A DNA stretch of 64,000 nt from Amia ocellicauda. Lineage: Eukaryota; Chordata; Actinopteri; Amiiformes; Amiidae. How positions within the stretch are numbered: position 1 is the first letter of the stretch; each line of letters begins with the position of its first letter. Location of the stretch: the NCBI RefSeq assembly GCF_036373705.1, contig NC_089851.1:52282812-52346811 (forward strand), in the 5' to 3' direction. The notes beneath the pieces were generated by a model, which was not told the origin of the DNA, searched no databases, and saw only the letters and a list, made by a program, of their open reading frames with translations. Shown in pieces: positions 1-64,000 of the stretch. Both the position numbers and the translations under genes were made by a program.

Positions 1-512
1 CGAGCCAAGTTAACGGAGGGTGTCGCAGTTTCTGCTGGGCAAGCGCGTAACTGCTTTGGGGCAGACCGGGAGACCTACGCTCACTGACTGATAGCATGGA
101 CTGTAGCGCTGAAGTGTCTTTCCAGAACGGTAACCGTATCCCCAGTGAGACAGCACTGAGAGCATGGTTCAGCAGGCCCGCAAACAACTGAAAAGAATGC
201 CTCTCCTTTGGTGCAGCTCAGGAGTACACGTTCAGCAAAGGTCTCCATAACAAGCCGGCAAACCACATTTCGTCCTCCTCCTCCTCAACAACACACTACA
301 TGTCCTCCTCCTCCTCAACAACAACAACGAACTTGTAAAATACACATTTTCTTTAAAGAAAACAAAACACACAGATGACAGTCTGATTTCCAATCAGCTA
401 TACAGCCAACAGTATCTGAGGTCGATAGCCCTCCCTTCTGCAGAGGAGCCCAGAAGCCAGCCTTCAAGAGCAAACGAACAAACACTTCGGTGACTACAAA
501 GTGGGGCCAAGT

Positions 513-584
513 GGGCTCGTCCTGGAGTTGAACCCAGGGCCTCTCACACCCTCAGCAAGAATCATACCCCTAGACCAACGAGCC
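513..584 (-). pseudogene. tRNA-Pro-like pseudogene, B1 form
   Basis: First complete copy. The anticodon loop reads TGAGGGT (AGG anticodon, but G33 replaces the invariant U33). T-stem pair 51.63 is G.A and pair 50.64 is U.G. A and B boxes remain. Next copy begins 578 bp on. Confidence 0.8.
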
Positions 585-1090
585 AAGTTAACGGAGGGTG
601 TCGCAGTTTCTGCTGGGCAAGCGCGTAACTGCTTTGGGGCAGACCGGGAGACCTACGCACACTGACTGATAGCATGGACTGTAGCGCTGAAGTGTCTTTC
701 CAGAACGGTAACCGTATCCCCAGTGAGACAGCACTGAGAGCATGGTTCAGCAGGCCCGCAAACAACTGAAAAGAATGCCTCTCCTTTGGTGCAGCTCAGG
801 AGTACACGTTCAGCAAAGGTCTCCATAACAAGCCGGCAAACCACATTTCGTCCTCCTCCTCCTCAACAACACACTACATGTCCTCCTCCTCCTCAACAAC
901 AACAACGAACTTGTAAAATACACATTTTCTTTAAAGAAAACAAAACACACAGATGACAGTCTGATTTCCCATCAGCTACACAGCCAACAGTATCTGAGGT
1001 TGAAAGACCTCCCTGGTGCAGAGGAGCCCAGAAGCCAAGCATCGAGAGAGAACAAACGAATGCTTCAGAGAATGCAAAGCGGGGCCAAGC

Positions 1091-1162
1091 GTGCTCGTCC
1101 GGGAGTTGAACCCGGGACCTCTCGCACCCTAAGCGAGAATCATACCCCTAGACCAACGAGCC
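1091..1162 (-). tRNA. tRNA-Pro(AGG), A-type with acceptor mismatch
   Basis: Anticodon loop TTAGGGT with U33, cloverleaf otherwise as in vertebrate tRNA-Pro(AGG). This copy has A72 opposite G1, so the first acceptor pair is lost. Next copy after 593 bp. Confidence 0.8.
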
Positions 1163-1683
1163 AAGTTAACGGAGGGTGTCGCAGTTTCTGCTGGGCAAGC
1201 GCGTAACTGCTTTGGGGCAGACCGGGAGACCTACGCTCACTGACTGATAGCATGGACTGTAGCGCTGACGTATCTTTCCAGAACGGTAACCGTATCCCCA
1301 GTGAGACAGCACTGAGAGCATGGTTCAGCAGGCCCGCAAACAACTGAAAAGAATGCCTCTCCTTTGGTGCAGCTCAGGAGTACACGTTCAGCAAAGGTCT
1401 CCATAACAAGCCGGCAAACCACATTTCGTCCTCCTCCTCCTCAACAACACACTACATGTCCTCCTCCTCCTCCTCAACAACAACAACAACAACAACAACG
1501 AACTTGTGAAAAACACATTTTCTTTAAAGAAAACAAAACACACAGATGACAGTCTGATTTCCCATCAGCTATACAGCCAACAGTATCTGAGGTCGATAGC
1601 CCTCCCTTGTGCAGAGGAGCCCAGAAGCCAGCCTTCAAGAGCAAACGAACGAACACTTCGGTGACTACAAAGTGGGGCCAAGT

Positions 1684-1755
1684 GGGCTCGTCCTGGAGTT
1701 GAACCCAGGGCCTCTCACACCCTCAGCAAGAATCATACCCCTAGACCAACGAGCC
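1684..1755 (-). pseudogene. tRNA-Pro-like pseudogene, B1 form
   Basis: G33 and double G.U anticodon stem. The flank just right of the tRNA has a private change (GGTGGG for GGAGGG). Next copy after 578 bp. Confidence 0.8.
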
Positions 1756-2261
1756 AAGTTAACGGTGGGTGTCGCAGTTTCTGCTGGGCAAGCGCGTAAC
1801 TGCTTTGGGGCAGACCGGGAGACCTACGCACACTGACTGATAGCATGGACTGTAGCGCTGAAGTGTCTTTCCAGAACGGTAACCGTATCCCCAGTGAGAC
1901 AGCACTGAGAGCATGGTTCAGCAGGCCCGCAAACAACTGAAAAGAATGCCTCTCCTTTGGTGCAGCTCAGGAGTACACGTTCAGCAAAGGTCTCCATAAC
2001 AAGCCGGCAAACCACATTTCGTCCTCCTCCTCCTCAACAACACACTACATGTCCTCCTCCTCCTCAACAACAACAACGAACTTGTAAAATACACATTTTC
2101 TTTAAAGAAAACAAAACACACAGATGACATTCTGATTTCCCATCAGCTACACAGCCAACAGTATCTGAGGTTGAAAGACCTCCCTGGTGCAGAGGAGCCC
2201 AGAAGCCAAGCATCGAGAGAGAACAAACGAATGCTTCAGAGAATGCAAAGCGGGGCCAAGC

Positions 2262-2333
2262 GGGCTCGTCCGGGAGTTGAACCCGGGACCTCTCGCACCC
2301 TAAGCGAGAATCATACCCCTAGACCAACGAGCC
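2262..2333 (-). tRNA. tRNA-Pro(AGG), A-type, intact
   Basis: Acceptor GGCTCGT/ACGAGCC, anticodon stem CTCGC/GCGAG, loop TTAGGGT and T-stem CCGGG/CCCGG all pair. A box TGGTCTAGGGG and B box GGTTCAACTCC are present. Best reference copy for the A family. Next copy after 578 bp. Confidence 0.93.
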
Positions 2334-2839
2334 AAGTTAACGGAGGGTGTCGCAGTTTCTGCTGGGCAAGCGCGTAACTGCTTTGGGGCAGACCGGGAGA
2401 CCTACGCTCACTGACTGATAGCATGGACTGTAGCGCTGAGGTGTCTTTCCAGAACGGTAACCGTATCCCCAGTGAGACAGCACTGAGAGCATGGTTCAGC
2501 AGGCCCGCAAACAACTGAAAAGAATGCCTCTCCTTTGGTGCAGCTCAGGAGTACACGTTCAGCAAAGGTCTCCATAACAAGCCGGCAAACCACATTTCGT
2601 CCTCCTCCTCCTCAACAACACACTACATGTCCTCCTCCTCCTCAACAACAACAACGAACTTGTAAAATACACATTTTCTTTAAAGAAAACAAAACACACA
2701 GATGACAGTCTGATTTCCCATCAGCTATACAGCCAACAGTATCTGAGGTCGATAGCCCTCCCTTGTGCAGAGGAGCCCAGAAGCCAGCCTTCAAGAGCAA
2801 ACGAACGAACACTTCGGTGACTACAAAGTGGGGCCAAGT

Positions 2840-2911
2840 GGGCTCGTCCTGGAGTTGAACCCAGGGCCTCTCACACCCTCAGCAAGAATCATACCCCTAG
2901 ACCAACGAGCC
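2840..2911 (-). pseudogene. tRNA-Pro-like pseudogene, B1 form
   Basis: Same B1 sequence as the copy at 1684. Next copy after 578 bp. Confidence 0.8.
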
Positions 2912-3417
2912 AAGTTAACGGAGGGTGTCGCAGTTTCTGCTGGGCAAGCGCGTAACTGCTTTGGGGCAGACCGGGAGACCTACGCACACTGACTGATAGC
3001 ATGGACTGTAGCGCTGAAGTGTCTTTCCAGAACGGTAACCGTATCCCCAGTGAGACAGCACTGAGAGCATGGTTCAGCAGGCCCGCAAACAACTGAAAAG
3101 AATGCCTCTCCTTTGGTGCAGCTCAGGAGTACACGTTCAGCAAAGGTCTCCATAACAAGCCGGCAAACCACATTTCGTCCTCCTCCTCCTCAACAACACA
3201 CTACATGTCCTCCTCCTCCTCAACAACAACAACGAACTTGTAAAATACACATTTTCTTTAAAGAAAACAAAACACACAGATGACAGTCTGATTTCCCATC
3301 AGCTACACAGCCAACAGTATCTGAGGTTGAAAGACCTCCCTGGTGCAGAGGAGCCCAGAAGCCAAGCATCGAGAGAGAACAAACGAATGCTTCAGAGAAT
3401 GCAAAGCGGGGCCAAGC

Positions 3418-3489
3418 GGGCTCGTCCGGGAGTTGAACCCGGGACCTCTCGCACCCTAAGCGAGAATCATACCCCTAGACCAACGAGCC
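3418..3489 (-). tRNA. tRNA-Pro(AGG), A-type, intact
   Basis: All stems pair. The following unit has the long CAA tract (593 bp). Confidence 0.93.
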
Positions 3490-4010
3490 AAGTTAACGGA
3501 GGGTGTCGCAGTTTCTGCTGGGCAAGCGCGTAACTGCTTTGGGGCAGACCGGGAGACCTACGCTCACTGACTGATAGCATGGACTGTAGCGCTGAAGTGT
3601 CTTTCCAGAACGGTAACCGTATCCCCAGTGAGACCGCACTGAGAGCATGGTTCAGCAGGCCCGCAAACAACTGAAAAGAATGCCTCTCCTTTGGTGCAGC
3701 TCAGGAGTACACGTTCAGCAAAGGTCTCCATAACAAGCCGGCAAACCACATTTCGTCCTCCTCCTCCTCAACAACACACTACATGTCCTCCTCCTCCTCC
3801 TCAACAACAACAACAACAACAACAACGAACTTGTAAAAAACACATTTTCTTTAAAGAAAACAAAACACACAGATGACAGTCTGATTTCCCATCAGCTATA
3901 CAGCCAACAGTATCTGAGGTCGATAGCCCTCCCTTGTGCAGAGGAGCCCAGAAGCCAGCCTTCAAGAGCAAACGAACAAACACTTCGGTGACTACAAAGT
4001 GGGGCCAAGT

Positions 4011-4082
4011 GGGCTCGTCCTGGAGTTGAACCCAGGGCCTCTCACACCCTCAGCAAGAATCATACCCCTAGACCAACGAGCC
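4011..4082 (-). pseudogene. tRNA-Pro-like pseudogene, B1 form
   Basis: G33 form. Its 3' flank has the AACAAAC variant shared with the B2 copies. Next copy after 578 bp. Confidence 0.8.
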
Positions 4083-4588
4083 AAGTTAACGGAGGGTGTC
4101 GCAGTTTCTGCTGGGCAAGCGCGTAACTGCTTTGGGGCAGACCGGGAGACCTACGCACACTGACTGATAGCATGGACTGTAGCGCTGAAGTGTCTTTCCA
4201 GAACGGTAACCGTATCCCCAGTGAGACAGCACTGAGAGCATGGTTCAGCAGGCCCGCAAACAACTGAAAAGAATGCCTCTCCTTTGGTGCAGCTCAGGAG
4301 TACACGTTCAGCAAAGGTCTCCATAACAAGCCGGCAAACCACATTTCGTCCTCCTCCTCCTCAACAACACACTACATGTCCTCCTCCTCCTCAACAACAA
4401 CAACGAACTTGTAAAATACACATTTTCTTTAAAGAAAACAAAACACACAGATGACAGTCTGATTTCCCATCAGCTACACAGCCAACAGTATCTGAGGTTG
4501 AAAGACCTCCCTGGTGCAGAGGAGCCCAGAAGCCAAGCATCGAGAGAGAACAAACGAATGCTTCAGAGAATGCAAAGCAGTGCCAAGC

Positions 4589-4660
4589 GGGCTCGTCCGG
4601 GAGTTGAACCCGGGACCTCTCACACCCTAAGCGAGAATCATACCCCTAGACCAACGAGCC
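4589..4660 (-). tRNA. tRNA-Pro(AGG), A-type, 30.40 wobble
   Basis: U33 and the AGG anticodon are intact. C40 is replaced by U, giving a G.U pair in the anticodon stem, which a tRNA can tolerate. Next copy after 578 bp. Confidence 0.88.
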
Positions 4661-5166
4661 AAGTTAACGGAGAGTGTCGCAGTTTCTGCTGGGCAAGCGC
4701 GTAACTGCTTTGGGGCAGACCGGGAGACCTACGCTCACTGACTGATAGCATGGACTGTAGCGCTGAAGTGTCTTTCCAGAACGGTAACCGTATCCCCAGT
4801 GAGACAGCACTGAGAGCATGGTTCAGCAGGCCCGCAAACAACTGAAAAGAATGCCTCTCCTTTGGTGCAGCTCAGGAGTACACGTTCAGCAAAGGTCTCC
4901 ATAACAAGCCGGCAAACCACATTTCGTCCTCCTCCTCCTCAACAACACACTACATGTCCTCCTCCTCCTCAACAACAACAACGAACTAGTAAAATACACA
5001 TTTTCTTTAAAGAAAACAAAACACTCAGATGACAGTCTGATTTCCCATCAGCTACACAGCCAACAGTATCTGAGGTCGATAGCCCTCCCTTGTGCAGAGG
5101 AGCCCAGAAGCCAGCCTTCAAGAGCAAACGAACAAACACTTCGGTGACTACAAAGTGGGGCCAAGT

Positions 5167-5238
5167 GGGCTCGTCCTGGAGTTGAACCCAGGGCCTCTCA
5201 CACCCTCAGCGAGAATCATACCCCTAGACCAACGAGCC
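5167..5238 (-). pseudogene. tRNA-Pro-like pseudogene, B2 form
   Basis: G33, with only the 30.40 wobble in the anticodon stem. T-stem weakened as in B1. Next copy after 578 bp. Confidence 0.8.
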
Positions 5239-5744
5239 AAGTTAACGGAGGGTGTCGCAGTTTCTGCTGGGCAAGCGCGTAACTGCTTTGGGGCAGACCG
5301 GGAGACCTACGCACACTGACTGATAGCATGGACTGTAGCGCTGAAGTGTCTTTCCAGAACGGTAACCGTATCCCCAGTGAGACAGCACTGAGAGCATGGT
5401 TCAGCAGGCCCGCAAACAACTGAAAAGAATGCCTCTCCTTTGGTGCAGCTCAGGAGTACACGTTCAGCAAAGGTCTCCATAACAAGCCGGCAAACCACAT
5501 TTCGTCCTCCTCCTCCTCAACAACACACTACATGTCCTCCTCCTCCTCAACAACAACAACGAACTTGTAAAATACACATTTTCTTTAAAGAAAACAAAAC
5601 ACACAGATGACAGTCTGATTTCCCATCAGCTACACAGCCAACAGTATCTGAGGTTGAAAGACCTCCCTGGTGCAGAGGAGCCCAGAAGCCAAGCATCGAG
5701 AGAGAACAAACGAATGCTTCAGAGAATGCAAAGCAGTGCCAAGC

Positions 5745-5816
5745 GGGCTCGTCCGGGAGTTGAACCCGGGACCTCTCACACCCTAAGCGAGAATCATACC
5801 CCTAGACCAACGAGCC
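5745..5816 (-). tRNA. tRNA-Pro(AGG), A-type, 30.40 wobble
   Basis: Same wobble as the copy at 4589. Next copy after 578 bp. Confidence 0.88.
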
Positions 5817-6322
5817 AAGTTAACGGAGGGTGTCGCAGTTTCTGCTGGGCAAGCGCGTAACTGCTTTGGGGCAGACCGGGAGACCTACGCTCACTGACTG
5901 ATAGCATGGACTGTAGCGCTGAAGTGTCTTTCCAGAACGGTAACCGTATCCCCAGTGAGACAGCACTGAGAGCATGGTTCAGCAGGCCCGCAAACAACTG
6001 AAAAGAATGCCTCTCCTTTGGTGCAGCTCAGGAGTACACGTTCAGCAAAGGTCTCCATAACAAGCCGGCAAACCACATTTCGTCCTCCTCCTCCTCAACA
6101 ACACACTACATGTCCTCCTCCTCCTCAACAACAACAACGAACTAGTAAAATACACATTTTCTTTAAAGAAAACAAAACACTCAGATGACAGTCTGATTTC
6201 CCATCAGCTACACAGCCAACAGTATCTGAGGTCGATAGCCCTCCCTTGTGCAGAGGAGCCCAGAAGCCAGCCTTCAAGAGCAAACGAACAAACACTTCGG
6301 TGACTACAAAGTGGGGCCAAGT

Positions 6323-6394
6323 GGGCTCGTCCTGGAGTTGAACCCAGGGCCTCTCACACCCTCAGCGAGAATCATACCCCTAGACCAACGAGCC
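6323..6394 (-). pseudogene. tRNA-Pro-like pseudogene, B2 form
   Basis: Copy of the 5167 sequence one dimer (1,156 bp) later. Confidence 0.8.
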
Positions 6395-6900
6395 AAGTTA
6401 ACGGAGGGTGTCGCAGTTTCTGCTGGGCAAGCGCGTAACTGCTTTGGGGCAGACCGGGAGACCTACGCACACTGACTGATAGCATGGACTGTAGCGCTGA
6501 AGTGTCTTTCCAGAACGGTAACCGTATCCCCAGTGAGACAGCACTGAGAGCATGGTTCAGCAGGCCCGCAAACAACTGAAAAGAATGCCTCTCCTTTGGT
6601 GCAGCTCAGGAGTACACGTTCAGCAAAGGTCTCCATAACAAGCCGGCAAACCACATTTCGTCCTCCTCCTCCTCAACAACACACTACATGTCCTCCTCCT
6701 CCTCAACAACAACAACGAACTTGTAAAATACACATTTTCTTTAAAGAAAACAAAACACACAGATGACAGTCTGATTTCCCATCAGCTACACAGCCAACAG
6801 TATCTGAGGTTGAAAGACCTCCCTGGTGCAGAGGAGCCCAGAAGCCAAGCATCGAGAGAGAACAAACGAATGCTTCAGATAATGCAAAGCAGTGCCAAGC

Positions 6901-6972
6901 GGGCTCGTCCGGGAGTTGAACCCGGGACCTCTCACACCCTAAGCGAGAATCATACCCCTAGACCAACGAGCC
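6901..6972 (-). tRNA. tRNA-Pro(AGG), A-type, 30.40 wobble
   Basis: Third wobble copy in the dimer domain. Its 3' flank has a private TCAGATAATG change. Next copy after 578 bp. Confidence 0.88.
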
Positions 6973-7478
6973 AAGTTAACGGAGGGTGTCGCAGTTTCTG
7001 CTGGGCAAGCGCGTAACTGCTTTGGGGCAGACCGGGAGACCTACGCTCACTGACTGATAGCATGGACTGTAGCGCTGAAGTGTCTTTCCAGAACGGTAAC
7101 CGTATCCCCAGTGAGACAGCACTGAGAGCATGGTTCAGCAGGCCCGCAAACAACTGAAAAGAATGCCTCTCCTTTGGTGCAGCTCAGGAGTACACGTTCA
7201 GCAAAGGTCTCCATAACAAGCCGGCAAACCACATTTCGTCCTCCTCCTCCTCAACAACACACTACATGTCCTCCTCCTCCTCAACAACAACAACGAACTA
7301 GTAAAATACACATTTTCTTTAAAGAAAACAAAACACTCAGATGACAGTCTGATTTCCCATCAGCTACACAGCCAACAGTATCTGAGGTCGATAGCCCTCC
7401 CTTGTGCAGAGGAGCCCAGAAGCCAGCCTTCAAGAGCAAACGAACAAACACTTCGGTGACTACAAAGTGGGGCCAAGT

Positions 7479-7550
7479 GGGCTCGTCCTGGAGTTGAACC
7501 CAGGGCCTCTCACACCCTCAGCGAGAATCATACCCCTAGACCAACGAGCC
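7479..7550 (-). pseudogene. tRNA-Pro-like pseudogene, B2 form
   Basis: First of three B copies in a row. Just right of it the flank reads TTAACTGAGG. Next copy after 590 bp. Confidence 0.8.
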
Positions 7551-8068
7551 AAGTTAACTGAGGGTGTCGCAGTTTCTGCTGGGCAAGCGCGTAACTGCTT
7601 TGGGGCAGACCGGGAGACCTACGCACACTGACTGATAGCATGGACTGTAGCGCTGAAGTGTCTTTCCAGAACGGTAACCGTATCCCCAGTGAGACAGCAC
7701 TGAGAGCATGGTTCAGCAGGCCCGCAAACAACTGAAAAGAATGCCTCTCCTTTGGTGCAGCTCAGGAGTACATGTTCAGCAAAGGTCTCCATAACAAGCC
7801 GGCAAACCACATTTCGTCCTCCTCCTCCTCAACAACACACTTAATGTCCTCCTCCTCCTCCTCAACAACAACAACAACAACAACGAACTTGTAAAAAACA
7901 CATTTTCTTTAAAGAAAACAAAACACACAGATGACAGTCTGATTTCCCATCAGCTATACAGCCAACAGTATCTGAGGTCGATAGCCCTCCCTTGTGCAGA
8001 GGAGCCCAGAAGCCAGCCTTCAAGAGCAAACGAACGAACACTTCGGTGACTACAAAGTGGGGCCAAGT

Positions 8069-8140
8069 GGGCTCGTCCTGGACTTGAACCCAGGGCCTCT
8101 CACACCCTCAGCAAGAATCATACCCCTAGACCAACGAGCC
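8069..8140 (-). pseudogene. tRNA-Pro-like pseudogene, B1 form with T-loop change
   Basis: C59 is changed to G in the T-loop in addition to the B1 defects. This also alters the B box. Next copy after 590 bp. Confidence 0.8.
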
Positions 8141-8658
8141 AAGTTAACGGAGGGTGTCGCAGTTTCTGCTGGGCAAGCGCGTAACTGCTTTGGGGCAGAC
8201 CGGGAGACCTACGCTCACTGACTGATAGCATGGACTGTAGCGCTGAAGTGTCTTTCCAGAACGGTAACCGTATCCCCAGTGAGACAGCACTGAGAGCATG
8301 GTTCAGCAGGCCCGCAAACAACTGAAAAGAATGCCTCTCCTTTGGTGCAGCTCAGGAGTACACGTTCAGCAAAGGTCTCCATAACAAGCCGGCAAACCAC
8401 ATTTCGTCCTCCTCCTCCTCAACAACACACTACATGTCCTCCTCCTCCTCCTCAACAACAACAACAACAACAACGAACTTGTAAAAAACACATTTTCTTT
8501 AAAGAAAACAAAACACACAGATGACAGTCTGATTTCCCATCTGCTATACAGCCAACAGTATCTGAGGTCGATAGCCCTCCCTTGTGCAGAGGAGCCCAGA
8601 AGCCAGCCTTCAAGAGCAAACGAACGAACACTTCGGTGACTACAAAGTGGGGCCAAGT

Positions 8659-8730
8659 GGGCTCGTCCTGGAGTTGAACCTAGGGCCTCTCACACCCTCA
8701 GCAAGAATCATACCCCTAGACCAACGAGCC
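8659..8730 (-). pseudogene. tRNA-Pro-like pseudogene, B3 form
   Basis: First copy with the CCTAGGG T-stem variant (51 is A opposite A63). Next copy after 578 bp. Confidence 0.8.
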
Positions 8731-9236
8731 AAGTTAACGGAGGGTGTCGCAGTTTCTGCTGGGCAAGCGCGTAACTGCTTTGGGGCAGACCGGGAGACCT
8801 ACGCTCACTGACTGATAGCATGGACTGTAGCGCTGAAGTGTCTTTCCAGAACGGTAACCGTATCCCCAGTGAGACAGCACTGAGAGCATGGTTCAGCAGG
8901 CCCGCAAACAACTGAAAAGAATGCCTCTCCTTTGGTGCAGCTCAGGAGTACACGTTCAGCAAAGGTCTCCATAACAAGCCGGCAAACCACATTTCGTCCT
9001 CCTCCTCCTCAACAACACACTACATGTCCTCCTCCTCCTCAACAACAACAACGAACTTGTAAAATACACATTTTCTTTAAAGAAAACAAAACACACAGAT
9101 AACAGTATGATTTCCCATCAGCTATACAGCCAACAGTATCTGAGGTTGAAAGACCTCCCTGGTGCAGAGGAGCCCAGAAGCCAAGCATCGAGAGAGAACA
9201 AACGAATGCTTCAGAGAATGCAAAGCAGTGCCAAGC

Positions 9237-9308
9237 GGGCTCGTCCGGGAGTTGAACCCGGGACCTCTCGCACCCTAAGCGAGAATCATACCCCTAGACC
9301 AACGAGCC
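9237..9308 (-). tRNA. tRNA-Pro(AGG), A-type, intact
   Basis: All stems pair. Left of its flank the unit carries an unusual AGATAACAGTATG variant at about 9,098-9,110. Next copy after 578 bp. Confidence 0.93.
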
Positions 9309-9814
9309 AAGTTAACGGAGGGTGTCGCAGTTTCTGCTGGGCAAGCGCGTAACTGCTTTGGGGCAGACCGGGAGACCTACGCTCACTGACTGATAGCATG
9401 GACTGTAGCGCTGAAGTGTCTTTCCAGAACGGTAACCGTATCCCCAGTGAGACAGCACTGAGAGCATGGTTCAGCAGGCCCGCAAACAACTGAAAAGAAT
9501 GCCTCTCCTTTGGTGCAGCTCAGGAGTACACGTTCAGCAAAGGTCTCCATAACAAGCCGGCAAACCACATTTCGTCCTCCTCCTCCTCAACAACACACTA
9601 CATGTCCTCCTCCTCCTCAACAACAACAACGAACTAGTAAAATACACATTTTCTTTAAAGAAAACAAAACACTCAGATGACAGTCTGATTTCCCATCAGC
9701 TACACAGCCAACAGTATCTGAGGTCGATAGCCCTCCCTTGTGCAGAGGAGCCCAGAAGCCAGCCTTCAAGAGCAAACGAACAAACACTTCGGTGACTACA
9801 AAGTGGGGCCAAGT

Positions 9815-9886
9815 GGGCTCGTCCTGGAGTTGAACCCAGGGCCTCTCACACCCTCAGCGAGAATCATACCCCTAGACCAACGAGCC
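9815..9886 (-). pseudogene. tRNA-Pro-like pseudogene, B2 form
   Basis: The unit to its right is 592 bp, the only length not differing from 578 by a multiple of three, because of an A-run and deletion near 10,256-10,272. Confidence 0.8.
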
Positions 9887-10406
9887 AAGTTAACGGAGGG
9901 TGTCGCAGTTTCTGCTGGGCAAGCGCGTAACTGCTTTGGGGCAGACCGGGAGACCTACGCACACTGACTGATAGCATGGACTGTAGCGCTGAAGTGTCTT
10001 TCCAGAACGGTAACCGTATCCCCAGTGAGACAGCACTGAGAGCATGGTTCAGCAGGCCCGCAAACAACTGAAAAGAATGCCTCTCCTTTGGTGCAGCTCA
10101 GGAGTACACGTTCAGCAAAGGACTCCATAACAAGCCGGCAAACCACATTTCGTCCTCCTCCTCCTCAACAACACACTTAATGTCCTCCTCCTCCTCCTCA
10201 ACAACAACAACAACAACAACGAACTTGTAAAAAACACATTTTCTTTAAAGAAAACAAAAAAAACACATAAGATAATCTGATTTCCCATCAGCTATACAGC
10301 CAACAGTATCTGAGGTCGATAGCCCTCCCTTGTGCAGAGGAGCCCAGAAGCCAGCCTTCAAGAGCAAACGAACGAACACTTCGGTGACTACAAAGTGGGG
10401 CCAAGT

Positions 10407-10478
10407 GGGCTCGTCCTGGAGTTGAACCCAGGGCCTCTCACACCCTCAGCAAGAATCATACCCCTAGACCAACGAGCC
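10407..10478 (-). pseudogene. tRNA-Pro-like pseudogene, B1 form
   Basis: G33 form directly following a B2 copy. Next copy after 578 bp. Confidence 0.8.
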
Positions 10479-10984
10479 AAGTTAACGGAGGGTGTCGCAG
10501 TTTCTGCTGGGCAAGCGCGTAACTGCTTTGGGGCAGACCGGGAGACCTACGCACACTGACTGATAGCATGGACTGTAGCGCTGAAGTGTCTTTCCAGAAC
10601 GGTAACCGTATCCCCAGTGAGACAGCACTGAGAGCATGGTTCAGCAGGCCCGCAAACAACTGAAAAGAATGCCTCTCCTTTGGTGCAGCTCAGGAGTACA
10701 CGTTCAGCAAAGGTCTCCATAACAAGCCGGCAAACCACATTTCGTCCTCCTCCTCCTCAACAACACACTACATGTCCTCCTCCTCCTCAACAACAACAAC
10801 GAACTTGTAAAATACACATTTTCTTTAAAGAAAACAAAACACACAGATGACAGTCTGATTTCCCATCAGCTATACAGCCAACAGTATCTGAGGTTGAAAG
10901 ACCTCCCTGGTGCAGAGGAGCCCAGAAGCCAAGCATCGAGAGAGAACAAACGAATGCTTCAGAGAATGCAAAGCAGTGCCAAGC

Positions 10985-11056
10985 GGGCTCGTCCGGGAGT
11001 TGAACCCGGGACCTCTCACACCCTAAGCGAGAATCATACCCCTAGACCAACGAGCC
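10985..11056 (-). tRNA. tRNA-Pro(AGG), A-type, 30.40 wobble
   Basis: The only wobble A copy outside the left dimer domain. Next copy after 578 bp. Confidence 0.88.
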
Positions 11057-11562
11057 AAGTTAACGGAGGGTGTCGCAGTTTCTGCTGGGCAAGCGCGTAA
11101 CTGCTTTGGGGCAGACCGGGAGACCTACGCTCACTGACTGATAGCATGGACTGTAGCGCTGAAGTGTCTTTCCAGAACGGTAACCGTATCCCCAGTGAGA
11201 CAGCACTGAGAGCATGGTTCAGCAGGCCCGCAAACAACTGAAAAGAATGCCTCTCCTTTGGTGCAGCTCAGGAGTACACGTTCAGCAAAGGTCTCCATAA
11301 CAAGCCGGCAAACCACATTTCGTCCTCCTCCTCCTCAACAACACACTACATGTCCTCCTCCTCCTCAACAACAACAACGAACTAGTAAAATACACATTTT
11401 CTTTAAAGAAAACAAAACACTCAGATGACAGTCTGATTTCCCATCAGCTACACAGCCAACAGTATCTGAGGTCGATAGCCCTCCCTTGTGCAGAGGAGCC
11501 CAGAAGCCAGCCTTCAAGAGCAAACGAACAAACACTTCGGTGACTACAAAGTGGGGCCAAGT

Positions 11563-11634
11563 GGGCTCGTCCTGGAGTTGAACCCAGGGCCTCTCACACC
11601 CTCAGCGAGAATCATACCCCTAGACCAACGAGCC
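11563..11634 (-). pseudogene. tRNA-Pro-like pseudogene, B2 form
   Basis: Carries the neighbouring AAAGGACTCC marker to its right that also follows the other mid-array B2 copies. Next copy after 590 bp. Confidence 0.8.
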
Positions 11635-12152
11635 AAGTTAACGGAGGGTGTCGCAGTTTCTGCTGGGCAAGCGCGTAACTGCTTTGGGGCAGACCGGGAG
11701 ACCTACGCACACTGACTGATAGCATGGACTGTAGCGCTGAAGTGTCTTTCCAGAACGGTAACCGTATCCCCAGTGAGACAGCACTGAGAGCATGGTTCAG
11801 CAGGCCCGCAAACAACTGAAAAGAATGCCTCTCCTTTGGTGCAGCTCAGGAGTACACGTTCAGCAAAGGACTCCATAACAAGCCGGCAAACCACATTTCG
11901 TCCTCCTCCTCCTCAACAACACACTTAATGTCCTCCTCCTCCTCCTCAACAACAACAACAACAACAACGAACTTGTAAAAAACACATTTTCTTTAAAGAA
12001 AACAAAACACACAGATGACAGTCTGATTTCCCATCAGCTATACAGCCAACAGTATCTGAGGTCGATAGCCCTCCCTTGTGCAGAGGAGCCCAGAAGCCAG
12101 CCTTCAAGAGCAAACGAACGAACACTTCGGTGACTACAAAGTGGGGCCAAGT

Positions 12153-12224
12153 GGGCTCGTCCTGGAGTTGAACCTAGGGCCTCTCACACCCTCAGCAAGA
12201 ATCATACCCCTAGACCAACGAGCC
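12153..12224 (-). pseudogene. tRNA-Pro-like pseudogene, B3 form
   Basis: Opens the first clean tetramer. Next copy after 593 bp. Confidence 0.8.
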
Positions 12225-12745
12225 AAGTTAACGGAGGGTGTCGCAGTTTCTGCTGGGCAAGCGCGTAACTGCTTTGGGGCAGACCGGGAGACCTACGCTC
12301 ACTGACTGATAGCATGGACTGTAGCGCTGAAGTGTCTTTCCAGAACGGTAACCGTATCCCCAGTGAGACAGCACTGAGAGCATGGTTCAGCAGGCCCGCA
12401 AACAACTGAAAAGAATGCCTCTCCTTTGGTGCAGCTCAGGAGTACACGTTCAGCAAAGGTCTCCATAACAAGCCGGCAAACCACATTTCGTCCTCCTCCT
12501 CCTCAACAACACACTACATGTCCTCCTCCTCCTCCTCAACAACAACAACAACAACAACAACGAACTTGTAAAAAACACATTTTCTTTAAAGAAAACAAAA
12601 CACACAGATGACAGTCTGATTTCCCATCAGCTATACAGCCAACAGTATCTGAGGTCGATAGCCCTCCCTTGTGCAGAGGAGCCCAGAAGCCAGCCTTCAA
12701 GAGCAAACGAACGAACACTTCGGTGACTACAAAGTGGGGCCAAGT

Positions 12746-12817
12746 GGGCTCGTCCTGGAGTTGAACCCAGGGCCTCTCACACCCTCAGCAAGAATCATAC
12801 CCCTAGACCAACGAGCC
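12746..12817 (-). pseudogene. tRNA-Pro-like pseudogene, B1 form
   Basis: Second member of tetramer 1. Next copy after 578 bp. Confidence 0.8.
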
Positions 12818-13323
12818 AAGTTAACGGAGGGTGTCGCAGTTTCTGCTGGGCAAGCGCGTAACTGCTTTGGGGCAGACCGGGAGACCTACGCACACTGACT
12901 GATAGCATGGACTGTAGCGCTGAAGTGTCTTTCCAGAACGGTAACCGTATCCCCAGTGAGACAGCACTGAGAGCATGGTTCAGCAGGCCCGCAAACAACT
13001 GAAAAGAATGCCTCTCCTTTGGTGCAGCTCAGGAGTACACGTTCAGCAAAGGTCTCCATAACAAGCCGGCAAACCACATTTCGTCCTCCTCCTCCTCAAC
13101 AACACACTACATGTCCTCCTCCTCCTCAACAACAACAACGAACTTGTAAAATACACATTTTCTTTAAAGAAAACAAAACACACAGATGACAGTCTGATTT
13201 CCCATCAGCTATACAGCCAACAGTATCTGAGGTTGAAAGACCTCCCTGGTGCAGAGGAGCCCAGAAGCCAAGCATCGAGAGAGAACAAACGAATGCTTCA
13301 GAGAATGCAAAGCAGTGCCAAGC

Positions 13324-13395
13324 GGGCTCGTCCGGGAGTTGAACCCGGGACCTCTCGCACCCTAAGCGAGAATCATACCCCTAGACCAACGAGCC
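13324..13395 (-). tRNA. tRNA-Pro(AGG), A-type, intact
   Basis: A member of tetramer 1, all stems paired. Its 3' flank has AGCAGTGCC where right-domain copies have AGCGGGGCC. Confidence 0.93.
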
Positions 13396-13901
13396 AAGTT
13401 AACGGAGGGTGTCGCAGTTTCTGCTGGGCAAGCGCGTAACTGCTTTGGGGCAGACCGGGAGACCTACGCTCACTGACTGATAGCATGGACTGTAGCGCTG
13501 AAGTGTCTTTCCAGAACGGTAACCGTATCCCCAGTGAGACAGCACTGAGAGCATGGTTCAGCAGGCCCGCAAACAACTGAAAAGAATGCCTCTCCTTTGG
13601 TGCAGCTCAGGAGTACACGTTCAGCAAAGGTCTCCATAACAAGCCGGCAAACCACATTTCGTCCTCCTCCTCCTCAACAACACACTACATGTCCTCCTCC
13701 TCCTCAACAACAACAACGAACTAGTAAAATACACATTTTCTTTAAAGAAAACAAAACACTCAGATGACAGTCTGATTTCCCATCAGCTACACAGCCAACA
13801 GTATCTGAGGTCGATAGCCCTCCCTTGTGCAGAGGAGCCCAGAAGCCAGCCTTCAAGAGCAAACGAACAAACACTTCGGTGACTACAAAGTGGGGCCAAG
13901 T

Positions 13902-13973
13902 GGGCTCGTCCTGGAGTTGAACCCAGGGCCTCTCACACCCTCAGCGAGAATCATACCCCTAGACCAACGAGCC
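13902..13973 (-). pseudogene. tRNA-Pro-like pseudogene, B2 form
   Basis: Closes tetramer 1. Next copy after 590 bp. Confidence 0.8.
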
Positions 13974-14491
13974 AAGTTAACGGAGGGTGTCGCAGTTTCT
14001 GCTGGGCAAGCGCGTAACTGCTTTGGGGCAGACCGGGAGACCTACGCACACTGACTGATAGCATGGACTGTAGCGCTGAAGTGTCTTTCCAGAACGGTAA
14101 CCGTATCCCCAGTGAGACAGCACTGAGAGCATGGTTCAGCAGGCCCGCAAACAACTGAAAAGAATGCCTCTCCTTTGGTGCAGCTCAGGAGTACACGTTC
14201 AGCAAAGGACTCCATAACAAGCCGGCAAACCACATTTCGTCCTCCTCCTCCTCAACAACACACTTAATGTCCTCCTCCTCCTCCTCAACAACAACAACAA
14301 CAACAACGAACTTGTAAAAAACACATTTTCTTTAAAGAAAACAAAACACACAGATGACAGTCTGATTTCCCATCAGCTATACAGCCAACAGTATCTGAGG
14401 TCGATAGCCCTCCCTTGTGCAGAGGAGCCCAGAAGCCAGCCTTCAAGAGCAAACGAACGAACACTTCGGTGACTACAAAGTGGGGCCAAGT

Positions 14492-14563
14492 GGGCTCGTC
14501 CTGGAGTTGAACCTAGGGCCTCTCACACCCTCAGCAAGAATCATACCCCTAGACCAACGAGCC
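14492..14563 (-). pseudogene. tRNA-Pro-like pseudogene, B3 form
   Basis: Opens the shortened multimer that lacks a B2 member. Next copy after 590 bp. Confidence 0.8.
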
Positions 14564-15081
14564 AAGTTAACGGAGGGTGTCGCAGTTTCTGCTGGGCAAG
14601 CGCGTAACTGCTTTGGGGCAGACCGGGAGACCTACGCTCACTGACTGATAGCATGGACTGTAGCGCTGAAGTGTCTTTCCAGAACGGTAACCGTATCCCC
14701 AGTGAGACAGCACTGAGAGCATGGTTCAGCAGGCCCGCAAACAACTGAAAAGAATGCCTCTCCTTTGGTGCAGCTCAGGAGTACACGTTCAGCAAAGGTC
14801 TCCATAACAAGCCGGCAAACCACATTTCGTCCTCCTCCTCCTCAACAACACACTACATGTCCTCCTCCTCCTCCTCAACAACAACAACAACAACAACGAA
14901 CTTGTAAAAAACACATTTTCTTTAAAGAAAACAAAACACACAGATGACAGTCTGATTTCCCATCAGCTATACAGCCAACAGTATCTGAGGTCGATAGCCC
15001 TCCCTTGTGCAGAGGAGCCCAGAAGCCAGCCTTCAAGAGCAAACGAACGAACACTTCGGTGACTACAAAGTGGGGCCAAGT

Positions 15082-15153
15082 GGGCTCGTCCTGGAGTTGA
15101 ACCCAGGGCCTCTCACACCCTCAGCAAGAATCATACCCCTAGACCAACGAGCC
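15082..15153 (-). pseudogene. tRNA-Pro-like pseudogene, B1 form
   Basis: Second member of the shortened multimer. Next copy after 578 bp. Confidence 0.8.
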
Positions 15154-15659
15154 AAGTTAACGGAGGGTGTCGCAGTTTCTGCTGGGCAAGCGCGTAACTG
15201 CTTTGGGGCAGACCGGGAGACCTACGCACACTGACTGATAGCATGGACTGTAGCGCTGAAGTGTCTTTCCAGAACGGTAACCGTATCCCCAGTGAGACAG
15301 CACTGAGAGCATGGTTCAGCAGGCCCGCAAACAACTGAAAAGAATGCCTCTCCTTTGGTGCAGCTCAGGAGTACACGTTCAGCAAAGGTCTCCATAACAA
15401 GCCGGCAAACCACATTTCGTCCTCCTCCTCCTCAACAACACACTACATGTCCTCCTCCTCCTCAACAACAACAACGAACTTGTAAAATACACATTTTCTT
15501 TAAAGAAAACAAAACACACAGATGACAGTCTGATTTCCCATCAGCTATACAGCCAACAGTATCTGAGGTTGAAAGACCTCCCTGGTGCAGAGGAGCCCAG
15601 AAGCCAAGCATCGAGAGAGAACAAACGAATGCTTCAGAGAATGCAAAGCAGTGCCAAGC

Positions 15660-15731
15660 GGGCTCGTCCGGGAGTTGAACCCGGGACCTCTCGCACCCTA
15701 AGCGAGAATCATACCCCTAGACCAACGAGCC
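15660..15731 (-). tRNA. tRNA-Pro(AGG), A-type, intact
   Basis: All stems pair. It is followed directly by a B3 copy 578 bp on, marking the missing B2 unit. Confidence 0.93.
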
Positions 15732-16237
15732 AAGTTAACGGAGGGTGTCGCAGTTTCTGCTGGGCAAGCGCGTAACTGCTTTGGGGCAGACCGGGAGACC
15801 TACGCTCACTGACTGATAGCATGGACTGTAGCGCTGAAGTGTCTTTCCAGAACGGTAACCGTATCCCCAGTGAGACAGCACTGAGAGCATGGTTCAGCAG
15901 GCCCGCAAACAACTGAAAAGAATGCCTCTCCTTTGGTGCAGCTCAGGAGTACACGTTCAGCAAAGGTCTCCATAACAAGCCGGCAAACCACATTTCGTCC
16001 TCCTCCTCCTCAACAACACACTACATGTCCTCCTCCTCCTCAACAACAACAACGAACTAGTAAAATACACATTTTCTTTAAAGAAAACAAAACACTCAGA
16101 TGACAGTCTGATTTCCCATCAGCTACACAGCCAACAGTATCTGAGGTCGATAGCCCTCCCTTGTGCAGAGGAGCCCAGAAGCCAGCCTTCAAGAGCAAAC
16201 GAACGAACACTTCGGTGACTACAAAGTGGGGCCAAGT

Positions 16238-16309
16238 GGGCTCGTCCTGGAGTTGAACCTAGGGCCTCTCACACCCTCAGCAAGAATCATACCCCTAGAC
16301 CAACGAGCC
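16238..16309 (-). pseudogene. tRNA-Pro-like pseudogene, B3 form
   Basis: Its left flank carries the ACTAGTAA marker that elsewhere precedes B2 copies, consistent with an exchange breakpoint in this unit. Next copy after 590 bp. Confidence 0.8.
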
Positions 16310-16827
16310 AAGTTAACGGAGGGTGTCGCAGTTTCTGCTGGGCAAGCGCGTAACTGCTTTGGGGCAGACCGGGAGACCTACGCTCACTGACTGATAGCAT
16401 GGACTGTAGCGCTGAAGTGTCTTTCCAGAACGGTAACCGTATCCCCAGTGAGACAGCACTGAGAGCATGGTTCAGCAGGCCCGCAAACAACTGAAAAGAA
16501 TGCCTCTCCTTTGGTGCAGCTCAGGAGTACACGTTCAGCAAAGGTCTCCATAACAAGCCGGCAAACCACATTTCGTCCTCCTCCTCCTCAACAACACACT
16601 ACATGTCCTCCTCCTCCTCCTCAACAACAACAACAACAACAACGAACTTGTAAAAAACACATTTTCTTTAAAGAAAACAAAACACACAGATGACAGTCTG
16701 ATTTCCCATCAGCTATACAGCCAACAGTATCTGAGGTCGATAGCCCTCCCTTGTGCAGAGGAGCCCAGAAGCCAGCCTTCAAGAGCAAACGAACGAACAC
16801 TTCGGTGACTACAAAGTGGGGCCAAGT

Positions 16828-16899
16828 GGGCTCGTCCTGGAGTTGAACCCAGGGCCTCTCACACCCTCAGCAAGAATCATACCCCTAGACCAACGAGCC
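16828..16899 (-). pseudogene. tRNA-Pro-like pseudogene, B1 form
   Basis: Second member of its tetramer. Next copy after 578 bp. Confidence 0.8.
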
Positions 16900-17405
16900 A
16901 AGTTAACGGAGGGTGTCGCAGTTTCTGCTGGGCAAGCGCGTAACTGCTTTGGGGCAGACCGGGAGACCTACGCACACTGACTGATAGCATGGACTGTAGC
17001 GCTGAAGTGTCTTTCCAGAACGGTAACCGTATCCCCAGTGAGACAGCACTGAGAGCATGGTTCAGCAGGCCCGCAAACAACTGAAAAGAATGCCTCTCCT
17101 TTGGTGCAGCTCAGGAGTACACGTTCAGCAAAGGTCTCCATAACAAGCCGGCAAACCACATTTCGTCCTCCTCCTCCTCAACAACACACTACATGTCCTC
17201 CTCCTCCTCAACAACAACAACGAACTTGTAAAATACACATTTTCTTTAAAGAAAACAAAACACACAGATGACAGTCTGATTTCCCATCAGCTATACAGCC
17301 AACAGTATCTGAGGTTGAAAGACCTCCCTGGTGCAGAGGAGCCCAGAAGCCAAGCATCGAGAGAGAACAAACGAATGCTTCAGAGAATGCAAAGCAGTGC
17401 CAAGC

Positions 17406-17477
17406 GGGCTCGTCCGGGAGTTGAACCCGGGACCTCTCGCACCCTAAGCGAGAATCATACCCCTAGACCAACGAGCC
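17406..17477 (-). tRNA. tRNA-Pro(AGG), A-type, intact
   Basis: All stems pair. Next copy after 578 bp. Confidence 0.93.
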
Positions 17478-17983
17478 AAGTTAACGGAGGGTGTCGCAGT
17501 TTCTGCTGGGCAAGCGCGTAACTGCTTTGGGGCAGACCGGGAGACCTACGCTCACTGACTGATAGCATGGACTGTAGCGCTGAAGTGTCTTTCCAGAACG
17601 GTAACCGTATCCCCAGTGAGACAGCACTGAGAGCATGGTTCAGCAGGCCCGCAAACAACTGAAAAGAATGCCTCTCCTTTGGTGCAGCTCAGGAGTACAC
17701 GTTCAGCAAAGGTCTCCATAACAAGCCGGCAAACCACATTTCGTCCTCCTCCTCCTCAACAACACACTACATGTCCTCCTCCTCCTCAACAACAACAACG
17801 AACTAGTAAAATACACATTTTCTTTAAAGAAAACAAAACACTCAGATGACAGTCTGATTTCCCATCAGCTACACAGCCAACAGTATCTGAGGTCGATAGC
17901 CCTCCCTTGTGCAGAGGAGCCCAGAAGCCAGCCTTCAAGAGCAAACGAACAAACACTTCGGTGACTACAAAGTGGGGCCAAGT

Positions 17984-18055
17984 GGGCTCGTCCTGGAGTT
18001 GAACCCAGGGCCTCTCACACCCTCAGCGAGAATCATACCCCTAGACCAACGAGCC
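17984..18055 (-). pseudogene. tRNA-Pro-like pseudogene, B2 form
   Basis: Closes its tetramer. Next copy after 590 bp. Confidence 0.8.
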
Positions 18056-18573
18056 AAGTTAACGGAGGGTGTCGCAGTTTCTGCTGGGCAAGCGCGTAAC
18101 TGCTTTGGGGCAGACCGGGAGACCTACGCACACTGACTGATAGCATGGACTGTAGCGCTGAAGTGTCTTTCCAGAACGGTAACCGTATCCCCAGTGAGAC
18201 AGCACTGAGAGCATGGTTCAGCAGGCCCGCAAACAACTGAAAAGAATGCCTCTCCTTTGGTGCAGCTCAGGAGTACACGTTCAGCAAAGGACTCCATAAC
18301 AAGCCGGCAAACCACATTTCGTCCTCCTCCTCCTCAACAACACACTTAATGTCCTCCTCCTCCTCCTCAACAACAACAACAACAACAACGAACTTGTAAA
18401 AAACACATTTTCTTTAAAGAAAACAAAACACACAGATGACAGTCTGATTTCCCATCAGCTATACAGCCAACAGTATCTGAGGTCGATAGCCCTCCCTTGT
18501 GCAGAGGAGCCCAGAAGCCAGCCTTCAAGAGCAAACGAACGAACACTTCGGTGACTACAAAGTGGGGCCAAGT

Positions 18574-18645
18574 GGGCTCGTCCTGGAGTTGAACCTAGGG
18601 CCTCTCACACCCTCAGCAAGAATCATACCCCTAGACCAACGAGCC
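18574..18645 (-). pseudogene. tRNA-Pro-like pseudogene, B3 form
   Basis: First of two adjacent B3 copies. The unit is 587 bp, one CAA triplet shorter than its neighbours. Confidence 0.8.
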
Positions 18646-19160
18646 AAGTTAACGGAGGGTGTCGCAGTTTCTGCTGGGCAAGCGCGTAACTGCTTTGGGG
18701 CAGACCGGGAGACCTACGCTCACTGACTGATAGCATGGACTGTAGCGCTGAAGTGTCTTTCCAGAACGGTAACCGTATCCCCAGTGAGACAGCACTGAGA
18801 GCATGGTTCAGCAGGCCCGCAAACAACTGAAAAGAATGCCTCTCCTTTGGTGCAGCTCAGGAGTACACGTTCAGCAAAGGTCTCCATAACAAGCCGGCAA
18901 ACCACATTTCGTCCTCCTCCTCCTCAACAACACACTACATGTCCTCCTCCTCCTCCTCAACAACAACAACAACAACGAACTTGTAAAAAACACATTTTCT
19001 TTAAAGAAAACAAAACACACAGATGACAGTCTGATTTCCCATCTGCTATACAGCCAACAGTATCTGAGGTCGATAGCCCTCCCTTGTGCAGAGGAGCCCA
19101 GAAGCCAGCCTTCAAGAGCAAACGAACGAACACTTCGGTGACTACAAAGTGGGGCCAAGT

Positions 19161-19232
19161 GGGCTCGTCCTGGAGTTGAACCTAGGGCCTCTCACACCCT
19201 CAGCAAGAATCATACCCCTAGACCAACGAGCC
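19161..19232 (-). pseudogene. tRNA-Pro-like pseudogene, B3 form
   Basis: Duplicate B3 member. The CATCTGC variant left of it is shared with the 8659 copy. Next copy after 590 bp. Confidence 0.8.
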
Positions 19233-19750
19233 AAGTTAACGGAGGGTGTCGCAGTTTCTGCTGGGCAAGCGCGTAACTGCTTTGGGGCAGACCGGGAGAC
19301 CTACGCTCACTGACTGATAGCATGGACTGTAGCGCTGAAGTGTCTTTCCAGAACGGTAACCGTATCCCCAGTGAGACAGCACTGAGAGCATGGTTCAGCA
19401 GGCCCGCAAACAACTGAAAAGAATGCCTCTCCTTTGGTGCAGCTCAGGAGTACACGTTCAGCAAAGGTCTCCATAACAAGCCGGCAAACCACATTTCGTC
19501 CTCCTCCTCCTCAACAACACACTACATGTCCTCCTCCTCCTCCTCAACAACAACAACAACAACAACGAACTTGTAAAAAACACATTTTCTTTAAAGAAAA
19601 CAAAACACACAGATGACAGTCTGATTTCCCATCAGCTATACAGCCAACAGTATCTGAGGTCGATAGCCCTCCCTTGTGCAGAGGAGCCCAGAAGCCAGCC
19701 TTCAAGAGCAAACGAACGAACACTTCGGTGACTACAAAGTGGGGCCAAGT

Positions 19751-19822
19751 GGGCTCGTCCTGGAGTTGAACCCAGGGCCTCTCACACCCTCAGCAAGAAT
19801 CATACCCCTAGACCAACGAGCC
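19751..19822 (-). pseudogene. tRNA-Pro-like pseudogene, B1 form
   Basis: Third member of a five-unit multimer. Next copy after 578 bp. Confidence 0.8.
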
Positions 19823-20328
19823 AAGTTAACGGAGGGTGTCGCAGTTTCTGCTGGGCAAGCGCGTAACTGCTTTGGGGCAGACCGGGAGACCTACGCACAC
19901 TGACTGATAGCATGGACTGTAGCGCTGAAGTGTCTTTCCAGAACGGTAACCGTATCCCCAGTGAGACAGCACTGAGAGCATGGTTCAGCAGGCCCGCAAA
20001 CAACTGAAAAGAATGCCTCTCCTTTGGTGCAGCTCAGGAGTACACGTTCAGCAAAGGTCTCCATAACAAGCCGGCAAACCACATTTCGTCCTCCTCCTCC
20101 TCAACAACACACTACATGTCCTCCTCCTCCTCAACAACAACAACGAACTTGTAAAATACACATTTTCTTTAAAGAAAACAAAACACACAGATGACAGTCT
20201 GATTTCCCATCAGCTATACAGCCAACAGTATCTGAGGTTGAAAGACCTCCCTGGTGCAGAGGAGCCCAGAAGCCAAGCATCGAGAGAGAACAAACGAATG
20301 CTTCAGAGAATGCAAAGCAGTGCCAAGC

Positions 20329-20400
20329 GGGCTCGTCCGGGAGTTGAACCCGGGACCTCTCGCACCCTAAGCGAGAATCATACCCCTAGACCAACGAGCC
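20329..20400 (-). tRNA. tRNA-Pro(AGG), A-type, intact
   Basis: All stems pair. Next copy after 578 bp. Confidence 0.93.
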
Positions 20401-20906
20401 AAGTTAACGGAGGGTGTCGCAGTTTCTGCTGGGCAAGCGCGTAACTGCTTTGGGGCAGACCGGGAGACCTACGCTCACTGACTGATAGCATGGACTGTAG
20501 CGCTGAAGTGTCTTTCCAGAACGGTAACCGTATCCCCAGTGAGACAGCACTGAGAGCATGGTTCAGCAGGCCCGCAAACAACTGAAAAGAATGCCTCTCC
20601 TTTGGTGCAGCTCAGGAGTACACGTTCAGCAAAGGTCTCCATAACAAGCCGGCAAACCACATTTCGTCCTCCTCCTCCTCAACAACACACTACATGTCCT
20701 CCTCCTCCTCAACAACAACAACGAACTAGTAAAATACACATTTTCTTTAAAGAAAACAAAACACTCAGATGACAGTCTGATTTCCCATCAGCTACACAGC
20801 CAACAGTATCTGAGGTCGATAGCCCTCCCTTGTGCAGAGGAGCCCAGAAGCCAGCCTTCAAGAGCAAACGAACAAACACTTCGGTGACTACAAAGTGGGG
20901 CCAAGT

Positions 20907-20978
20907 GGGCTCGTCCTGGAGTTGAACCCAGGGCCTCTCACACCCTCAGCGAGAATCATACCCCTAGACCAACGAGCC
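20907..20978 (-). pseudogene. tRNA-Pro-like pseudogene, B2 form
   Basis: Closes the five-unit multimer. Next copy after 590 bp. Confidence 0.8.
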
Positions 20979-21496
20979 AAGTTAACGGAGGGTGTCGCAG
21001 TTTCTGCTGGGCAAGCGCGTAACTGCTTTGGGGCAGACCGGGAGACCTACGCACACTGACTGATAGCATGGACTGTAGCGCTGAAGTGTCTTTCCAGAAC
21101 GGTAACCGTATCCCCAGTGAGACAGCACTGAGAGCATGGTTCAGCAGGCCCGCAAACAACTGAAAAGAATGCCTCTCCTTTGGTGCAGCTCAGGAGTACA
21201 CGTTCAGCAAAGGACTCCATAACAAGCCGGCAAACCACATTTCGTCCTCCTCCTCCTCAACAACACACTTAATGTCCTCCTCCTCCTCCTCAACAACAAC
21301 AACAACAACAACGAACTTGTAAAAAACACATTTTCTTTAAAGAAAACAAAACACACAGATGACAGTCTGATTTCCCATCAGCTATACAGCCAACAGTATC
21401 TGAGGTCGATAGCCCTCCCTTGTGCAGAGGAGCCCAGAAGCCAGCCTTCAAGAGCAAACGAACGAACACTTCGGTGACTACAAAGTGGGGCCAAGT

Positions 21497-21568
21497 GGGC
21501 TCGTCCTGGAGTTGAACCTAGGGCCTCTCACACCCTCAGCAAGAATCATACCCCTAGACCAACGAGCC
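21497..21568 (-). pseudogene. tRNA-Pro-like pseudogene, B3 form
   Basis: Last B3 copy in the window. The unit is 587 bp. Confidence 0.8.
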
Positions 21569-22083
21569 AAGTTAACGGAGGGTGTCGCAGTTTCTGCTGG
21601 GCAAGCGCGTAACTGCTTTGGGGCAGACCGGGAGACCTACGCTCACTGACTGATAGCATGGACTGTAGCGCTGAAGTGTCTTTCCAGAACGGTAACCGTA
21701 TCCCCAGTGAGACAGCACTGAGAGCATGGTTCAGCAGGCCCGCAAACAACTGAAAAGAATGCCTCTCCTTTGGTGCAGCTCAGGAGTACACGTTCAGCAA
21801 AGGTCTCCATAACAAGCCGGCAAACCACATTTCGTCCTCCTCCTCCTCAACAACACACTACATGTCCTCCTCCTCCTCCTCAACAACAACAACAACAACG
21901 AACTTGTAAAAAACACATTTTCTTTAAAGAAAACAAAACACACAGATGACAGTCTGATTTCCCATCAGCTATACAGCCAACAGTATCTGAGGTCGATAGC
22001 CCTCCCTTGTGCAGAGGAGCCCAGAAGCCAGCCTTCAAGAGCAAACGAACGAACACTTCGGTGACTACAAAGTGGGGCCAAGT

Positions 22084-22155
22084 GGGCTCGTCCTGGAGTT
22101 GAACCCAGGGCCTCTCACACCCTCAGCAAGAATCATACCCCTAGACCAACGAGCC
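22084..22155 (-). pseudogene. tRNA-Pro-like pseudogene, B1 form
   Basis: Second member of the last tetramer. Next copy after 578 bp. Confidence 0.8.
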
Positions 22156-22661
22156 AAGTTAACGGAGGGTGTCGCAGTTTCTGCTGGGCAAGCGCGTAAC
22201 TGCTTTGGGGCAGACCGGGAGACCTACGCACACTGACTGATAGCATGGACTGTAGCGCTGAAGTGTCTTTCCAGAACGGTAACCGTATCCCCAGTGAGAC
22301 AGCACTGAGAGCATGGTTCAGCAGGCCCGCAAACAACTGAAAAGAATGCCTCTCCTTTGGTGCAGCTCAGGAGTACACGTTCAGCAAAGGTCTCCATAAC
22401 AAGCCGGCAAACCACATTTCGTCCTCCTCCTCCTCAACAACACACTACATGTCCTCCTCCTCCTCAACAACAACAACGAACTTGTAAAATACACATTTTC
22501 TTTAAAGAAAACAAAACACACAGATGACAGTCTGATTTCCCATCAGCTATACAGCCAACAGTATCTGAGGTTGAAAGACCTCCCTGGTGCAGAGGAGCCC
22601 AGAAGCCAAGCATCGAGAGAGAACAAACGAATGCTTCAGAGAATGCAAAGCAGTGCCAAGC

Positions 22662-22733
22662 GGGCTCGTCCGGGAGTTGAACCCGGGACCTCTCGCACCC
22701 TAAGCGAGAATCATACCCCTAGACCAACGAGCC
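22662..22733 (-). tRNA. tRNA-Pro(AGG), A-type, intact
   Basis: Last A copy with the AGCAGTGCC flank. All stems pair. Confidence 0.93.
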
Positions 22734-23239
22734 AAGTTAACGGAGGGTGTCGCAGTTTCTGCTGGGCAAGCGCGTAACTGCTTTGGGGCAGACCGGGAGA
22801 CCTACGCTCACTGACTGATAGCATGGACTGTAGCGCTGAAGTGTCTTTCCAGAACGGTAACCGTATCCCCAGTGAGACAGCACTGAGAGCATGGTTCAGC
22901 AGGCCCGCAAACAACTGAAAAGAATGCCTCTCCTTTGGTGCAGCTCAGGAGTACACGTTCAGCAAAGGTCTCCATAACAAGCCGGCAAACCACATTTCGT
23001 CCTCCTCCTCCTCAACAACACACTACATGTCCTCCTCCTCCTCAACAACAACAACGAACTAGTAAAATACACATTTTCTTTAAAGAAAACAAAACACTCA
23101 GATGACAGTCTGATTTCCCATCAGCTACACAGCCAACAGTATCTGAGGTCGATAGCCCTCCCTTGTGCAGAGGAGCCCAGAAGCCAGCCTTCAAGAGCAA
23201 ACGAACAAACACTTCGGTGACTACAAAGTGGGGCCAAGT

Positions 23240-23311
23240 GGGCTCGTCCTGGAGTTGAACCCAGGGCCTCTCACACCCTCAGCGAGAATCATACCCCTAG
23301 ACCAACGAGCC
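23240..23311 (-). pseudogene. tRNA-Pro-like pseudogene, B2 form
   Basis: Last B2 copy. It is followed by a 578-bp unit without the AAAGGACTCC marker, marking the change to the right domain. Confidence 0.8.
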
Positions 23312-23817
23312 AAGTTAACGGAGGGTGTCGCAGTTTCTGCTGGGCAAGCGCGTAACTGCTTTGGGGCAGACCGGGAGACCTACGCACACTGACTGATAGC
23401 ATGGACTGTAGCGCTGAAGTGTCTTTCCAGAACGGTAACCGTATCCCCAGTGAGACAGCACTGAGAGCATGGTTCAGCAGGCCCGCAAACAACTGAAAAG
23501 AATGCCTCTCCTTTGGTGCAGCTCAGGAGTACACGTTCAGCAAAGGTCTCCATAACAAGCCGGCAAACCACATTTCGTCCTCCTCCTCCTCAACAACACA
23601 CTACATGTCCTCCTCCTCCTCAACAACAACAACGAACTTGTAAAATACACATTTTCTTTAAAGAAAACAAAACACACAGATGACAGTCTGATTTCTCATC
23701 AGCTACACAGCCAACAGTATCTGAGGTTGAAAGACCTCCCTGGTGCAGAGGAGCCCAGAAGCCAAGCATCGAGAGAGAACAAACGAATGCTTCAGAGAAT
23801 GCAAAGCGGGGCCAAGC

Positions 23818-23889
23818 GGGCTCGTCCGGGAGTTGAACCCGGGACCTCTCGCACCCTAAGCGAGAATCATACCCCTAGACCAACGAGCC
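23818..23889 (-). tRNA. tRNA-Pro(AGG), A-type, intact
   Basis: First of two adjacent A copies. Both have TTTCTCATC left of their flank. Next copy after 578 bp. Confidence 0.93.
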
Positions 23890-24395
23890 AAGTTAACGGA
23901 GGGTGTCGCAGTTTCTGCTGGGCAAGCGCGTAACTGCTTTGGGGCAGACCGGGAGACCTACGCTCACTGACTGATAGCATGGACTGTAGCGCTGAAGTGT
24001 CTTTCCAGAACGGTAACCGTATCCCCAGTGAGACAGCACTGAGAGCATGGTTCAGCAGGCCCGCAAACAACTGAAAAGAATGCCTCTCCTTTGGTGCAGC
24101 TCAGGAGTACACGTTCAGCAAAGGTCTCCATAACAAGCCGGCAAACCACATTTCGTCCTCCTCCTCCTCAACAACACACTACATGTCCTCCTCCTCCTCA
24201 ACAACAACAACGAACTTGTAAAATACACATTTTCTTTAAAGAAAACAAAACACACAGATGACAGTCTGATTTCTCATCAGCTACACAGCCAACAGTATCT
24301 GAGGTTGAAAGACCTCCCTGGTGCAGAGGAGCCCAGAAGCCAAGCATCGAGAGAGAACAAACGAATGCTTCAGAGAATGCAAAGCGGGGCCAAGC

Positions 24396-24467
24396 GGGCT
24401 CGTCCGGGAGTTGAACCCGGGACCTCTCGCACCCTAAGCGAGAATCATACCCCTAGACCAACGAGCC
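24396..24467 (-). tRNA. tRNA-Pro(AGG), A-type, intact
   Basis: Second of the A-A pair, apparently a direct single-unit duplication. Next copy after 593 bp. Confidence 0.93.
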
Positions 24468-24988
24468 AAGTTAACGGAGGGTGTCGCAGTTTCTGCTGGG
24501 CAAGCGCGTAACTGCTTTGGGGCAGACCGGGAGACCTACGCTCACTGACTGATAGCATGGACTGTAGCGCTGAAGTGTCTTTCCAGAACGGTAACCGTAT
24601 CCCCAGTGAGACAGCACTGAGAGCATGGTTCAGCAGGCCCGCAAACAACTGAAAAGAATGCCTCTCCTTTGGTGCAGCTCAGGAGTACACGTTCAGCAAA
24701 GGTCTCCATAACAAGCCGGCAAACCACATTTCGTCCTCCTCCTCCTCAACAACACACTACATGTCCTCCTCCTCCTCCTCAACAACAACAACAACAACAA
24801 CAACGAACTTGTAAAAAACACATTTTCTTTAAAGAAAACAAAACACACAGATGACAGTCTGATTTCCCATCAGCTATACAGCCAACAGTATCTGAGGTCG
24901 ATAGCCCTCCCTTGTGCAGAGGAGCCCAGAAGCCAGCCTTCAAGAGCAAACGAACGAACACTTCGGTGACTACAAAGTGGGGCCAAGT

Positions 24989-25060
24989 GGGCTCGTCCTG
25001 GAGTTGAACCCAGGGCCTCTCACACCCTCAGCAAGAATCATACCCCTAGACCAACGAGCC
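24989..25060 (-). pseudogene. tRNA-Pro-like pseudogene, B1 form
   Basis: G33 form. Next copy after 578 bp. Confidence 0.8.
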
Positions 25061-25566
25061 AAGTTAACGGAGGGTGTCGCAGTTTCTGCTGGGCAAGCGC
25101 GTAACTGCTTTGGGGCAGACCGGGAGACCTACGCACACTGACTGATAGCATGGACTGTAGCGCTGAAGTGTCTTTCCAGAACGGTAACCGTATCCCCAGT
25201 GAGACAGCACTGAGAGCATGGTTCAGCAGGCCCGCAAACAACTGAAAAGAATGCCTCTCCTTTGGTGCAGCTCAGGAGTACACGTTCAGCAAAGGTCTCC
25301 ATAACAAGCCGGCAAACCACATTTCGTCCTCCTCCTCCTCAACAACACACTACATGTCCTCCTCCTCCTCAACAACAACAACGAACTTGTAAAATACACA
25401 TTTTCTTTAAAGAAAACAAAACACACAGATGACAGTCTGATTTCCCATCAGCTACACAGCCAACAGTATCTGAGGTTGAAAGACCTCCCTGGTGCAGAGG
25501 AGCCCAGAAGCCAAGCATCAAGAGAGAACAAACGAATGCTTCAGAGAATGCAAAGCGGGGCCAAGC

Positions 25567-25638
25567 GGGCTCGTCCGGGAGTTGAACCCGGGACCTCTCG
25601 CACCCTAAGCGAGAATCATACCCCTAGACCAACGAGGC
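25567..25638 (-). tRNA. tRNA-Pro(AGG), A-type with acceptor mismatch
   Basis: G2 is changed to C, so the second acceptor pair becomes C.C; the copy is probably impaired. The unit to the right has a shifted TCC/CAA balance (shorter TCC, longer CAA tract). Confidence 0.8.
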
Positions 25639-26156
25639 AAGTTAACGGAGGGTGTCGCAGTTTCTGCTGGGCAAGCGCGTAACTGCTTTGGGGCAGACCG
25701 GGAGACCTACGCTCACTGACTGATAGCATGGACTGTAGCGCTGAAGTGTCTTTCCAGAACGGTAACCGTATCCCCAGTGAGACAGCACTGAGAGCATGGT
25801 TCAGCAGGCCCGCAAACAACTGAAAAGAATGCCTCTCCTTTGGTGCAGCTCAGGAGTACACGTTCAGAAAAGGTCTCCATAACAAGCCGGCAAACCACAT
25901 TTCGTCCTCCTCCTCCTCAACAACACACTACATGTCCTCCTCCTCAACAACAACAACAACAACAACAACAACGAACTTGTAAAAAACACATTTTCTTTAA
26001 AGAAAACAAAACACACAGATGACAGTCTGATTTCCCATCAGCTATACAGCCAACAGTATCTGAGGTCGATAGCCCTCCCTTGTGCAGAGGAGCCCAGAAG
26101 CCAGCCTTCAAGAGCAAACGAACGAACACTTCGGTGACTACAAAGTGGGGCCAAGT

Positions 26157-26228
26157 GGGCTCGTCCTGGAGTTGAACCCAGGGCCTCTCACACCCTCAGC
26201 AAGAATCATACCCCTAGACCAACGAGCC
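26157..26228 (-). pseudogene. tRNA-Pro-like pseudogene, B1 form
   Basis: G33 form. Next copy after 578 bp. Confidence 0.8.
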
Positions 26229-26734
26229 AAGTTAACGGAGGGTGTCGCAGTTTCTGCTGGGCAAGCGCGTAACTGCTTTGGGGCAGACCGGGAGACCTAC
26301 GCACACTGACTGATAGCATGGACTGTAGCGCTGAAGTGTCTTTCCAGAACGGTAACCGTATCCCCAGTGAGACAGCACTGAGAGCATGGTTCAGCAGGCC
26401 CGCAAACAACTGAAAAGAATGCCTCTCCTTTGGTGCAGCTCAGGAGTACACGTTCAGCAAAGGTCTCCATAACAAGCCGGCAAACCACATTTCGTCCTCC
26501 TCCTCCTCAACAACACACTACATGTCCTCCTCCTCCTCAACAACAACAACGAACTTGTAAAATACACATTTTCTTTAAAGAAAACAAAACACACAGATGA
26601 CAGTCTGATTTCTCATCAGCTACACAGCCAACAGTATCTGAGGTTGAAAGACCTCCCTGGTGCAGAGGAGCCCAGAAGCCAAGCATCGAGAGAGAACAAA
26701 CGAATGCTTCAGAGAATGCAAAGCGGGGCCAAGC

Positions 26735-26806
26735 GGGCTCGTCCGGGAGTTGAACCCGGGACCTCTCGCACCCTAAGCGAGAATCATACCCCTAGACCAA
26801 CGAGCC
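26735..26806 (-). tRNA. tRNA-Pro(AGG), A-type, intact
   Basis: All stems pair. Next copy after 590 bp. Confidence 0.93.
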
Positions 26807-27324
26807 AAGTTAACGGAGGGTGTCGCAGTTTCTGCTGGGCAAGCGCGTAACTGCTTTGGGGCAGACCGGGAGACCTACGCTCACTGACTGATAGCATGGA
26901 CTGTAGCGCTGAAGTGTCTTTCCAGAACGGTAACCGTATCCCCAGTGAGACAGCACTGAGAGCATGGTTCAGCAGGCCCGCAAACAACTGAAAAGAATGC
27001 CTCTCCTTTGGTGCAGCTCAGGAGTACACGTTCAGCAAAGGTCTCCATAACAAGCCGGCAAACCACATTTCGTCCTCCTCCTCCTCAACAACACACTACA
27101 TGTCCTCCTCCTCCTCCTCAACAACAACAACAACAACAACGAACTTGTAAAAAACACATTTTCTTTAAAGAAAACAAAACACACAGATGACAGTCTGATT
27201 TCCCATCAGCTATACAGCCAACAGTATCTGAGGTTGAAAGACCTCCCTGGTGCAGAGGAGCCCAGAAGCCAGCCTTCAAGAGCAAACGAACGAACACTTC
27301 GGTGACTACAAAGTGGGGCCAAGT

Positions 27325-27396
27325 GGGCTCGTCTTGGAGTTGAACCCAGGGCCTCTCACACCCTCAGCAAGAATCATACCCCTAGACCAACGAGCC
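27325..27396 (-). pseudogene. tRNA-Pro-like pseudogene, B1 form in a chimeric unit
   Basis: G64 is changed to A, which restores a U.A pair at 50.64. The outer part of its 3' flank (about 27,230-27,270) is A-type, while the inner part and the tRNA are B-type, so the unit is a recombinant. Confidence 0.8.
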
Positions 27397-27902
27397 AAGT
27401 TAACGGAGGGTGTCGCAGTTTCTGCTGGGCAAGCGCGTAACTGCTTTGGGGCAGACCGGGAGACCTACGCACACTGACTGATAGCATGGACTGTAGCGCT
27501 GAAGTGTCTTTCCAGAACGGTAACCGTATCCCCAGTGAGACAGCACTGAGAGCATGGTTCAGCAGGCCCGCAAACAACTGAAAAGAATGCCTCTCCTTTG
27601 GTGCAGCTCAGGAGTACACGTTCAGCAAAGGTCTCCATAACAAGCCGGCAAACCACATTTCGTCCTCCTCCTCCTCAACAACACACTACATGTCCTCCTC
27701 CTCCTCAACAACAACAACGAACTTGTAAAATACACATTTTCTTTAAAGAAAACAAAACACACAGATGACAGTCTGATTTCTCATCAGCTACACAGCCAAC
27801 AGTATCTGAGGTTGAAAGACCTCCCTGGTGCAGAGGAGCCCAGAAGCCAAGCATCGAGAGAGAACAAACGAATGCTTCAGAGAATGCAAAGCGGGGCCAA
27901 GC

Positions 27903-27974
27903 GGGCTCGTCCGGGAGTTGAACCCGGGACCTCTCGCACCCTAAGCGAGAATCATACCCCTAGACCAACGAGCC
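27903..27974 (-). tRNA. tRNA-Pro(AGG), A-type, intact
   Basis: All stems pair. Followed by the TTCAGAAAAGG marker. Next copy after 590 bp. Confidence 0.93.
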
Positions 27975-28492
27975 AAGTTAACGGAGGGTGTCGCAGTTTC
28001 TGCTGGGCAAGCGCGTAACTGCTTTGGGGCAGACCGGGAGACCTACGCTCACTGACTGATAGCATGGACTGTAGCGCTGAAGTGTCTTTCCAGAACGGTA
28101 ACCGTATCCCCAGTGAGACAGCACTGAGAGCATGGTTCAGCAGGCCCGCAAACAACTGAAAAGAATGCCTCTCCTTTGGTGCAGCTCAGGAGTACACGTT
28201 CAGAAAAGGTCTCCATAACAAGCCGGCAAACCACATTTCGTCCTCCTCCTCTTCAACAACACACTACATGTCCTCCTCCTCCTCCTCAACAACAACAACA
28301 ACAACAACGAACTTGTAAAAAACACATTTTCTTTAAAGAAAACAAAACACACAGATGACAGTCTGATTTCCCATCAGCTATACAGCCAACAGTATCTGAG
28401 GTCGATAGCCCTCCCTTGTGCAGAGGAGCCCAGAAGCCAGCCTTCAAGAGCAAACGAACGAACACTTCGGTGACTACAAAGTGGGGCCAAGT

Positions 28493-28564
28493 GGGCTCGT
28501 CCTGGAGTTGAACCCAGGGCCTCTCACACCCTCAGCAAGAATCATACCCCTAGACCAACGAGCC
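28493..28564 (-). pseudogene. tRNA-Pro-like pseudogene, B1 form
   Basis: G33 form. Next copy after 578 bp. Confidence 0.8.
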
Positions 28565-29070
28565 AAGTTAACGGAGGGTGTCGCAGTTTCTGCTGGGCAA
28601 GCGCGTAACTGCTTTGGGGCAGACCGGGAGACCTACGCACACTGACTGATAGCATGGACTGTAGCGCTGAAGTGTCTTTCCAGAACGGTAACCGTATCCC
28701 CAGTGAGACAGCACTGAGAGCATGGTTCAGCAGGCCCGCAAACAACTGAAAAGAATGCCTCTCCTTTGGTGCAGCTCAGGAGTACACGTTCAGCAAAGGT
28801 CTCCATAACAAGCCGGCAAACCACATTTCGTCCTCCTCCTCCTCAACAACACACTACATGTCCTCCTCCTCCTCAACAACAACAACGAACTTGTAAAATA
28901 CACATTTTCTTTAAAGAAAACAAAACACACAGATGACAGTCTGATTTCCCATCAGCTACACAGCCAACAGTATCTGAGGTTGAAAGACCTCCCTGGTGCA
29001 GAGGAGCCCAGAAGCCAAGCATCGAGAGAGAACAAACGAATGCTTCAGAGAATGCAAAGCGGGGCCAAGC

Positions 29071-29142
29071 GGGCTCGTCCGGGAGTTGAACCCGGGACCT
29101 CTCGCACCCTAAGCGAGAATCATACCCCTAGACCAACGAGCC
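29071..29142 (-). tRNA. tRNA-Pro(AGG), A-type, intact
   Basis: First A of an A-A-B trimer. All stems pair. Confidence 0.93.
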
Positions 29143-29648
29143 AAGTTAACGGAGGGTGTCGCAGTTTCTGCTGGGCAAGCGCGTAACTGCTTTGGGGCAG
29201 ACCGGGAGACCTACGCTCACTGACTGATAGCATGGACTGTAGCGCTGAAGTGTCTTTCCAGAACGGTAACCGTATCCCCAGTGAGACAGCACTGAGAGCA
29301 TGGTTCAGCAGGCCCGCAAACAACTGAAAAGAATGCCTCTCCTTTGGTGCAGCTCAGGAGTACACGTTCAGCAAAGGTCTCCATAACAAGCCGGCAAACC
29401 ACATTTCGTCCTCCTCCTCCTCAACAACACACTACATGTCCTCCTCCTCCTCAACAACAACAACGAACTTGTAAAATACACATTTTCTTTAAAGAAAACA
29501 AAACACACAGATGACAGTCTGATTTCCCATCAGCTACACAGCCAACAGTATCTGAGGTTGAAAGACCTCCCTGGTGCAGAGGAGCCCAGAAGCCAAGCAT
29601 CGAGAGAGAACAAACGAATGCTTCAGAGAATGCAAAGCGGGGCCAAGC

Positions 29649-29720
29649 GGGCTCGTCCGGGAGTTGAACCCGGGACCTCTCGCACCCTAAGCGAGAATCA
29701 TACCCCTAGACCAACGAGCC
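29649..29720 (-). tRNA. tRNA-Pro(AGG), A-type, intact
   Basis: Second A of the trimer, followed by the TTCAGAAAAGG marker. Next copy after 590 bp. Confidence 0.93.
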
Positions 29721-30238
29721 AAGTTAACGGAGGGTGTCGCAGTTTCTGCTGGGCAAGCGCGTAACTGCTTTGGGGCAGACCGGGAGACCTACGCTCACTG
29801 ACTGATAGCATGGACTGTAGCGCTGAAGTGTCTTTCCAGAACGGTAACCGTATCCCCAGTGAGACAGCACTGAGAGCATGGTTCAGCAGGCCCGCAAACA
29901 ACTGAAAAGAATGCCTCTCCTTTGGTGCAGCTCAGGAGTACACGTTCAGAAAAGGTCTCCATAACAAGCCGGCAAACCACATTTCGTCCTCCTCCTCTTC
30001 AACAACACACTACATGTCCTCCTCCTCCTCCTCAACAACAACAACAACAACAACGAACTTGTAAAAAACACATTTTCTTTAAAGAAAACAAAACACACAG
30101 ATGACAGTCTGATTTCCCATCAGCTATACAGCCAACAGTATCTGAGGTCGATAGCCCTCCCTTGTGCAGAGGAGCCCAGAAGCCAGCCTTCAAGAGCAAA
30201 CGAACGAACACTTCGGTGACTACAAAGTGGGGCCAAGT

Positions 30239-30310
30239 GGGCTCGTCCTGGAGTTGAACCCAGGGCCTCTCACACCCTCAGCAAGAATCATACCCCTAGA
30301 CCAACGAGCC
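30239..30310 (-). pseudogene. tRNA-Pro-like pseudogene, B1 form
   Basis: Closes the trimer that began at 29071. Confidence 0.8.
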
Positions 30311-30816
30311 AAGTTAACGGAGGGTGTCGCAGTTTCTGCTGGGCAAGCGCGTAACTGCTTTGGGGCAGACCGGGAGACCTACGCACACTGACTGATAGCA
30401 TGGACTGTAGCGCTGAAGTGTCTTTCCAGAACGGTAACCGTATCCCCAGTGAGACAGCACTGAGAGCATGGTTCAGCAGGCCCGCAAACAACTGAAAAGA
30501 ATGCCTCTCCTTTGGTGCAGCTCAGGAGTACACGTTCAGCAAAGGTCTCCATAACAAGCCGGCAAACCACATTTCGTCCTCCTCCTCCTCAACAACACAC
30601 TACATGTCCTCCTCCTCCTCAACAACAACAACGAACTTGTAAAATACACATTTTCTTTAAAGAAAACAAAACACACAGATGACAGTCTGATTTCCCATCA
30701 GCTACACAGCCAACAGTATCTGAGGTTGAAAGACCTCCCTGGTGCAGAGGAGCCCAGAAGCCAAGCATCGAGAGAGAACAAACGAATGCTTCAGAGAATG
30801 CAAAGCGGGGCCAAGC

Positions 30817-30888
30817 GGGCTCGTCCGGGAGTTGAACCCGGGACCTCTCGCACCCTAAGCGAGAATCATACCCCTAGACCAACGAGCC
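30817..30888 (-). tRNA. tRNA-Pro(AGG), A-type, intact
   Basis: A of an A-B dimer that carries the TTCAGAAAAGG marker. Next copy after 590 bp. Confidence 0.93.
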
Positions 30889-31406
30889 AAGTTAACGGAG
30901 GGTGTCGCAGTTTCTGCTGGGCAAGCGCGTAACTGCTTTGGGGCAGACCGGGAGACCTACGCTCACTGACTGATAGCATGGACTGTAGCGCTGAAGTGTC
31001 TTTCCAGAACGGTAACCGTATCCCCAGTGAGACAGCACTGAGAGCATGGTTCAGCAGGCCCGCAAACAACTGAAAAGAATGCCTCTCCTTTGGTGCAGCT
31101 CAGGAGTACACGTTCAGAAAAGGTCTCCATAACAAGCCGGCAAACCACATTTCGTCCTCCTCCTCTTCAACAACACACTACATGTCCTCCTCCTCCTCCT
31201 CAACAACAACAACAACAACAACGAACTTGTAAAAAACACATTTTCTTTAAAGAAAACAAAACACACAGATGACAGTCTGATTTCCCATCAGCTATACAGC
31301 CAACAGTATCTGAGGTCGATAGCCCTCCCTTGTGCAGAGGAGCCCAGAAGCCAGCCTTCAAGAGCAAACGAACGAACACTTCGGTGACTACAAAGTGGGG
31401 CCAAGT

Positions 31407-31478
31407 GGGCTCGTCCTGGAGTTGAACCCAGGGCCTCTCACACCCTCAGCAAGAATCATACCCCTAGACCAACGAGCC
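31407..31478 (-). pseudogene. tRNA-Pro-like pseudogene, B1 form
   Basis: Closes the 1,168-bp dimer that began at 30817. Confidence 0.8.
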
Positions 31479-31984
31479 AAGTTAACGGAGGGTGTCGCAG
31501 TTTCTGCTGGGCAAGCGCGTAACTGCTTTGGGGCAGACCGGGAGACCTACGCACACTGACTGATAGCATGGACTGTAGCGCTGAAGTGTCTTTCCAGAAC
31601 GGTAACCGTATCCCCAGTGAGACAGCACTGAGAGCATGGTTCAGCAGGCCCGCAAACAACTGAAAAGAATGCCTCTCCTTTGGTGCAGCTCAGGAGTACA
31701 CGTTCAGCAAAGGTCTCCATAACAAGCCGGCAAACCACATTTCGTCCTCCTCCTCCTCAACAACACACTACATGTCCTCCTCCTCCTCAACAACAACAAC
31801 GAACTTGTAAAATACACATTTTCTTTAAAGAAAACAAAACACACAGATGACAGTCTGATTTCCCATCAGCTACACAGCCAACAGTATCTGAGGTTGAAAG
31901 ACCTCCCTGGTGCAGAGGAGCCCAGAAGCCAAGCATCGAGAGAGAACAAACGAATGCTTCAGAGAATGCAAAGCGGGGCCAAGC

Positions 31985-32056
31985 GGGCTCGTCCGGGAGT
32001 TGAACCCGGGACCTCTCGCACCCTAAGCGAGAATCATACCCCTAGACCAACGAGCC
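31985..32056 (-). tRNA. tRNA-Pro(AGG), A-type, intact
   Basis: First A of the first of two near-identical adjacent trimers. Confidence 0.93.
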
Positions 32057-32562
32057 AAGTTAACGGAGGGTGTCGCAGTTTCTGCTGGGCAAGCGCGTAA
32101 CTGCTTTGGGGCAGACCGGGAGACCTACGCTCACTGACTGATAGCATGGACTGTAGCGCTGAAGTGTCTTTCCAGAACGGTAACCGTATCCCCAGTGAGA
32201 CAGCACTGAGAGCATGGTTCAGCAGGCCCGCAAACAACTGAAAAGAATGCCTCTCCTTTGGTGCAGCTCAGGAGTACACGTTCAGCAAAGGTCTCCATAA
32301 CAAGCCGGCAAACCACATTTCGTCCTCCTCCTCCTCAACAACACACTACATGTCCTCCTCCTCCTCAACAACAACAACGAACTTGTAAAATACACATTTT
32401 CTTTAAAGAAAACAAAACACACAGATGACAGTCTGATTTCCCATCAGCTACACAGCCAACAGTATCTGAGGTTGAAAGACCTCCCTGGTGCAGAGGAGCC
32501 CAGAAGCCAAGCATCGAGAGAGAACAAACGAATGCTTCAGAGAATGCAAAGCGGGGCCAAGC

Positions 32563-32634
32563 GGGCTCGTCCGGGAGTTGAACCCGGGACCTCTCGCACC
32601 CTAAGCGAGAATCATACCCCTAGACCAACGAGCC
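32563..32634 (-). tRNA. tRNA-Pro(AGG), A-type, intact
   Basis: Marked second A of that trimer. Next copy after 590 bp. Confidence 0.93.
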
Positions 32635-33152
32635 AAGTTAACGGAGGGTGTCGCAGTTTCTGCTGGGCAAGCGCGTAACTGCTTTGGGGCAGACCGGGAG
32701 ACCTACGCTCACTGACTGATAGCATGGACTGTAGCGCTGAAGTGTCTTTCCAGAACGGTAACCGTATCCCCAGTGAGACAGCACTGAGAGCATGGTTCAG
32801 CAGGCCCGCAAACAACTGAAAAGAATGCCTCTCCTTTGGTGCAGCTCAGGAGTACACGTTCAGAAAAGGTCTCCATAACAAGCCGGCAAACCACATTTCG
32901 TCCTCCTCCTCTTCAACAACACACTACATGTCCTCCTCCTCCTCCTCAACAACAACAACAACAACAACGAACTTGTAAAAAACACATTTTCTTTAAAGAA
33001 AACAAAACACACAGATGACAGTCTGATTTCCCATCAGCTATACAGCCAACAGTATCTGAGGTCGATAGCCCTCCCTTGTGCAGAGGAGCCCAGAAGCCAG
33101 CCTTCAAGAGCAAACGAACGAACACTTCGGTGACTACAAAGTGGGGCCAAGT

Positions 33153-33224
33153 GGGCTCGTCCTGGAGTTGAACCCAGGGCCTCTCACACCCTCAGCAAGA
33201 ATCATACCCCTAGACCAACGAGCC
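33153..33224 (-). pseudogene. tRNA-Pro-like pseudogene, B1 form
   Basis: B member of that trimer. Confidence 0.8.
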
Positions 33225-33730
33225 AAGTTAACGGAGGGTGTCGCAGTTTCTGCTGGGCAAGCGCGTAACTGCTTTGGGGCAGACCGGGAGACCTACGCAC
33301 ACTGACTGATAGCATGGACTGTAGCGCTGAAGTGTCTTTCCAGAACGGTAACCGTATCCCCAGTGAGACAGCACTGAGAGCATGGTTCAGCAGGCCCGCA
33401 AACAACTGAAAAGAATGCCTCTCCTTTGGTGCAGCTCAGGAGTACACGTTCAGCAAAGGTCTCCATAACAAGCCGGCAAACCACATTTCGTCCTCCTCCT
33501 CCTCAACAACACACTACATGTCCTCCTCCTCCTCAACAACAACAACGAACTTGTAAAATACACATTTTCTTTAAAGAAAACAAAACACACAGATGACAGT
33601 CTGATTTCCCATCAGCTACACAGCCAACAGTATCTGAGGTTGAAAGACCTCCCTGGTGCAGAGGAGCCCAGAAGCCAAGCATCGAGAGAGAACAAACGAA
33701 TGCTTCAGAGAATGCAAAGCGGGGCCAAGC

Positions 33731-33802
33731 GGGCTCGTCCGGGAGTTGAACCCGGGACCTCTCGCACCCTAAGCGAGAATCATACCCCTAGACCAACGAG
33801 CC
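33731..33802 (-). tRNA. tRNA-Pro(AGG), A-type, intact
   Basis: First A of the second adjacent trimer. Confidence 0.93.
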
Positions 33803-34308
33803 AAGTTAACGGAGGGTGTCGCAGTTTCTGCTGGGCAAGCGCGTAACTGCTTTGGGGCAGACCGGGAGACCTACGCTCACTGACTGATAGCATGGACTGT
33901 AGCGCTGAAGTGTCTTTCCAGAACGGTAACCGTATCCCCAGTGAGACAGCACTGAGAGCATGGTTCAGCAGGCCCGCAAACAACTGAAAAGAATGCCTCT
34001 CCTTTGGTGCAGCTCAGGAGTACACGTTCAGCAAAGGTCTCCATAACAAGCCGGCAAACCACATTTCGTCCTCCTCCTCCTCAACAACACACTACATGTC
34101 CTCCTCCTCCTCAACAACAACAACGAACTTGTAAAATACACATTTTCTTTAAAGAAAACAAAACACACAGATGACAGTCTGATTTCCCATCAGCTACACA
34201 GCCAACAGTATCTGAGGTTGAAAGACCTCCCTGGTGCAGAGGAGCCCAGAAGCCAAGCATCGAGAGAGAACAAACGAATGCTTCAGAGAATGCAAAGCGG
34301 GGCCAAGC

Positions 34309-34380
34309 GGGCTCGTCCGGGAGTTGAACCCGGGACCTCTCGCACCCTAAGCGAGAATCATACCCCTAGACCAACGAGCC
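34309..34380 (-). tRNA. tRNA-Pro(AGG), A-type, intact
   Basis: Marked second A of the second trimer and the last A copy before the array edge. Confidence 0.93.
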
Positions 34381-34898
34381 AAGTTAACGGAGGGTGTCGC
34401 AGTTTCTGCTGGGCAAGCGCGTAACTGCTTTGGGGCAGACCGGGAGACCTACGCTCACTGACTGATAGCATGGACTGTAGCGCTGAAGTGTCTTTCCAGA
34501 ACGGTAACCGTATCCCCAGTGAGACAGCACTGAGAGCATGGTTCAGCAGGCCCGCAAACAACTGAAAAGAATGCCTCTCCTTTGGTGCAGCTCAGGAGTA
34601 CACGTTCAGAAAAGGTCTCCATAACAAGCCGGCAAACCACATTTCGTCCTCCTCCTCTTCAACAACACACTACATGTCCTCCTCCTCCTCCTCAACAACA
34701 ACAACAACAACAACGAACTTGTAAAAAACACATTTTCTTTAAAGAAAACAAAACACACAGATGACAGTCTGATTTCCCATCAGCTATACAGCCAACAGTA
34801 TCTGAGGTCGATAGCCCTCCCTTGTGCAGAGGAGCCCAGAAGCCAGCCTTCAAGAGCAAACGAACGAACACTTCGGTGACTACAAAGTGGGGCCAAGT

Positions 34899-34970
34899 GG
34901 GCTCGTCCTGGAGTTGAACCCAGGGCCTCTCACACCCTCAGCAAGAATCATACCCCTAGACCAACGAGCC
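34899..34970 (-). pseudogene. tRNA-Pro-like pseudogene, B1 form
   Basis: B member of the second trimer. The unit to its right has the TACACAGCC spelling that usually precedes A copies, followed by a B block. Confidence 0.8.
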
Positions 34971-35476
34971 AAGTTAACGGAGGGTGTCGCAGTTTCTGCT
35001 GGGCAAGCGCGTAACTGCTTTGGGGCAGACCGGGAGACCTACGCACACTGACTGATAGCATGGACTGTAGCGCTGAAGTGTCTTTCCAGAACGGTAACCG
35101 TATCCCCAGTGAGACAGCACTGAGAGCATGGTTCAGCAGGCCCGCAAACAACTGAAAAGAATGCCTCTCCTTTGGTGCAGCTCAGGAGTACACGTTCAGC
35201 AAAGGTCTCCATAACAAGCCGGCAAACCACATTTCGTCCTCCTCCTCCTCAACAACACACTACATGTCCTCCTCCTCCTCAACAACAACAACGAACTTGT
35301 AAAATACACATTTTCTTTAAAGAAAACAAAACACACAGATGACAGTCTGATTTCCCATCAGCTACACAGCCAACAGTATCTGAGGTCGATAGCCCTCCCT
35401 TGTGCAGAGGAGCCCAGAAGCCAGCCTTCAAGAGCAAACGAACGAACACTTCGGTGACTACAAAGTGGGGCCAAGT

Positions 35477-35548
35477 GGGCTCGTCCTGGAGTTGAACCCA
35501 GGGCCTCTCACACCCTCAGCAAGAATCATACCCCTAGACCAACGAGCC
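35477..35548 (-). pseudogene. tRNA-Pro-like pseudogene, B1 form, last full copy
   Basis: The final complete tRNA-like copy. Its unit breaks off inside the first TCC tract at about 35,824. Confidence 0.8.
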
Positions 35549-35824
35549 AAGTTAACGGAGGGTGTCGCAGTTTCTGCTGGGCAAGCGCGTAACTGCTTTG
35601 GGGCAGACCGGGAGACCTACGCACACTGACTGATAGCATGGACTGTAGCGCTGAAGTGTCTTTCCAGAACGGTAACCGTATCCCCAGTGAGACAGCACTG
35701 AGAGCATGGTTCAGCAGGCCCGCAAACAACTGAAAAGAATGCCTCTCCTTTGGTGCAGCTCAGGAGTACACGTTCAGCAAAGGTCTCCATAACAAGCCGG
35801 CAAACCACATTTCGTCCTCCTCCT

Positions 35825-35911
35825 ATCTACCCCTAGACCAACGAGCCAAGCTAATAGGCAATATTGCATGTTCTCCTGGGCAAGCACATAACTGCTTGAG
35901 GCAGACCCTCA
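35825..35911 (-). repeat. Decayed partial unit at the array edge
   Basis: Positions 35,828-35,847 match the 5' part of the tRNA (from the anticodon-arm start outward to GGCTCGT). The next 64 bases are a clearly diverged copy of the tRNA 5' flank: shared pieces are CTGGGCAAGC and AACTGCTT, with many substitutions between. Unlike the near-identical units to its left it has escaped homogenisation, as array-edge units typically do. Beyond 35,911 the similarity stops. Confidence 0.8.
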
Positions 35912-36290
35912 CCTGATCACCACATGTGGTTACACTTTAAGAAGGGGTGAGTTTAAGGTCATCGGTAACATCACAAAGGTTGGCAGCATTTTACATGAAT
36001 ATGTAAAGTTAAAAACACACACTACATGTAAATAAGCCATACTACTTGTTTAGTGTATGTAAGCTCGTTCTGTAATCATACATCATCCATACTAGTATTT
36101 AATAATTGAATTAACTATACACAAACTACTTGGTCAATTCACTCTTGTTACCGTGTAATTACAGTGCAAGTAAATTGTAATAATTGTAGCGTTGTATATT
36201 GGGCCATATTTTACATGTAACTATATATTTCATATTTGTCCAATTAATGTACATTTGTTTTTTTTGTTTTTTAGCTGGTACCAAAACATT
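35912..36290. other. AT-rich intergenic stretch
   Basis: No open frame or RNA gene was seen. It contains short motifs such as GTGTAATTACAGTGCAAG that recur in fish interspersed DNA elements, but no paired termini could be found. Confidence 0.4.
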
Positions 36291-36369
36291 GGTCTCTGGA
36301 ACTAAAAGGTCGGAAATTGGAAGAACTATTAATGACAAATGAATGACCGCTGATACAAGTAAATAGTGT

Positions 36370-36958
36370 TTCCTCAAATCTAAAGTGAGACCTTTTTGAA
36401 TGAATCTGTAATACATGCCCTAAACAGAATGAGAACATGGATCCATCATGCCTTGTTACCACTGTGCAGGCTGGTGGTGGTGGTGTAATGGTGTGGGGGA
36501 TGTTTTCTTGGCACACTTTATGCCCCTTAGTGCCAATTGGGCATCGTTTAAATGCCACGGCCTACCTGAGCATTGTTTCTGACCATGTCCATCCCTTTAT
36601 GACCACCATGTACCCATCCTCTGATGGCTACTTCCAGCAGGATAATGCACCATGTCACAAAGGTCGAATCATTTCAAATTGGTTTCTTGAACATGACAAT
36701 GAGTTCACTGTACTAAACTGGCCCCCACAGTCTCCAGATCTCAACCCAATAGAGCATCTTTGGGATGTGGTGGAACGGGAGCTTCGTGCCCTGGATGTGC
36801 ATCCCACAAATCTCCATCAATTGCAAGATGCTATCCTATCAATATGGGCCAACATTTCTAAAGAATGCTTTCAGCACCTTGTTGAATCAATGCCACGTAG
36901 AATTAAGGCAGTTCTGAAGGCAAAAGGGGGTCAAACACCAAGTGAAATCTATTAAAGT
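36370..36958 (+). mobile_element. Tc1/mariner transposase remnant (C-terminal two-thirds)
   Basis: An open frame of 172 codons from MDPSCLV (36,437) to a stop at 36,955 matches the catalytic C-terminal part of Tc1-like DDE transposases. Visible landmarks are GGGGVMVWGMFSW, the second catalytic Asp in QQDNAPCH, the Glu region SPDLNPIEHLWDVVE, and the family-typical end VESMPRRIKAVLKAKGG. The same frame continues a few codons upstream (NTCPKQNEN). The N-terminal helix-turn-helix domains and the first catalytic Asp are missing, and no terminal inverted repeats were found, so the copy is truncated and cannot move. The rest of the frame is uninterrupted, suggesting moderate age. Confidence 0.85.
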
Positions 36959-37480
36959 ATTGAAGTATCCCAATGTTTTAAGTTACACTTCATGTATACA
37001 TGTGTTTGGAAGTTTATCCAAATATATTCTACCAGTATATTTAGAATGCAACATTTTTGCAGTCTAATATATTCACAGTATACAATACATGCAATATGAG
37101 ATTGTTGTGTATTTAGCAGTATACTAAATGTATATTATAAGGGGACATATATGTATGCATTTTTATATATTTAGTATAAAATACATGTGTAGATGTTACA
37201 GTATATTTGCATATAATTATAGATATATTAAAAACAAGTTTACATATAATTCTGAATATACTTAAGTTATATTAAGCAATATTTGTATTGTATAATATAG
37301 TGTATTTGACCATATTTCTGTATCAAGTGACAGTGCAATTGATATTTAAAAGAATATTTTCACCATATATTATAAAATGGTATGCACATTTATAAAACAT
37401 ATTAATACATTAAAATACATTTCATATTTCAGAATAATATATATTTTTAAATATTTTATTTTTGTAAGGGTATCTTCCAT
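36959..37480. repeat. AT-rich simple-like sequence rich in TATATT motifs
   Basis: Degenerate repeats of AGTATATT and TATTTAGTAT recur through about 37,330, followed by plain AT-rich sequence. No gene is seen. Confidence 0.4.
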
Positions 37481-37482
37481 AA

Positions 37483-37671
37483 ATGCAGTTTTACCAAACA
37501 AAGGAAAACCAGGAAAGGTTGGTGGAGGAGATTATGCAGTTTTGGCAGCCCATTCTGAAACCCACTGCAGAATATATTCTGGCAGGAGGTCTGATTAAAA
37601 TACTGGAAAATCTTCAATCAAAGTCAAGAAATGTGTCAAAAGGCTTCCAGTTTCCTTTCCTGCCATGAGAA
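37483..37671 (+). CDS. Possible host terminal exon, unidentified
   Basis: A 61-codon frame in otherwise stop-rich AT DNA encodes a balanced, protein-like sequence with an amphipathic look (EEIMQFWQPILKP, EYILAGGLIKILENL) and ends at TGA. An AG that could be a splice acceptor (AAATGCAG) lies at its start, but the pyrimidine tract is interrupted. No family was recognised. It could be an exon of a host gene or a scrap of a decayed element. Confidence 0.25.
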
Positions 37672-37719
37672 GTATGCTGATTTCAGAACCTCTATGAAGT
37701 AGATTCCTTATTTTTCAAA

Positions 37720-38005
37720 AAATAAGTAATGGTTATTTTTTTCATTGTTTCCTCAATATATTAATAATAAACTGTTTTATTTTTTTCTGCAAAATAAGTA
37801 AAGTTTACTTATTTATTTCTGGTTCCTGTTTTTTTTTTTTTTAAATAAGTAATGGTTATTTATTTTTATCTTTATTGTTTATTACTTTTTCTGTGAATTC
37901 TGATTCTAGTAGTATGAAGAAATAAGTAATAGTTACTCATTCCTTATTTCTGTTTCCCTGTTTTTTCACAAAATAAGTAATGGTTATTTCAAAAATCCCT
38001 GTTTA
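37720..38005. repeat. Dispersed AAATAAGTAATGGTTATT motif cluster
   Basis: The motif AATAAGTAATGGTTATT or a close variant appears near 37,730, 37,790, 37,845, 37,920 and 37,975, separated by T-rich runs, and again in weaker form at 39,330-39,410. This is a degenerate tandem arrangement with a period of about 60-70 bp. No coding potential is seen. Confidence 0.45.
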
Positions 38006-38057
38006 CAAATGTAAGGACTTATAGGACAACAGCATTACATACAGATAGATAACATAC

Positions 38058-38685
38058 ATTAGTTATTATGGTAACAAGTGTCCATTATAAACAATCTATT
38101 AACAAATTATTGATTATGTTATTGTTATATGATTATTACAAATTATAAATATATTAGACATTTTTATTTAAACATTTTTGCTATACTATGTAGTTTGCAT
38201 GTTCTCCCCGTGTCCACGTGGGTTTCCTCCCACCGTCCAAAGACATGTGGGTTAGGTTAATTGGCTTCTCTAAATTGCCCTGTATGTGGGTGTGTCTGCG
38301 TGTGTGTGTGTGTGTGTGTGTGTTGCCCAGCGATGGACTGGGGTCCCGTCCTGGGTGTATTCCTGCCTTGTGCCCTTTGCCTGCCGGGATCAGTGCTCGG
38401 CGACCTTCGCCAGGATAACTGGTTTCAAAAATGGATGGATAATAGCAGCAATTAACTGGCATGGCAGTTAATGATAATAGATTGATATCGATGTGCAAAT
38501 GTCATGTTATTATACCCTTTATTAAATATGTTATTAAATACCTTAAAACATATTATAGCAAAAAAGTTTAAAAATGTCTAATATATTTATAATTTGTAAA
38601 ATTAATCATATAATAATAACATAACATGTTAATAGATTGTTTATAATGGACACTTAAAATAAAGCATTACCATTATTCTTAATAC
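38058..38685. mobile_element. Element with long inverted arms (non-autonomous DNA transposon-like)
   Basis: The arms 38,058-38,186 and 38,551-38,685 are inverted copies of each other: AGTGTCCATTATAAACAATC on the left is matched by its reverse complement on the right, and the similarity runs for about 130 bp with small indels. The core between the arms holds a fish-type GC-rich repeat and an AT-rich spacer. There is no transposase. Exact termini and target duplication could not be fixed, so the superfamily is left open. Confidence 0.6.
38187..38450 (+). repeat. Fish-type GC-rich interspersed repeat, 3' half
   Basis: Contains the familiar landmarks of a repeat family widespread in fish genomes: TGCATGTTCTCCCCGTGT, CCAAAGACATG, TAATTGGCTTCTCTAAATT, a (GT)n run at 38,298-38,322, GCCCAGCGATGGACTGG and the terminal AAATGGATGGAT. 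It lies between the inverted arms of the element at 38,058-38,685, so it either inserted into it or is part of its core. A 5' half of the same family is at 42,466. Confidence 0.7.
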
Positions 38686-38869
38686 ATGGATACAAGATAA
38701 TCAACAACATGGGAGGGCTTGAGAATCTGCTATGGCTTTGTGCAAGGAAATTTGGCACTGAATAAATGTTGGCTACAGCAAACATGCGCTGCTGTACAGG
38801 CTGACAGAGACACTGTGATGCATTTCTTCAATGAGTGATGCTTACTTAATCTTTATTTCCATTTCCCAG

Positions 38870-39255
38870 TTTAAGGACACTTATCTCTACAGCATTACTT
38901 CAGTAGTTCACGCAGCCCCCTATAGAAGTCAGCGGAAGATGTAGTGATTGAAGTAATGGAGGTATCTTGGCCTGTACACACTTGGCAGAGGGAACGACAG
39001 CCTGGCCATGGAACACCTACCCCCAGCCCCATCTTGAGATTAGCGAGAGGCAGCAGTGATGCAGCGCTATGGAGCCTACAGCGCAGGGAAGGGACTTAAT
39101 GCGTGGTATCTCTGATGTAGTGCTTGTGTGTTTTTCAGGTCTTTTCTATAATGTGCTTTCTGTATTGTCATAAACCCCTGGCACTTTTTGTCACTGTTAC
39201 TCTATATTGTTTTGCATTACATTCATAAAGAAAATAAAACGAAAAATCTCTAATA
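38870..39255 (+). other. Possible 3'-terminal exon or UTR
   Basis: A strong acceptor-like sequence (CTTTATTTCCATTTCCCAG, ending at 38,869) is followed by GC-balanced sequence unlike the AT-rich surroundings, and by AATAAA at 39,233-39,238. An in-frame stop follows 24 codons after the acceptor in one frame. No protein family was recognised. It may be a UTR or non-coding RNA exon, or chance. Confidence 0.25.
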
Positions 39256-39429
39256 GTGTGTGTCTCAATGGTTGTGTTTGTTCATACATCGATAAAAAAC
39301 GTTTGGAAATACTATGAAAAGTAAAATGTAGATAACAAATAAGTAATCATAAGTTATTTCTGTGTCCTATTCTGTAAAAAATAAGAAATGATTAGTCCTA
39401 CTTATTAAGTGGTCACTGAACAGTGTGCT

Positions 39430-39727
39430 CTCTGTCAAAAGCCAGCTTTTGGGCTCCTCTGCACAAGAGGGCTTTTGACCTCAGATGCTGTTGCCTGTGC
39501 AGCTGAAGGGAAATCAGACTGTCATCTGTGTGTTTTTCTATAAAACAAATGTGTATTATGCAAGTTTGTTGTGGTTGTTGAGGAGGAGGAGGAGGAGGAC
39601 GACATGTAGTGTGTTGTTGAGGAGGAGAACTTTGTGAAGCCACTTGTTCAGTTGGCCCGTTGGTCTAGGAGTATGATTCTCACTTAGTGTGCGAGAGGTC
39701 CTGTGTTCAACTCCTGAACGAGCCCTA
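39430..39727 (+). repeat. Inverted, rearranged relic of the array unit
   Basis: Read on the plus strand this matches the minus-strand order of the array unit: the CTCCTCTGCACAAG block, AAATCAGACTGTCATCTG, the GAGGAGGAGG tract and ACATGTAGTGTGTTGTTG. It then jumps, without the roughly 290-bp shared part, to a tRNA-Pro-like copy. Many substitutions separate it from the array. It shows that units have been dispersed and inverted outside the array. Confidence 0.85.
39654..39725 (+). pseudogene. tRNA-Pro-like pseudogene in the relic unit
   Basis: A 72-bp tRNA-Pro relative. The anticodon loop reads TTAGTGT (would be AGT), the anticodon stem has an A.C mismatch, the acceptor has C4 opposite A and the T-stem is poorly paired. 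U33 is retained, so it does not descend from the present B family. Confidence 0.8.
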
Positions 39728-39849
39728 GGGCATGAAGCCGTCTGGTTTCGTGGCTGGTGACGGTAGTCTTCTTGGGGTTGCTTTCCTCTACCTGCTTTCG
39801 CATTATTGTTGATCTGCACTGTGAAGTGCTGTTAAATGAGTTTTGAATC

Positions 39850-41285
39850 ATTTGGCTGAATCTGAGCAGATAACATAGCCCTAAACATTTCAGAATTCAT
39901 CCTGCTGCTTTTGTCAAAAGTCAACCAGTTCTCTTGACAGCCATACATGCCCTTACCATAACACTACCTTCACCATGTTTCACAGATGAGGTGGTATGCT
40001 TCAGATCATGAGCAGTTCCTTCCCTTCTCCATACTCTTCTCTTCCCATCATTCTGGTACAAGTTGATCTTTGTCTCATCTGTACATAAGATGTTGTTCCA
40101 GAACTGTACAGGGTTCTTTAGATGTTTTTTGCCAAACTCTAATATGGTCTTCCCATTTCCTGTTTAAATACAGAGGGTTTACCACAAGATGTACTCTGGT
40201 GAAGTGTTCTCTTGATTGTTGACATTGACACAGATACGCCTACCTCCTGGAGGGTATTCTTGATCTAGCCAACTGTTGTGAAGGGGTTTTCCTCACCAGG
40301 GAAAAAATTCTGTCATCCACCACAGTTGTTTTCCGTGGTGTTCCTGGCCTTTTGGTGTTCCTGCGCTCACCAGTACGTTCTTATTAGTGGATTTGGCCAC
40401 ACCTAATGTTTTTGCTCTCTGATTGGTTTGTTTTGATATCTAAGGCAAAACACCCCAAGAACAAGCAGGATCTAAAGACAGCTGTAGTGCAGGCCTGGCA
40501 TAGCATCACCAGGGAAGAAACCCAGCATCTGGTGATGTCTATGGGTTCCAGACTTCAGGCAGTCATTGACTGCAAAGGATTTGCAACTGATAGGGAGAAA
40601 TTTTACTCCCTCAATAAACAGGCGGACAAGGAATACTCAGGACCCGATTTAACTGAAATAATACCAAAATAGTTTATTCAGCTACAACTAAGTGCTCTGG
40701 AGATGGTCAGTCAGCAAGACACATCTAAGGTTTTTCTAAAGAACATGCTATCATATACAAGATGACTCCCTTTGGTTGCTGGGCAACTGGATGACGTCAA
40801 TGATGTACCCCAAACTTGATCACAGACTTCTCCTTTGTCTTCTGTTTTCTCTATAGCCTTGGATGAAAATGTTTTTCTAAAAATCAGCTACACAGAACTA
40901 CTGCACCTGTCCTCTGCGGAGCAATACACAAAGCTTAAATTCATACATGGGTTACACAATCTTACTGCAACAATGGTGCAAATATATTTGGCATTCGGAC
41001 AGGCCACTGTCCCGCATCACAACCAAGTATTGAAACTCACAATTTAATTAATGATTATGTTAGTTTGTCCAAATACTTTTGAGCCCCTAAAATTGGGGGG
41101 ACCACATAAAAATTGGTTTAATTCCTACACCATTCACCCGATTTGGATGTAACTACCCTCCAATTAAAGATGAAAGTCTACACTTAAAGCACATCTTGAT
41201 TGTTTCCTTTCCAATCCATTGTGATGGTGTACAGAGCCAAATTGACAATTGGGTCTGTCCAAATATTTATGGACCGGACTGTATA
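39850..41285 (-). mobile_element. Tc1/mariner remnant, interrupted
   Basis: On the minus strand, 39,890-40,435 corresponds to the middle and N-terminal part of a Tc1 transposase gene: the landmarks VVDDRIFSLVRKTPF, VSMSTIKRTLHQS and WTDET-like ACAGATGAGACAAAG lie in decayed, frame-broken sequence. Its 5' terminal region is at 41,043-41,285, ending in TATTTATGGACCGGACTGTA. Between them lies 40,440-41,040, which includes a plus-strand Tc1-like C-terminal piece. The element is therefore split and inactive. Confidence 0.75.
40406..40672 (+). mobile_element. Tc1-like transposase C-terminal piece
   Basis: The frame contains SITREETQHLVMSMGSRLQAVIDCKGFAT, the typical C-terminus of fish Tc1-like transposases, in the orientation opposite to the surrounding Tc1 remnant. 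It is either a nested second copy or an inverted piece of the same element. The codons after KGFAT are read-through into non-family sequence. Confidence 0.7.
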
Positions 41286-41287
41286 CC

Positions 41288-41751
41288 TGTAACGAAGGAC
41301 TGCCATGGCGGGGAACCCAGGTGCGGAGTGAGAGGTGGTCAGAAACAGGCTGTGGTCAATGCCGGCAAACCGTAATGTCCAGGGAAATCCACAAGTCCTG
41401 GTCGATAAGACAAGCAGGGGGTCAATGATCAGGCAAACAGGCTGGTAGGGAGAATACGGGAATTGGTGGAGGAACACGTGGAGGATGTAAACAATCAATA
41501 ACAAAAGGATACAAGACTTAGCAGTGAATTAAAGTCACAGAGGGGTTTATATGTGTAGCAGAGAGGAGCAGAGGACGGTGAAGGAGGGTGCTGGTCCAAT
41601 GGGAGTTCGAGGATGATAGAACAAGTGCACATGGTGCCGAGGAATGTTAAGTGGCTGATTGCTGGGGAATGTGAGGGTTTAGAATTCCGGTGATGCTGAC
41701 CTCTGCAGGGGAGCTTGTGAATTGCGGGATGTGTGGGATACAACAGTGACA
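41288..41751. mobile_element. Probable solo LTR with 5-bp target duplication
   Basis: A 464-bp segment begins TGTAACG and ends GTGACA, that is TG...CA, and is flanked by ATACC on both sides (41,283-41,287 and 41,752-41,756). Size, termini and a 5-bp duplication fit a solo LTR left by recombination. It contains no coding sequence. It sits directly beside the end of the Tc1 remnant. The LTR family could not be assigned. The perfect duplication suggests moderate age. Confidence 0.6.
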
Positions 41752-41888
41752 ATACCACTTGTTATTGTGTGTTTGAGTTTACTTGCATGGATTGTCTATT
41801 CATGTCAATATTAAAATTCCAAAGCATAACATTTATTCACAACATGCTTTAGTGTTAAATGTTTGATATGGCAGCACATATAAAGGTG

Positions 41889-42466
41889 TATACAGCTCTG
41901 GAAAAAATTAAGAGACCAGTGCACAATTATCAGTTTCTCTGGTTTTACTATTTATAGGTATATGTTTTGGTAAAATGAACATTTTTGTTTTATTCTATAA
42001 ACTGCTGAAAACATTTTTCCCAAATTCCAAATAAAAATATTGTCATTTAGAGCATTTATTTGCAGAAATGTACAACTGGACAAAATTACAAAAAAGATGC
42101 AGTGTTGTCAGACCTCAAATAATGCAAAGAAAATAAGTTCATATTAATTTTTAAACAACATAATACTAATGTTTTAACTTACAAAGTGTTCAGAAATTAA
42201 TATTTGGTGATTTTCAATCAAAGCATTCATGCGTCTTGGCATGCTCTCCACCAGTCTTTCACATCGCTGTTGGGTGACTTTATGCCACTCCTGGCGCACA
42301 AATTCAAGCAACTCGGCTTTGATTGATGGCTTGTGACCATCCATCTTCCATCCATCACATTCCAGAGGTTTTCAATGGGGTTCAGGTCTGGAGATTGGGC
42401 TGGCCATAACAGGGTCTTGATCTGGTGGTCCTCCATCCACACCTTGATTGACCTGGCAGTGTGGTG
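41889..42466 (-). mobile_element. Tc1-like element, 3' part
   Basis: Starts with TATACAGCTCTGGAAAAAAT and continues with AAATATTGTCATTTAGAGCA and CAGACCTCAAATAATGCAAA, landmarks of a Tc1 family common in fish, then the minus-strand transposase C-terminus with TARSIKVWMEDHQIK and WPAQSPDLNPIENLWNVM. The catalytic Glu is present; the frame is disturbed after DGRW. The element stops at about 42,466, where a different repeat begins, so its 5' two-thirds are absent. Confidence 0.85.
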
Positions 42467-42605
42467 GCATGGTGGTTAGCACTGCTGCCTCACCGGTACA
42501 GGGGTCTGGGGTTTGAGTCCTGGCTTGGGGGCTTGTCTGTGTGGAGTTCACATGATCTACCTCTGTCTGTGTGGGTTTCCTATGGGCACTTCAGTTACCA
42601 GTTCT
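42466..42605 (+). repeat. Fish-type GC-rich interspersed repeat, 5' half
   Basis: Begins TGGTGGCATGGTGGTTAGCA and has the tRNA-like B-box region GGGGTTTGAGTCCTGG followed by TCTGTGTGGAGTTCACATG. This is the 5' part of the same family whose 3' part is at 38,187. The join with the Tc1 remnant is sharp. Confidence 0.65.
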
Positions 42606-42779
42606 GTGAGAAGAGTGCAAATCTAAACAAACAAGAAGGTTCTTGAGTTTCAACTTCACTGCTGCAACTGGTCTGTAATTCTGTGAGGCAAGAATGATAA
42701 AAAAAAAATCTGTAACCTTTGTAAGGTATGCATATTCCATGTTTTTACTGGTAATGGATTTTATGTAATTACAGTCACT

Positions 42780-43245
42780 GACTCCCTCAGCTGTGCTTGG
42801 GTGGCCTTCTTCTCCTCAGTCCTCATCCTCCTCAATCTCTCTGCAGAATTTGACACTGTCGATCACTCCATCCTCCTCTCCTGCCTCGCTGACCTTGGAA
42901 TCTCTGAACTGCTCTCACCTGGTTCTACTCCTACCTCAGCGACGGGACCTACCAAGTGACATGGCGAGGTTCCTCATCCACGCCCCAACCTCTCCTCACA
43001 GGTGTAACCCAAGGCTCCATTCTGGGTCCCCTCTTGTCCTCTCTCTACACTCACTCCCTGGGCCCCCTCATTGCATCCCATGGTTTCTCTTACCATTTTT
43101 ACACAGATGATGCCCAGATCTTCCTGTCTTTTCCCTCCTCCGACATTCTCATCCCCTCTTGCATCTCTTCCTGCTTGTCTGCTATCTCTGCCTGGATGCA
43201 CTCACACCACCTCAAGCTCAACCTCTCCAAATCTTTTTTACATTC
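42780..43245 (+). mobile_element. LINE reverse-transcriptase fragment (L2/CR1-like)
   Basis: Pieces of an RT domain appear in order across frames: LSAEFDTVDHSILLSCLADL, then GVTQGSILGPLL and SLGPLIASHGFSYHFYTDDA (the YADD active-site region), then CLSAISAWM.HHLKLNLSKS. Frame changes occur near 42,900 and 43,070, and TDD replaces the usual ADD. It is a short, old, dead fragment without ends. Confidence 0.8.
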
Positions 43246-43339
43246 CGTTAATTCCTTTAGAAATCAGGATAAATTGGGTAAAACCAGAAAAGCATCTAAT
43301 TAATTCTCATTCAGGAGTCAACATAAAAAACAGAAAAGA

Positions 43340-43512
43340 AACAGAAAACCATCCTGAGGTTCTGTGACACCGAAGAAGGTTTCCTACTGTTCACAGAGAA
43401 AGGGGAGCAATTGCTTGCCCCAGTGGAGGACCTTCTACGGCAGATGGGATTGAAGACTGTGGAGGAGATCGAACAGCTTCTCCCTGTAGTAGCAGACATA
43501 ACTATCCAAAGT
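43340..43512 (+). CDS. Possible isolated host exon, unidentified
   Basis: An open stretch of about 55 codons encodes a well-balanced acidic peptide (RFCDTEEGFLLFTEKGEQ, PVEDLLRQMG, VEEIEQLLPVVAD) and runs to a GT at CCAAAGTAAA that could be a donor. Base composition is clearly more coding-like than its AT-rich surroundings. The acceptor side is poor (purine-rich). No family was recognised, and it could equally be a retained piece of an element. Confidence 0.3.
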
Positions 43513-44388
43513 AAAAAAAAAATGCAATCAATCTATTGCAATTAGCAATGAGGAGTAGCATTTAGTGCTATTGTTTGGCTCCAAACCAGAAGCCTATTGG
43601 ATGATGTGTTATTTTAAATAAGTATGTATAATATAAAAATAGTAACAGACTGATTTGTTTTTTTGTATACACGTATTTTACTGTTTTAGTTTTTAATTTA
43701 CTTTTTTTTAATTAAGTTAATTACATGCAATTAAATGTGTGTGTATATATATGTTTCCAATTTTGTTTACTTTTTAACAAAATTAAAGTGTTCCGAAGCC
43801 CAACCCTGCAGCAACACCAGTCTATCACAAGGCAACTCTAATTATCTCTAATTAAGGACACAAGTCTAACACAGGGTAACTCTAATTCTAATGTTTGTTA
43901 TATTTCTTTTTGATAATTTTCAAGATAAGAAAATGTACAAACAAATGATATATGCCAATATTCAGTAAATAATTATCCATTAAGTTTAATCTGAGGATTT
44001 TTACAGCTTTTCTTCTACCCCCAAAATTCCAACTCCTGTTACAACTTTGGTAGAAACATAGTATACATACCAGCCAATTAATTCCCTATATTATCCTTAT
44101 CTAATAGCCTTAGCTTATTTTCCTTAAACACCTTTTTCAAATCGTTTAACGTTTCGATTATTTTCAAAAACTACTACTAGTAGCTTACTACTGTTAACAA
44201 TAACTTACATGTACTTATAGTAACTTACATACTGTAGCATTGGGGGGGCATTTTATTGGTTATTATGAATTATTATTTATTATTTTGTTTTGTAAGGATA
44301 AGGGTGTCTGCCAAGAGATAAATAATAATAATAATTTAATTATTGAAACAGCGATACACAGCAGACCGACACTGTACACACTGCCGGT
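43513..44388. other. AT-rich non-coding stretch
   Basis: Nothing recognisable was seen except duplicated wording around 43,815-43,885 (ACACCAGTCTATCACAAGGC and ACAAGTCTAACACAGGGT, each followed by AACTCTAATT), a small degenerate direct repeat. Confidence 0.4.
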
Positions 44389-44472
44389 TTTTCTGCCGCT
44401 CACGCTTGGCTGCCTGAAGAGCTGGAGTCTCTGGCCTGCGCCCCCTCCTCCCCTGTCTGCTGGCCAGGAGCC
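44389..44472 (+). other. Possible short exon with consensus donor
   Basis: GC-rich island in AT-rich DNA ending at GGAGCC followed by GTAAGTGT, a consensus 5' splice site. No family and no acceptor were recognised. It could be an untranslated first exon. Confidence 0.15.
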
Positions 44473-46340
44473 GTAAGTGTCCATCCTCATTTCTGATGCC
44501 AATGTAGTATTTTCAGCGGGGGAAAACAAGTAGCCCACAAATCGTTTGCTTACTTGCTGCTAGATTTATTGAAGAAAAAAACTAAAAAAACTAAGAAAAA
44601 ACTAAGCGCCTCTTGCCCAGAAGAAGTTCACACAGTTCCAGGTGTTGCTCCACACACGTGGTCACCAACTCTAAAACCCCTGCACACACCCTAATAAACC
44701 CCAGCTACCTTACCTAAATTAGCATAACACATTTTTAAATAAATTAAACTGAGCACTTTATATCCGTTGTTACACATACATAGTATTAATAATTATACTG
44801 TTCTTACCATATGTAAATCCTGCAATAAATCATTCCCCAGCGTGAAGTAATTTTCACAAAACGAAATCCAAATATAAATTTTTGCTAGTCTTTAGATGTG
44901 CCCAGCAAATGTAGTCTGTAACTCTAAGTTAAAACTTTAATAACACTCATGTATTACAATCAAACTTGAAAAATAGGGCATCCAAAACAGGAATGTCACA
45001 AAATGTTGTATCACTATATTAAAATAATATCATATGAAAGCTGTTGGGACTGAGGGACGGAAGCTCAGTTCGTTAGCTTTGCCCCTCATATTAGGAATTG
45101 GGGGTGCACAAAATGTACTAATTTATGTTTAATCTTAATTGTAAACTACTGTAAATAAATGAATAAACATATCAAGATGGCTTCCTTTGATCTACTGGCA
45201 GAGGTCTGGTCTCATAGTTCTCAAAGCAACTGTTGATCAATAATGATGAGGTGACCTCTCCAGCCACAGATTAGCCACAGAAATCTTGAAGGAGATGCTG
45301 GGAGTGTCAGAACAGCCTTGCTAAAATTTGCTTGCTTGACAATTAATACAATTGGCTCTGTTGACATGTTTTTCAATCATTAATATAAAACATTATACAG
45401 TTTATACAAAACATTAATAGCGGCTCTTCAAAAAGTTTTACATTTATATTTATAAATGTTATTTTGTATACTGGTAAGTTAGCCTTGATTGGTCTTTGTT
45501 CACATATTTTTCTTTTTAAGCTGTCAAAAGCAAAATATTCCATACCTCTGTTTTGGATAGCGTACAGTTGCTAATAATAATACAAACCATACATTTCATT
45601 ACAATAACACACACACATATATATTAAGGCTGTCAGTCCATTCAAATATTTGATCGGTTAATCAATGGGCAATTGCTGATTAATCGGGCTCTTATTAAAA
45701 TAAAAACAACGCTGTAACATTAATGGTAAAATATATATATATAGGAATATATATTTAAAAAACACCAAATCATTATAATAAGCAAACTAAATTATAATTG
45801 CTACAGCAAATGGGTGCTCACAAATTATACTGTAAACTACACTGCTCTTGTAAGAAAAGCATTGCATGCAAATGAAACAGAAAACCTTTCCTTGTCTTCA
45901 ATATTTCCTTACAAATCGAGTTTGAATCCAAAGTTTAGTTTCCCATTAGCGGCTTGTGACCCTGTAGTTTGTGTGCTGATACTGTACACGTGATGTGATC
46001 TTTTGCATGATATGCCTTTATAATTTAACTCTAGAAGTGCACGGCTGGTCAGTTTGACTGATTTAATTTGAATTACTATGTGTTCCTGAATACACTATGG
46101 ATACCAATTCCTGACTTTTCCTAAATATATGTATTAAATATGCCTACAGCATTTTAGCTGCATAAACGCAAATAAAGTTTTTTATTTGATCATTATTATA
46201 CTATAGTTTTGGCTCTTGTAGGTAGTTTGAAATGTCGGTGCTTCTAGTGTGTACTGTATAATAGCCAGTCATTATAATAGACATTTTTAATTTGTTTAAA
46301 TCTGCTTGATATATGATCTTTTAAGAACTATACTGTGATG

Positions 46341-46342
<2 letters not shown>

Positions 46343-46398
<56 letters not shown>
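46343..46398. repeat. (AT)n microsatellite
   Basis: 28 uninterrupted AT dinucleotides. Confidence 0.98.
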
Positions 46399-46399
<1 letters not shown>

Positions 46400-47069
46400 T
46401 GTGTCATTTATGTTGTTGTAACTTACCATTACATATAGTGTGCCTTCCAGATGTATGCATACCCCTGATTCAATGTAACAAAAATAGTTTTAGCAAAGAA
46501 AAGAGAACAATGATGTTTTTTGTTTGTTTTTGTTTTGTTTAAATACATGCACACATGAAACAATGTAGGACTATCAGTGTTAGATATCGCAAAAATATTA
46601 AAGTACAAGTTTTGAACAAATATGCAAATATGTTTTTGCGAAGTACAGTACTGAAACTAGTATTGCTTTCATTAATTTCTGCAACAAATGCTGAGTGTAC
46701 ACTTGCATAGATGTGAGTGAAGCCATCTTCTTTTTGCCAATGTACAGCATGGCAGAAGCTGCCATAACTAAATATTCCTATACATATTTACACTCTTGAT
46801 CTTGCTTTTCTCTTTCAAAACTCAAAACTTCACCATGTAGTCTCGCTCCTAAACACCCTTTATATAGCATGCAATTGCATCACGATTTAATCTGTATTCA
46901 CCTGATTAAATCATGCAATTTCATGCATTCGGATTTCATGAAATCCAACGAAATTGAACACATTCGGATTCCATAGAAATTTCATAGTGTATCACAAAGC
47001 TCTTTACAAGAAAATATAGTTAATTAAATATTAAAACTACAATTAAGATAGACAATAAAACAATACAAT

Positions 47070-47345
47070 TATACTATAGTACTTACTACAGTAGTACAAC
47101 AAATACTGTAGGACACTGTTGTATACCACACTAAACTTTTATACTATGGTATACTGAATAATGTGTGACATACGATAGTACACTGTTATACTATAGTATA
47201 CTCTTGTTACGTGATATACTATAGTATCTTGTAATGTACTATAGTGCCTCCTACGGTACTTAGACAAATATTGAACTACCCTGTTGTATACTATAGTTTA
47301 CTGTAGTACCTTGTGATGTACTATAGTACTTAATATATTACATGT
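47070..47345. repeat. Degenerate palindromic repeat (TACTATAGTA-rich)
   Basis: The palindrome TACTATAGTA and variants such as TACTACAGTAGTA and ATACTATGGTAT recur about every 20-40 bp. The strand could form many small hairpins. No gene is seen. Confidence 0.75.
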
Positions 47346-47699
47346 ACACTGAAACATACTGCTTACTGTACTTCCACAATGTTTCTCATGGAACTTTAGC
47401 ATTCTAGTTATAAATAATATCATCATTATTATTATGCTTTTACTTTGTATTGCCTACAGGTCTTACACATACTAGTACAGACTGTTACCGAGGGTCTGGT
47501 GGAGAGAAAATGGCCACCTATTCCTTAAGAAAATCATATTAATAAATATATCTTCACTTCAGACATTTGTGACATTGCTATATTTAAAACAATTTATACA
47601 AATAACAGAATTAAGATAAAATTGTGGTGCAGTTCCCCTTAAAGTTTAAGCAAAATTTATTTTAGCAAATACATTGTTTATTCATTACTTGAATCGCTT

Positions 47700-48068
47700 C
47701 ACATTACATAAATAAATGAATAAATGTAGTAGTGTTGACATAAAAAAATGTCCATTTGAACATGTATTTATGTATTAATGTATTGATTATTTTCACTGTA
47801 ATTAAAATTTAAAACAAATTCGCAGTGAAAATAATAAATAAATGTTGAAATAAATAAATACATGTTCTAATAAATACATGGAGATTTATTTATTATTGTA
47901 TTTAATTCAAAATCTGTTTATTTATCCATCTATTTATTTCCACATTAATTCATGTATTTATTATTTTCTCCATGTATTTATTTTTAATTTTGTCATGGAT
48001 AGTATGGAGGATAATTTGTGCCAAAATGTAAAAAAAAAAACCAACAATGTATAAATAAATAAATAAAT
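47700..48068. repeat. Cryptic (AAAT)n/(ATTT)n simple sequence
   Basis: Runs of AAATAAATAAATA and TATTTATTTA alternate in orientation, giving local inverted repeats. Low complexity only. Confidence 0.7.
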
Positions 48069-48114
48069 ATGTAGATAGTAAAGACGTTAATTCCGTTCGG
48101 AACTTAAAATGGTG

Positions 48115-48325
48115 TCCAGACTGTTCCTATTGCACAGACCTCCTGATGTGCCTTGTCCTAATGGATCATTTCTGTAATGGATAATTTAATCGCTGGCTCT
48201 ATAGAGTTGAACATAAGACAACATACGGACATACGGACATACTCGGTCAGGCGCAATAGTAAAAACTAATTGGAGCTATTTGCTCCTTAGTGATATACTT
48301 TGCTTTTCCAGCTGTAAATATATAT
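48115..48325. repeat. Segment related to 62,560-62,800
   Basis: Shares AATCGCTGGCTCTAT (48,188-48,202), GAACATAAGAC, an AGGCGC word, TAATTGGA and TTGCTTTT..AGCTG in the same order and strand with 62,636-62,790. The copies are clearly diverged. This could be an unrecognised interspersed repeat or an old segmental duplication. Confidence 0.5.
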
Positions 48326-48739
48326 AACGCATACATCAGAAATCAACGTGATAACTATATGAAACACCAGGTATGCAACTAAATAAGCTTGAGAAGGTAA
48401 ATGGAAAAATGGAGAGCAGCAGCAATCTAAAGCTACTTAAATGGTTAGATTGTGTTTTAAAGTACACAAAATGAAACTTAGAGAATAAACTGTTTACTAC
48501 TATATTATGATATTAGAAGTATTGATGGTACTACTAATGTAATTAAATTGATACATTTCAATCAAATAAGTGTAGTTGGTTTATTGAGATTGAAATGGCT
48601 TGTTCCTTAAAATATTAGACCACAAGAGGGGGAACTTGACCTTGAATACTCTACTTACCAAAACCTTTAAGCAACAATTGTTGTCAACATGTGTCTTCAT
48701 CTGATTCATATTTTTATGAGTCTGAAGCCATACATTTCT

Positions 48740-49654
48740 CGACTCCAAGCACCTGGAAGCCTCAAAAGTTGGGGGCCAAGCAACGAAGTTGCTGGAACCC
48801 TATTGTTATTGTTAGGATTATTATTTTTCCGCAGTATCTTTTCAAAAGCCTATAAAAACCAACGCTTGATGAAAACTCATGAAACTTCATACAGTGATAG
48901 ATGGCTATGTAGTACTATGCCATATTCAATATGGAGGCCATATGTCACATGGTCTGGTGGCCATAGTGGCTTAAGTGACACATTTTGGAAAATATACAAA
49001 AATCTTCTTCTCCGAAACCGCAGACGGGACAGATGTGAAACTTGGTGTGTGATGTTATGTTATGGCCTAAATTCAGATTTGTTCAAAACAAGTCAATAAG
49101 TCATATTGTTTGGCAGCCATATTGGATTGGCCAAGAATCTTCAAAGATCTTCATCTCCGAAATGGTTGGTCTGATTGATATGAAATTTTGTACACGTGAC
49201 CTTGGCTAGCTCCTCTATCAGATTTGTTCAAGGCAAGTTGATTGAGAAAACAAAATGGCCGCCATGAGCCAATCAAATTTCAGAGATGGTCAAGTTGCAA
49301 ATAAATGCATATGGTGCAGTATGGAACTATGTTAGAATGTATTGGACTGATTGTTACTTGACAGAATTGATCCCATAAGCAATGTGGTGGTCACTGGTCA
49401 TTATTATTATTATTATACTTATTTTTTCTTCTCTTCCACCAGAATATGTTCAAATGCCTATAACTTTTGAACCGCAGTCTAAAAAGTCACCAGACTTTGA
49501 ATGGATGTAGGGGTCTATGGCATGGTCACTAGATCGCAAAATGGCAGCATAATGTCACATGGTTTGGTAGCCATCTTGATTGTAGTCCAGGCAAAAAATT
49601 ACAGTTTTCAAACATAGTTTTCTCAGGAACGGGAAAGATATTGTACATATTGCG
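48740..49654. repeat. Composite interspersed repeat with ATTATT-CTTC modules
   Basis: Two related modules occur: one from about 48,810 (GTTAGGATTATTATTTTTCC, then TTTTCAAAAGCCTATAAAAA) and one from about 49,402 (TTATTATTATTATACTT, then TGTTCAAATGCCTATAACTT). Each is followed by a GATGG..GGTC(A/T)GG..GCCAT block. Open frames here are incidental. The Polinton is inserted at the right end, and similar host sequence resumes at 61,854. Confidence 0.5.
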
Positions 49655-49660
49655 CTTATG
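49655..49660. other. Left target-site duplication of the Polinton
   Basis: CTTATG, against CTGATG at 61,848-61,853: five of six bases match. Six bp is the usual Polinton duplication length. Confidence 0.7.
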
Positions 49661-50262
49661 AGTAGTAATGATGGCACTTTATGTCAAAGTGTCAGGTGGC
49701 CCCACCCCTACCCAGAAGCCCCATGGGCTGGGAAGCCCCGCCTTACCCAGAAGCCCCACGGGCCAGGAAGCCCCTCCTTACCCAGAAGCCCCACGGGCCA
49801 GGAAGCCCCTCCTTACCCTGTACCCTTTGATCCTCTCCAGTCAGCCAACTTGTTAGGATACAGGTTTTACCCTTTGACCCTCTCCTGTCAGCCATCTTGT
49901 TTGGATGACCGTAATCTTGTTAGGATGACAGCCATCTTGTTTGGATGACCTCCATCTTGTTAGGATGACATTTTTGGAAAGGGCACAGGTCATCTTGACA
50001 AGTGTTTACTGCCATCTCACCCTGATGGTGTATGTGTGTGTGTGTGTAATGTTTAAGAGTTTAAACTTATTATTATTTGTGTTAGGTTATGTTTTATGAT
50101 TAGGTTTGTTATGATAAGTTGTTAGCAAAATAAAATACATTAAAATAAAAAGAGAACAACAACATACAGTTTTAATAAAAAAGTATTTTAAACTGTGTTT
50201 AGTGATGTGCGTGTGATGATTTTAGGTTATATATTTTATGATTATTTTTGGGGTGGTACAGT
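49661..50262 (+). repeat. Left terminal inverted repeat of the Polinton
   Basis: Matches 61,231-61,847 in reverse complement. It contains internal tandem repeats: a module of about 35 bp around ACCCAGAAGCCCCA.GGGC (three copies, about 49,708-49,813) and a module of about 18 bp around CATCTTGTTTGGATGACC (about six copies, 49,845-49,970), then a short (TG)n run. Similarity fades after GGGGTGGTA at about 50,262. Confidence 0.9.
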
Positions 50263-50495
50263 TTTGGAAAAATAAAAGAGAAAGAAAAGGTATAGACATT
50301 CAAAATATGAGACTCAGTAAAATATATTTCAATGTCAATATTTTATTGTGACAGCTCTAAAAATGACAACAAGGCATCAAGTCAGATGTAGACAGTGAGA
50401 TTAGATACTGACTCGGGTGACCAATGATCCCGCTTCCCCAACACCTACAGCAGCCAGGAAGAAACAACTGAACTGTACTGCACTAGCTACTCCCT

Positions 50496-51122
50496 CTACT
50501 TGTTTATTGGCCAGGGCAGTGACACTATTCTGTCTAGCACAGTGTAGAAATTGGGTTTGGTCATGATAGGGATAGTATTTCCAAAAGAACTGTGCAGAAC
50601 TTTTTGGACAGATGTAAAAGCAGATTCACCAGGATGTGTCTCTTTATACAGCATTCTCTTGAGCACATTGGGGAGGGACGCCACTGTTTTTTCAACATCA
50701 GCAACTAGCGATTTCACATCAGAATTACCAGTATCATACAAATCACCAAACTTGTGAGCTATTAGAGTGAGGATGACATCTTCAAACATAGATTCCTCAA
50801 ACACGTAAACGTAATTCCAGGGGCCCCGGGGGTTTCTTTCTCTGAAAAAATATATGAATTAATATAATGTCTTATTGCACAGAAAAGCAGAGCAGACACA
50901 AACAGTATTTTATTTATGTTTGTAAAACACTTGATAAGCCTTGTTTTTTATAACCTTCTCAACTATTTGCATTATTTTCTCATCCACACTTTCTAACAAG
51001 TCACTAAACCATCTTGAAGGTAGAGTGCATGTTTCAGAGAAAAGCACGCAGTAAGACAGCCCGCTACTGTAAAAAGAGGTAAGCAGACAAATAGCACAGT
51101 TAACCCCACTCCGAGTGTGCAT
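50496..51122 (-). pseudogene. Polinton left-arm coding remnants, unidentified
   Basis: Two open stretches on the minus strand (50,496-50,804 and 50,910-51,122) encode helix-rich, non-repetitive sequence (for example VILTLIAHKFGDLYDTGN and VDEKIMQIVEKVIKNK). Position between the terminal repeat and the polymerase suggests a Polinton accessory gene, but no family was recognised. Treated as part of the fossil. Confidence 0.4.
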
Positions 51123-51910
51123 AAAGAGATAGACAGGTCAGGTGAACAAATACCCTGTACAGGCATTCAGACCTCTGATGATTCTAGGGCCCTGTTGTTT
51201 AGTAAAATATGTCACATTTGTTGGCAACTGGTAGAAGATTTACACACAGCTCATAGAAAAATACATGTTTTGACAAATGTGGTAAAACAAAAAGGGTATA
51301 ACATCGAGTTTGCTGAATCGTCACACTGTGAGTGAAAACCGCAATTAACAAATAATGAAACAAGTAAGACACAAAGACACTCGGTCTGCACGTATCACGG
51401 CAGTACTGATAAAGAATATTAATGTAGCCAAAAGAATGCTGCGTAGGCTTAAATCTAGAATGGATGTGTCACAATTAGCAGGATCACAGACACCATTACA
51501 GCACAGTGGCGGTTGATGACCACCCAGCAAACTTGGAAATTCAGGAATATATTGATTTGATTGTGTCTGATGAATTAGCATTAGAAGCTGATAATAATAA
51601 CCAACCAGACTTGGAAATTCAGGAATATATAGATTTGCACGTGTCTGATGGGTAAGCATTAGAAGCGAATAATAATGATAATCAGATTGGGGGTGGTGAT
51701 GTAGCAATGTTAGAGGTGAATAATGAAAATGCTGAACAAATGGTTGAGGGTGGTGATGGCGGGGACCCGCCTCGGGTGTTTTTGGAGCGTATTCGTCACT
51801 ATGACCGGGAACTTAACAGGTTCCGGGGAATGGAGTTTTATGAAGAATTCAGGTTTGTGAATCTGGATCTGGTAGAATCGTACTGGTGCTGCGCAAGGGC
51901 TGTTAAATGA
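51117..51910 (+). pseudogene. Polinton accessory or pre-polymerase coding remnant
   Basis: Coding-like stretches on the plus strand precede the polymerase. They include a basic helical piece (VAKRMLRRLKSRMDVS), an acidic direct repeat of LEIQEYIDL..SD about 78 bp apart near 51,534 and 51,612, and PPRVFLERIRHYDRELNRF near 51,770. No known domain was recognised. It may be the polymerase N-terminal extension or a separate accessory gene. Confidence 0.45.
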
Positions 51911-51929
51911 AATATCACACAATGTGGGT

Positions 51930-54900
51930 CCTAATGATTTTGTACAGCTTAGACTGAGCTCGGGGTCATTAAATAATGCTTTCTGTTAGAGGAGGCAACA
52001 TTTGGGGGAGCTGGATGAAACAGATTTCCTAGAGAGCATAGCTAATTTACTGCAAAGTCACACCGAAATCCTAATATGCAAGGTGGGGTACGGAGACGTA
52101 TAAAAGGTATTTTGTTTTGCAAGATAATAGACAAGAAAAGGGCATGCCTCACTGATTTCAAAAACCAAGGTAACAATTTATGTTTTGCCGCCAGTGTGTA
52201 CCGCCTGTGGAAAGGGAAAGAATGCACAGATGTTTGTTTTACTTCACAAACAGCATTACTACGGGGTTTTAAACATCAGAACATTTATAGGTGTTAACTA
52301 TTTCTGTGATTATTGCCACGCAGTATATGGGCATAAAAATTGTCACACGTGTCGGAATTTGTGCAGAGCGTGTTTAGACCCCCACTGTTTTGAGGTTAAA
52401 GAGACCATCACCAGATGCGATGTATGTAAAATATTCTGTAGAGGTGGTGTCTGTCTCAGGAGACACAAGGCTAAAGCTGCCACCAAAGAGATTCAGTGTG
52501 TTCAACACTTTTACTGTACAGAGTGCTGGACTTTTCTCCCAATAATGCACACTTGCGAAGAAAAGCTCTTTCCGTGCTGTAAAAGTGTTATCCAGACACC
52601 TGACAATCATGTATGCTACATGAGCGTAATAAACATCCCCAAACAATCGGAAAAATACATTTTCTTTGATTTTGAATGCATGCAAGAAACAGGACACACA
52701 TCCCAAATTATGTTTATGCCTCACACATAAACAACAAATGCACATGGGAGTTTTATGGGGATTCTTGCTTATCTGACTTTGTGAAATGTTTCATTGACAC
52801 GTGTTTTAAAAACTACACTTTTATTTCACACAATGGTAAAGGCTATGATAACTACTTGGTCATTAGAGAGCTCATACGTGAAAAGGTTGCTACACACTTC
52901 ATCACACAAGGAGGTAAAATTATGTGCATGACAGTGACCGCTCTGAACATCAGGTTCATTGATTCATTACATTTCTTGCCTCTGAAACTGAGCAATATGC
53001 CAAAAGCAATGGGGTTTGAGGGTGAGAAAGGCCATTTCCCACACTTCTTTAACACGGTCGCAAACCAAAATTATGTAGGACCCTTACCCGCTGAACAATT
53101 TTACGGGGTAGACTACATGATGGGTGCAGATAAAACACAGTTTCAGGAATGGTACGATGAGCACAAACTCGATGAATTGAAGCGGTATTGTAGACAGGAC
53201 GTGGACATACTGAGACAAGCTTGTACTACATTTAGAAACGAGATATTAAGTATGACAGAGCAGATACGTCTGAAGTGTCCGTCTGACCCTGATTCAGACC
53301 TGATTAAAGTCAGTCTTGACCCGTTTCAGTACATCACATTAGCCTCTGTGTGTATGACCATGTACCGGTACATGTTTCTCAGACCGCAGACCATAGCATT
53401 AGTCCATGACAATTATCACAACCAGAAAAAGCGGTTCTCGACCCCCGCTATTCAGTGGCTCATGTATACTGAACACACAGACAACATCAGTATACAACAC
53501 GCACTAAAGCTGGGTGGTGAGCATAAATTTGGCCCGTACTATCTAGATGGTTTTGCAGTAATAAACGGTGTGTACACTGCTTTTGAGTACCATGGATGTT
53601 TTTTTCATGGTTGCGATACCTGTTATAGCGAAAATGACGTTAACAGTGTGACAAAAACAACATTCGGCTGGCTATATCAAAAGACAATGTATAAAACCGA
53701 ATTCTTAAAATTACAAGGGTTTGATGTTAAAGTGATGTGGGAACACAAATGGAAGACAATGCTGAATGAAGACCAGGATGTTAGGGCATTTATTTCCGAA
53801 TCACAGTTACCAGCGCCTTTAGACCCCAGGGAGTCTCTATTCGGTGGGTGGACGAATGCAGTGACCCTGTATTATCAACCAAAACCTGGCTAGGAACTCC
53901 GTTACTATGATTTCACCAGTCTGTACCCGTTTGTAAATAAAACCAAATTGTACCCCGTTGGTCACCCGGATATAATATGCGAGGGCTTTGAAGATTTACA
54001 AAATTACTTTGGGCTCGCAAAAGTCAAAGTTTACCCTCCTAGAAGGTTGTTTTTCCCTGTGCTACCGACCAGAGTTGGTAAAAAACTGTTCTTTACACTC
54101 TGTCGGACGTGCGCTGACACCCAGCAGGGCCCCCCTGCACACACAGCGACGAGCAGAGAGCGCTTACCGGTGTCTGGTGCATGCCAGAGCTGCTGTCTGC
54201 TGTAGATAAGGGTTACAGAATAGCAGAAATATACGAGATCTGGCACTTTAAGCACTCGACCAACACGTTGTTTAGTGAATATATTAAAACGCATTTAAAA
54301 GGCAAACAAGAAGCTTCAGGCTACCCCCAGTGGTGCAAAAATGACACAGACCGTGAACACTACATCAGAGAGTATCATGACAGAGAGGGGGTACACTTGG
54401 ACCATTACAACATTACTAAGAATCCGGCCAAAAGACAGATTTCAAAACTGTTTTTGAATTCTTTATGGGGAAAATTTGGACAACGACCAGATTTACAAAA
54501 CACCAGTATTGTGAGAGACCCCAACGAATTATTTAAATACGTGTTTGCCCCATACCACGAGGTCCCGTCTTGTGATTTTATTGATGATGACGATGATTTT
54601 ATGTGCCTGTGTCACCTGGAAACGGGGAAAAGAGCACTACACACAGCTTTCAAATGTAAATATTTGTATTGCCAGTTTCACCACCGCCTATGCTAGGTTA
54701 GAACTGTACTCTCTTCTGGATTCATTACAAGGTCGTTGTTTGTATTATGACACTGATTCAATCATTTATGTAAGCAGGCCAGGACAGTGGGACCCCAAGT
54801 TAGGAGATTATCTGGGTCAATTGACAAGTGAGCTGCCTCCGGATCAGCACATTACAGAGTTTGTTGCAACAGCACCTAAATCCTATGGATATAAGCTCTC

Positions 54901-55015
54901 AGGAGGGAAAGCCTGTATCAAGGTAAAGGGTATCACATTAAACGTGGCTAATAGTGAGAAAATTAATTTCGATAGCCTAAAAGATTTGATACTTGACTAT
55001 GCGGATAAGTAGGCT
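51930..55015 (+). pseudogene. Polinton protein-primed DNA polymerase B, broken
   Basis: Fossil of a family-B polymerase of the protein-primed type. In order: a Cys/His-rich zinc-binding stretch (52,190-52,630); exonuclease motifs FFDFE (about 52,665), HNGKGYDNY (about 52,830) and YCRQDVD (about 53,185); polymerase motifs SLYP (about 53,915), NSLWGKFG (about 54,460) and YYDTDSI (about 54,745). All the major motifs are visible, so the gene decayed relatively recently. It has several breaks. In an active element it would copy the element from its ends. Confidence 0.9.
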
Positions 55016-55159
55016 GGTGCAAATGGTGAAATAAAAGACATTGCACTGCGGCAACCGGGGATAGTACGTGTTAAACGTGACTGGCACTTTGAGATGAGAA
55101 CACTGCAAAAGACCGAGAGATAAATGACAGATTACAACGTTAGCTCGACAGATGTATCC

Positions 55160-55330
55160 AGGCAAATCTCAATATTTTTTGGAAGCTTTTGAAGATGCCA
55201 CCAAGAAGTATTTCGGATACTTATTTGTCGATGTCATGTCAAAGACCCCTGATGAATACCGTTTAAGGACGGGTCTTTTCCCCCCTGACATCCCGGTGGT
55301 TTATGTGTTTAAAAAACAAAGAAAGTAAAA
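55160..55330 (+). pseudogene. Short conserved Polinton segment after polB
   Basis: Encodes FLEAFEDATKKYFGYLFVD and LRTGLFPPDIPVVYV, a peptide that resembles short segments found next to polB or core genes in fish Polintons. Function unknown. Part of the fossil. Confidence 0.45.
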
Positions 55331-55387
55331 GCCGCTGGTTTTCCAGCGTTGAGCACATTTGCTGTCTGTGACTCTGGCTGTCAGTAT

Positions 55388-55707
55388 GTCACTGCGTATG
55401 AAGAGAAAACTGGCTCTCCTGCAGCTGCTGGTTAAAGCCAAGCCGCAACAAGGCCATTCTGTGCGCCGCTGGAAGCGACCTGGTACAGGCCGTGTCAGAA
55501 ATCGCTCTAAATACACTGAAAGGAAACATCCGCTTGAGCGCTAAACAATTTCAGAAACTCAAGAAAAGTGGCCACATTATAAAAACACTTAGTAAAAAGA
55601 CAGTGTCTGTTAAGAGAAAGAGAAATCTATTGAATCAGTCTGGGGGGTTTATCAGTAATTTGCTAAGTATTGCCATTCCCCTCATTACCGGCTTACTGAC
55701 CAGATGA
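55388..55707 (+). pseudogene. pX-like core peptide of the Polinton
   Basis: A Lys/Arg-rich peptide with LSAKQFQKLKK and a C-terminal hydrophobic stretch SNLLSIAIPLITGLLTR. Basic body plus hydrophobic tail is typical of the pX/mu-like precursor in Polintons and adenoviruses, where it binds DNA inside the particle. The following gene starts 4 bp before its stop. The N-terminal part is broken. Confidence 0.6.
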
Positions 55708-56447
55708 AAATGCAATTCACTGAGAAAATGTATCTAGTACCTCAGAAACAGATGGGCCAAATTAAAGAGGACTTTCCAGTTGAACACGACATCAGAAAAA
55801 TAGCCACATATAAATTGGATGGTGAAATGAAAGATATTCTGCAAAGCTCTCAATTGGGTGAATATGACAAAGCGCTGCAGAGGTACTTGGCCCTGACGTG
55901 GCAGGCAGAATCTGAAAAAGCCACTTTGACTTTGCAGATGCCTGACACCGATACCCCGGCCGAAAAACCGCACACAGAGCCTGTTTTCGATTATATTTTA
56001 GACGCTATCCCACAAAGGCAAAATAAAAATGCCGAAATGGTGTCCAACAATTCTATAGCTAGCTGGAATGAGAATGGGGAATTTGTGTACAAGGGGGGCC
56101 CTGTTCGTGGGTCTCATGTGATTGATCTGGTTAGGGCTGTCACACAGCCGCACACGCTGGCCACAGGAAGAGCCCCCAAAGGCTGGGGCAGTTTTATGAT
56201 GGCGATGGCGGAGATTAACATCCCCGGTTCGGTACTGTCTAACAGAATAAACAGGGAGGTGTTGGAGAAACTGAAAACAACACCTACTAGAAACAGTTCT
56301 ATGTCTATACAGAGAAATCCTATTTCTCCTGAACCAGACTTTGATATTTCGATGGAGGGGGCGGCTGCCCCACCCGAAACACCACAAAGAGACCAGCCAG
56401 CTAAAAAGCATCGGCTGTTTGGGAAATTACCATGGCTGTCTCTGTAA
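55704..56447 (+). CDS. Conserved Polinton protein of 247 residues, looks whole
   Basis: An uninterrupted frame. Starts MKMQFTEKMYLVPQKQM, has a helical region around LGEYDKALQRYLALTWQAE, a central KGGPVRGSHVIDLVRAVTQ and RAPKGWGSFMMAMAEIN, and a basic, Pro-rich tail ending in KKHRLFGKLPWLSL. No enzyme motif, signal peptide or membrane segment is seen. I did not recognise a characterised family; position after pX fits a structural or packaging-related accessory protein of fish Polintons. It is the only long Polinton frame here that looks complete. Confidence 0.6.
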   Translation: MKMQFTEKMYLVPQKQMGQIKEDFPVEHDIRKIATYKLDGEMKDILQSSQLGEYDKALQRYLALTWQAESEKATLTLQMPDTDTPAEKPHTEPVFDYILDAIPQRQNKNAEMVSNNSIASWNENGEFVYKGGPVRGSHVIDLVRAVTQPHTLATGRAPKGWGSFMMAMAEINIPGSVLSNRINREVLEKLKTTPTRNSSMSIQRNPISPEPDFDISMEGAAAPPETPQRDQPAKKHRLFGKLPWLSL

Positions 56448-56580
56448 AGCGGGTCCTCATGGTTTTATTTTTTGTATTATTATTTTGGTTGTTGTTTGTT
56501 TATATATAGGCTATAGAAATACATACATTGATGTTATCTGTAAAATGTTAAATCCTTGTGTGATTCTGATAATAAAAAAT

Positions 56581-56627
<47 letters not shown>

Positions 56628-57118
56628 GTGTTTGTATGTCAAAGAACATTATCAGTGGTGTTTCACTGTTTTAGTTTATTTGGTTTTTGTGTGTGCTGAA
56701 TAAAAAATGTAACGCGTGATAAACTATGGTGTTTGTATGTATGGATTTATTAACTACATATAAACATAATTCATGTGTATATAATATTTTATTATCAGGT
56801 TAGCAGGCGTTACATATATGAGAATGCCACGTCATTAAGCTTAAACGCACACACACAAACATACACACAAGCATTATTCTATCATTCTATAGTGTCTATA
56901 GTGTTATTCATACACTGTTCTAACATTGTTTATTTCTGTTCATGACTGATTTAGCAATTATGACAGATCCTAAAATCATGCATTCGGTTACACATCTGAC
57001 AATTCTCATTTACATGAAGCTTAAACAGATACATAGGTCTCGTTCTCCTGTTATAAATTTTCACAAACTGCATTACTAATTAAATCTTCAGAATACAAAT
57101 CCAATATCTGATTTTAAG
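56448..57118. other. Polinton centre without genes
   Basis: The two convergent gene sets meet here. There are AT-rich sequence, an ATT trinucleotide run, and AATAAA signals near 56,698 and 56,570. No coding potential is seen. In many Polintons the packaging ATPase gene lies in this neighbourhood; none was recognised here. Confidence 0.5.
56582..56627. repeat. (ATT)n microsatellite
   Basis: About 15 ATT triplets in the centre of the Polinton. Confidence 0.97.
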
Positions 57119-57560
57119 CTAGCCCCTTACAACGCTGTTGTAAAAAATACACACAGTGGTTTCCACATGTTGTGGATAAAGCATCCTGCAACTGTCTGGA
57201 GTTAACACTGTTAACACTGAGTTTGTGTTTAAAAAACACATGATTGATTTAGGGAAATAAGGAGCATTGGGGGGGAATCCGTAAGAATCAAAGAATTCGG
57301 CCTTCCCATCTCCTCCTAGATAGATAGCAAGCCAGTGCTCCCCGGGTCGGTCATGCGGATGTGTGTTGATGACGAAACAGGCCGGCCTGTGGACTCCTGA
57401 CCGTTTGGGGAGCTTGTCAGATGGAAACACACCCAGAAAATAGTCTGTTGTGTAACTGTCCTTAGTCATGATGGCCCCAATCTGTTGCGTATTCATGACC
57501 AGAGTATTGAAAGCCACAAGGCAATCGTTTTTCAACTGTAGTCGTAAAGGACTTATCTTA
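57119..57560 (-). pseudogene. Polinton adenovirus-like cysteine protease remnant
   Basis: HWLAIYLG (catalytic His region), FFDSYG (acidic residue region) and the upstream FPSDKLP..FVINTHPHDRPGEHW match the Ulp1/adenain-type protease of Polintons, which in an active element would mature capsid precursors. It is located directly downstream of the major capsid gene, as usual. Treated as a fossil; decay is evident in the C-terminal part. Confidence 0.85.
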
Positions 57561-58800
57561 ATAATGATTAATGTTAATTTCAACAATGTTGTCAAAAACA
57601 GCATACACTATCATGTTCACGGTGGTTGGTAATGGCTGGGCAAAACTAATTTCTGCTCTCAGGTTCCCTGTTTTTATGAGCGAATAGTGCCCAGTGCACT
57701 CTTGATCCGGGCTGAGGTTAAATGCAAACAGTGTGTAACCTCTGGCAAACTCCTTACAGTCCACTACCAGAGGCTTGTCTTTGAGGTGCTTTCCGGCTGT
57801 TTCCACCAGGTTAAAGTTATCATTTGCGAAATCCGGTTGTAGCGGTTTAGTAGGGATCTGCTCCCCATCTACTTACAGGGCCAGGAAATTAATATCACAA
57901 TGTTTAAAGTAGAAGGGGTTTATCCACAAAACCAATTGCTATTATTTTAGCCAATTGTCCCAGAAACACATTTTCCTGGTTGCAGACCCTGCTTCCTCTG
58001 GCCAGACTGAACACTTTCATATGAACCCGATCTACAGGGTATTTTGCATTAGCCACCTGCAGCACATCGGCATGACCCAGCCTGACAGCGGGGGCCACCC
58101 GGACCCTCTTCACAAACACAGCTGCTGAGAGAACCGACAGTTTGAAATCCTCAGCGTTGCTCATGAGACAGAACGCTTCTCTGTTACGGGTGAGTTGAAT
58201 TTTTATATCAACGCCGTTCAGCACTAATTTGTCTTGAAAAAACATGTCTGCATGAATACAACCCAACAATTCTAGTTTTCGGCTTCCTGCTGTATAGGCC
58301 GCTCTATTTCTGAACCCCAGGTTTGTCCCGTTCAGTGCGGTTACTTCATGCTGGCCGGCTGTGTCCTTGACAAAAAGGCCTGCTGAGTACTGTGTGTTCA
58401 AAGTGCTTTCACTGTAGTTGAGAATGGATTCTATTATAGCCCTGTATGGATAACAGTTGTTGCTCTGGCTAATAAGTCTGTCACCGATTGTGATGTCGAC
58501 CTGGCTGAAAAGGGAGGCCACGGGGTAATTTACCAGGCCCACCCGATCATCCTGGGCCAGATCAGTGCCATCATGCTTAGTAATTTTACAAGTCAGGTAG
58601 ATGATCGTGTTGTTCAGATCTAGATAGTCCTCTCCGTTTCCAGTGATGTAGAATTCCAGTGGGGCACTGTCAGAGAGCGCTGTGAGGGGGGGCACCTACA
58701 CATAGAAACTCTTCTCAATGCTGGTCTGTGTGGGCACCAGCTGAAAAAGGTCCAGTTCAGATTTGGTGCACTCCTCAGAACTGCAGTGAACGAAAGCCAT
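57558..58800 (-). pseudogene. Polinton major capsid protein remnant
   Basis: Reads like the double-jelly-roll capsid family first annotated in worms as F54H12.2-like: PLEFYITGNGEDYLDLNNT, SLFSQVDITIGDRLIS and NNCYPYRAIIESILNY near the start, and GYTLFAFNLSPD plus the TVNMIVYAVFDN strand near the C-terminus. Length fits the family. The gene is broken in a few places. Confidence 0.88.
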
Positions 58801-58802
58801 GT

Positions 58803-59215
58803 TTAAAATATATCCCCGCGATGTTGTTGCCTGGAGCTCCTTTTCTTACCAGCCCCGTTTCTCTTATGATTGTGTTTCTTCTGTATAGTCCTTTTAACAG
58901 GGGCCGGCGGTCCTGTGAGCCCCAGTGGTGTCGTTCTTTTCCTTTTAATGCCTCTCCTGACCTTTCGGAGCATGAATTCTACTGGCCACCGCACTTGTAA
59001 CCTGCCCGACCACATCTTTAGCTATGTTTCTGGCAGCCAATTTGACGTGTGGTTTGACAATTTCTAATCCGCGTCTCAGAAAAGGCATAGCTACCAGCTA
59101 CCCCCGCACCGTATTGTACTGGCATCCCGGCGAAACCGGGGAGGCCGTTACCCGCCTGATACTTGTAGTAGTTCCTATACATGTGCGGGTCTCCATAGTT
59201 TTTAACAATCACCAT
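58803..59215 (-). pseudogene. Polinton basic core-like protein remnant
   Basis: Contains a Tyr/Gly-rich start (MYRNYYKYQAGNGLPGFAG) and an Arg/Lys-rich body (RRGIKRKRTTPLGLTG) similar in style to Polinton and adenovirus core proteins. It lies between minor and major capsid genes. Broken. Confidence 0.55.
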
Positions 59216-59218
59216 GAT

Positions 59219-59964
59219 TTAAAAGTGGTTGTATCTAACAGGTTGGAAATGCAACTTCACTATCACCTTGCCGTATGCGAATGTCACATGTCCGTTCTGG
59301 TCAGTCTTTATTTCAGTGCTGATGGTGTCGAATTCATCCATGCTCAGGGGGACATAGTGGAGCTTATCATATAACAGCGTAACAAACTTGCCTTCTTCCC
59401 CTTTTTTAGGTATACAGCGCAGAAGCGGGGCATACATGTCACCCACTAGTTGGTGTTCAATTATATCGGTATAAACATACATGTGGTTAAAACCCGCTGT
59501 AATATCCGCAGGCTGGGGCGATTCCCCCCCCCCCCCCCCTTCTCGGGAATGAACCCCAAGACATGTGCTAGCTGGCCCGTGGTAAAAAACAATAAAGTCG
59601 AATCCCTGAAAAGCCTCACGCTTCTAATATAGTTGTATTGAAAGTATACCTTGGGCAATGTGGGGACGGCCTTGACAGCATTATTCATGGCTGTTAACAA
59701 TACATCAATGTTTTTATAGTAGCCTTGTGATATTTCATAATATCAGTTTGTATCGGTTGTCTCAGAATGCAATTCAAAGCTCTGTTTCCTGTCAAACGTA
59801 TTGATGGTCATGGGGTAGTGCATCTCCACCATCCCTACCTCCCATTTACCTGGTAGATCGATGGATTTGGCTAGATGGTCAGTGAAGTTGGAGCTCTTGT
59901 TGTTAGGAAATAGTGTCTCCGAGGCATTACTGGTAAAAGTCAGGTAAAATCCATTTTCACTCAT
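59219..59964 (-). pseudogene. Polinton minor capsid (penton-like) protein remnant
   Basis: The N-terminus MSENGFYLTFTSNASETLFP with DHLAKSIDLPGKWEVGMVE, and the C-terminal HYVPLSMDEFDTISTEIKTD followed by VIVKLHFQPVRY, match the single-jelly-roll minor capsid family of Polintons. A C-rich run lies at about 59,523-59,540. Broken in a few places. Confidence 0.85.
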
Positions 59965-59967
59965 TTT

Positions 59968-61060
59968 TTATCCTCTCACAACCCCCGGGGCTATGTCTTT
60001 CACCTCTGAAGCTTTGATCCAACTATTAAATTTAACTCCCCAACTCAGCCATTTGACTAAAACTTGTTTACCCCGGCCACGGCCTCTGGAGTCTAAAATT
60101 TTCTGTATTCGATAGACTCTGTCACCATTTGGGTTTATCTTTTGTAACTCTTCGGTGTAAAACTGACCTTTTATGTCGTCACCAGCATAATCTTTTAGTT
60201 TGTAAATAGGCCTTAATCCAGGCACACATTTTTTAACTATGAATATTTCATCTGTGAATGTTTGCTCATACCCCTTTTCAAATTTCCCTTTTATTCTCGA
60301 CACCCTCACATGATCACCTTCTTTAAACTTAAATTTTGAAGGTTTGCTTTTTACAAATGACCCATACACAGTCCTCCACACCCTCAGGGCATTGTCATGG
60401 GTGACATCTACTGGTCGTTCCTTGACAGTTCTATGGAATGTGTGATTGTAACTGTGAAACAGCTCTAAAGTACTTCCACATTTTCGATTTTATAGTCCTA
60501 TTGAATCTCTCTACCACACTGGCTTTCACTTTACTATTTGTCACAAAATGTACAATTTGGTATTGCTTGAGAAGACTTTGAAAACCATGGTTGAGGAATT
60601 CTTTCCCCTGATCTGTCTGCAGTTTCTTTGGAACGCGCCCTTGGGTGAATATTCTTTTAAAGGCGGCACACACTTGCTGACCCGTTTTGTTTTTTAATGG
60701 TACTGCCCAGGCGTATTTGGACAACACATCTATACAGGTTAGAATGTATTTCATACCGTTGTTGAACTTTGAGAACTGACCCATTTCCACCAGGTCTGCC
60801 TGCCATTGCCAGTCAATGTCTTGTACCAGTGTCAAGTTCCTCTTAAACCTCACCCGCGCTGGTCTGTGCACTGTGTATGTATATTGATCCGATAACCATT
60901 GTGAAACATGTTCTCTTTTTATACGGTCACCCTTTGCTCTGGCACTTCTCAGCAGTGTATCGAGTCCTCCAAAACGACCGGCTTCTTTAGGCGTATAATA
61001 GATCTCTTTTAATCTCTCTTCATGGTTCATTTTCTCGTGATTAATGAATACACCCTTCAA
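59968..61060 (-). pseudogene. Polinton integrase with chromodomain
   Basis: Retrovirus-type integrase core: first Asp in WQADLVEM (about 60,805), second in LQTDQGKEF (about 60,620), Glu in VVERFNRT (about 60,510). A C-terminal SH3-like stretch (FKEGDHVRVSR) and a chromodomain (VYRIQKIL..KQVLVKWLSW, about 60,030-60,110) follow. In a live element it would insert the element and make the 6-bp duplication. Lightly broken, otherwise well preserved; located at the right end as usual. Confidence 0.92.
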
Positions 61061-61086
61061 CTTAGTAACTTATACCAAATAGTAAC

Positions 61087-61169
61087 ACCCAGGTGGCTGA
61101 GTGGTTAAGGCATTGGACTTAAGATCTAATAGATGTATGTCTGTGTGGGTTGGAATTCCACTCTGGGTA
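61087..61169 (+). tRNA. tRNA-Leu(UAA)-like gene inside the Polinton
   Basis: An 83-bp class II tRNA shape: acceptor ACCCAGG/TCTGGGT with discriminator A, D-arm with A box TGGCTGAGTGG, anticodon stem TTGGA/TCTAA with loop CTTAAGA (U33, anticodon UAA), a long variable arm, and T-arm GTGGG/TCCAC. A T6 run at 61,175-61,180 is a good Pol III terminator. C56 of the T-loop is G and the B box is weakened (GGTTGGAATTC), so it may be a pseudogene or poorly transcribed. Confidence 0.75.
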
Positions 61170-61230
61170 AGTACTTTTTTGATCAAAACTTTATTTTGTT
61201 CTCTTTTTCTAATTTAATTTATTTTATTTT

Positions 61231-61439
61231 ATACCACCCCAAAAACAATCATAAAATATATAACCTAAAATCATCACATGCACATCACTAAACACAGTTT
61301 AAAATACTTTTTTATTAAAACTTTATGTTGTTGTTCTCTTCTTATTTTAATGTATTTTATTTTGGTAACAACTTATCGTACCAAACCTAATCATAAAACA
61401 TAACCTAACACAAATAATAATAAGTTTAAACTCTTAAAC

Positions 61440-61478
<39 letters not shown>

Positions 61479-61847
61479 CATCAGGGTGAGATGGCGGCGA
61501 ACACTTGTCAAGATGACCTGTGCCCTTTCCAAAATGCCTGTCATCCTAACAAGATGGAGGTCATCCAAACAAGATGGCTGCCATCCTAACAAGATCACGG
61601 TCATCCAAACAAGATGGCTGACAGGAGAGGGTCAAAGGGTAAAACCTGTATTCTTACAAGATGGCTGACTGGAGAGGATCAAAGGGTACAGGGTAAGGAG
61701 GAGCTTCCTGGCCCATTGGGCTTCTGGGTAAGGAGGGGCTTCATGGCCCGTGAGGCTTCTGGGTAAGGCGGGTTTCCCAGCCGATGGGGCTTCTGGGTAG
61801 GGGCGGGGCCACCTGTCACTTTGACATAAAGTACCATCATTACTACT
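61231..61847 (-). repeat. Right terminal inverted repeat of the Polinton
   Basis: Reverse complement of the left repeat with the same internal 35-bp and 18-bp modules. Ends in ATTACTACT. A longer (AC)n run (61,443-61,472) replaces the short run of the left copy. Some further weak similarity extends inward to about 61,190. Confidence 0.9.
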
Positions 61848-61853
61848 CTGATG
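61848..61853. other. Right target-site duplication of the Polinton
   Basis: CTGATG, one base different from CTTATG on the left. Confidence 0.7.
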
Positions 61854-62530
61854 TTAGTACTTGAAATGTGTATTACCAAGCATTGATAAGTCACACAGTG
61901 TGGCAACAATCTTGGATTATGCCTCGATTTCTCATAAACCCTTATACTGGCTGATGTGTGCTTTGGTATACAGTATCTTTGGACTGTGTTCTACACATAT
62001 CCTAAAAGACAATTCCTACATGAAGAAACATAGCAGTAATGAACAAAATATTTTGACTTACTGTACATTTTGTTCAATTTTAAGCCTGCAATAACACACT
62101 GTCACCACTGGTAGCAGCATATACCACAAACAGCACTGAGATAAAAAAAAATGAAGCGGTCATCTTGGGCATGTACATCGTAACAACAAAACACTATCAG
62201 TCACTTGCAACAGTATTAGAGTGGAAACTATTATTTTAAACACACAGACACTTCTGTCTGCAAATACAAATAGTGTAAATTGAGATGTGTTTAAATTAGG
62301 GATTATTTCAGATGTAGAGAAACCTTGAAGAGAAGCAAGAGAAAACAAATGTGAAACTAAAAAATTGGATTAAATGTGATTCACATGAAACATAAATACA
62401 CATTATGTAAAATAAATACATGAAAATCAACAGTGGTACAAGAGCGGTGATGTTGCTGAATCTGTAGTGGTGGATTATTGCTTTCAACTGAACATCATTT
62501 CAAACTGAGATTGGCTGGATCCATGCATCA
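61854..62530. other. Host flank right of the Polinton
   Basis: Probably continues the interspersed repeat interrupted at 49,654 for some 150 bp, then unremarkable AT-rich sequence. No gene is seen. Confidence 0.35.
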
Positions 62531-62559
62531 GTTCCTGGTTAAATAGTTAACGATGCAAC

Positions 62560-62800
62560 ACGGGGGCGATTTTGTGCTCTTCTATCTCAGTGAAATCGTA
62601 ACTTATGGTGACATGTTGTATACTGAACTGTGCAGAATCGCTGGCTCTATTCAATATAATTGAAAGGGCGAACATAAGACGTTTACTGTGCGAGCTACAA
62701 TCGAATAAATGGACCTGCTCATTGAGGCGCTTGATATTAGTAATTGGACATATTTCCCGCTTTATGAAAAACATTGCTTTTACAAGCTGGAATTGTACAC
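62560..62800. repeat. Segment related to 48,115-48,325
   Basis: Shares AATCGCTGGCTCTAT (62,636-62,650) and GAACATAAGAC (62,670-62,680) and later words in the same order with the earlier copy. The open frames on both strands are probably incidental. Confidence 0.5.
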
Positions 62801-63058
62801 TGTAAAAAATGTTACATGCAATCTACTTTAAAAAATTATGGTAACATTATTACACATATTTTTTAAGGTTTAGTTTTTTTGCGAAATCTACCCGAATAAA
62901 TTAAGTAAAATTTCCTAAATTATTTAGTCTATGGCACACAATGAATTTAATTTAATCTTTTTTATTGTATGTTTTCTCACAAATTAATCAAGTAAAATTT
63001 ACTCATTTGTATTAATTAAAATGACTTAATTATAAAATGTACTGCCTTTTTCAGGTTA
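62789..63058. mobile_element. Possible short non-autonomous DNA element
   Basis: Begins TACACTGTAAAAAATG, a start common to short fish DNA elements, and contains repeated AAGTAAAATTTNCT motifs near 62,903 and 62,991. A matching right terminus was not found, so the call is tentative. Confidence 0.3.
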
Positions 63059-63103
63059 AGATAATAATGAATACAAAATGCAGTTTTTGTTGACAAACAT
63101 GCT

Positions 63104-63390
63104 TTTATTGTCTTTTTGGACTGTAACCATAAATAACAAATATATATAAAATGTAAGCAGCAGTTTTAAGACATGAAAAAAAAAAGTTTACATTTCCCAT
63201 GTCATTGAGAAACATCATTTTGTTACACAAAAACATGTGCATACAAATAACAACTTGTAGCAAAATGTATAAAACCATTTATACTAGCTAAAAGATTGTA
63301 TGAACAACAATCATGTAGAACAGTATCAAACGCTCAATCAGTGCAGTTTTTTTTCCACCAGAACTTGATAATAATGCTTTGTCTCTCAAT
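63104..63390 (-). other. 3' UTR of the SAMD3-like gene
   Basis: Between the stop codon at 63,391-63,393 and a polyadenylation signal AATAAA on the minus strand (63,104-63,109). AT-rich. Confidence 0.45.
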
Positions 63391-63687
63391 CTAAGACATG
63401 AGTTTGTTTTTAAGTGTTAGTAATTTGGGGGAAAACTTGCACACATCCAGTTCTAAGAAGAGCTTCTGAAAGGCCTCAAATGTGTGCCTCAGTTCTTTCG
63501 AGTAGGTGAGGTTTAGTGCATACGTCAGTCCAAGAAAAACAGCACAGGCTCTAGACAGATTTTCCAAGCCAGCCATGACTTGCACCCCCTCCAAGATGAT
63601 GCTGACGTCCTCCTGATCATCCCTCTTGCAGATGGCAATTTTCATTATTTGCGGCAGGAGATCTTGCTGTACATCTGTATTGTTGCA
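63391..63687 (-). CDS. Last coding exon of a SAMD3-like host gene (partial)
   Basis: The exon starts after an acceptor GGTTGTTTTACAG (ending at 63,688) and runs to TAG. It encodes VSIILEGVQVMAGLENLSRA, VFLGLTYALNLTYSKELRHTFE and QKLFLELDVCKFSPKLLTLKNK. This matches, from memory, the C-terminal end of the large fish family annotated as sterile-alpha-motif-domain-containing protein 3-like, which typically reads ISIVLEG...LFGLIYALNLSYPK...FIQKVL..L.DGKLSPK...LKN. The SAM domain and other exons would lie to the right, outside the window. No stop or frameshift is visible in the exon. Molecular function of the family is unknown to me. A retained or processed fragment cannot be excluded, but the splice site argues for an intron-containing gene. 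Confidence 0.6.
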   Translation of the reverse strand, partial: CNNTDVQQDLLPQIMKIAICKRDDQEDVSIILEGVQVMAGLENLSRACAVFLGLTYALNLTYSKELRHTFEAFQKLFLELDVCKFSPKLLTLKNKLMS

Positions 63688-63689
63688 CT

Positions 63690-64000
63690 GTAAAACAACC
63701 ATTAAATAAGTATTTTTATCTTGTCTGTCTCTCTATCATTATATATCTGTCCATAATTATAAAGTTTATTTGTGTACGGTTGTAAACAAACATTTTGAAA
63801 CATTTTTCTTATAACAGCTTAAAATTCTAAATTTCTTTGTAAACACTAAAACAAAAAAATATGTTTCAGTGGACGGCACACACTGTCAAAATAACAAGCT
63901 CAAATATAGTTTCACCAATGACAGAGGGTGTATTCAGGGTAAAGAAAAAAAATACATTTGGTGACACCAGTGTAGGGGGGAAAACTGCAAATTAACCATG
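63690..64000 (-). other. Probable intron of the SAMD3-like gene
   Basis: AT-rich, no coding potential, directly upstream (minus strand) of the acceptor at 63,688. Continues beyond the window. Confidence 0.4.

Follow-up and report, generated by a model that had tools for sequence, protein, structure and literature searches.

The window (the whole stretch of 64,000 nucleotides that was analysed) begins with a satellite array at 1..35824, in which 61 tRNA-bearing units follow one another at a spacing of 578 to 593 bp, every one of them on the minus strand. Two classes of unit were distinguished, A (25 of the 61) and B (36 of the 61). All 25 A-type copies carried the anticodon AGG and U33, and 19 of them were identical to each other; an example of this intact form, a tRNA-Pro(AGG) with C59, lies at 2262..2333 (minus strand). 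A C39T change, which results in a G-U pair, was found in four A copies and an acceptor-stem mismatch in two, and the cloverleaf was without mismatch in 23 of the 25. Under default filters, the gathering threshold of the Rfam tRNA family was reached by 21 A copies (19 at 52 bits, the copy at 25567 at 44.4 bits and that at 1091 at 42.7 bits). Three of the four copies left unlisted scored 48.6 bits in a rescan of 4085-9400 with lax filters; the A copy at 10985 lies outside the rescanned interval.

In the B-type copies, exemplified by that at 1684..1755 (minus strand), U33 was replaced by G in 36 of 36, and the T stem had a mismatch in all 36, with A62 opposite G50 or A50. None of these 36 copies reached the Rfam tRNA gathering threshold, and none of the five B copies inside the rescanned interval reached E = 1. 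The search of 4085-9400 at E up to 1 returned no Rfam family other than tRNA that would point to a second RNA hidden in the unit. ARAGORN labelled the B copies tRNA-Leu(gag); since their position 33 is G, this label was read as a mis-register and was rejected as a real gene. Minimum free energy folding with ViennaRNA was uninformative, as the best structure of neither class was the cloverleaf. Taken together, the A units combined the cloverleaf, U33, a proline anticodon and both promoter boxes; the B units lacked U33 and a fully paired T stem, and their tRNA is read, from these features, as decoding-dead.

The Pol III promoter boxes were taken to span tRNA nt 8-19 (A box) and nt 51-61 (B box), boundaries that we assume to apply here. 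In the A copy at 2262..2333, they correspond to 2315..2326 and 2273..2283 (both minus strand). Both boxes were present in 61 of 61 window copies, A and B types alike; the A box was the same in all of them and the B box in 60, the remaining copy differing at a degenerate place only. The first T4, a possible Pol III terminator, was located 146 nt beyond the 3' end of the tRNA in 60 of the 61 window copies (2113..2116, minus strand, in the example unit) and in 230 of 249 sampled satellite copies, with 4 others cut off and 15 having it at 44-151 nt. In five full-length dispersed tRNA-Pro genes, which carry A59, T4 occurred at 2-5 nt. Thus, the A units had no close terminator of T4 or more, and most satellite copies had no T4 inside 100 nt, in contrast to the dispersed tRNA-Pro genes.

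The arrangement of the units was also studied. There were 30 distinct units among 60, and exactly identical units recurred in repeated runs (15 pairs and 8 triples), as compared with shuffle means of 2.8 and 0.1. Chance was excluded, since these runs were far above the shuffle means. The array is accordingly a satellite in the usual meaning, with head-to-tail, homogenised units in multi-unit blocks. Blocks of array plus flank were themselves duplicated, and the duplicated flanks were 98.7-99.9% identical. The difference between A and B units was concentrated in a block from tRNA nt 28 to unit nt 162, where it amounted to 10-22% at each of the 15 loci compared; elsewhere in the unit it was mostly a few percent. 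In the window, every one of the 23 near-fixed substitutions between A and B fell inside this block (2172..2306, minus strand, in the unit with the tRNA at 2262..2333). A and B units alternated above chance: 138 of 227 neighbours differed in class, the shuffled mean being 104.6 and a value as high being reached in 0 of 5000 shuffles. A clean A/B split everywhere was not borne out. The block was blurred by recombinants in some arrays, and the window unit at 26807..27396 (minus strand) joins a B-type tRNA to a flank whose sites 148, 156, 159 and 162 are in the A-type state. Among 213 copies, a G33 tRNA was combined with a near flank of A type in 13 and a U33 tRNA with one of B type in 4, and 10 copies were ties; on the flank tree, the G33 class requires no fewer than 7 changes on starred branches.

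At the right edge of the array, a tRNA cut to its first 20 nt (35828-35847) forms the junction between the last, partial unit and a diverged flank; this edge copy (35828..35907, minus strand) retains nt 1-20 of the tRNA together with some 60 bp of 5' flank and is 80% identical to the unit. Further on, an inverted relic unit was found at 39445..39725 (plus strand). It comprises a decayed tRNA-Pro at 39654-39725 (89% identical to A and 85% to B) and a 3' flank with an identity of 84-85%. ARAGORN called this relic tRNA-Thr(AGT), which was rejected as a real gene; the relic has no Rfam tRNA match at E up to 1. To the left of the window, further copies occur at C2:52,272,869-52,277,582; because the 5 kb adjoining the window read N, continuity between them and the window array was not seen.

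The satellite family in the genome

A search of the whole 988-Mb assembly that tolerated up to one mismatch gave 2,324 occurrences of the 5' half of the tRNA. Among the matches listed, all satellite places were on contig C2, at 51.1-60.3 Mb, and the unit recurs over about 9 Mb of this contig with other sequence in between. A SINE origin was rejected, considering that the sampled copies were mostly tandem and that the satellite places among the matches listed were all on C2. Searches of the whole assembly for exact matches gave 278 for AGG (72-mer), 156 for UGG (57-mer), 61 for CGG (35-mer) and 1,046 for the B class (32-mer), and none for GGG in the same 35-mer form as was used for CGG. One C59 backbone was common to the AGG, UGG and CGG satellite copies, and each of the three anticodons was found in arrays alternating with B, a pattern seen in most arrays sampled; B made up 125 of the 249 sampled copies. 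Wobble-base variants were common in the satellite, with only A, C and T seen. On the flank tree, UGG needs at least 5 and CGG at least 4 changes on starred branches; such counts are gains plus losses, and recombination can also produce such changes. The arrays differed from one another in isoacceptor, period and flank over the 9 Mb, and the sampled satellite loci contained proline only. Six dispersed matches had A59, as opposed to C59 in the satellite. Thr/Asn repeats were observed in the same C2 domain, at 53.3 Mb. In viral contigs, the tRNA and a unit 32-mer gave no exact matches.

In the window, the preliminary description was reproduced in its 61 complete units of one orientation, its at least 23 copies without a cloverleaf defect and its right edge at 35,824. 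Its satellite built around tRNA-Pro(AGG) describes the window correctly and is too narrow for the family, as CGG and UGG occur on the same backbone; likewise, the extent that it gave is right within the window and incomplete beyond it.

Sequence variation

Within each class, variation in the tRNA was about 0.4 times that in its flanks. The ratio of tRNA to 3' flank diversity was 0.39 in A (2.5-97.5% interval 0.22-0.50) and 0.39 in B (0.26-0.60), and across loci the tRNA was, in A and B alike, less than half as diverse as each of its flanks. Because B was conserved relative to its flank as much as A, conservation alone is no proof of decoding. In the A copies of the window, 3 of 72 tRNA sites were variable versus 11 of 506 elsewhere, so that the rate was no lower in the tRNA.

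Among 123 B copies, variation in the boxes was 0.20 of that in the remainder of the tRNA (0.08-0.43). In the 3' half, the B box of this class varied 0.27 times as much as the non-CpG rest (0.00-0.74); once CpG sites were excluded, the ratio for the two boxes was 0.49, and its interval spans 1 (0.15-1.29). The same box measure in A copies was 1.39 (0.73-3.83), with no box excess. Sites with at least three minor copies numbered 0 of 23 in the boxes versus 14 of 46 elsewhere among 108 B copies, and 2 of 23 versus 15 of 46 among 125 (p = 0.039). Since the effect weakened with more copies and without CpG sites, selection on the promoter boxes in B is only suggested by these sequences.

Discussion

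The observations establish a unit of about 580 bp with one predicted tRNA-Pro gene, three anticodons on one backbone and higher-order repeats, and the tRNA-derived satellite put forward in the preliminary description is thereby demonstrated. Arrays of tRNA genes (tDNA) are already known as a kind; the arrays sampled here have proline only, one backbone and a G33 partner. No published description of this array was found in a literature search, an absence that is not proof.

We tentatively favour, with confidence somewhat short of even, the reading that the array is a tDNA satellite like those of zebrafish chromosome 4 and forms a reservoir of a separate proline isodecoder family for the germline or early embryo. 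Unequal crossing-over and segmental duplication would have made the satellite; its intact units, judged from their gene features, would be competent for transcription and would be kept so by weak selection on the pool together with homogenisation. Their likely use would be supply of the egg and early embryo, by analogy with zebrafish, in which the isodecoders of these stages are reported to be encoded in repetitive regions, scattered genes being the source of the later ones (PMC11417395). Later cells would then be served by the dispersed A59 genes, which are few. B units would be passengers at the least and might be promoter-only elements able to load TFIIIC without a working tRNA. This reservoir is consistent with the three anticodons on one backbone, the absence of GGG where CGG was frequent, the several changes that UGG and CGG each need on the flank tree, the low tRNA diversity relative to the 3' flank in both classes, the stems kept in 23 of 25 window A copies and the separate dispersed set with A59 and a near T4. 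However, a T4 within 100 nt is absent from most copies, B accounts for half of those sampled, the A tRNA of the window varies no less than its surroundings, and conservation relative to the flank is as strong in B as in A. A dose-amplified locus, as suggested in the preliminary description, is plausible in view of the many intact copies, the natural isoacceptors and the missing GGG, but the proximal terminator is missing, and zebrafish tRNA copy number is reported not to track tRNA level (PMC11574265).

The same events could have left an array without function. A tRNA-Pro locus caught in unequal crossing-over and segmental duplication, with homogenisation outrunning decay, would be a neutral or selfish satellite, and this serious rival has a considerable chance of being correct. 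It would account for the higher-order repeats with nearly identical duplicated flanks, for G33 in half of the sampled copies, for the missing proximal terminator and for single window A copies with stem mismatches, whose variants are at no lower rate than in the spacer; the tRNA-rich chromosome 4 of zebrafish is also described as largely heterochromatic (PMC11574265). It agrees less well with tRNA diversity across loci below half of that of either flank in both classes and with a wobble base restricted to A, C and T, although the latter is a weak test, since it depends on how many independent origins the anticodons had. Alternatively, the internal promoter itself may be what is useful, with B units as promoter-only elements and the array as a TFIIIC/Pol III chromatin structure for boundary, clustering or pausing. 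The boxes kept in all window copies, their low variation in B and the A/B alternation point in this direction, but the two-box ratio without CpG sites is compatible with 1, the same measure gives no excess in the boxes of A copies, and alternation is expected from amplification of a dimeric unit without any function. The TFIIIC-binding structure of the preliminary description is thus no more than suggested by B-box conservation in G33 copies, and we regard such an element as quite unlikely. Collapse or false expansion of tandem copies during assembly is very improbable: long near-identical arrays are hard to assemble and exact lengths may be wrong, but the units are heterogeneous, their block order is structured, and the arrays differ in isoacceptor, period and flank over megabases.

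It is also conceivable, though unlikely, that the array is a self-contained isodecoder locus, whose backbone gained three proline anticodons in situ and keeps coding and promoter-only (G33) states throughout the domain, the A/B pair being a regulatory unit selected in the germline or embryo and not debris. The promoter-only state, if true, would mean that Pol III factors are loaded without a working tRNA being made.

In some vertebrates, a single chromosome arm is crowded with thousands of tRNA genes, and the zebrafish arrays are hard to analyse because their amino acids are mixed. With one amino acid and one backbone, C59 as opposed to the A59 of the six dispersed matches offers a sequence tag for array transcripts, and the G33 class offers a built-in control that is expected not to decode.

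Comparison with known systems

The A and B units resemble the A-type and B-type monomers of alpha-satellite, which are likewise told apart by a single short block and alternate within higher-order repeats. Alpha-satellite, however, has no tRNA gene, and its block is the CENP-B or pJ-alpha box. The tandem tDNA repeat of Xenopus also holds tRNA genes in tandem; its classic 3.18-kb unit contains several different tRNA genes. In pikes (Esox), the 5S rDNA, also a Pol III gene, is reported to be hugely amplified, with higher-order organisation and mostly potentially functional copies (PMC5437419), although this is another gene and lies on many chromosomes. In Entamoeba, tRNA genes are units of tandem arrays, but nearly all genomic tRNA genes are arrayed, with up to 5 genes per unit, and alternation of intact and dead copies is not noted in the account cited (PMC2652664). 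The proline (P) and SYY tDNA clusters of Arabidopsis are tandem and silenced in most tissues, SYY being reactivated in particular cells; in this plant, the P clusters are called small, and neither a G33 partner class nor a three-anticodon backbone is noted in that description (PMC12308677).

The closest likeness is to the long arm of zebrafish chromosome 4, where tRNA repeats occupy a multi-megabase block on one chromosome, as they do here, with interruptions, at C2:51.1-60.3 Mb. Most zebrafish tRNA genes are reported to lie in repetitive clusters, above all on this one arm, with neighbours nearly all in parallel orientation (PMC2888827, PMC11417395, PMC11075544, PMC11574265). NLR genes are reported to share the zebrafish arm, whereas 0 of 21 FISNA matches were on C2, and homology of the two regions via NLR genes is unsupported. 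Further marks of the zebrafish type of domain are maternal 5S, snRNA and zinc finger genes and heterochromatin. The zebrafish tRNA pairs are described as mostly of mixed amino acids, K-N, K-S and R-T being the most frequent; the arrays sampled here combine proline only with a G33 partner.

Structure of the array in the window

The tRNA-Pro array of the preliminary description was found to be real and as described: ARAGORN called 61 tRNAs on the minus strand, up to position 35548, and direct matching recovered the 61 complete units claimed, spaced 578 to 593 bp apart, and one truncated copy. The window copies comprised 25 A units (U33, anticodon AGG) and 36 B units (G33). Nineteen A copies were identical, four carried a single change producing a G-U pair, and two had an acceptor mismatch. 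All 23 near-fixed A/B substitutions in the window were located between tRNA nucleotide 28 and unit nucleotide 162 (the A/B block) and none outside; the crossover of the one recombinant unit (26807-27396) was inside this block. Identical units recurred as blocks of two, three and four units, and repeated runs amounted to 15 pairs and 8 triples, compared with shuffle means of 2.8 and 0.1. This recurrence is a higher-order repeat structure of the sort that unequal exchange would make.

At the right edge of the array, the tRNA was cut at nucleotide 20 and joined to a CCTCCT tract, and about 60 bp of 5' flank past the cut tRNA formed an edge copy with 80% identity to the unit. On the left, the 5 kb adjoining the window read N in the assembly. 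A Tc1-like transposase remnant (DDE_3) was observed near the array edge at 36404-36955, and 42908-43300 held a fragment of a LINE-like reverse transcriptase (RVT_1). Inverted minisatellite arrays bounded an element at 49709-61799 with Pfam DNA_pol_B_2 and rve integrase core domains; from these minisatellites and domains, we read it as Polinton/Maverick-like. Parts of it recurred at 99.0-99.4% identity at 52.10 and 54.60 Mb of C2, the window's contig, with further pieces at 87-93%. A tRNA-Leu(UAA)-like gene (61087-61169), which scored 46.7 bits with Rfam and had a T run 6 nt past its end, lay inside it beside the integrase frame, and the 83-nt sequence was identical in an element copy (L016:7905-7987; L handles denote stretches of ten kb or less taken elsewhere in the assembly).

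Extent and isoacceptor composition of the satellite

The assembly searched comprised 988 Mb in 385 contigs, the window being C2:52,282,812-52,346,811. The 27-nt tRNA 5' half, with at most one mismatch, gave 2,324 matches, and its reversed control gave none. Exact matches numbered 278 for A with AGG (72 nt), 156 for the UGG form (57 nt), 61 for the CGG form (35 nt), 578 for the any-anticodon pattern (35 nt) and 1,046 for B (32 nt); the patterns being unequal in length, the counts cannot be read as fractions of a single total. The GGG form had no exact genome match with the 35-nt pattern used for CGG. Among 100 listed matches of the 578, AGG accounted for 66, UGG for 24, CGG for 9 and ACG for 1. 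Satellite places among the matches listed were all on C2, from 51.14 Mb (5' half) to 60.27 Mb, the latter end resting on the CGG search, for which all 61 matches were listed. The domain was not solid: the satellite was present in 10 of 20 ten-kb stretches sampled, many of them picked for a known match. Pieces of the window flank were found at C2:51.33, 51.70, 52.10 and 54.60 Mb with 98.7-99.9% identity, and array-plus-flank blocks look segmentally duplicated. Shorter units, about 410 bp long and with a tRNA-Pro read as 79 nt, occurred in tandem amid ordinary ones (L025:3940-4838, L026:5099-5997 and places within C2:54.15-54.40 Mb).

Array make-up differed between places, being AGG and B in the window, UGG and B in L059 and L060, and CGG and B in L061; L010 (C2:51.25 Mb) held a CGG array without B, in which two copies had CAG and one had UGG. 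Many copies of the L010 array had D- and T-arm changes. Sampling of 20 chosen stretches yielded 249 distinct copies: 125 B, 75 AGG, 25 CGG, 19 UGG and 5 others, two of which were relics. With relics excluded, 138 of 227 neighbour pairs were A/B (shuffled mean 104.6, equalled in none of 5000). On a 3'-flank tree of 69 rows and 93 columns, with 38 of 61 inner branches open, at least five changes were forced for UGG and at least four for CGG. Different anticodons were also found on identical 3' flanks. The anticodon therefore shifts relative to its flank, via mutation or recombination.

Relationship of the A and B units

The A/B block was compared at the 15 of 18 loci with at least two copies per class (L010, L055 and L056 were dropped), with class assigned from base 33 only. 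Within loci, the mean A-B difference in the block was 18.0%, with single loci at 10.2-21.6%; outside the block, the means were 3.7% upstream, 1.2% in tRNA nucleotides 1-27 and 3.5% at nucleotides 166-240. Between loci, block differences were 4.2% for A-A, 5.0% for B-B and 18.2% for A-B, and upstream all three were 3.4-3.9%. Several values counted against a clean split: B-B (9.8%) was near A-B (10.2%) in the L013 block, A-A was 8.9% versus 12.7% for A-B in the L027 block, upstream A-B reached 14.2% in L011, and within-locus upstream A-B (3.7%) exceeded A-A (1.7%) and B-B (2.6%). Among 213 copies, 13 G33 units had A-type near flanks, 4 U33 units had B-type ones, and 10 were ties. A and B are thus old states of one block, whose mixing with its surroundings is extensive but incomplete, with some recombination inside.

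In the matched pieces of an inverted relic unit (39445-39725), identity was 84-89% with A and 84-85% with B. Of the six tRNA sites at which the A and B consensus sequences disagree, the relic matched A at four, matched B at one and differed from both at the last, so that B is mostly the derived tRNA; in the alignment, it was B-like at three of the four flank sites 148, 156, 159 and 162. The decayed relic tRNA (39654-39725) recurred with no sequence change at L011:8401-8472, beside another array edge (C2:51.338 Mb).

Sequence constraint and terminators

Diversity was measured in 118 copies of A and 123 of B. With the anticodon excluded, π in the tRNA was 0.026 for A and 0.023 for B; the corresponding values were 0.057 and 0.058 for the upstream sequence and 0.065 and 0.061 for the 3' flank. 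The tRNA is conserved in both classes, including B, whose G33 should preclude normal decoding since U33 is required. Within the window alone, comparable constraint on the A tRNA was not seen. The ratio of variation in the internal promoter boxes to that in the rest of the tRNA was 0.20 (0.08-0.43) in B and 0.70 (0.23-0.98) in A. With CpG sites excluded, the two-box ratio in B was 0.49 (0.15-1.29); the comparison within the 3' half alone was still below 1 (0.27; 0.00-0.74).

In all but one of the 61 window copies, the first run of four T (T4), a possible Pol III terminator, began 146 nt after the tRNA; in the remaining copy, it was at 144 nt. For the 249 sampled copies, it was at 146 nt in 230 and at 44-151 nt in 15, and 4 were cut off by the stretch end. 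The A59 form, which we take to be the common vertebrate tRNA-Pro, had six genome matches with a 35-mer that would miss dispersed genes differing elsewhere: three AGG and two UGG on C25 and one UGG on C7, CGG being absent among the six. The five full-length A59 genes had T4 at 2, 3, 5, 5 and 5 nt. The sixth match (UGG; L064, C25:1,251,000-1,251,450) was contiguous in the 3' half only, with an unrelated stretch 5' and T4 at 13 nt, and may be either a fragment or an intron-containing gene.

The other tRNA genes checked were array members or top Rfam matches. Their first T4 was at 38-140 nt for Cys (C27), 107-185 nt for Lys (C5, C188 and small contigs), 53-58 nt for Thr (C2), 26 nt for a tRNA without assigned identity (C5), 4 nt or none within 407 nt for Asn (C2), and 3-13 nt for genes on C3 and C18. 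Since T4 was far in several other tandem tRNA genes, a distant T4 may be common in arrays of this genome, though not universal. Tandem repeats carried Cys in 2,027-bp units (C27:4.25-4.55 Mb; L032), Lys and a tRNA without assigned identity in 2.3-kb units (C5:52.42 Mb; L034), and Thr/Thr/Asn in 3.5-kb units (C2:53.3 Mb; L022).

Possible function of the satellite

The satellite could be a reservoir of proline tRNA with the C59 backbone for the germline or early embryo, a reading we favour tentatively; that it is a neutral satellite is only slightly less likely. The nearest guide to its function is zebrafish. Against the reservoir, the available part of one zebrafish study reports that tRNA level is not tracked by copy number and that most predicted genes appear inaccessible (PMC11574265). 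According to the available part of another, zebrafish egg and early-embryo isodecoders come from repetitive regions, and later ones from scattered genes (PMC11417395).
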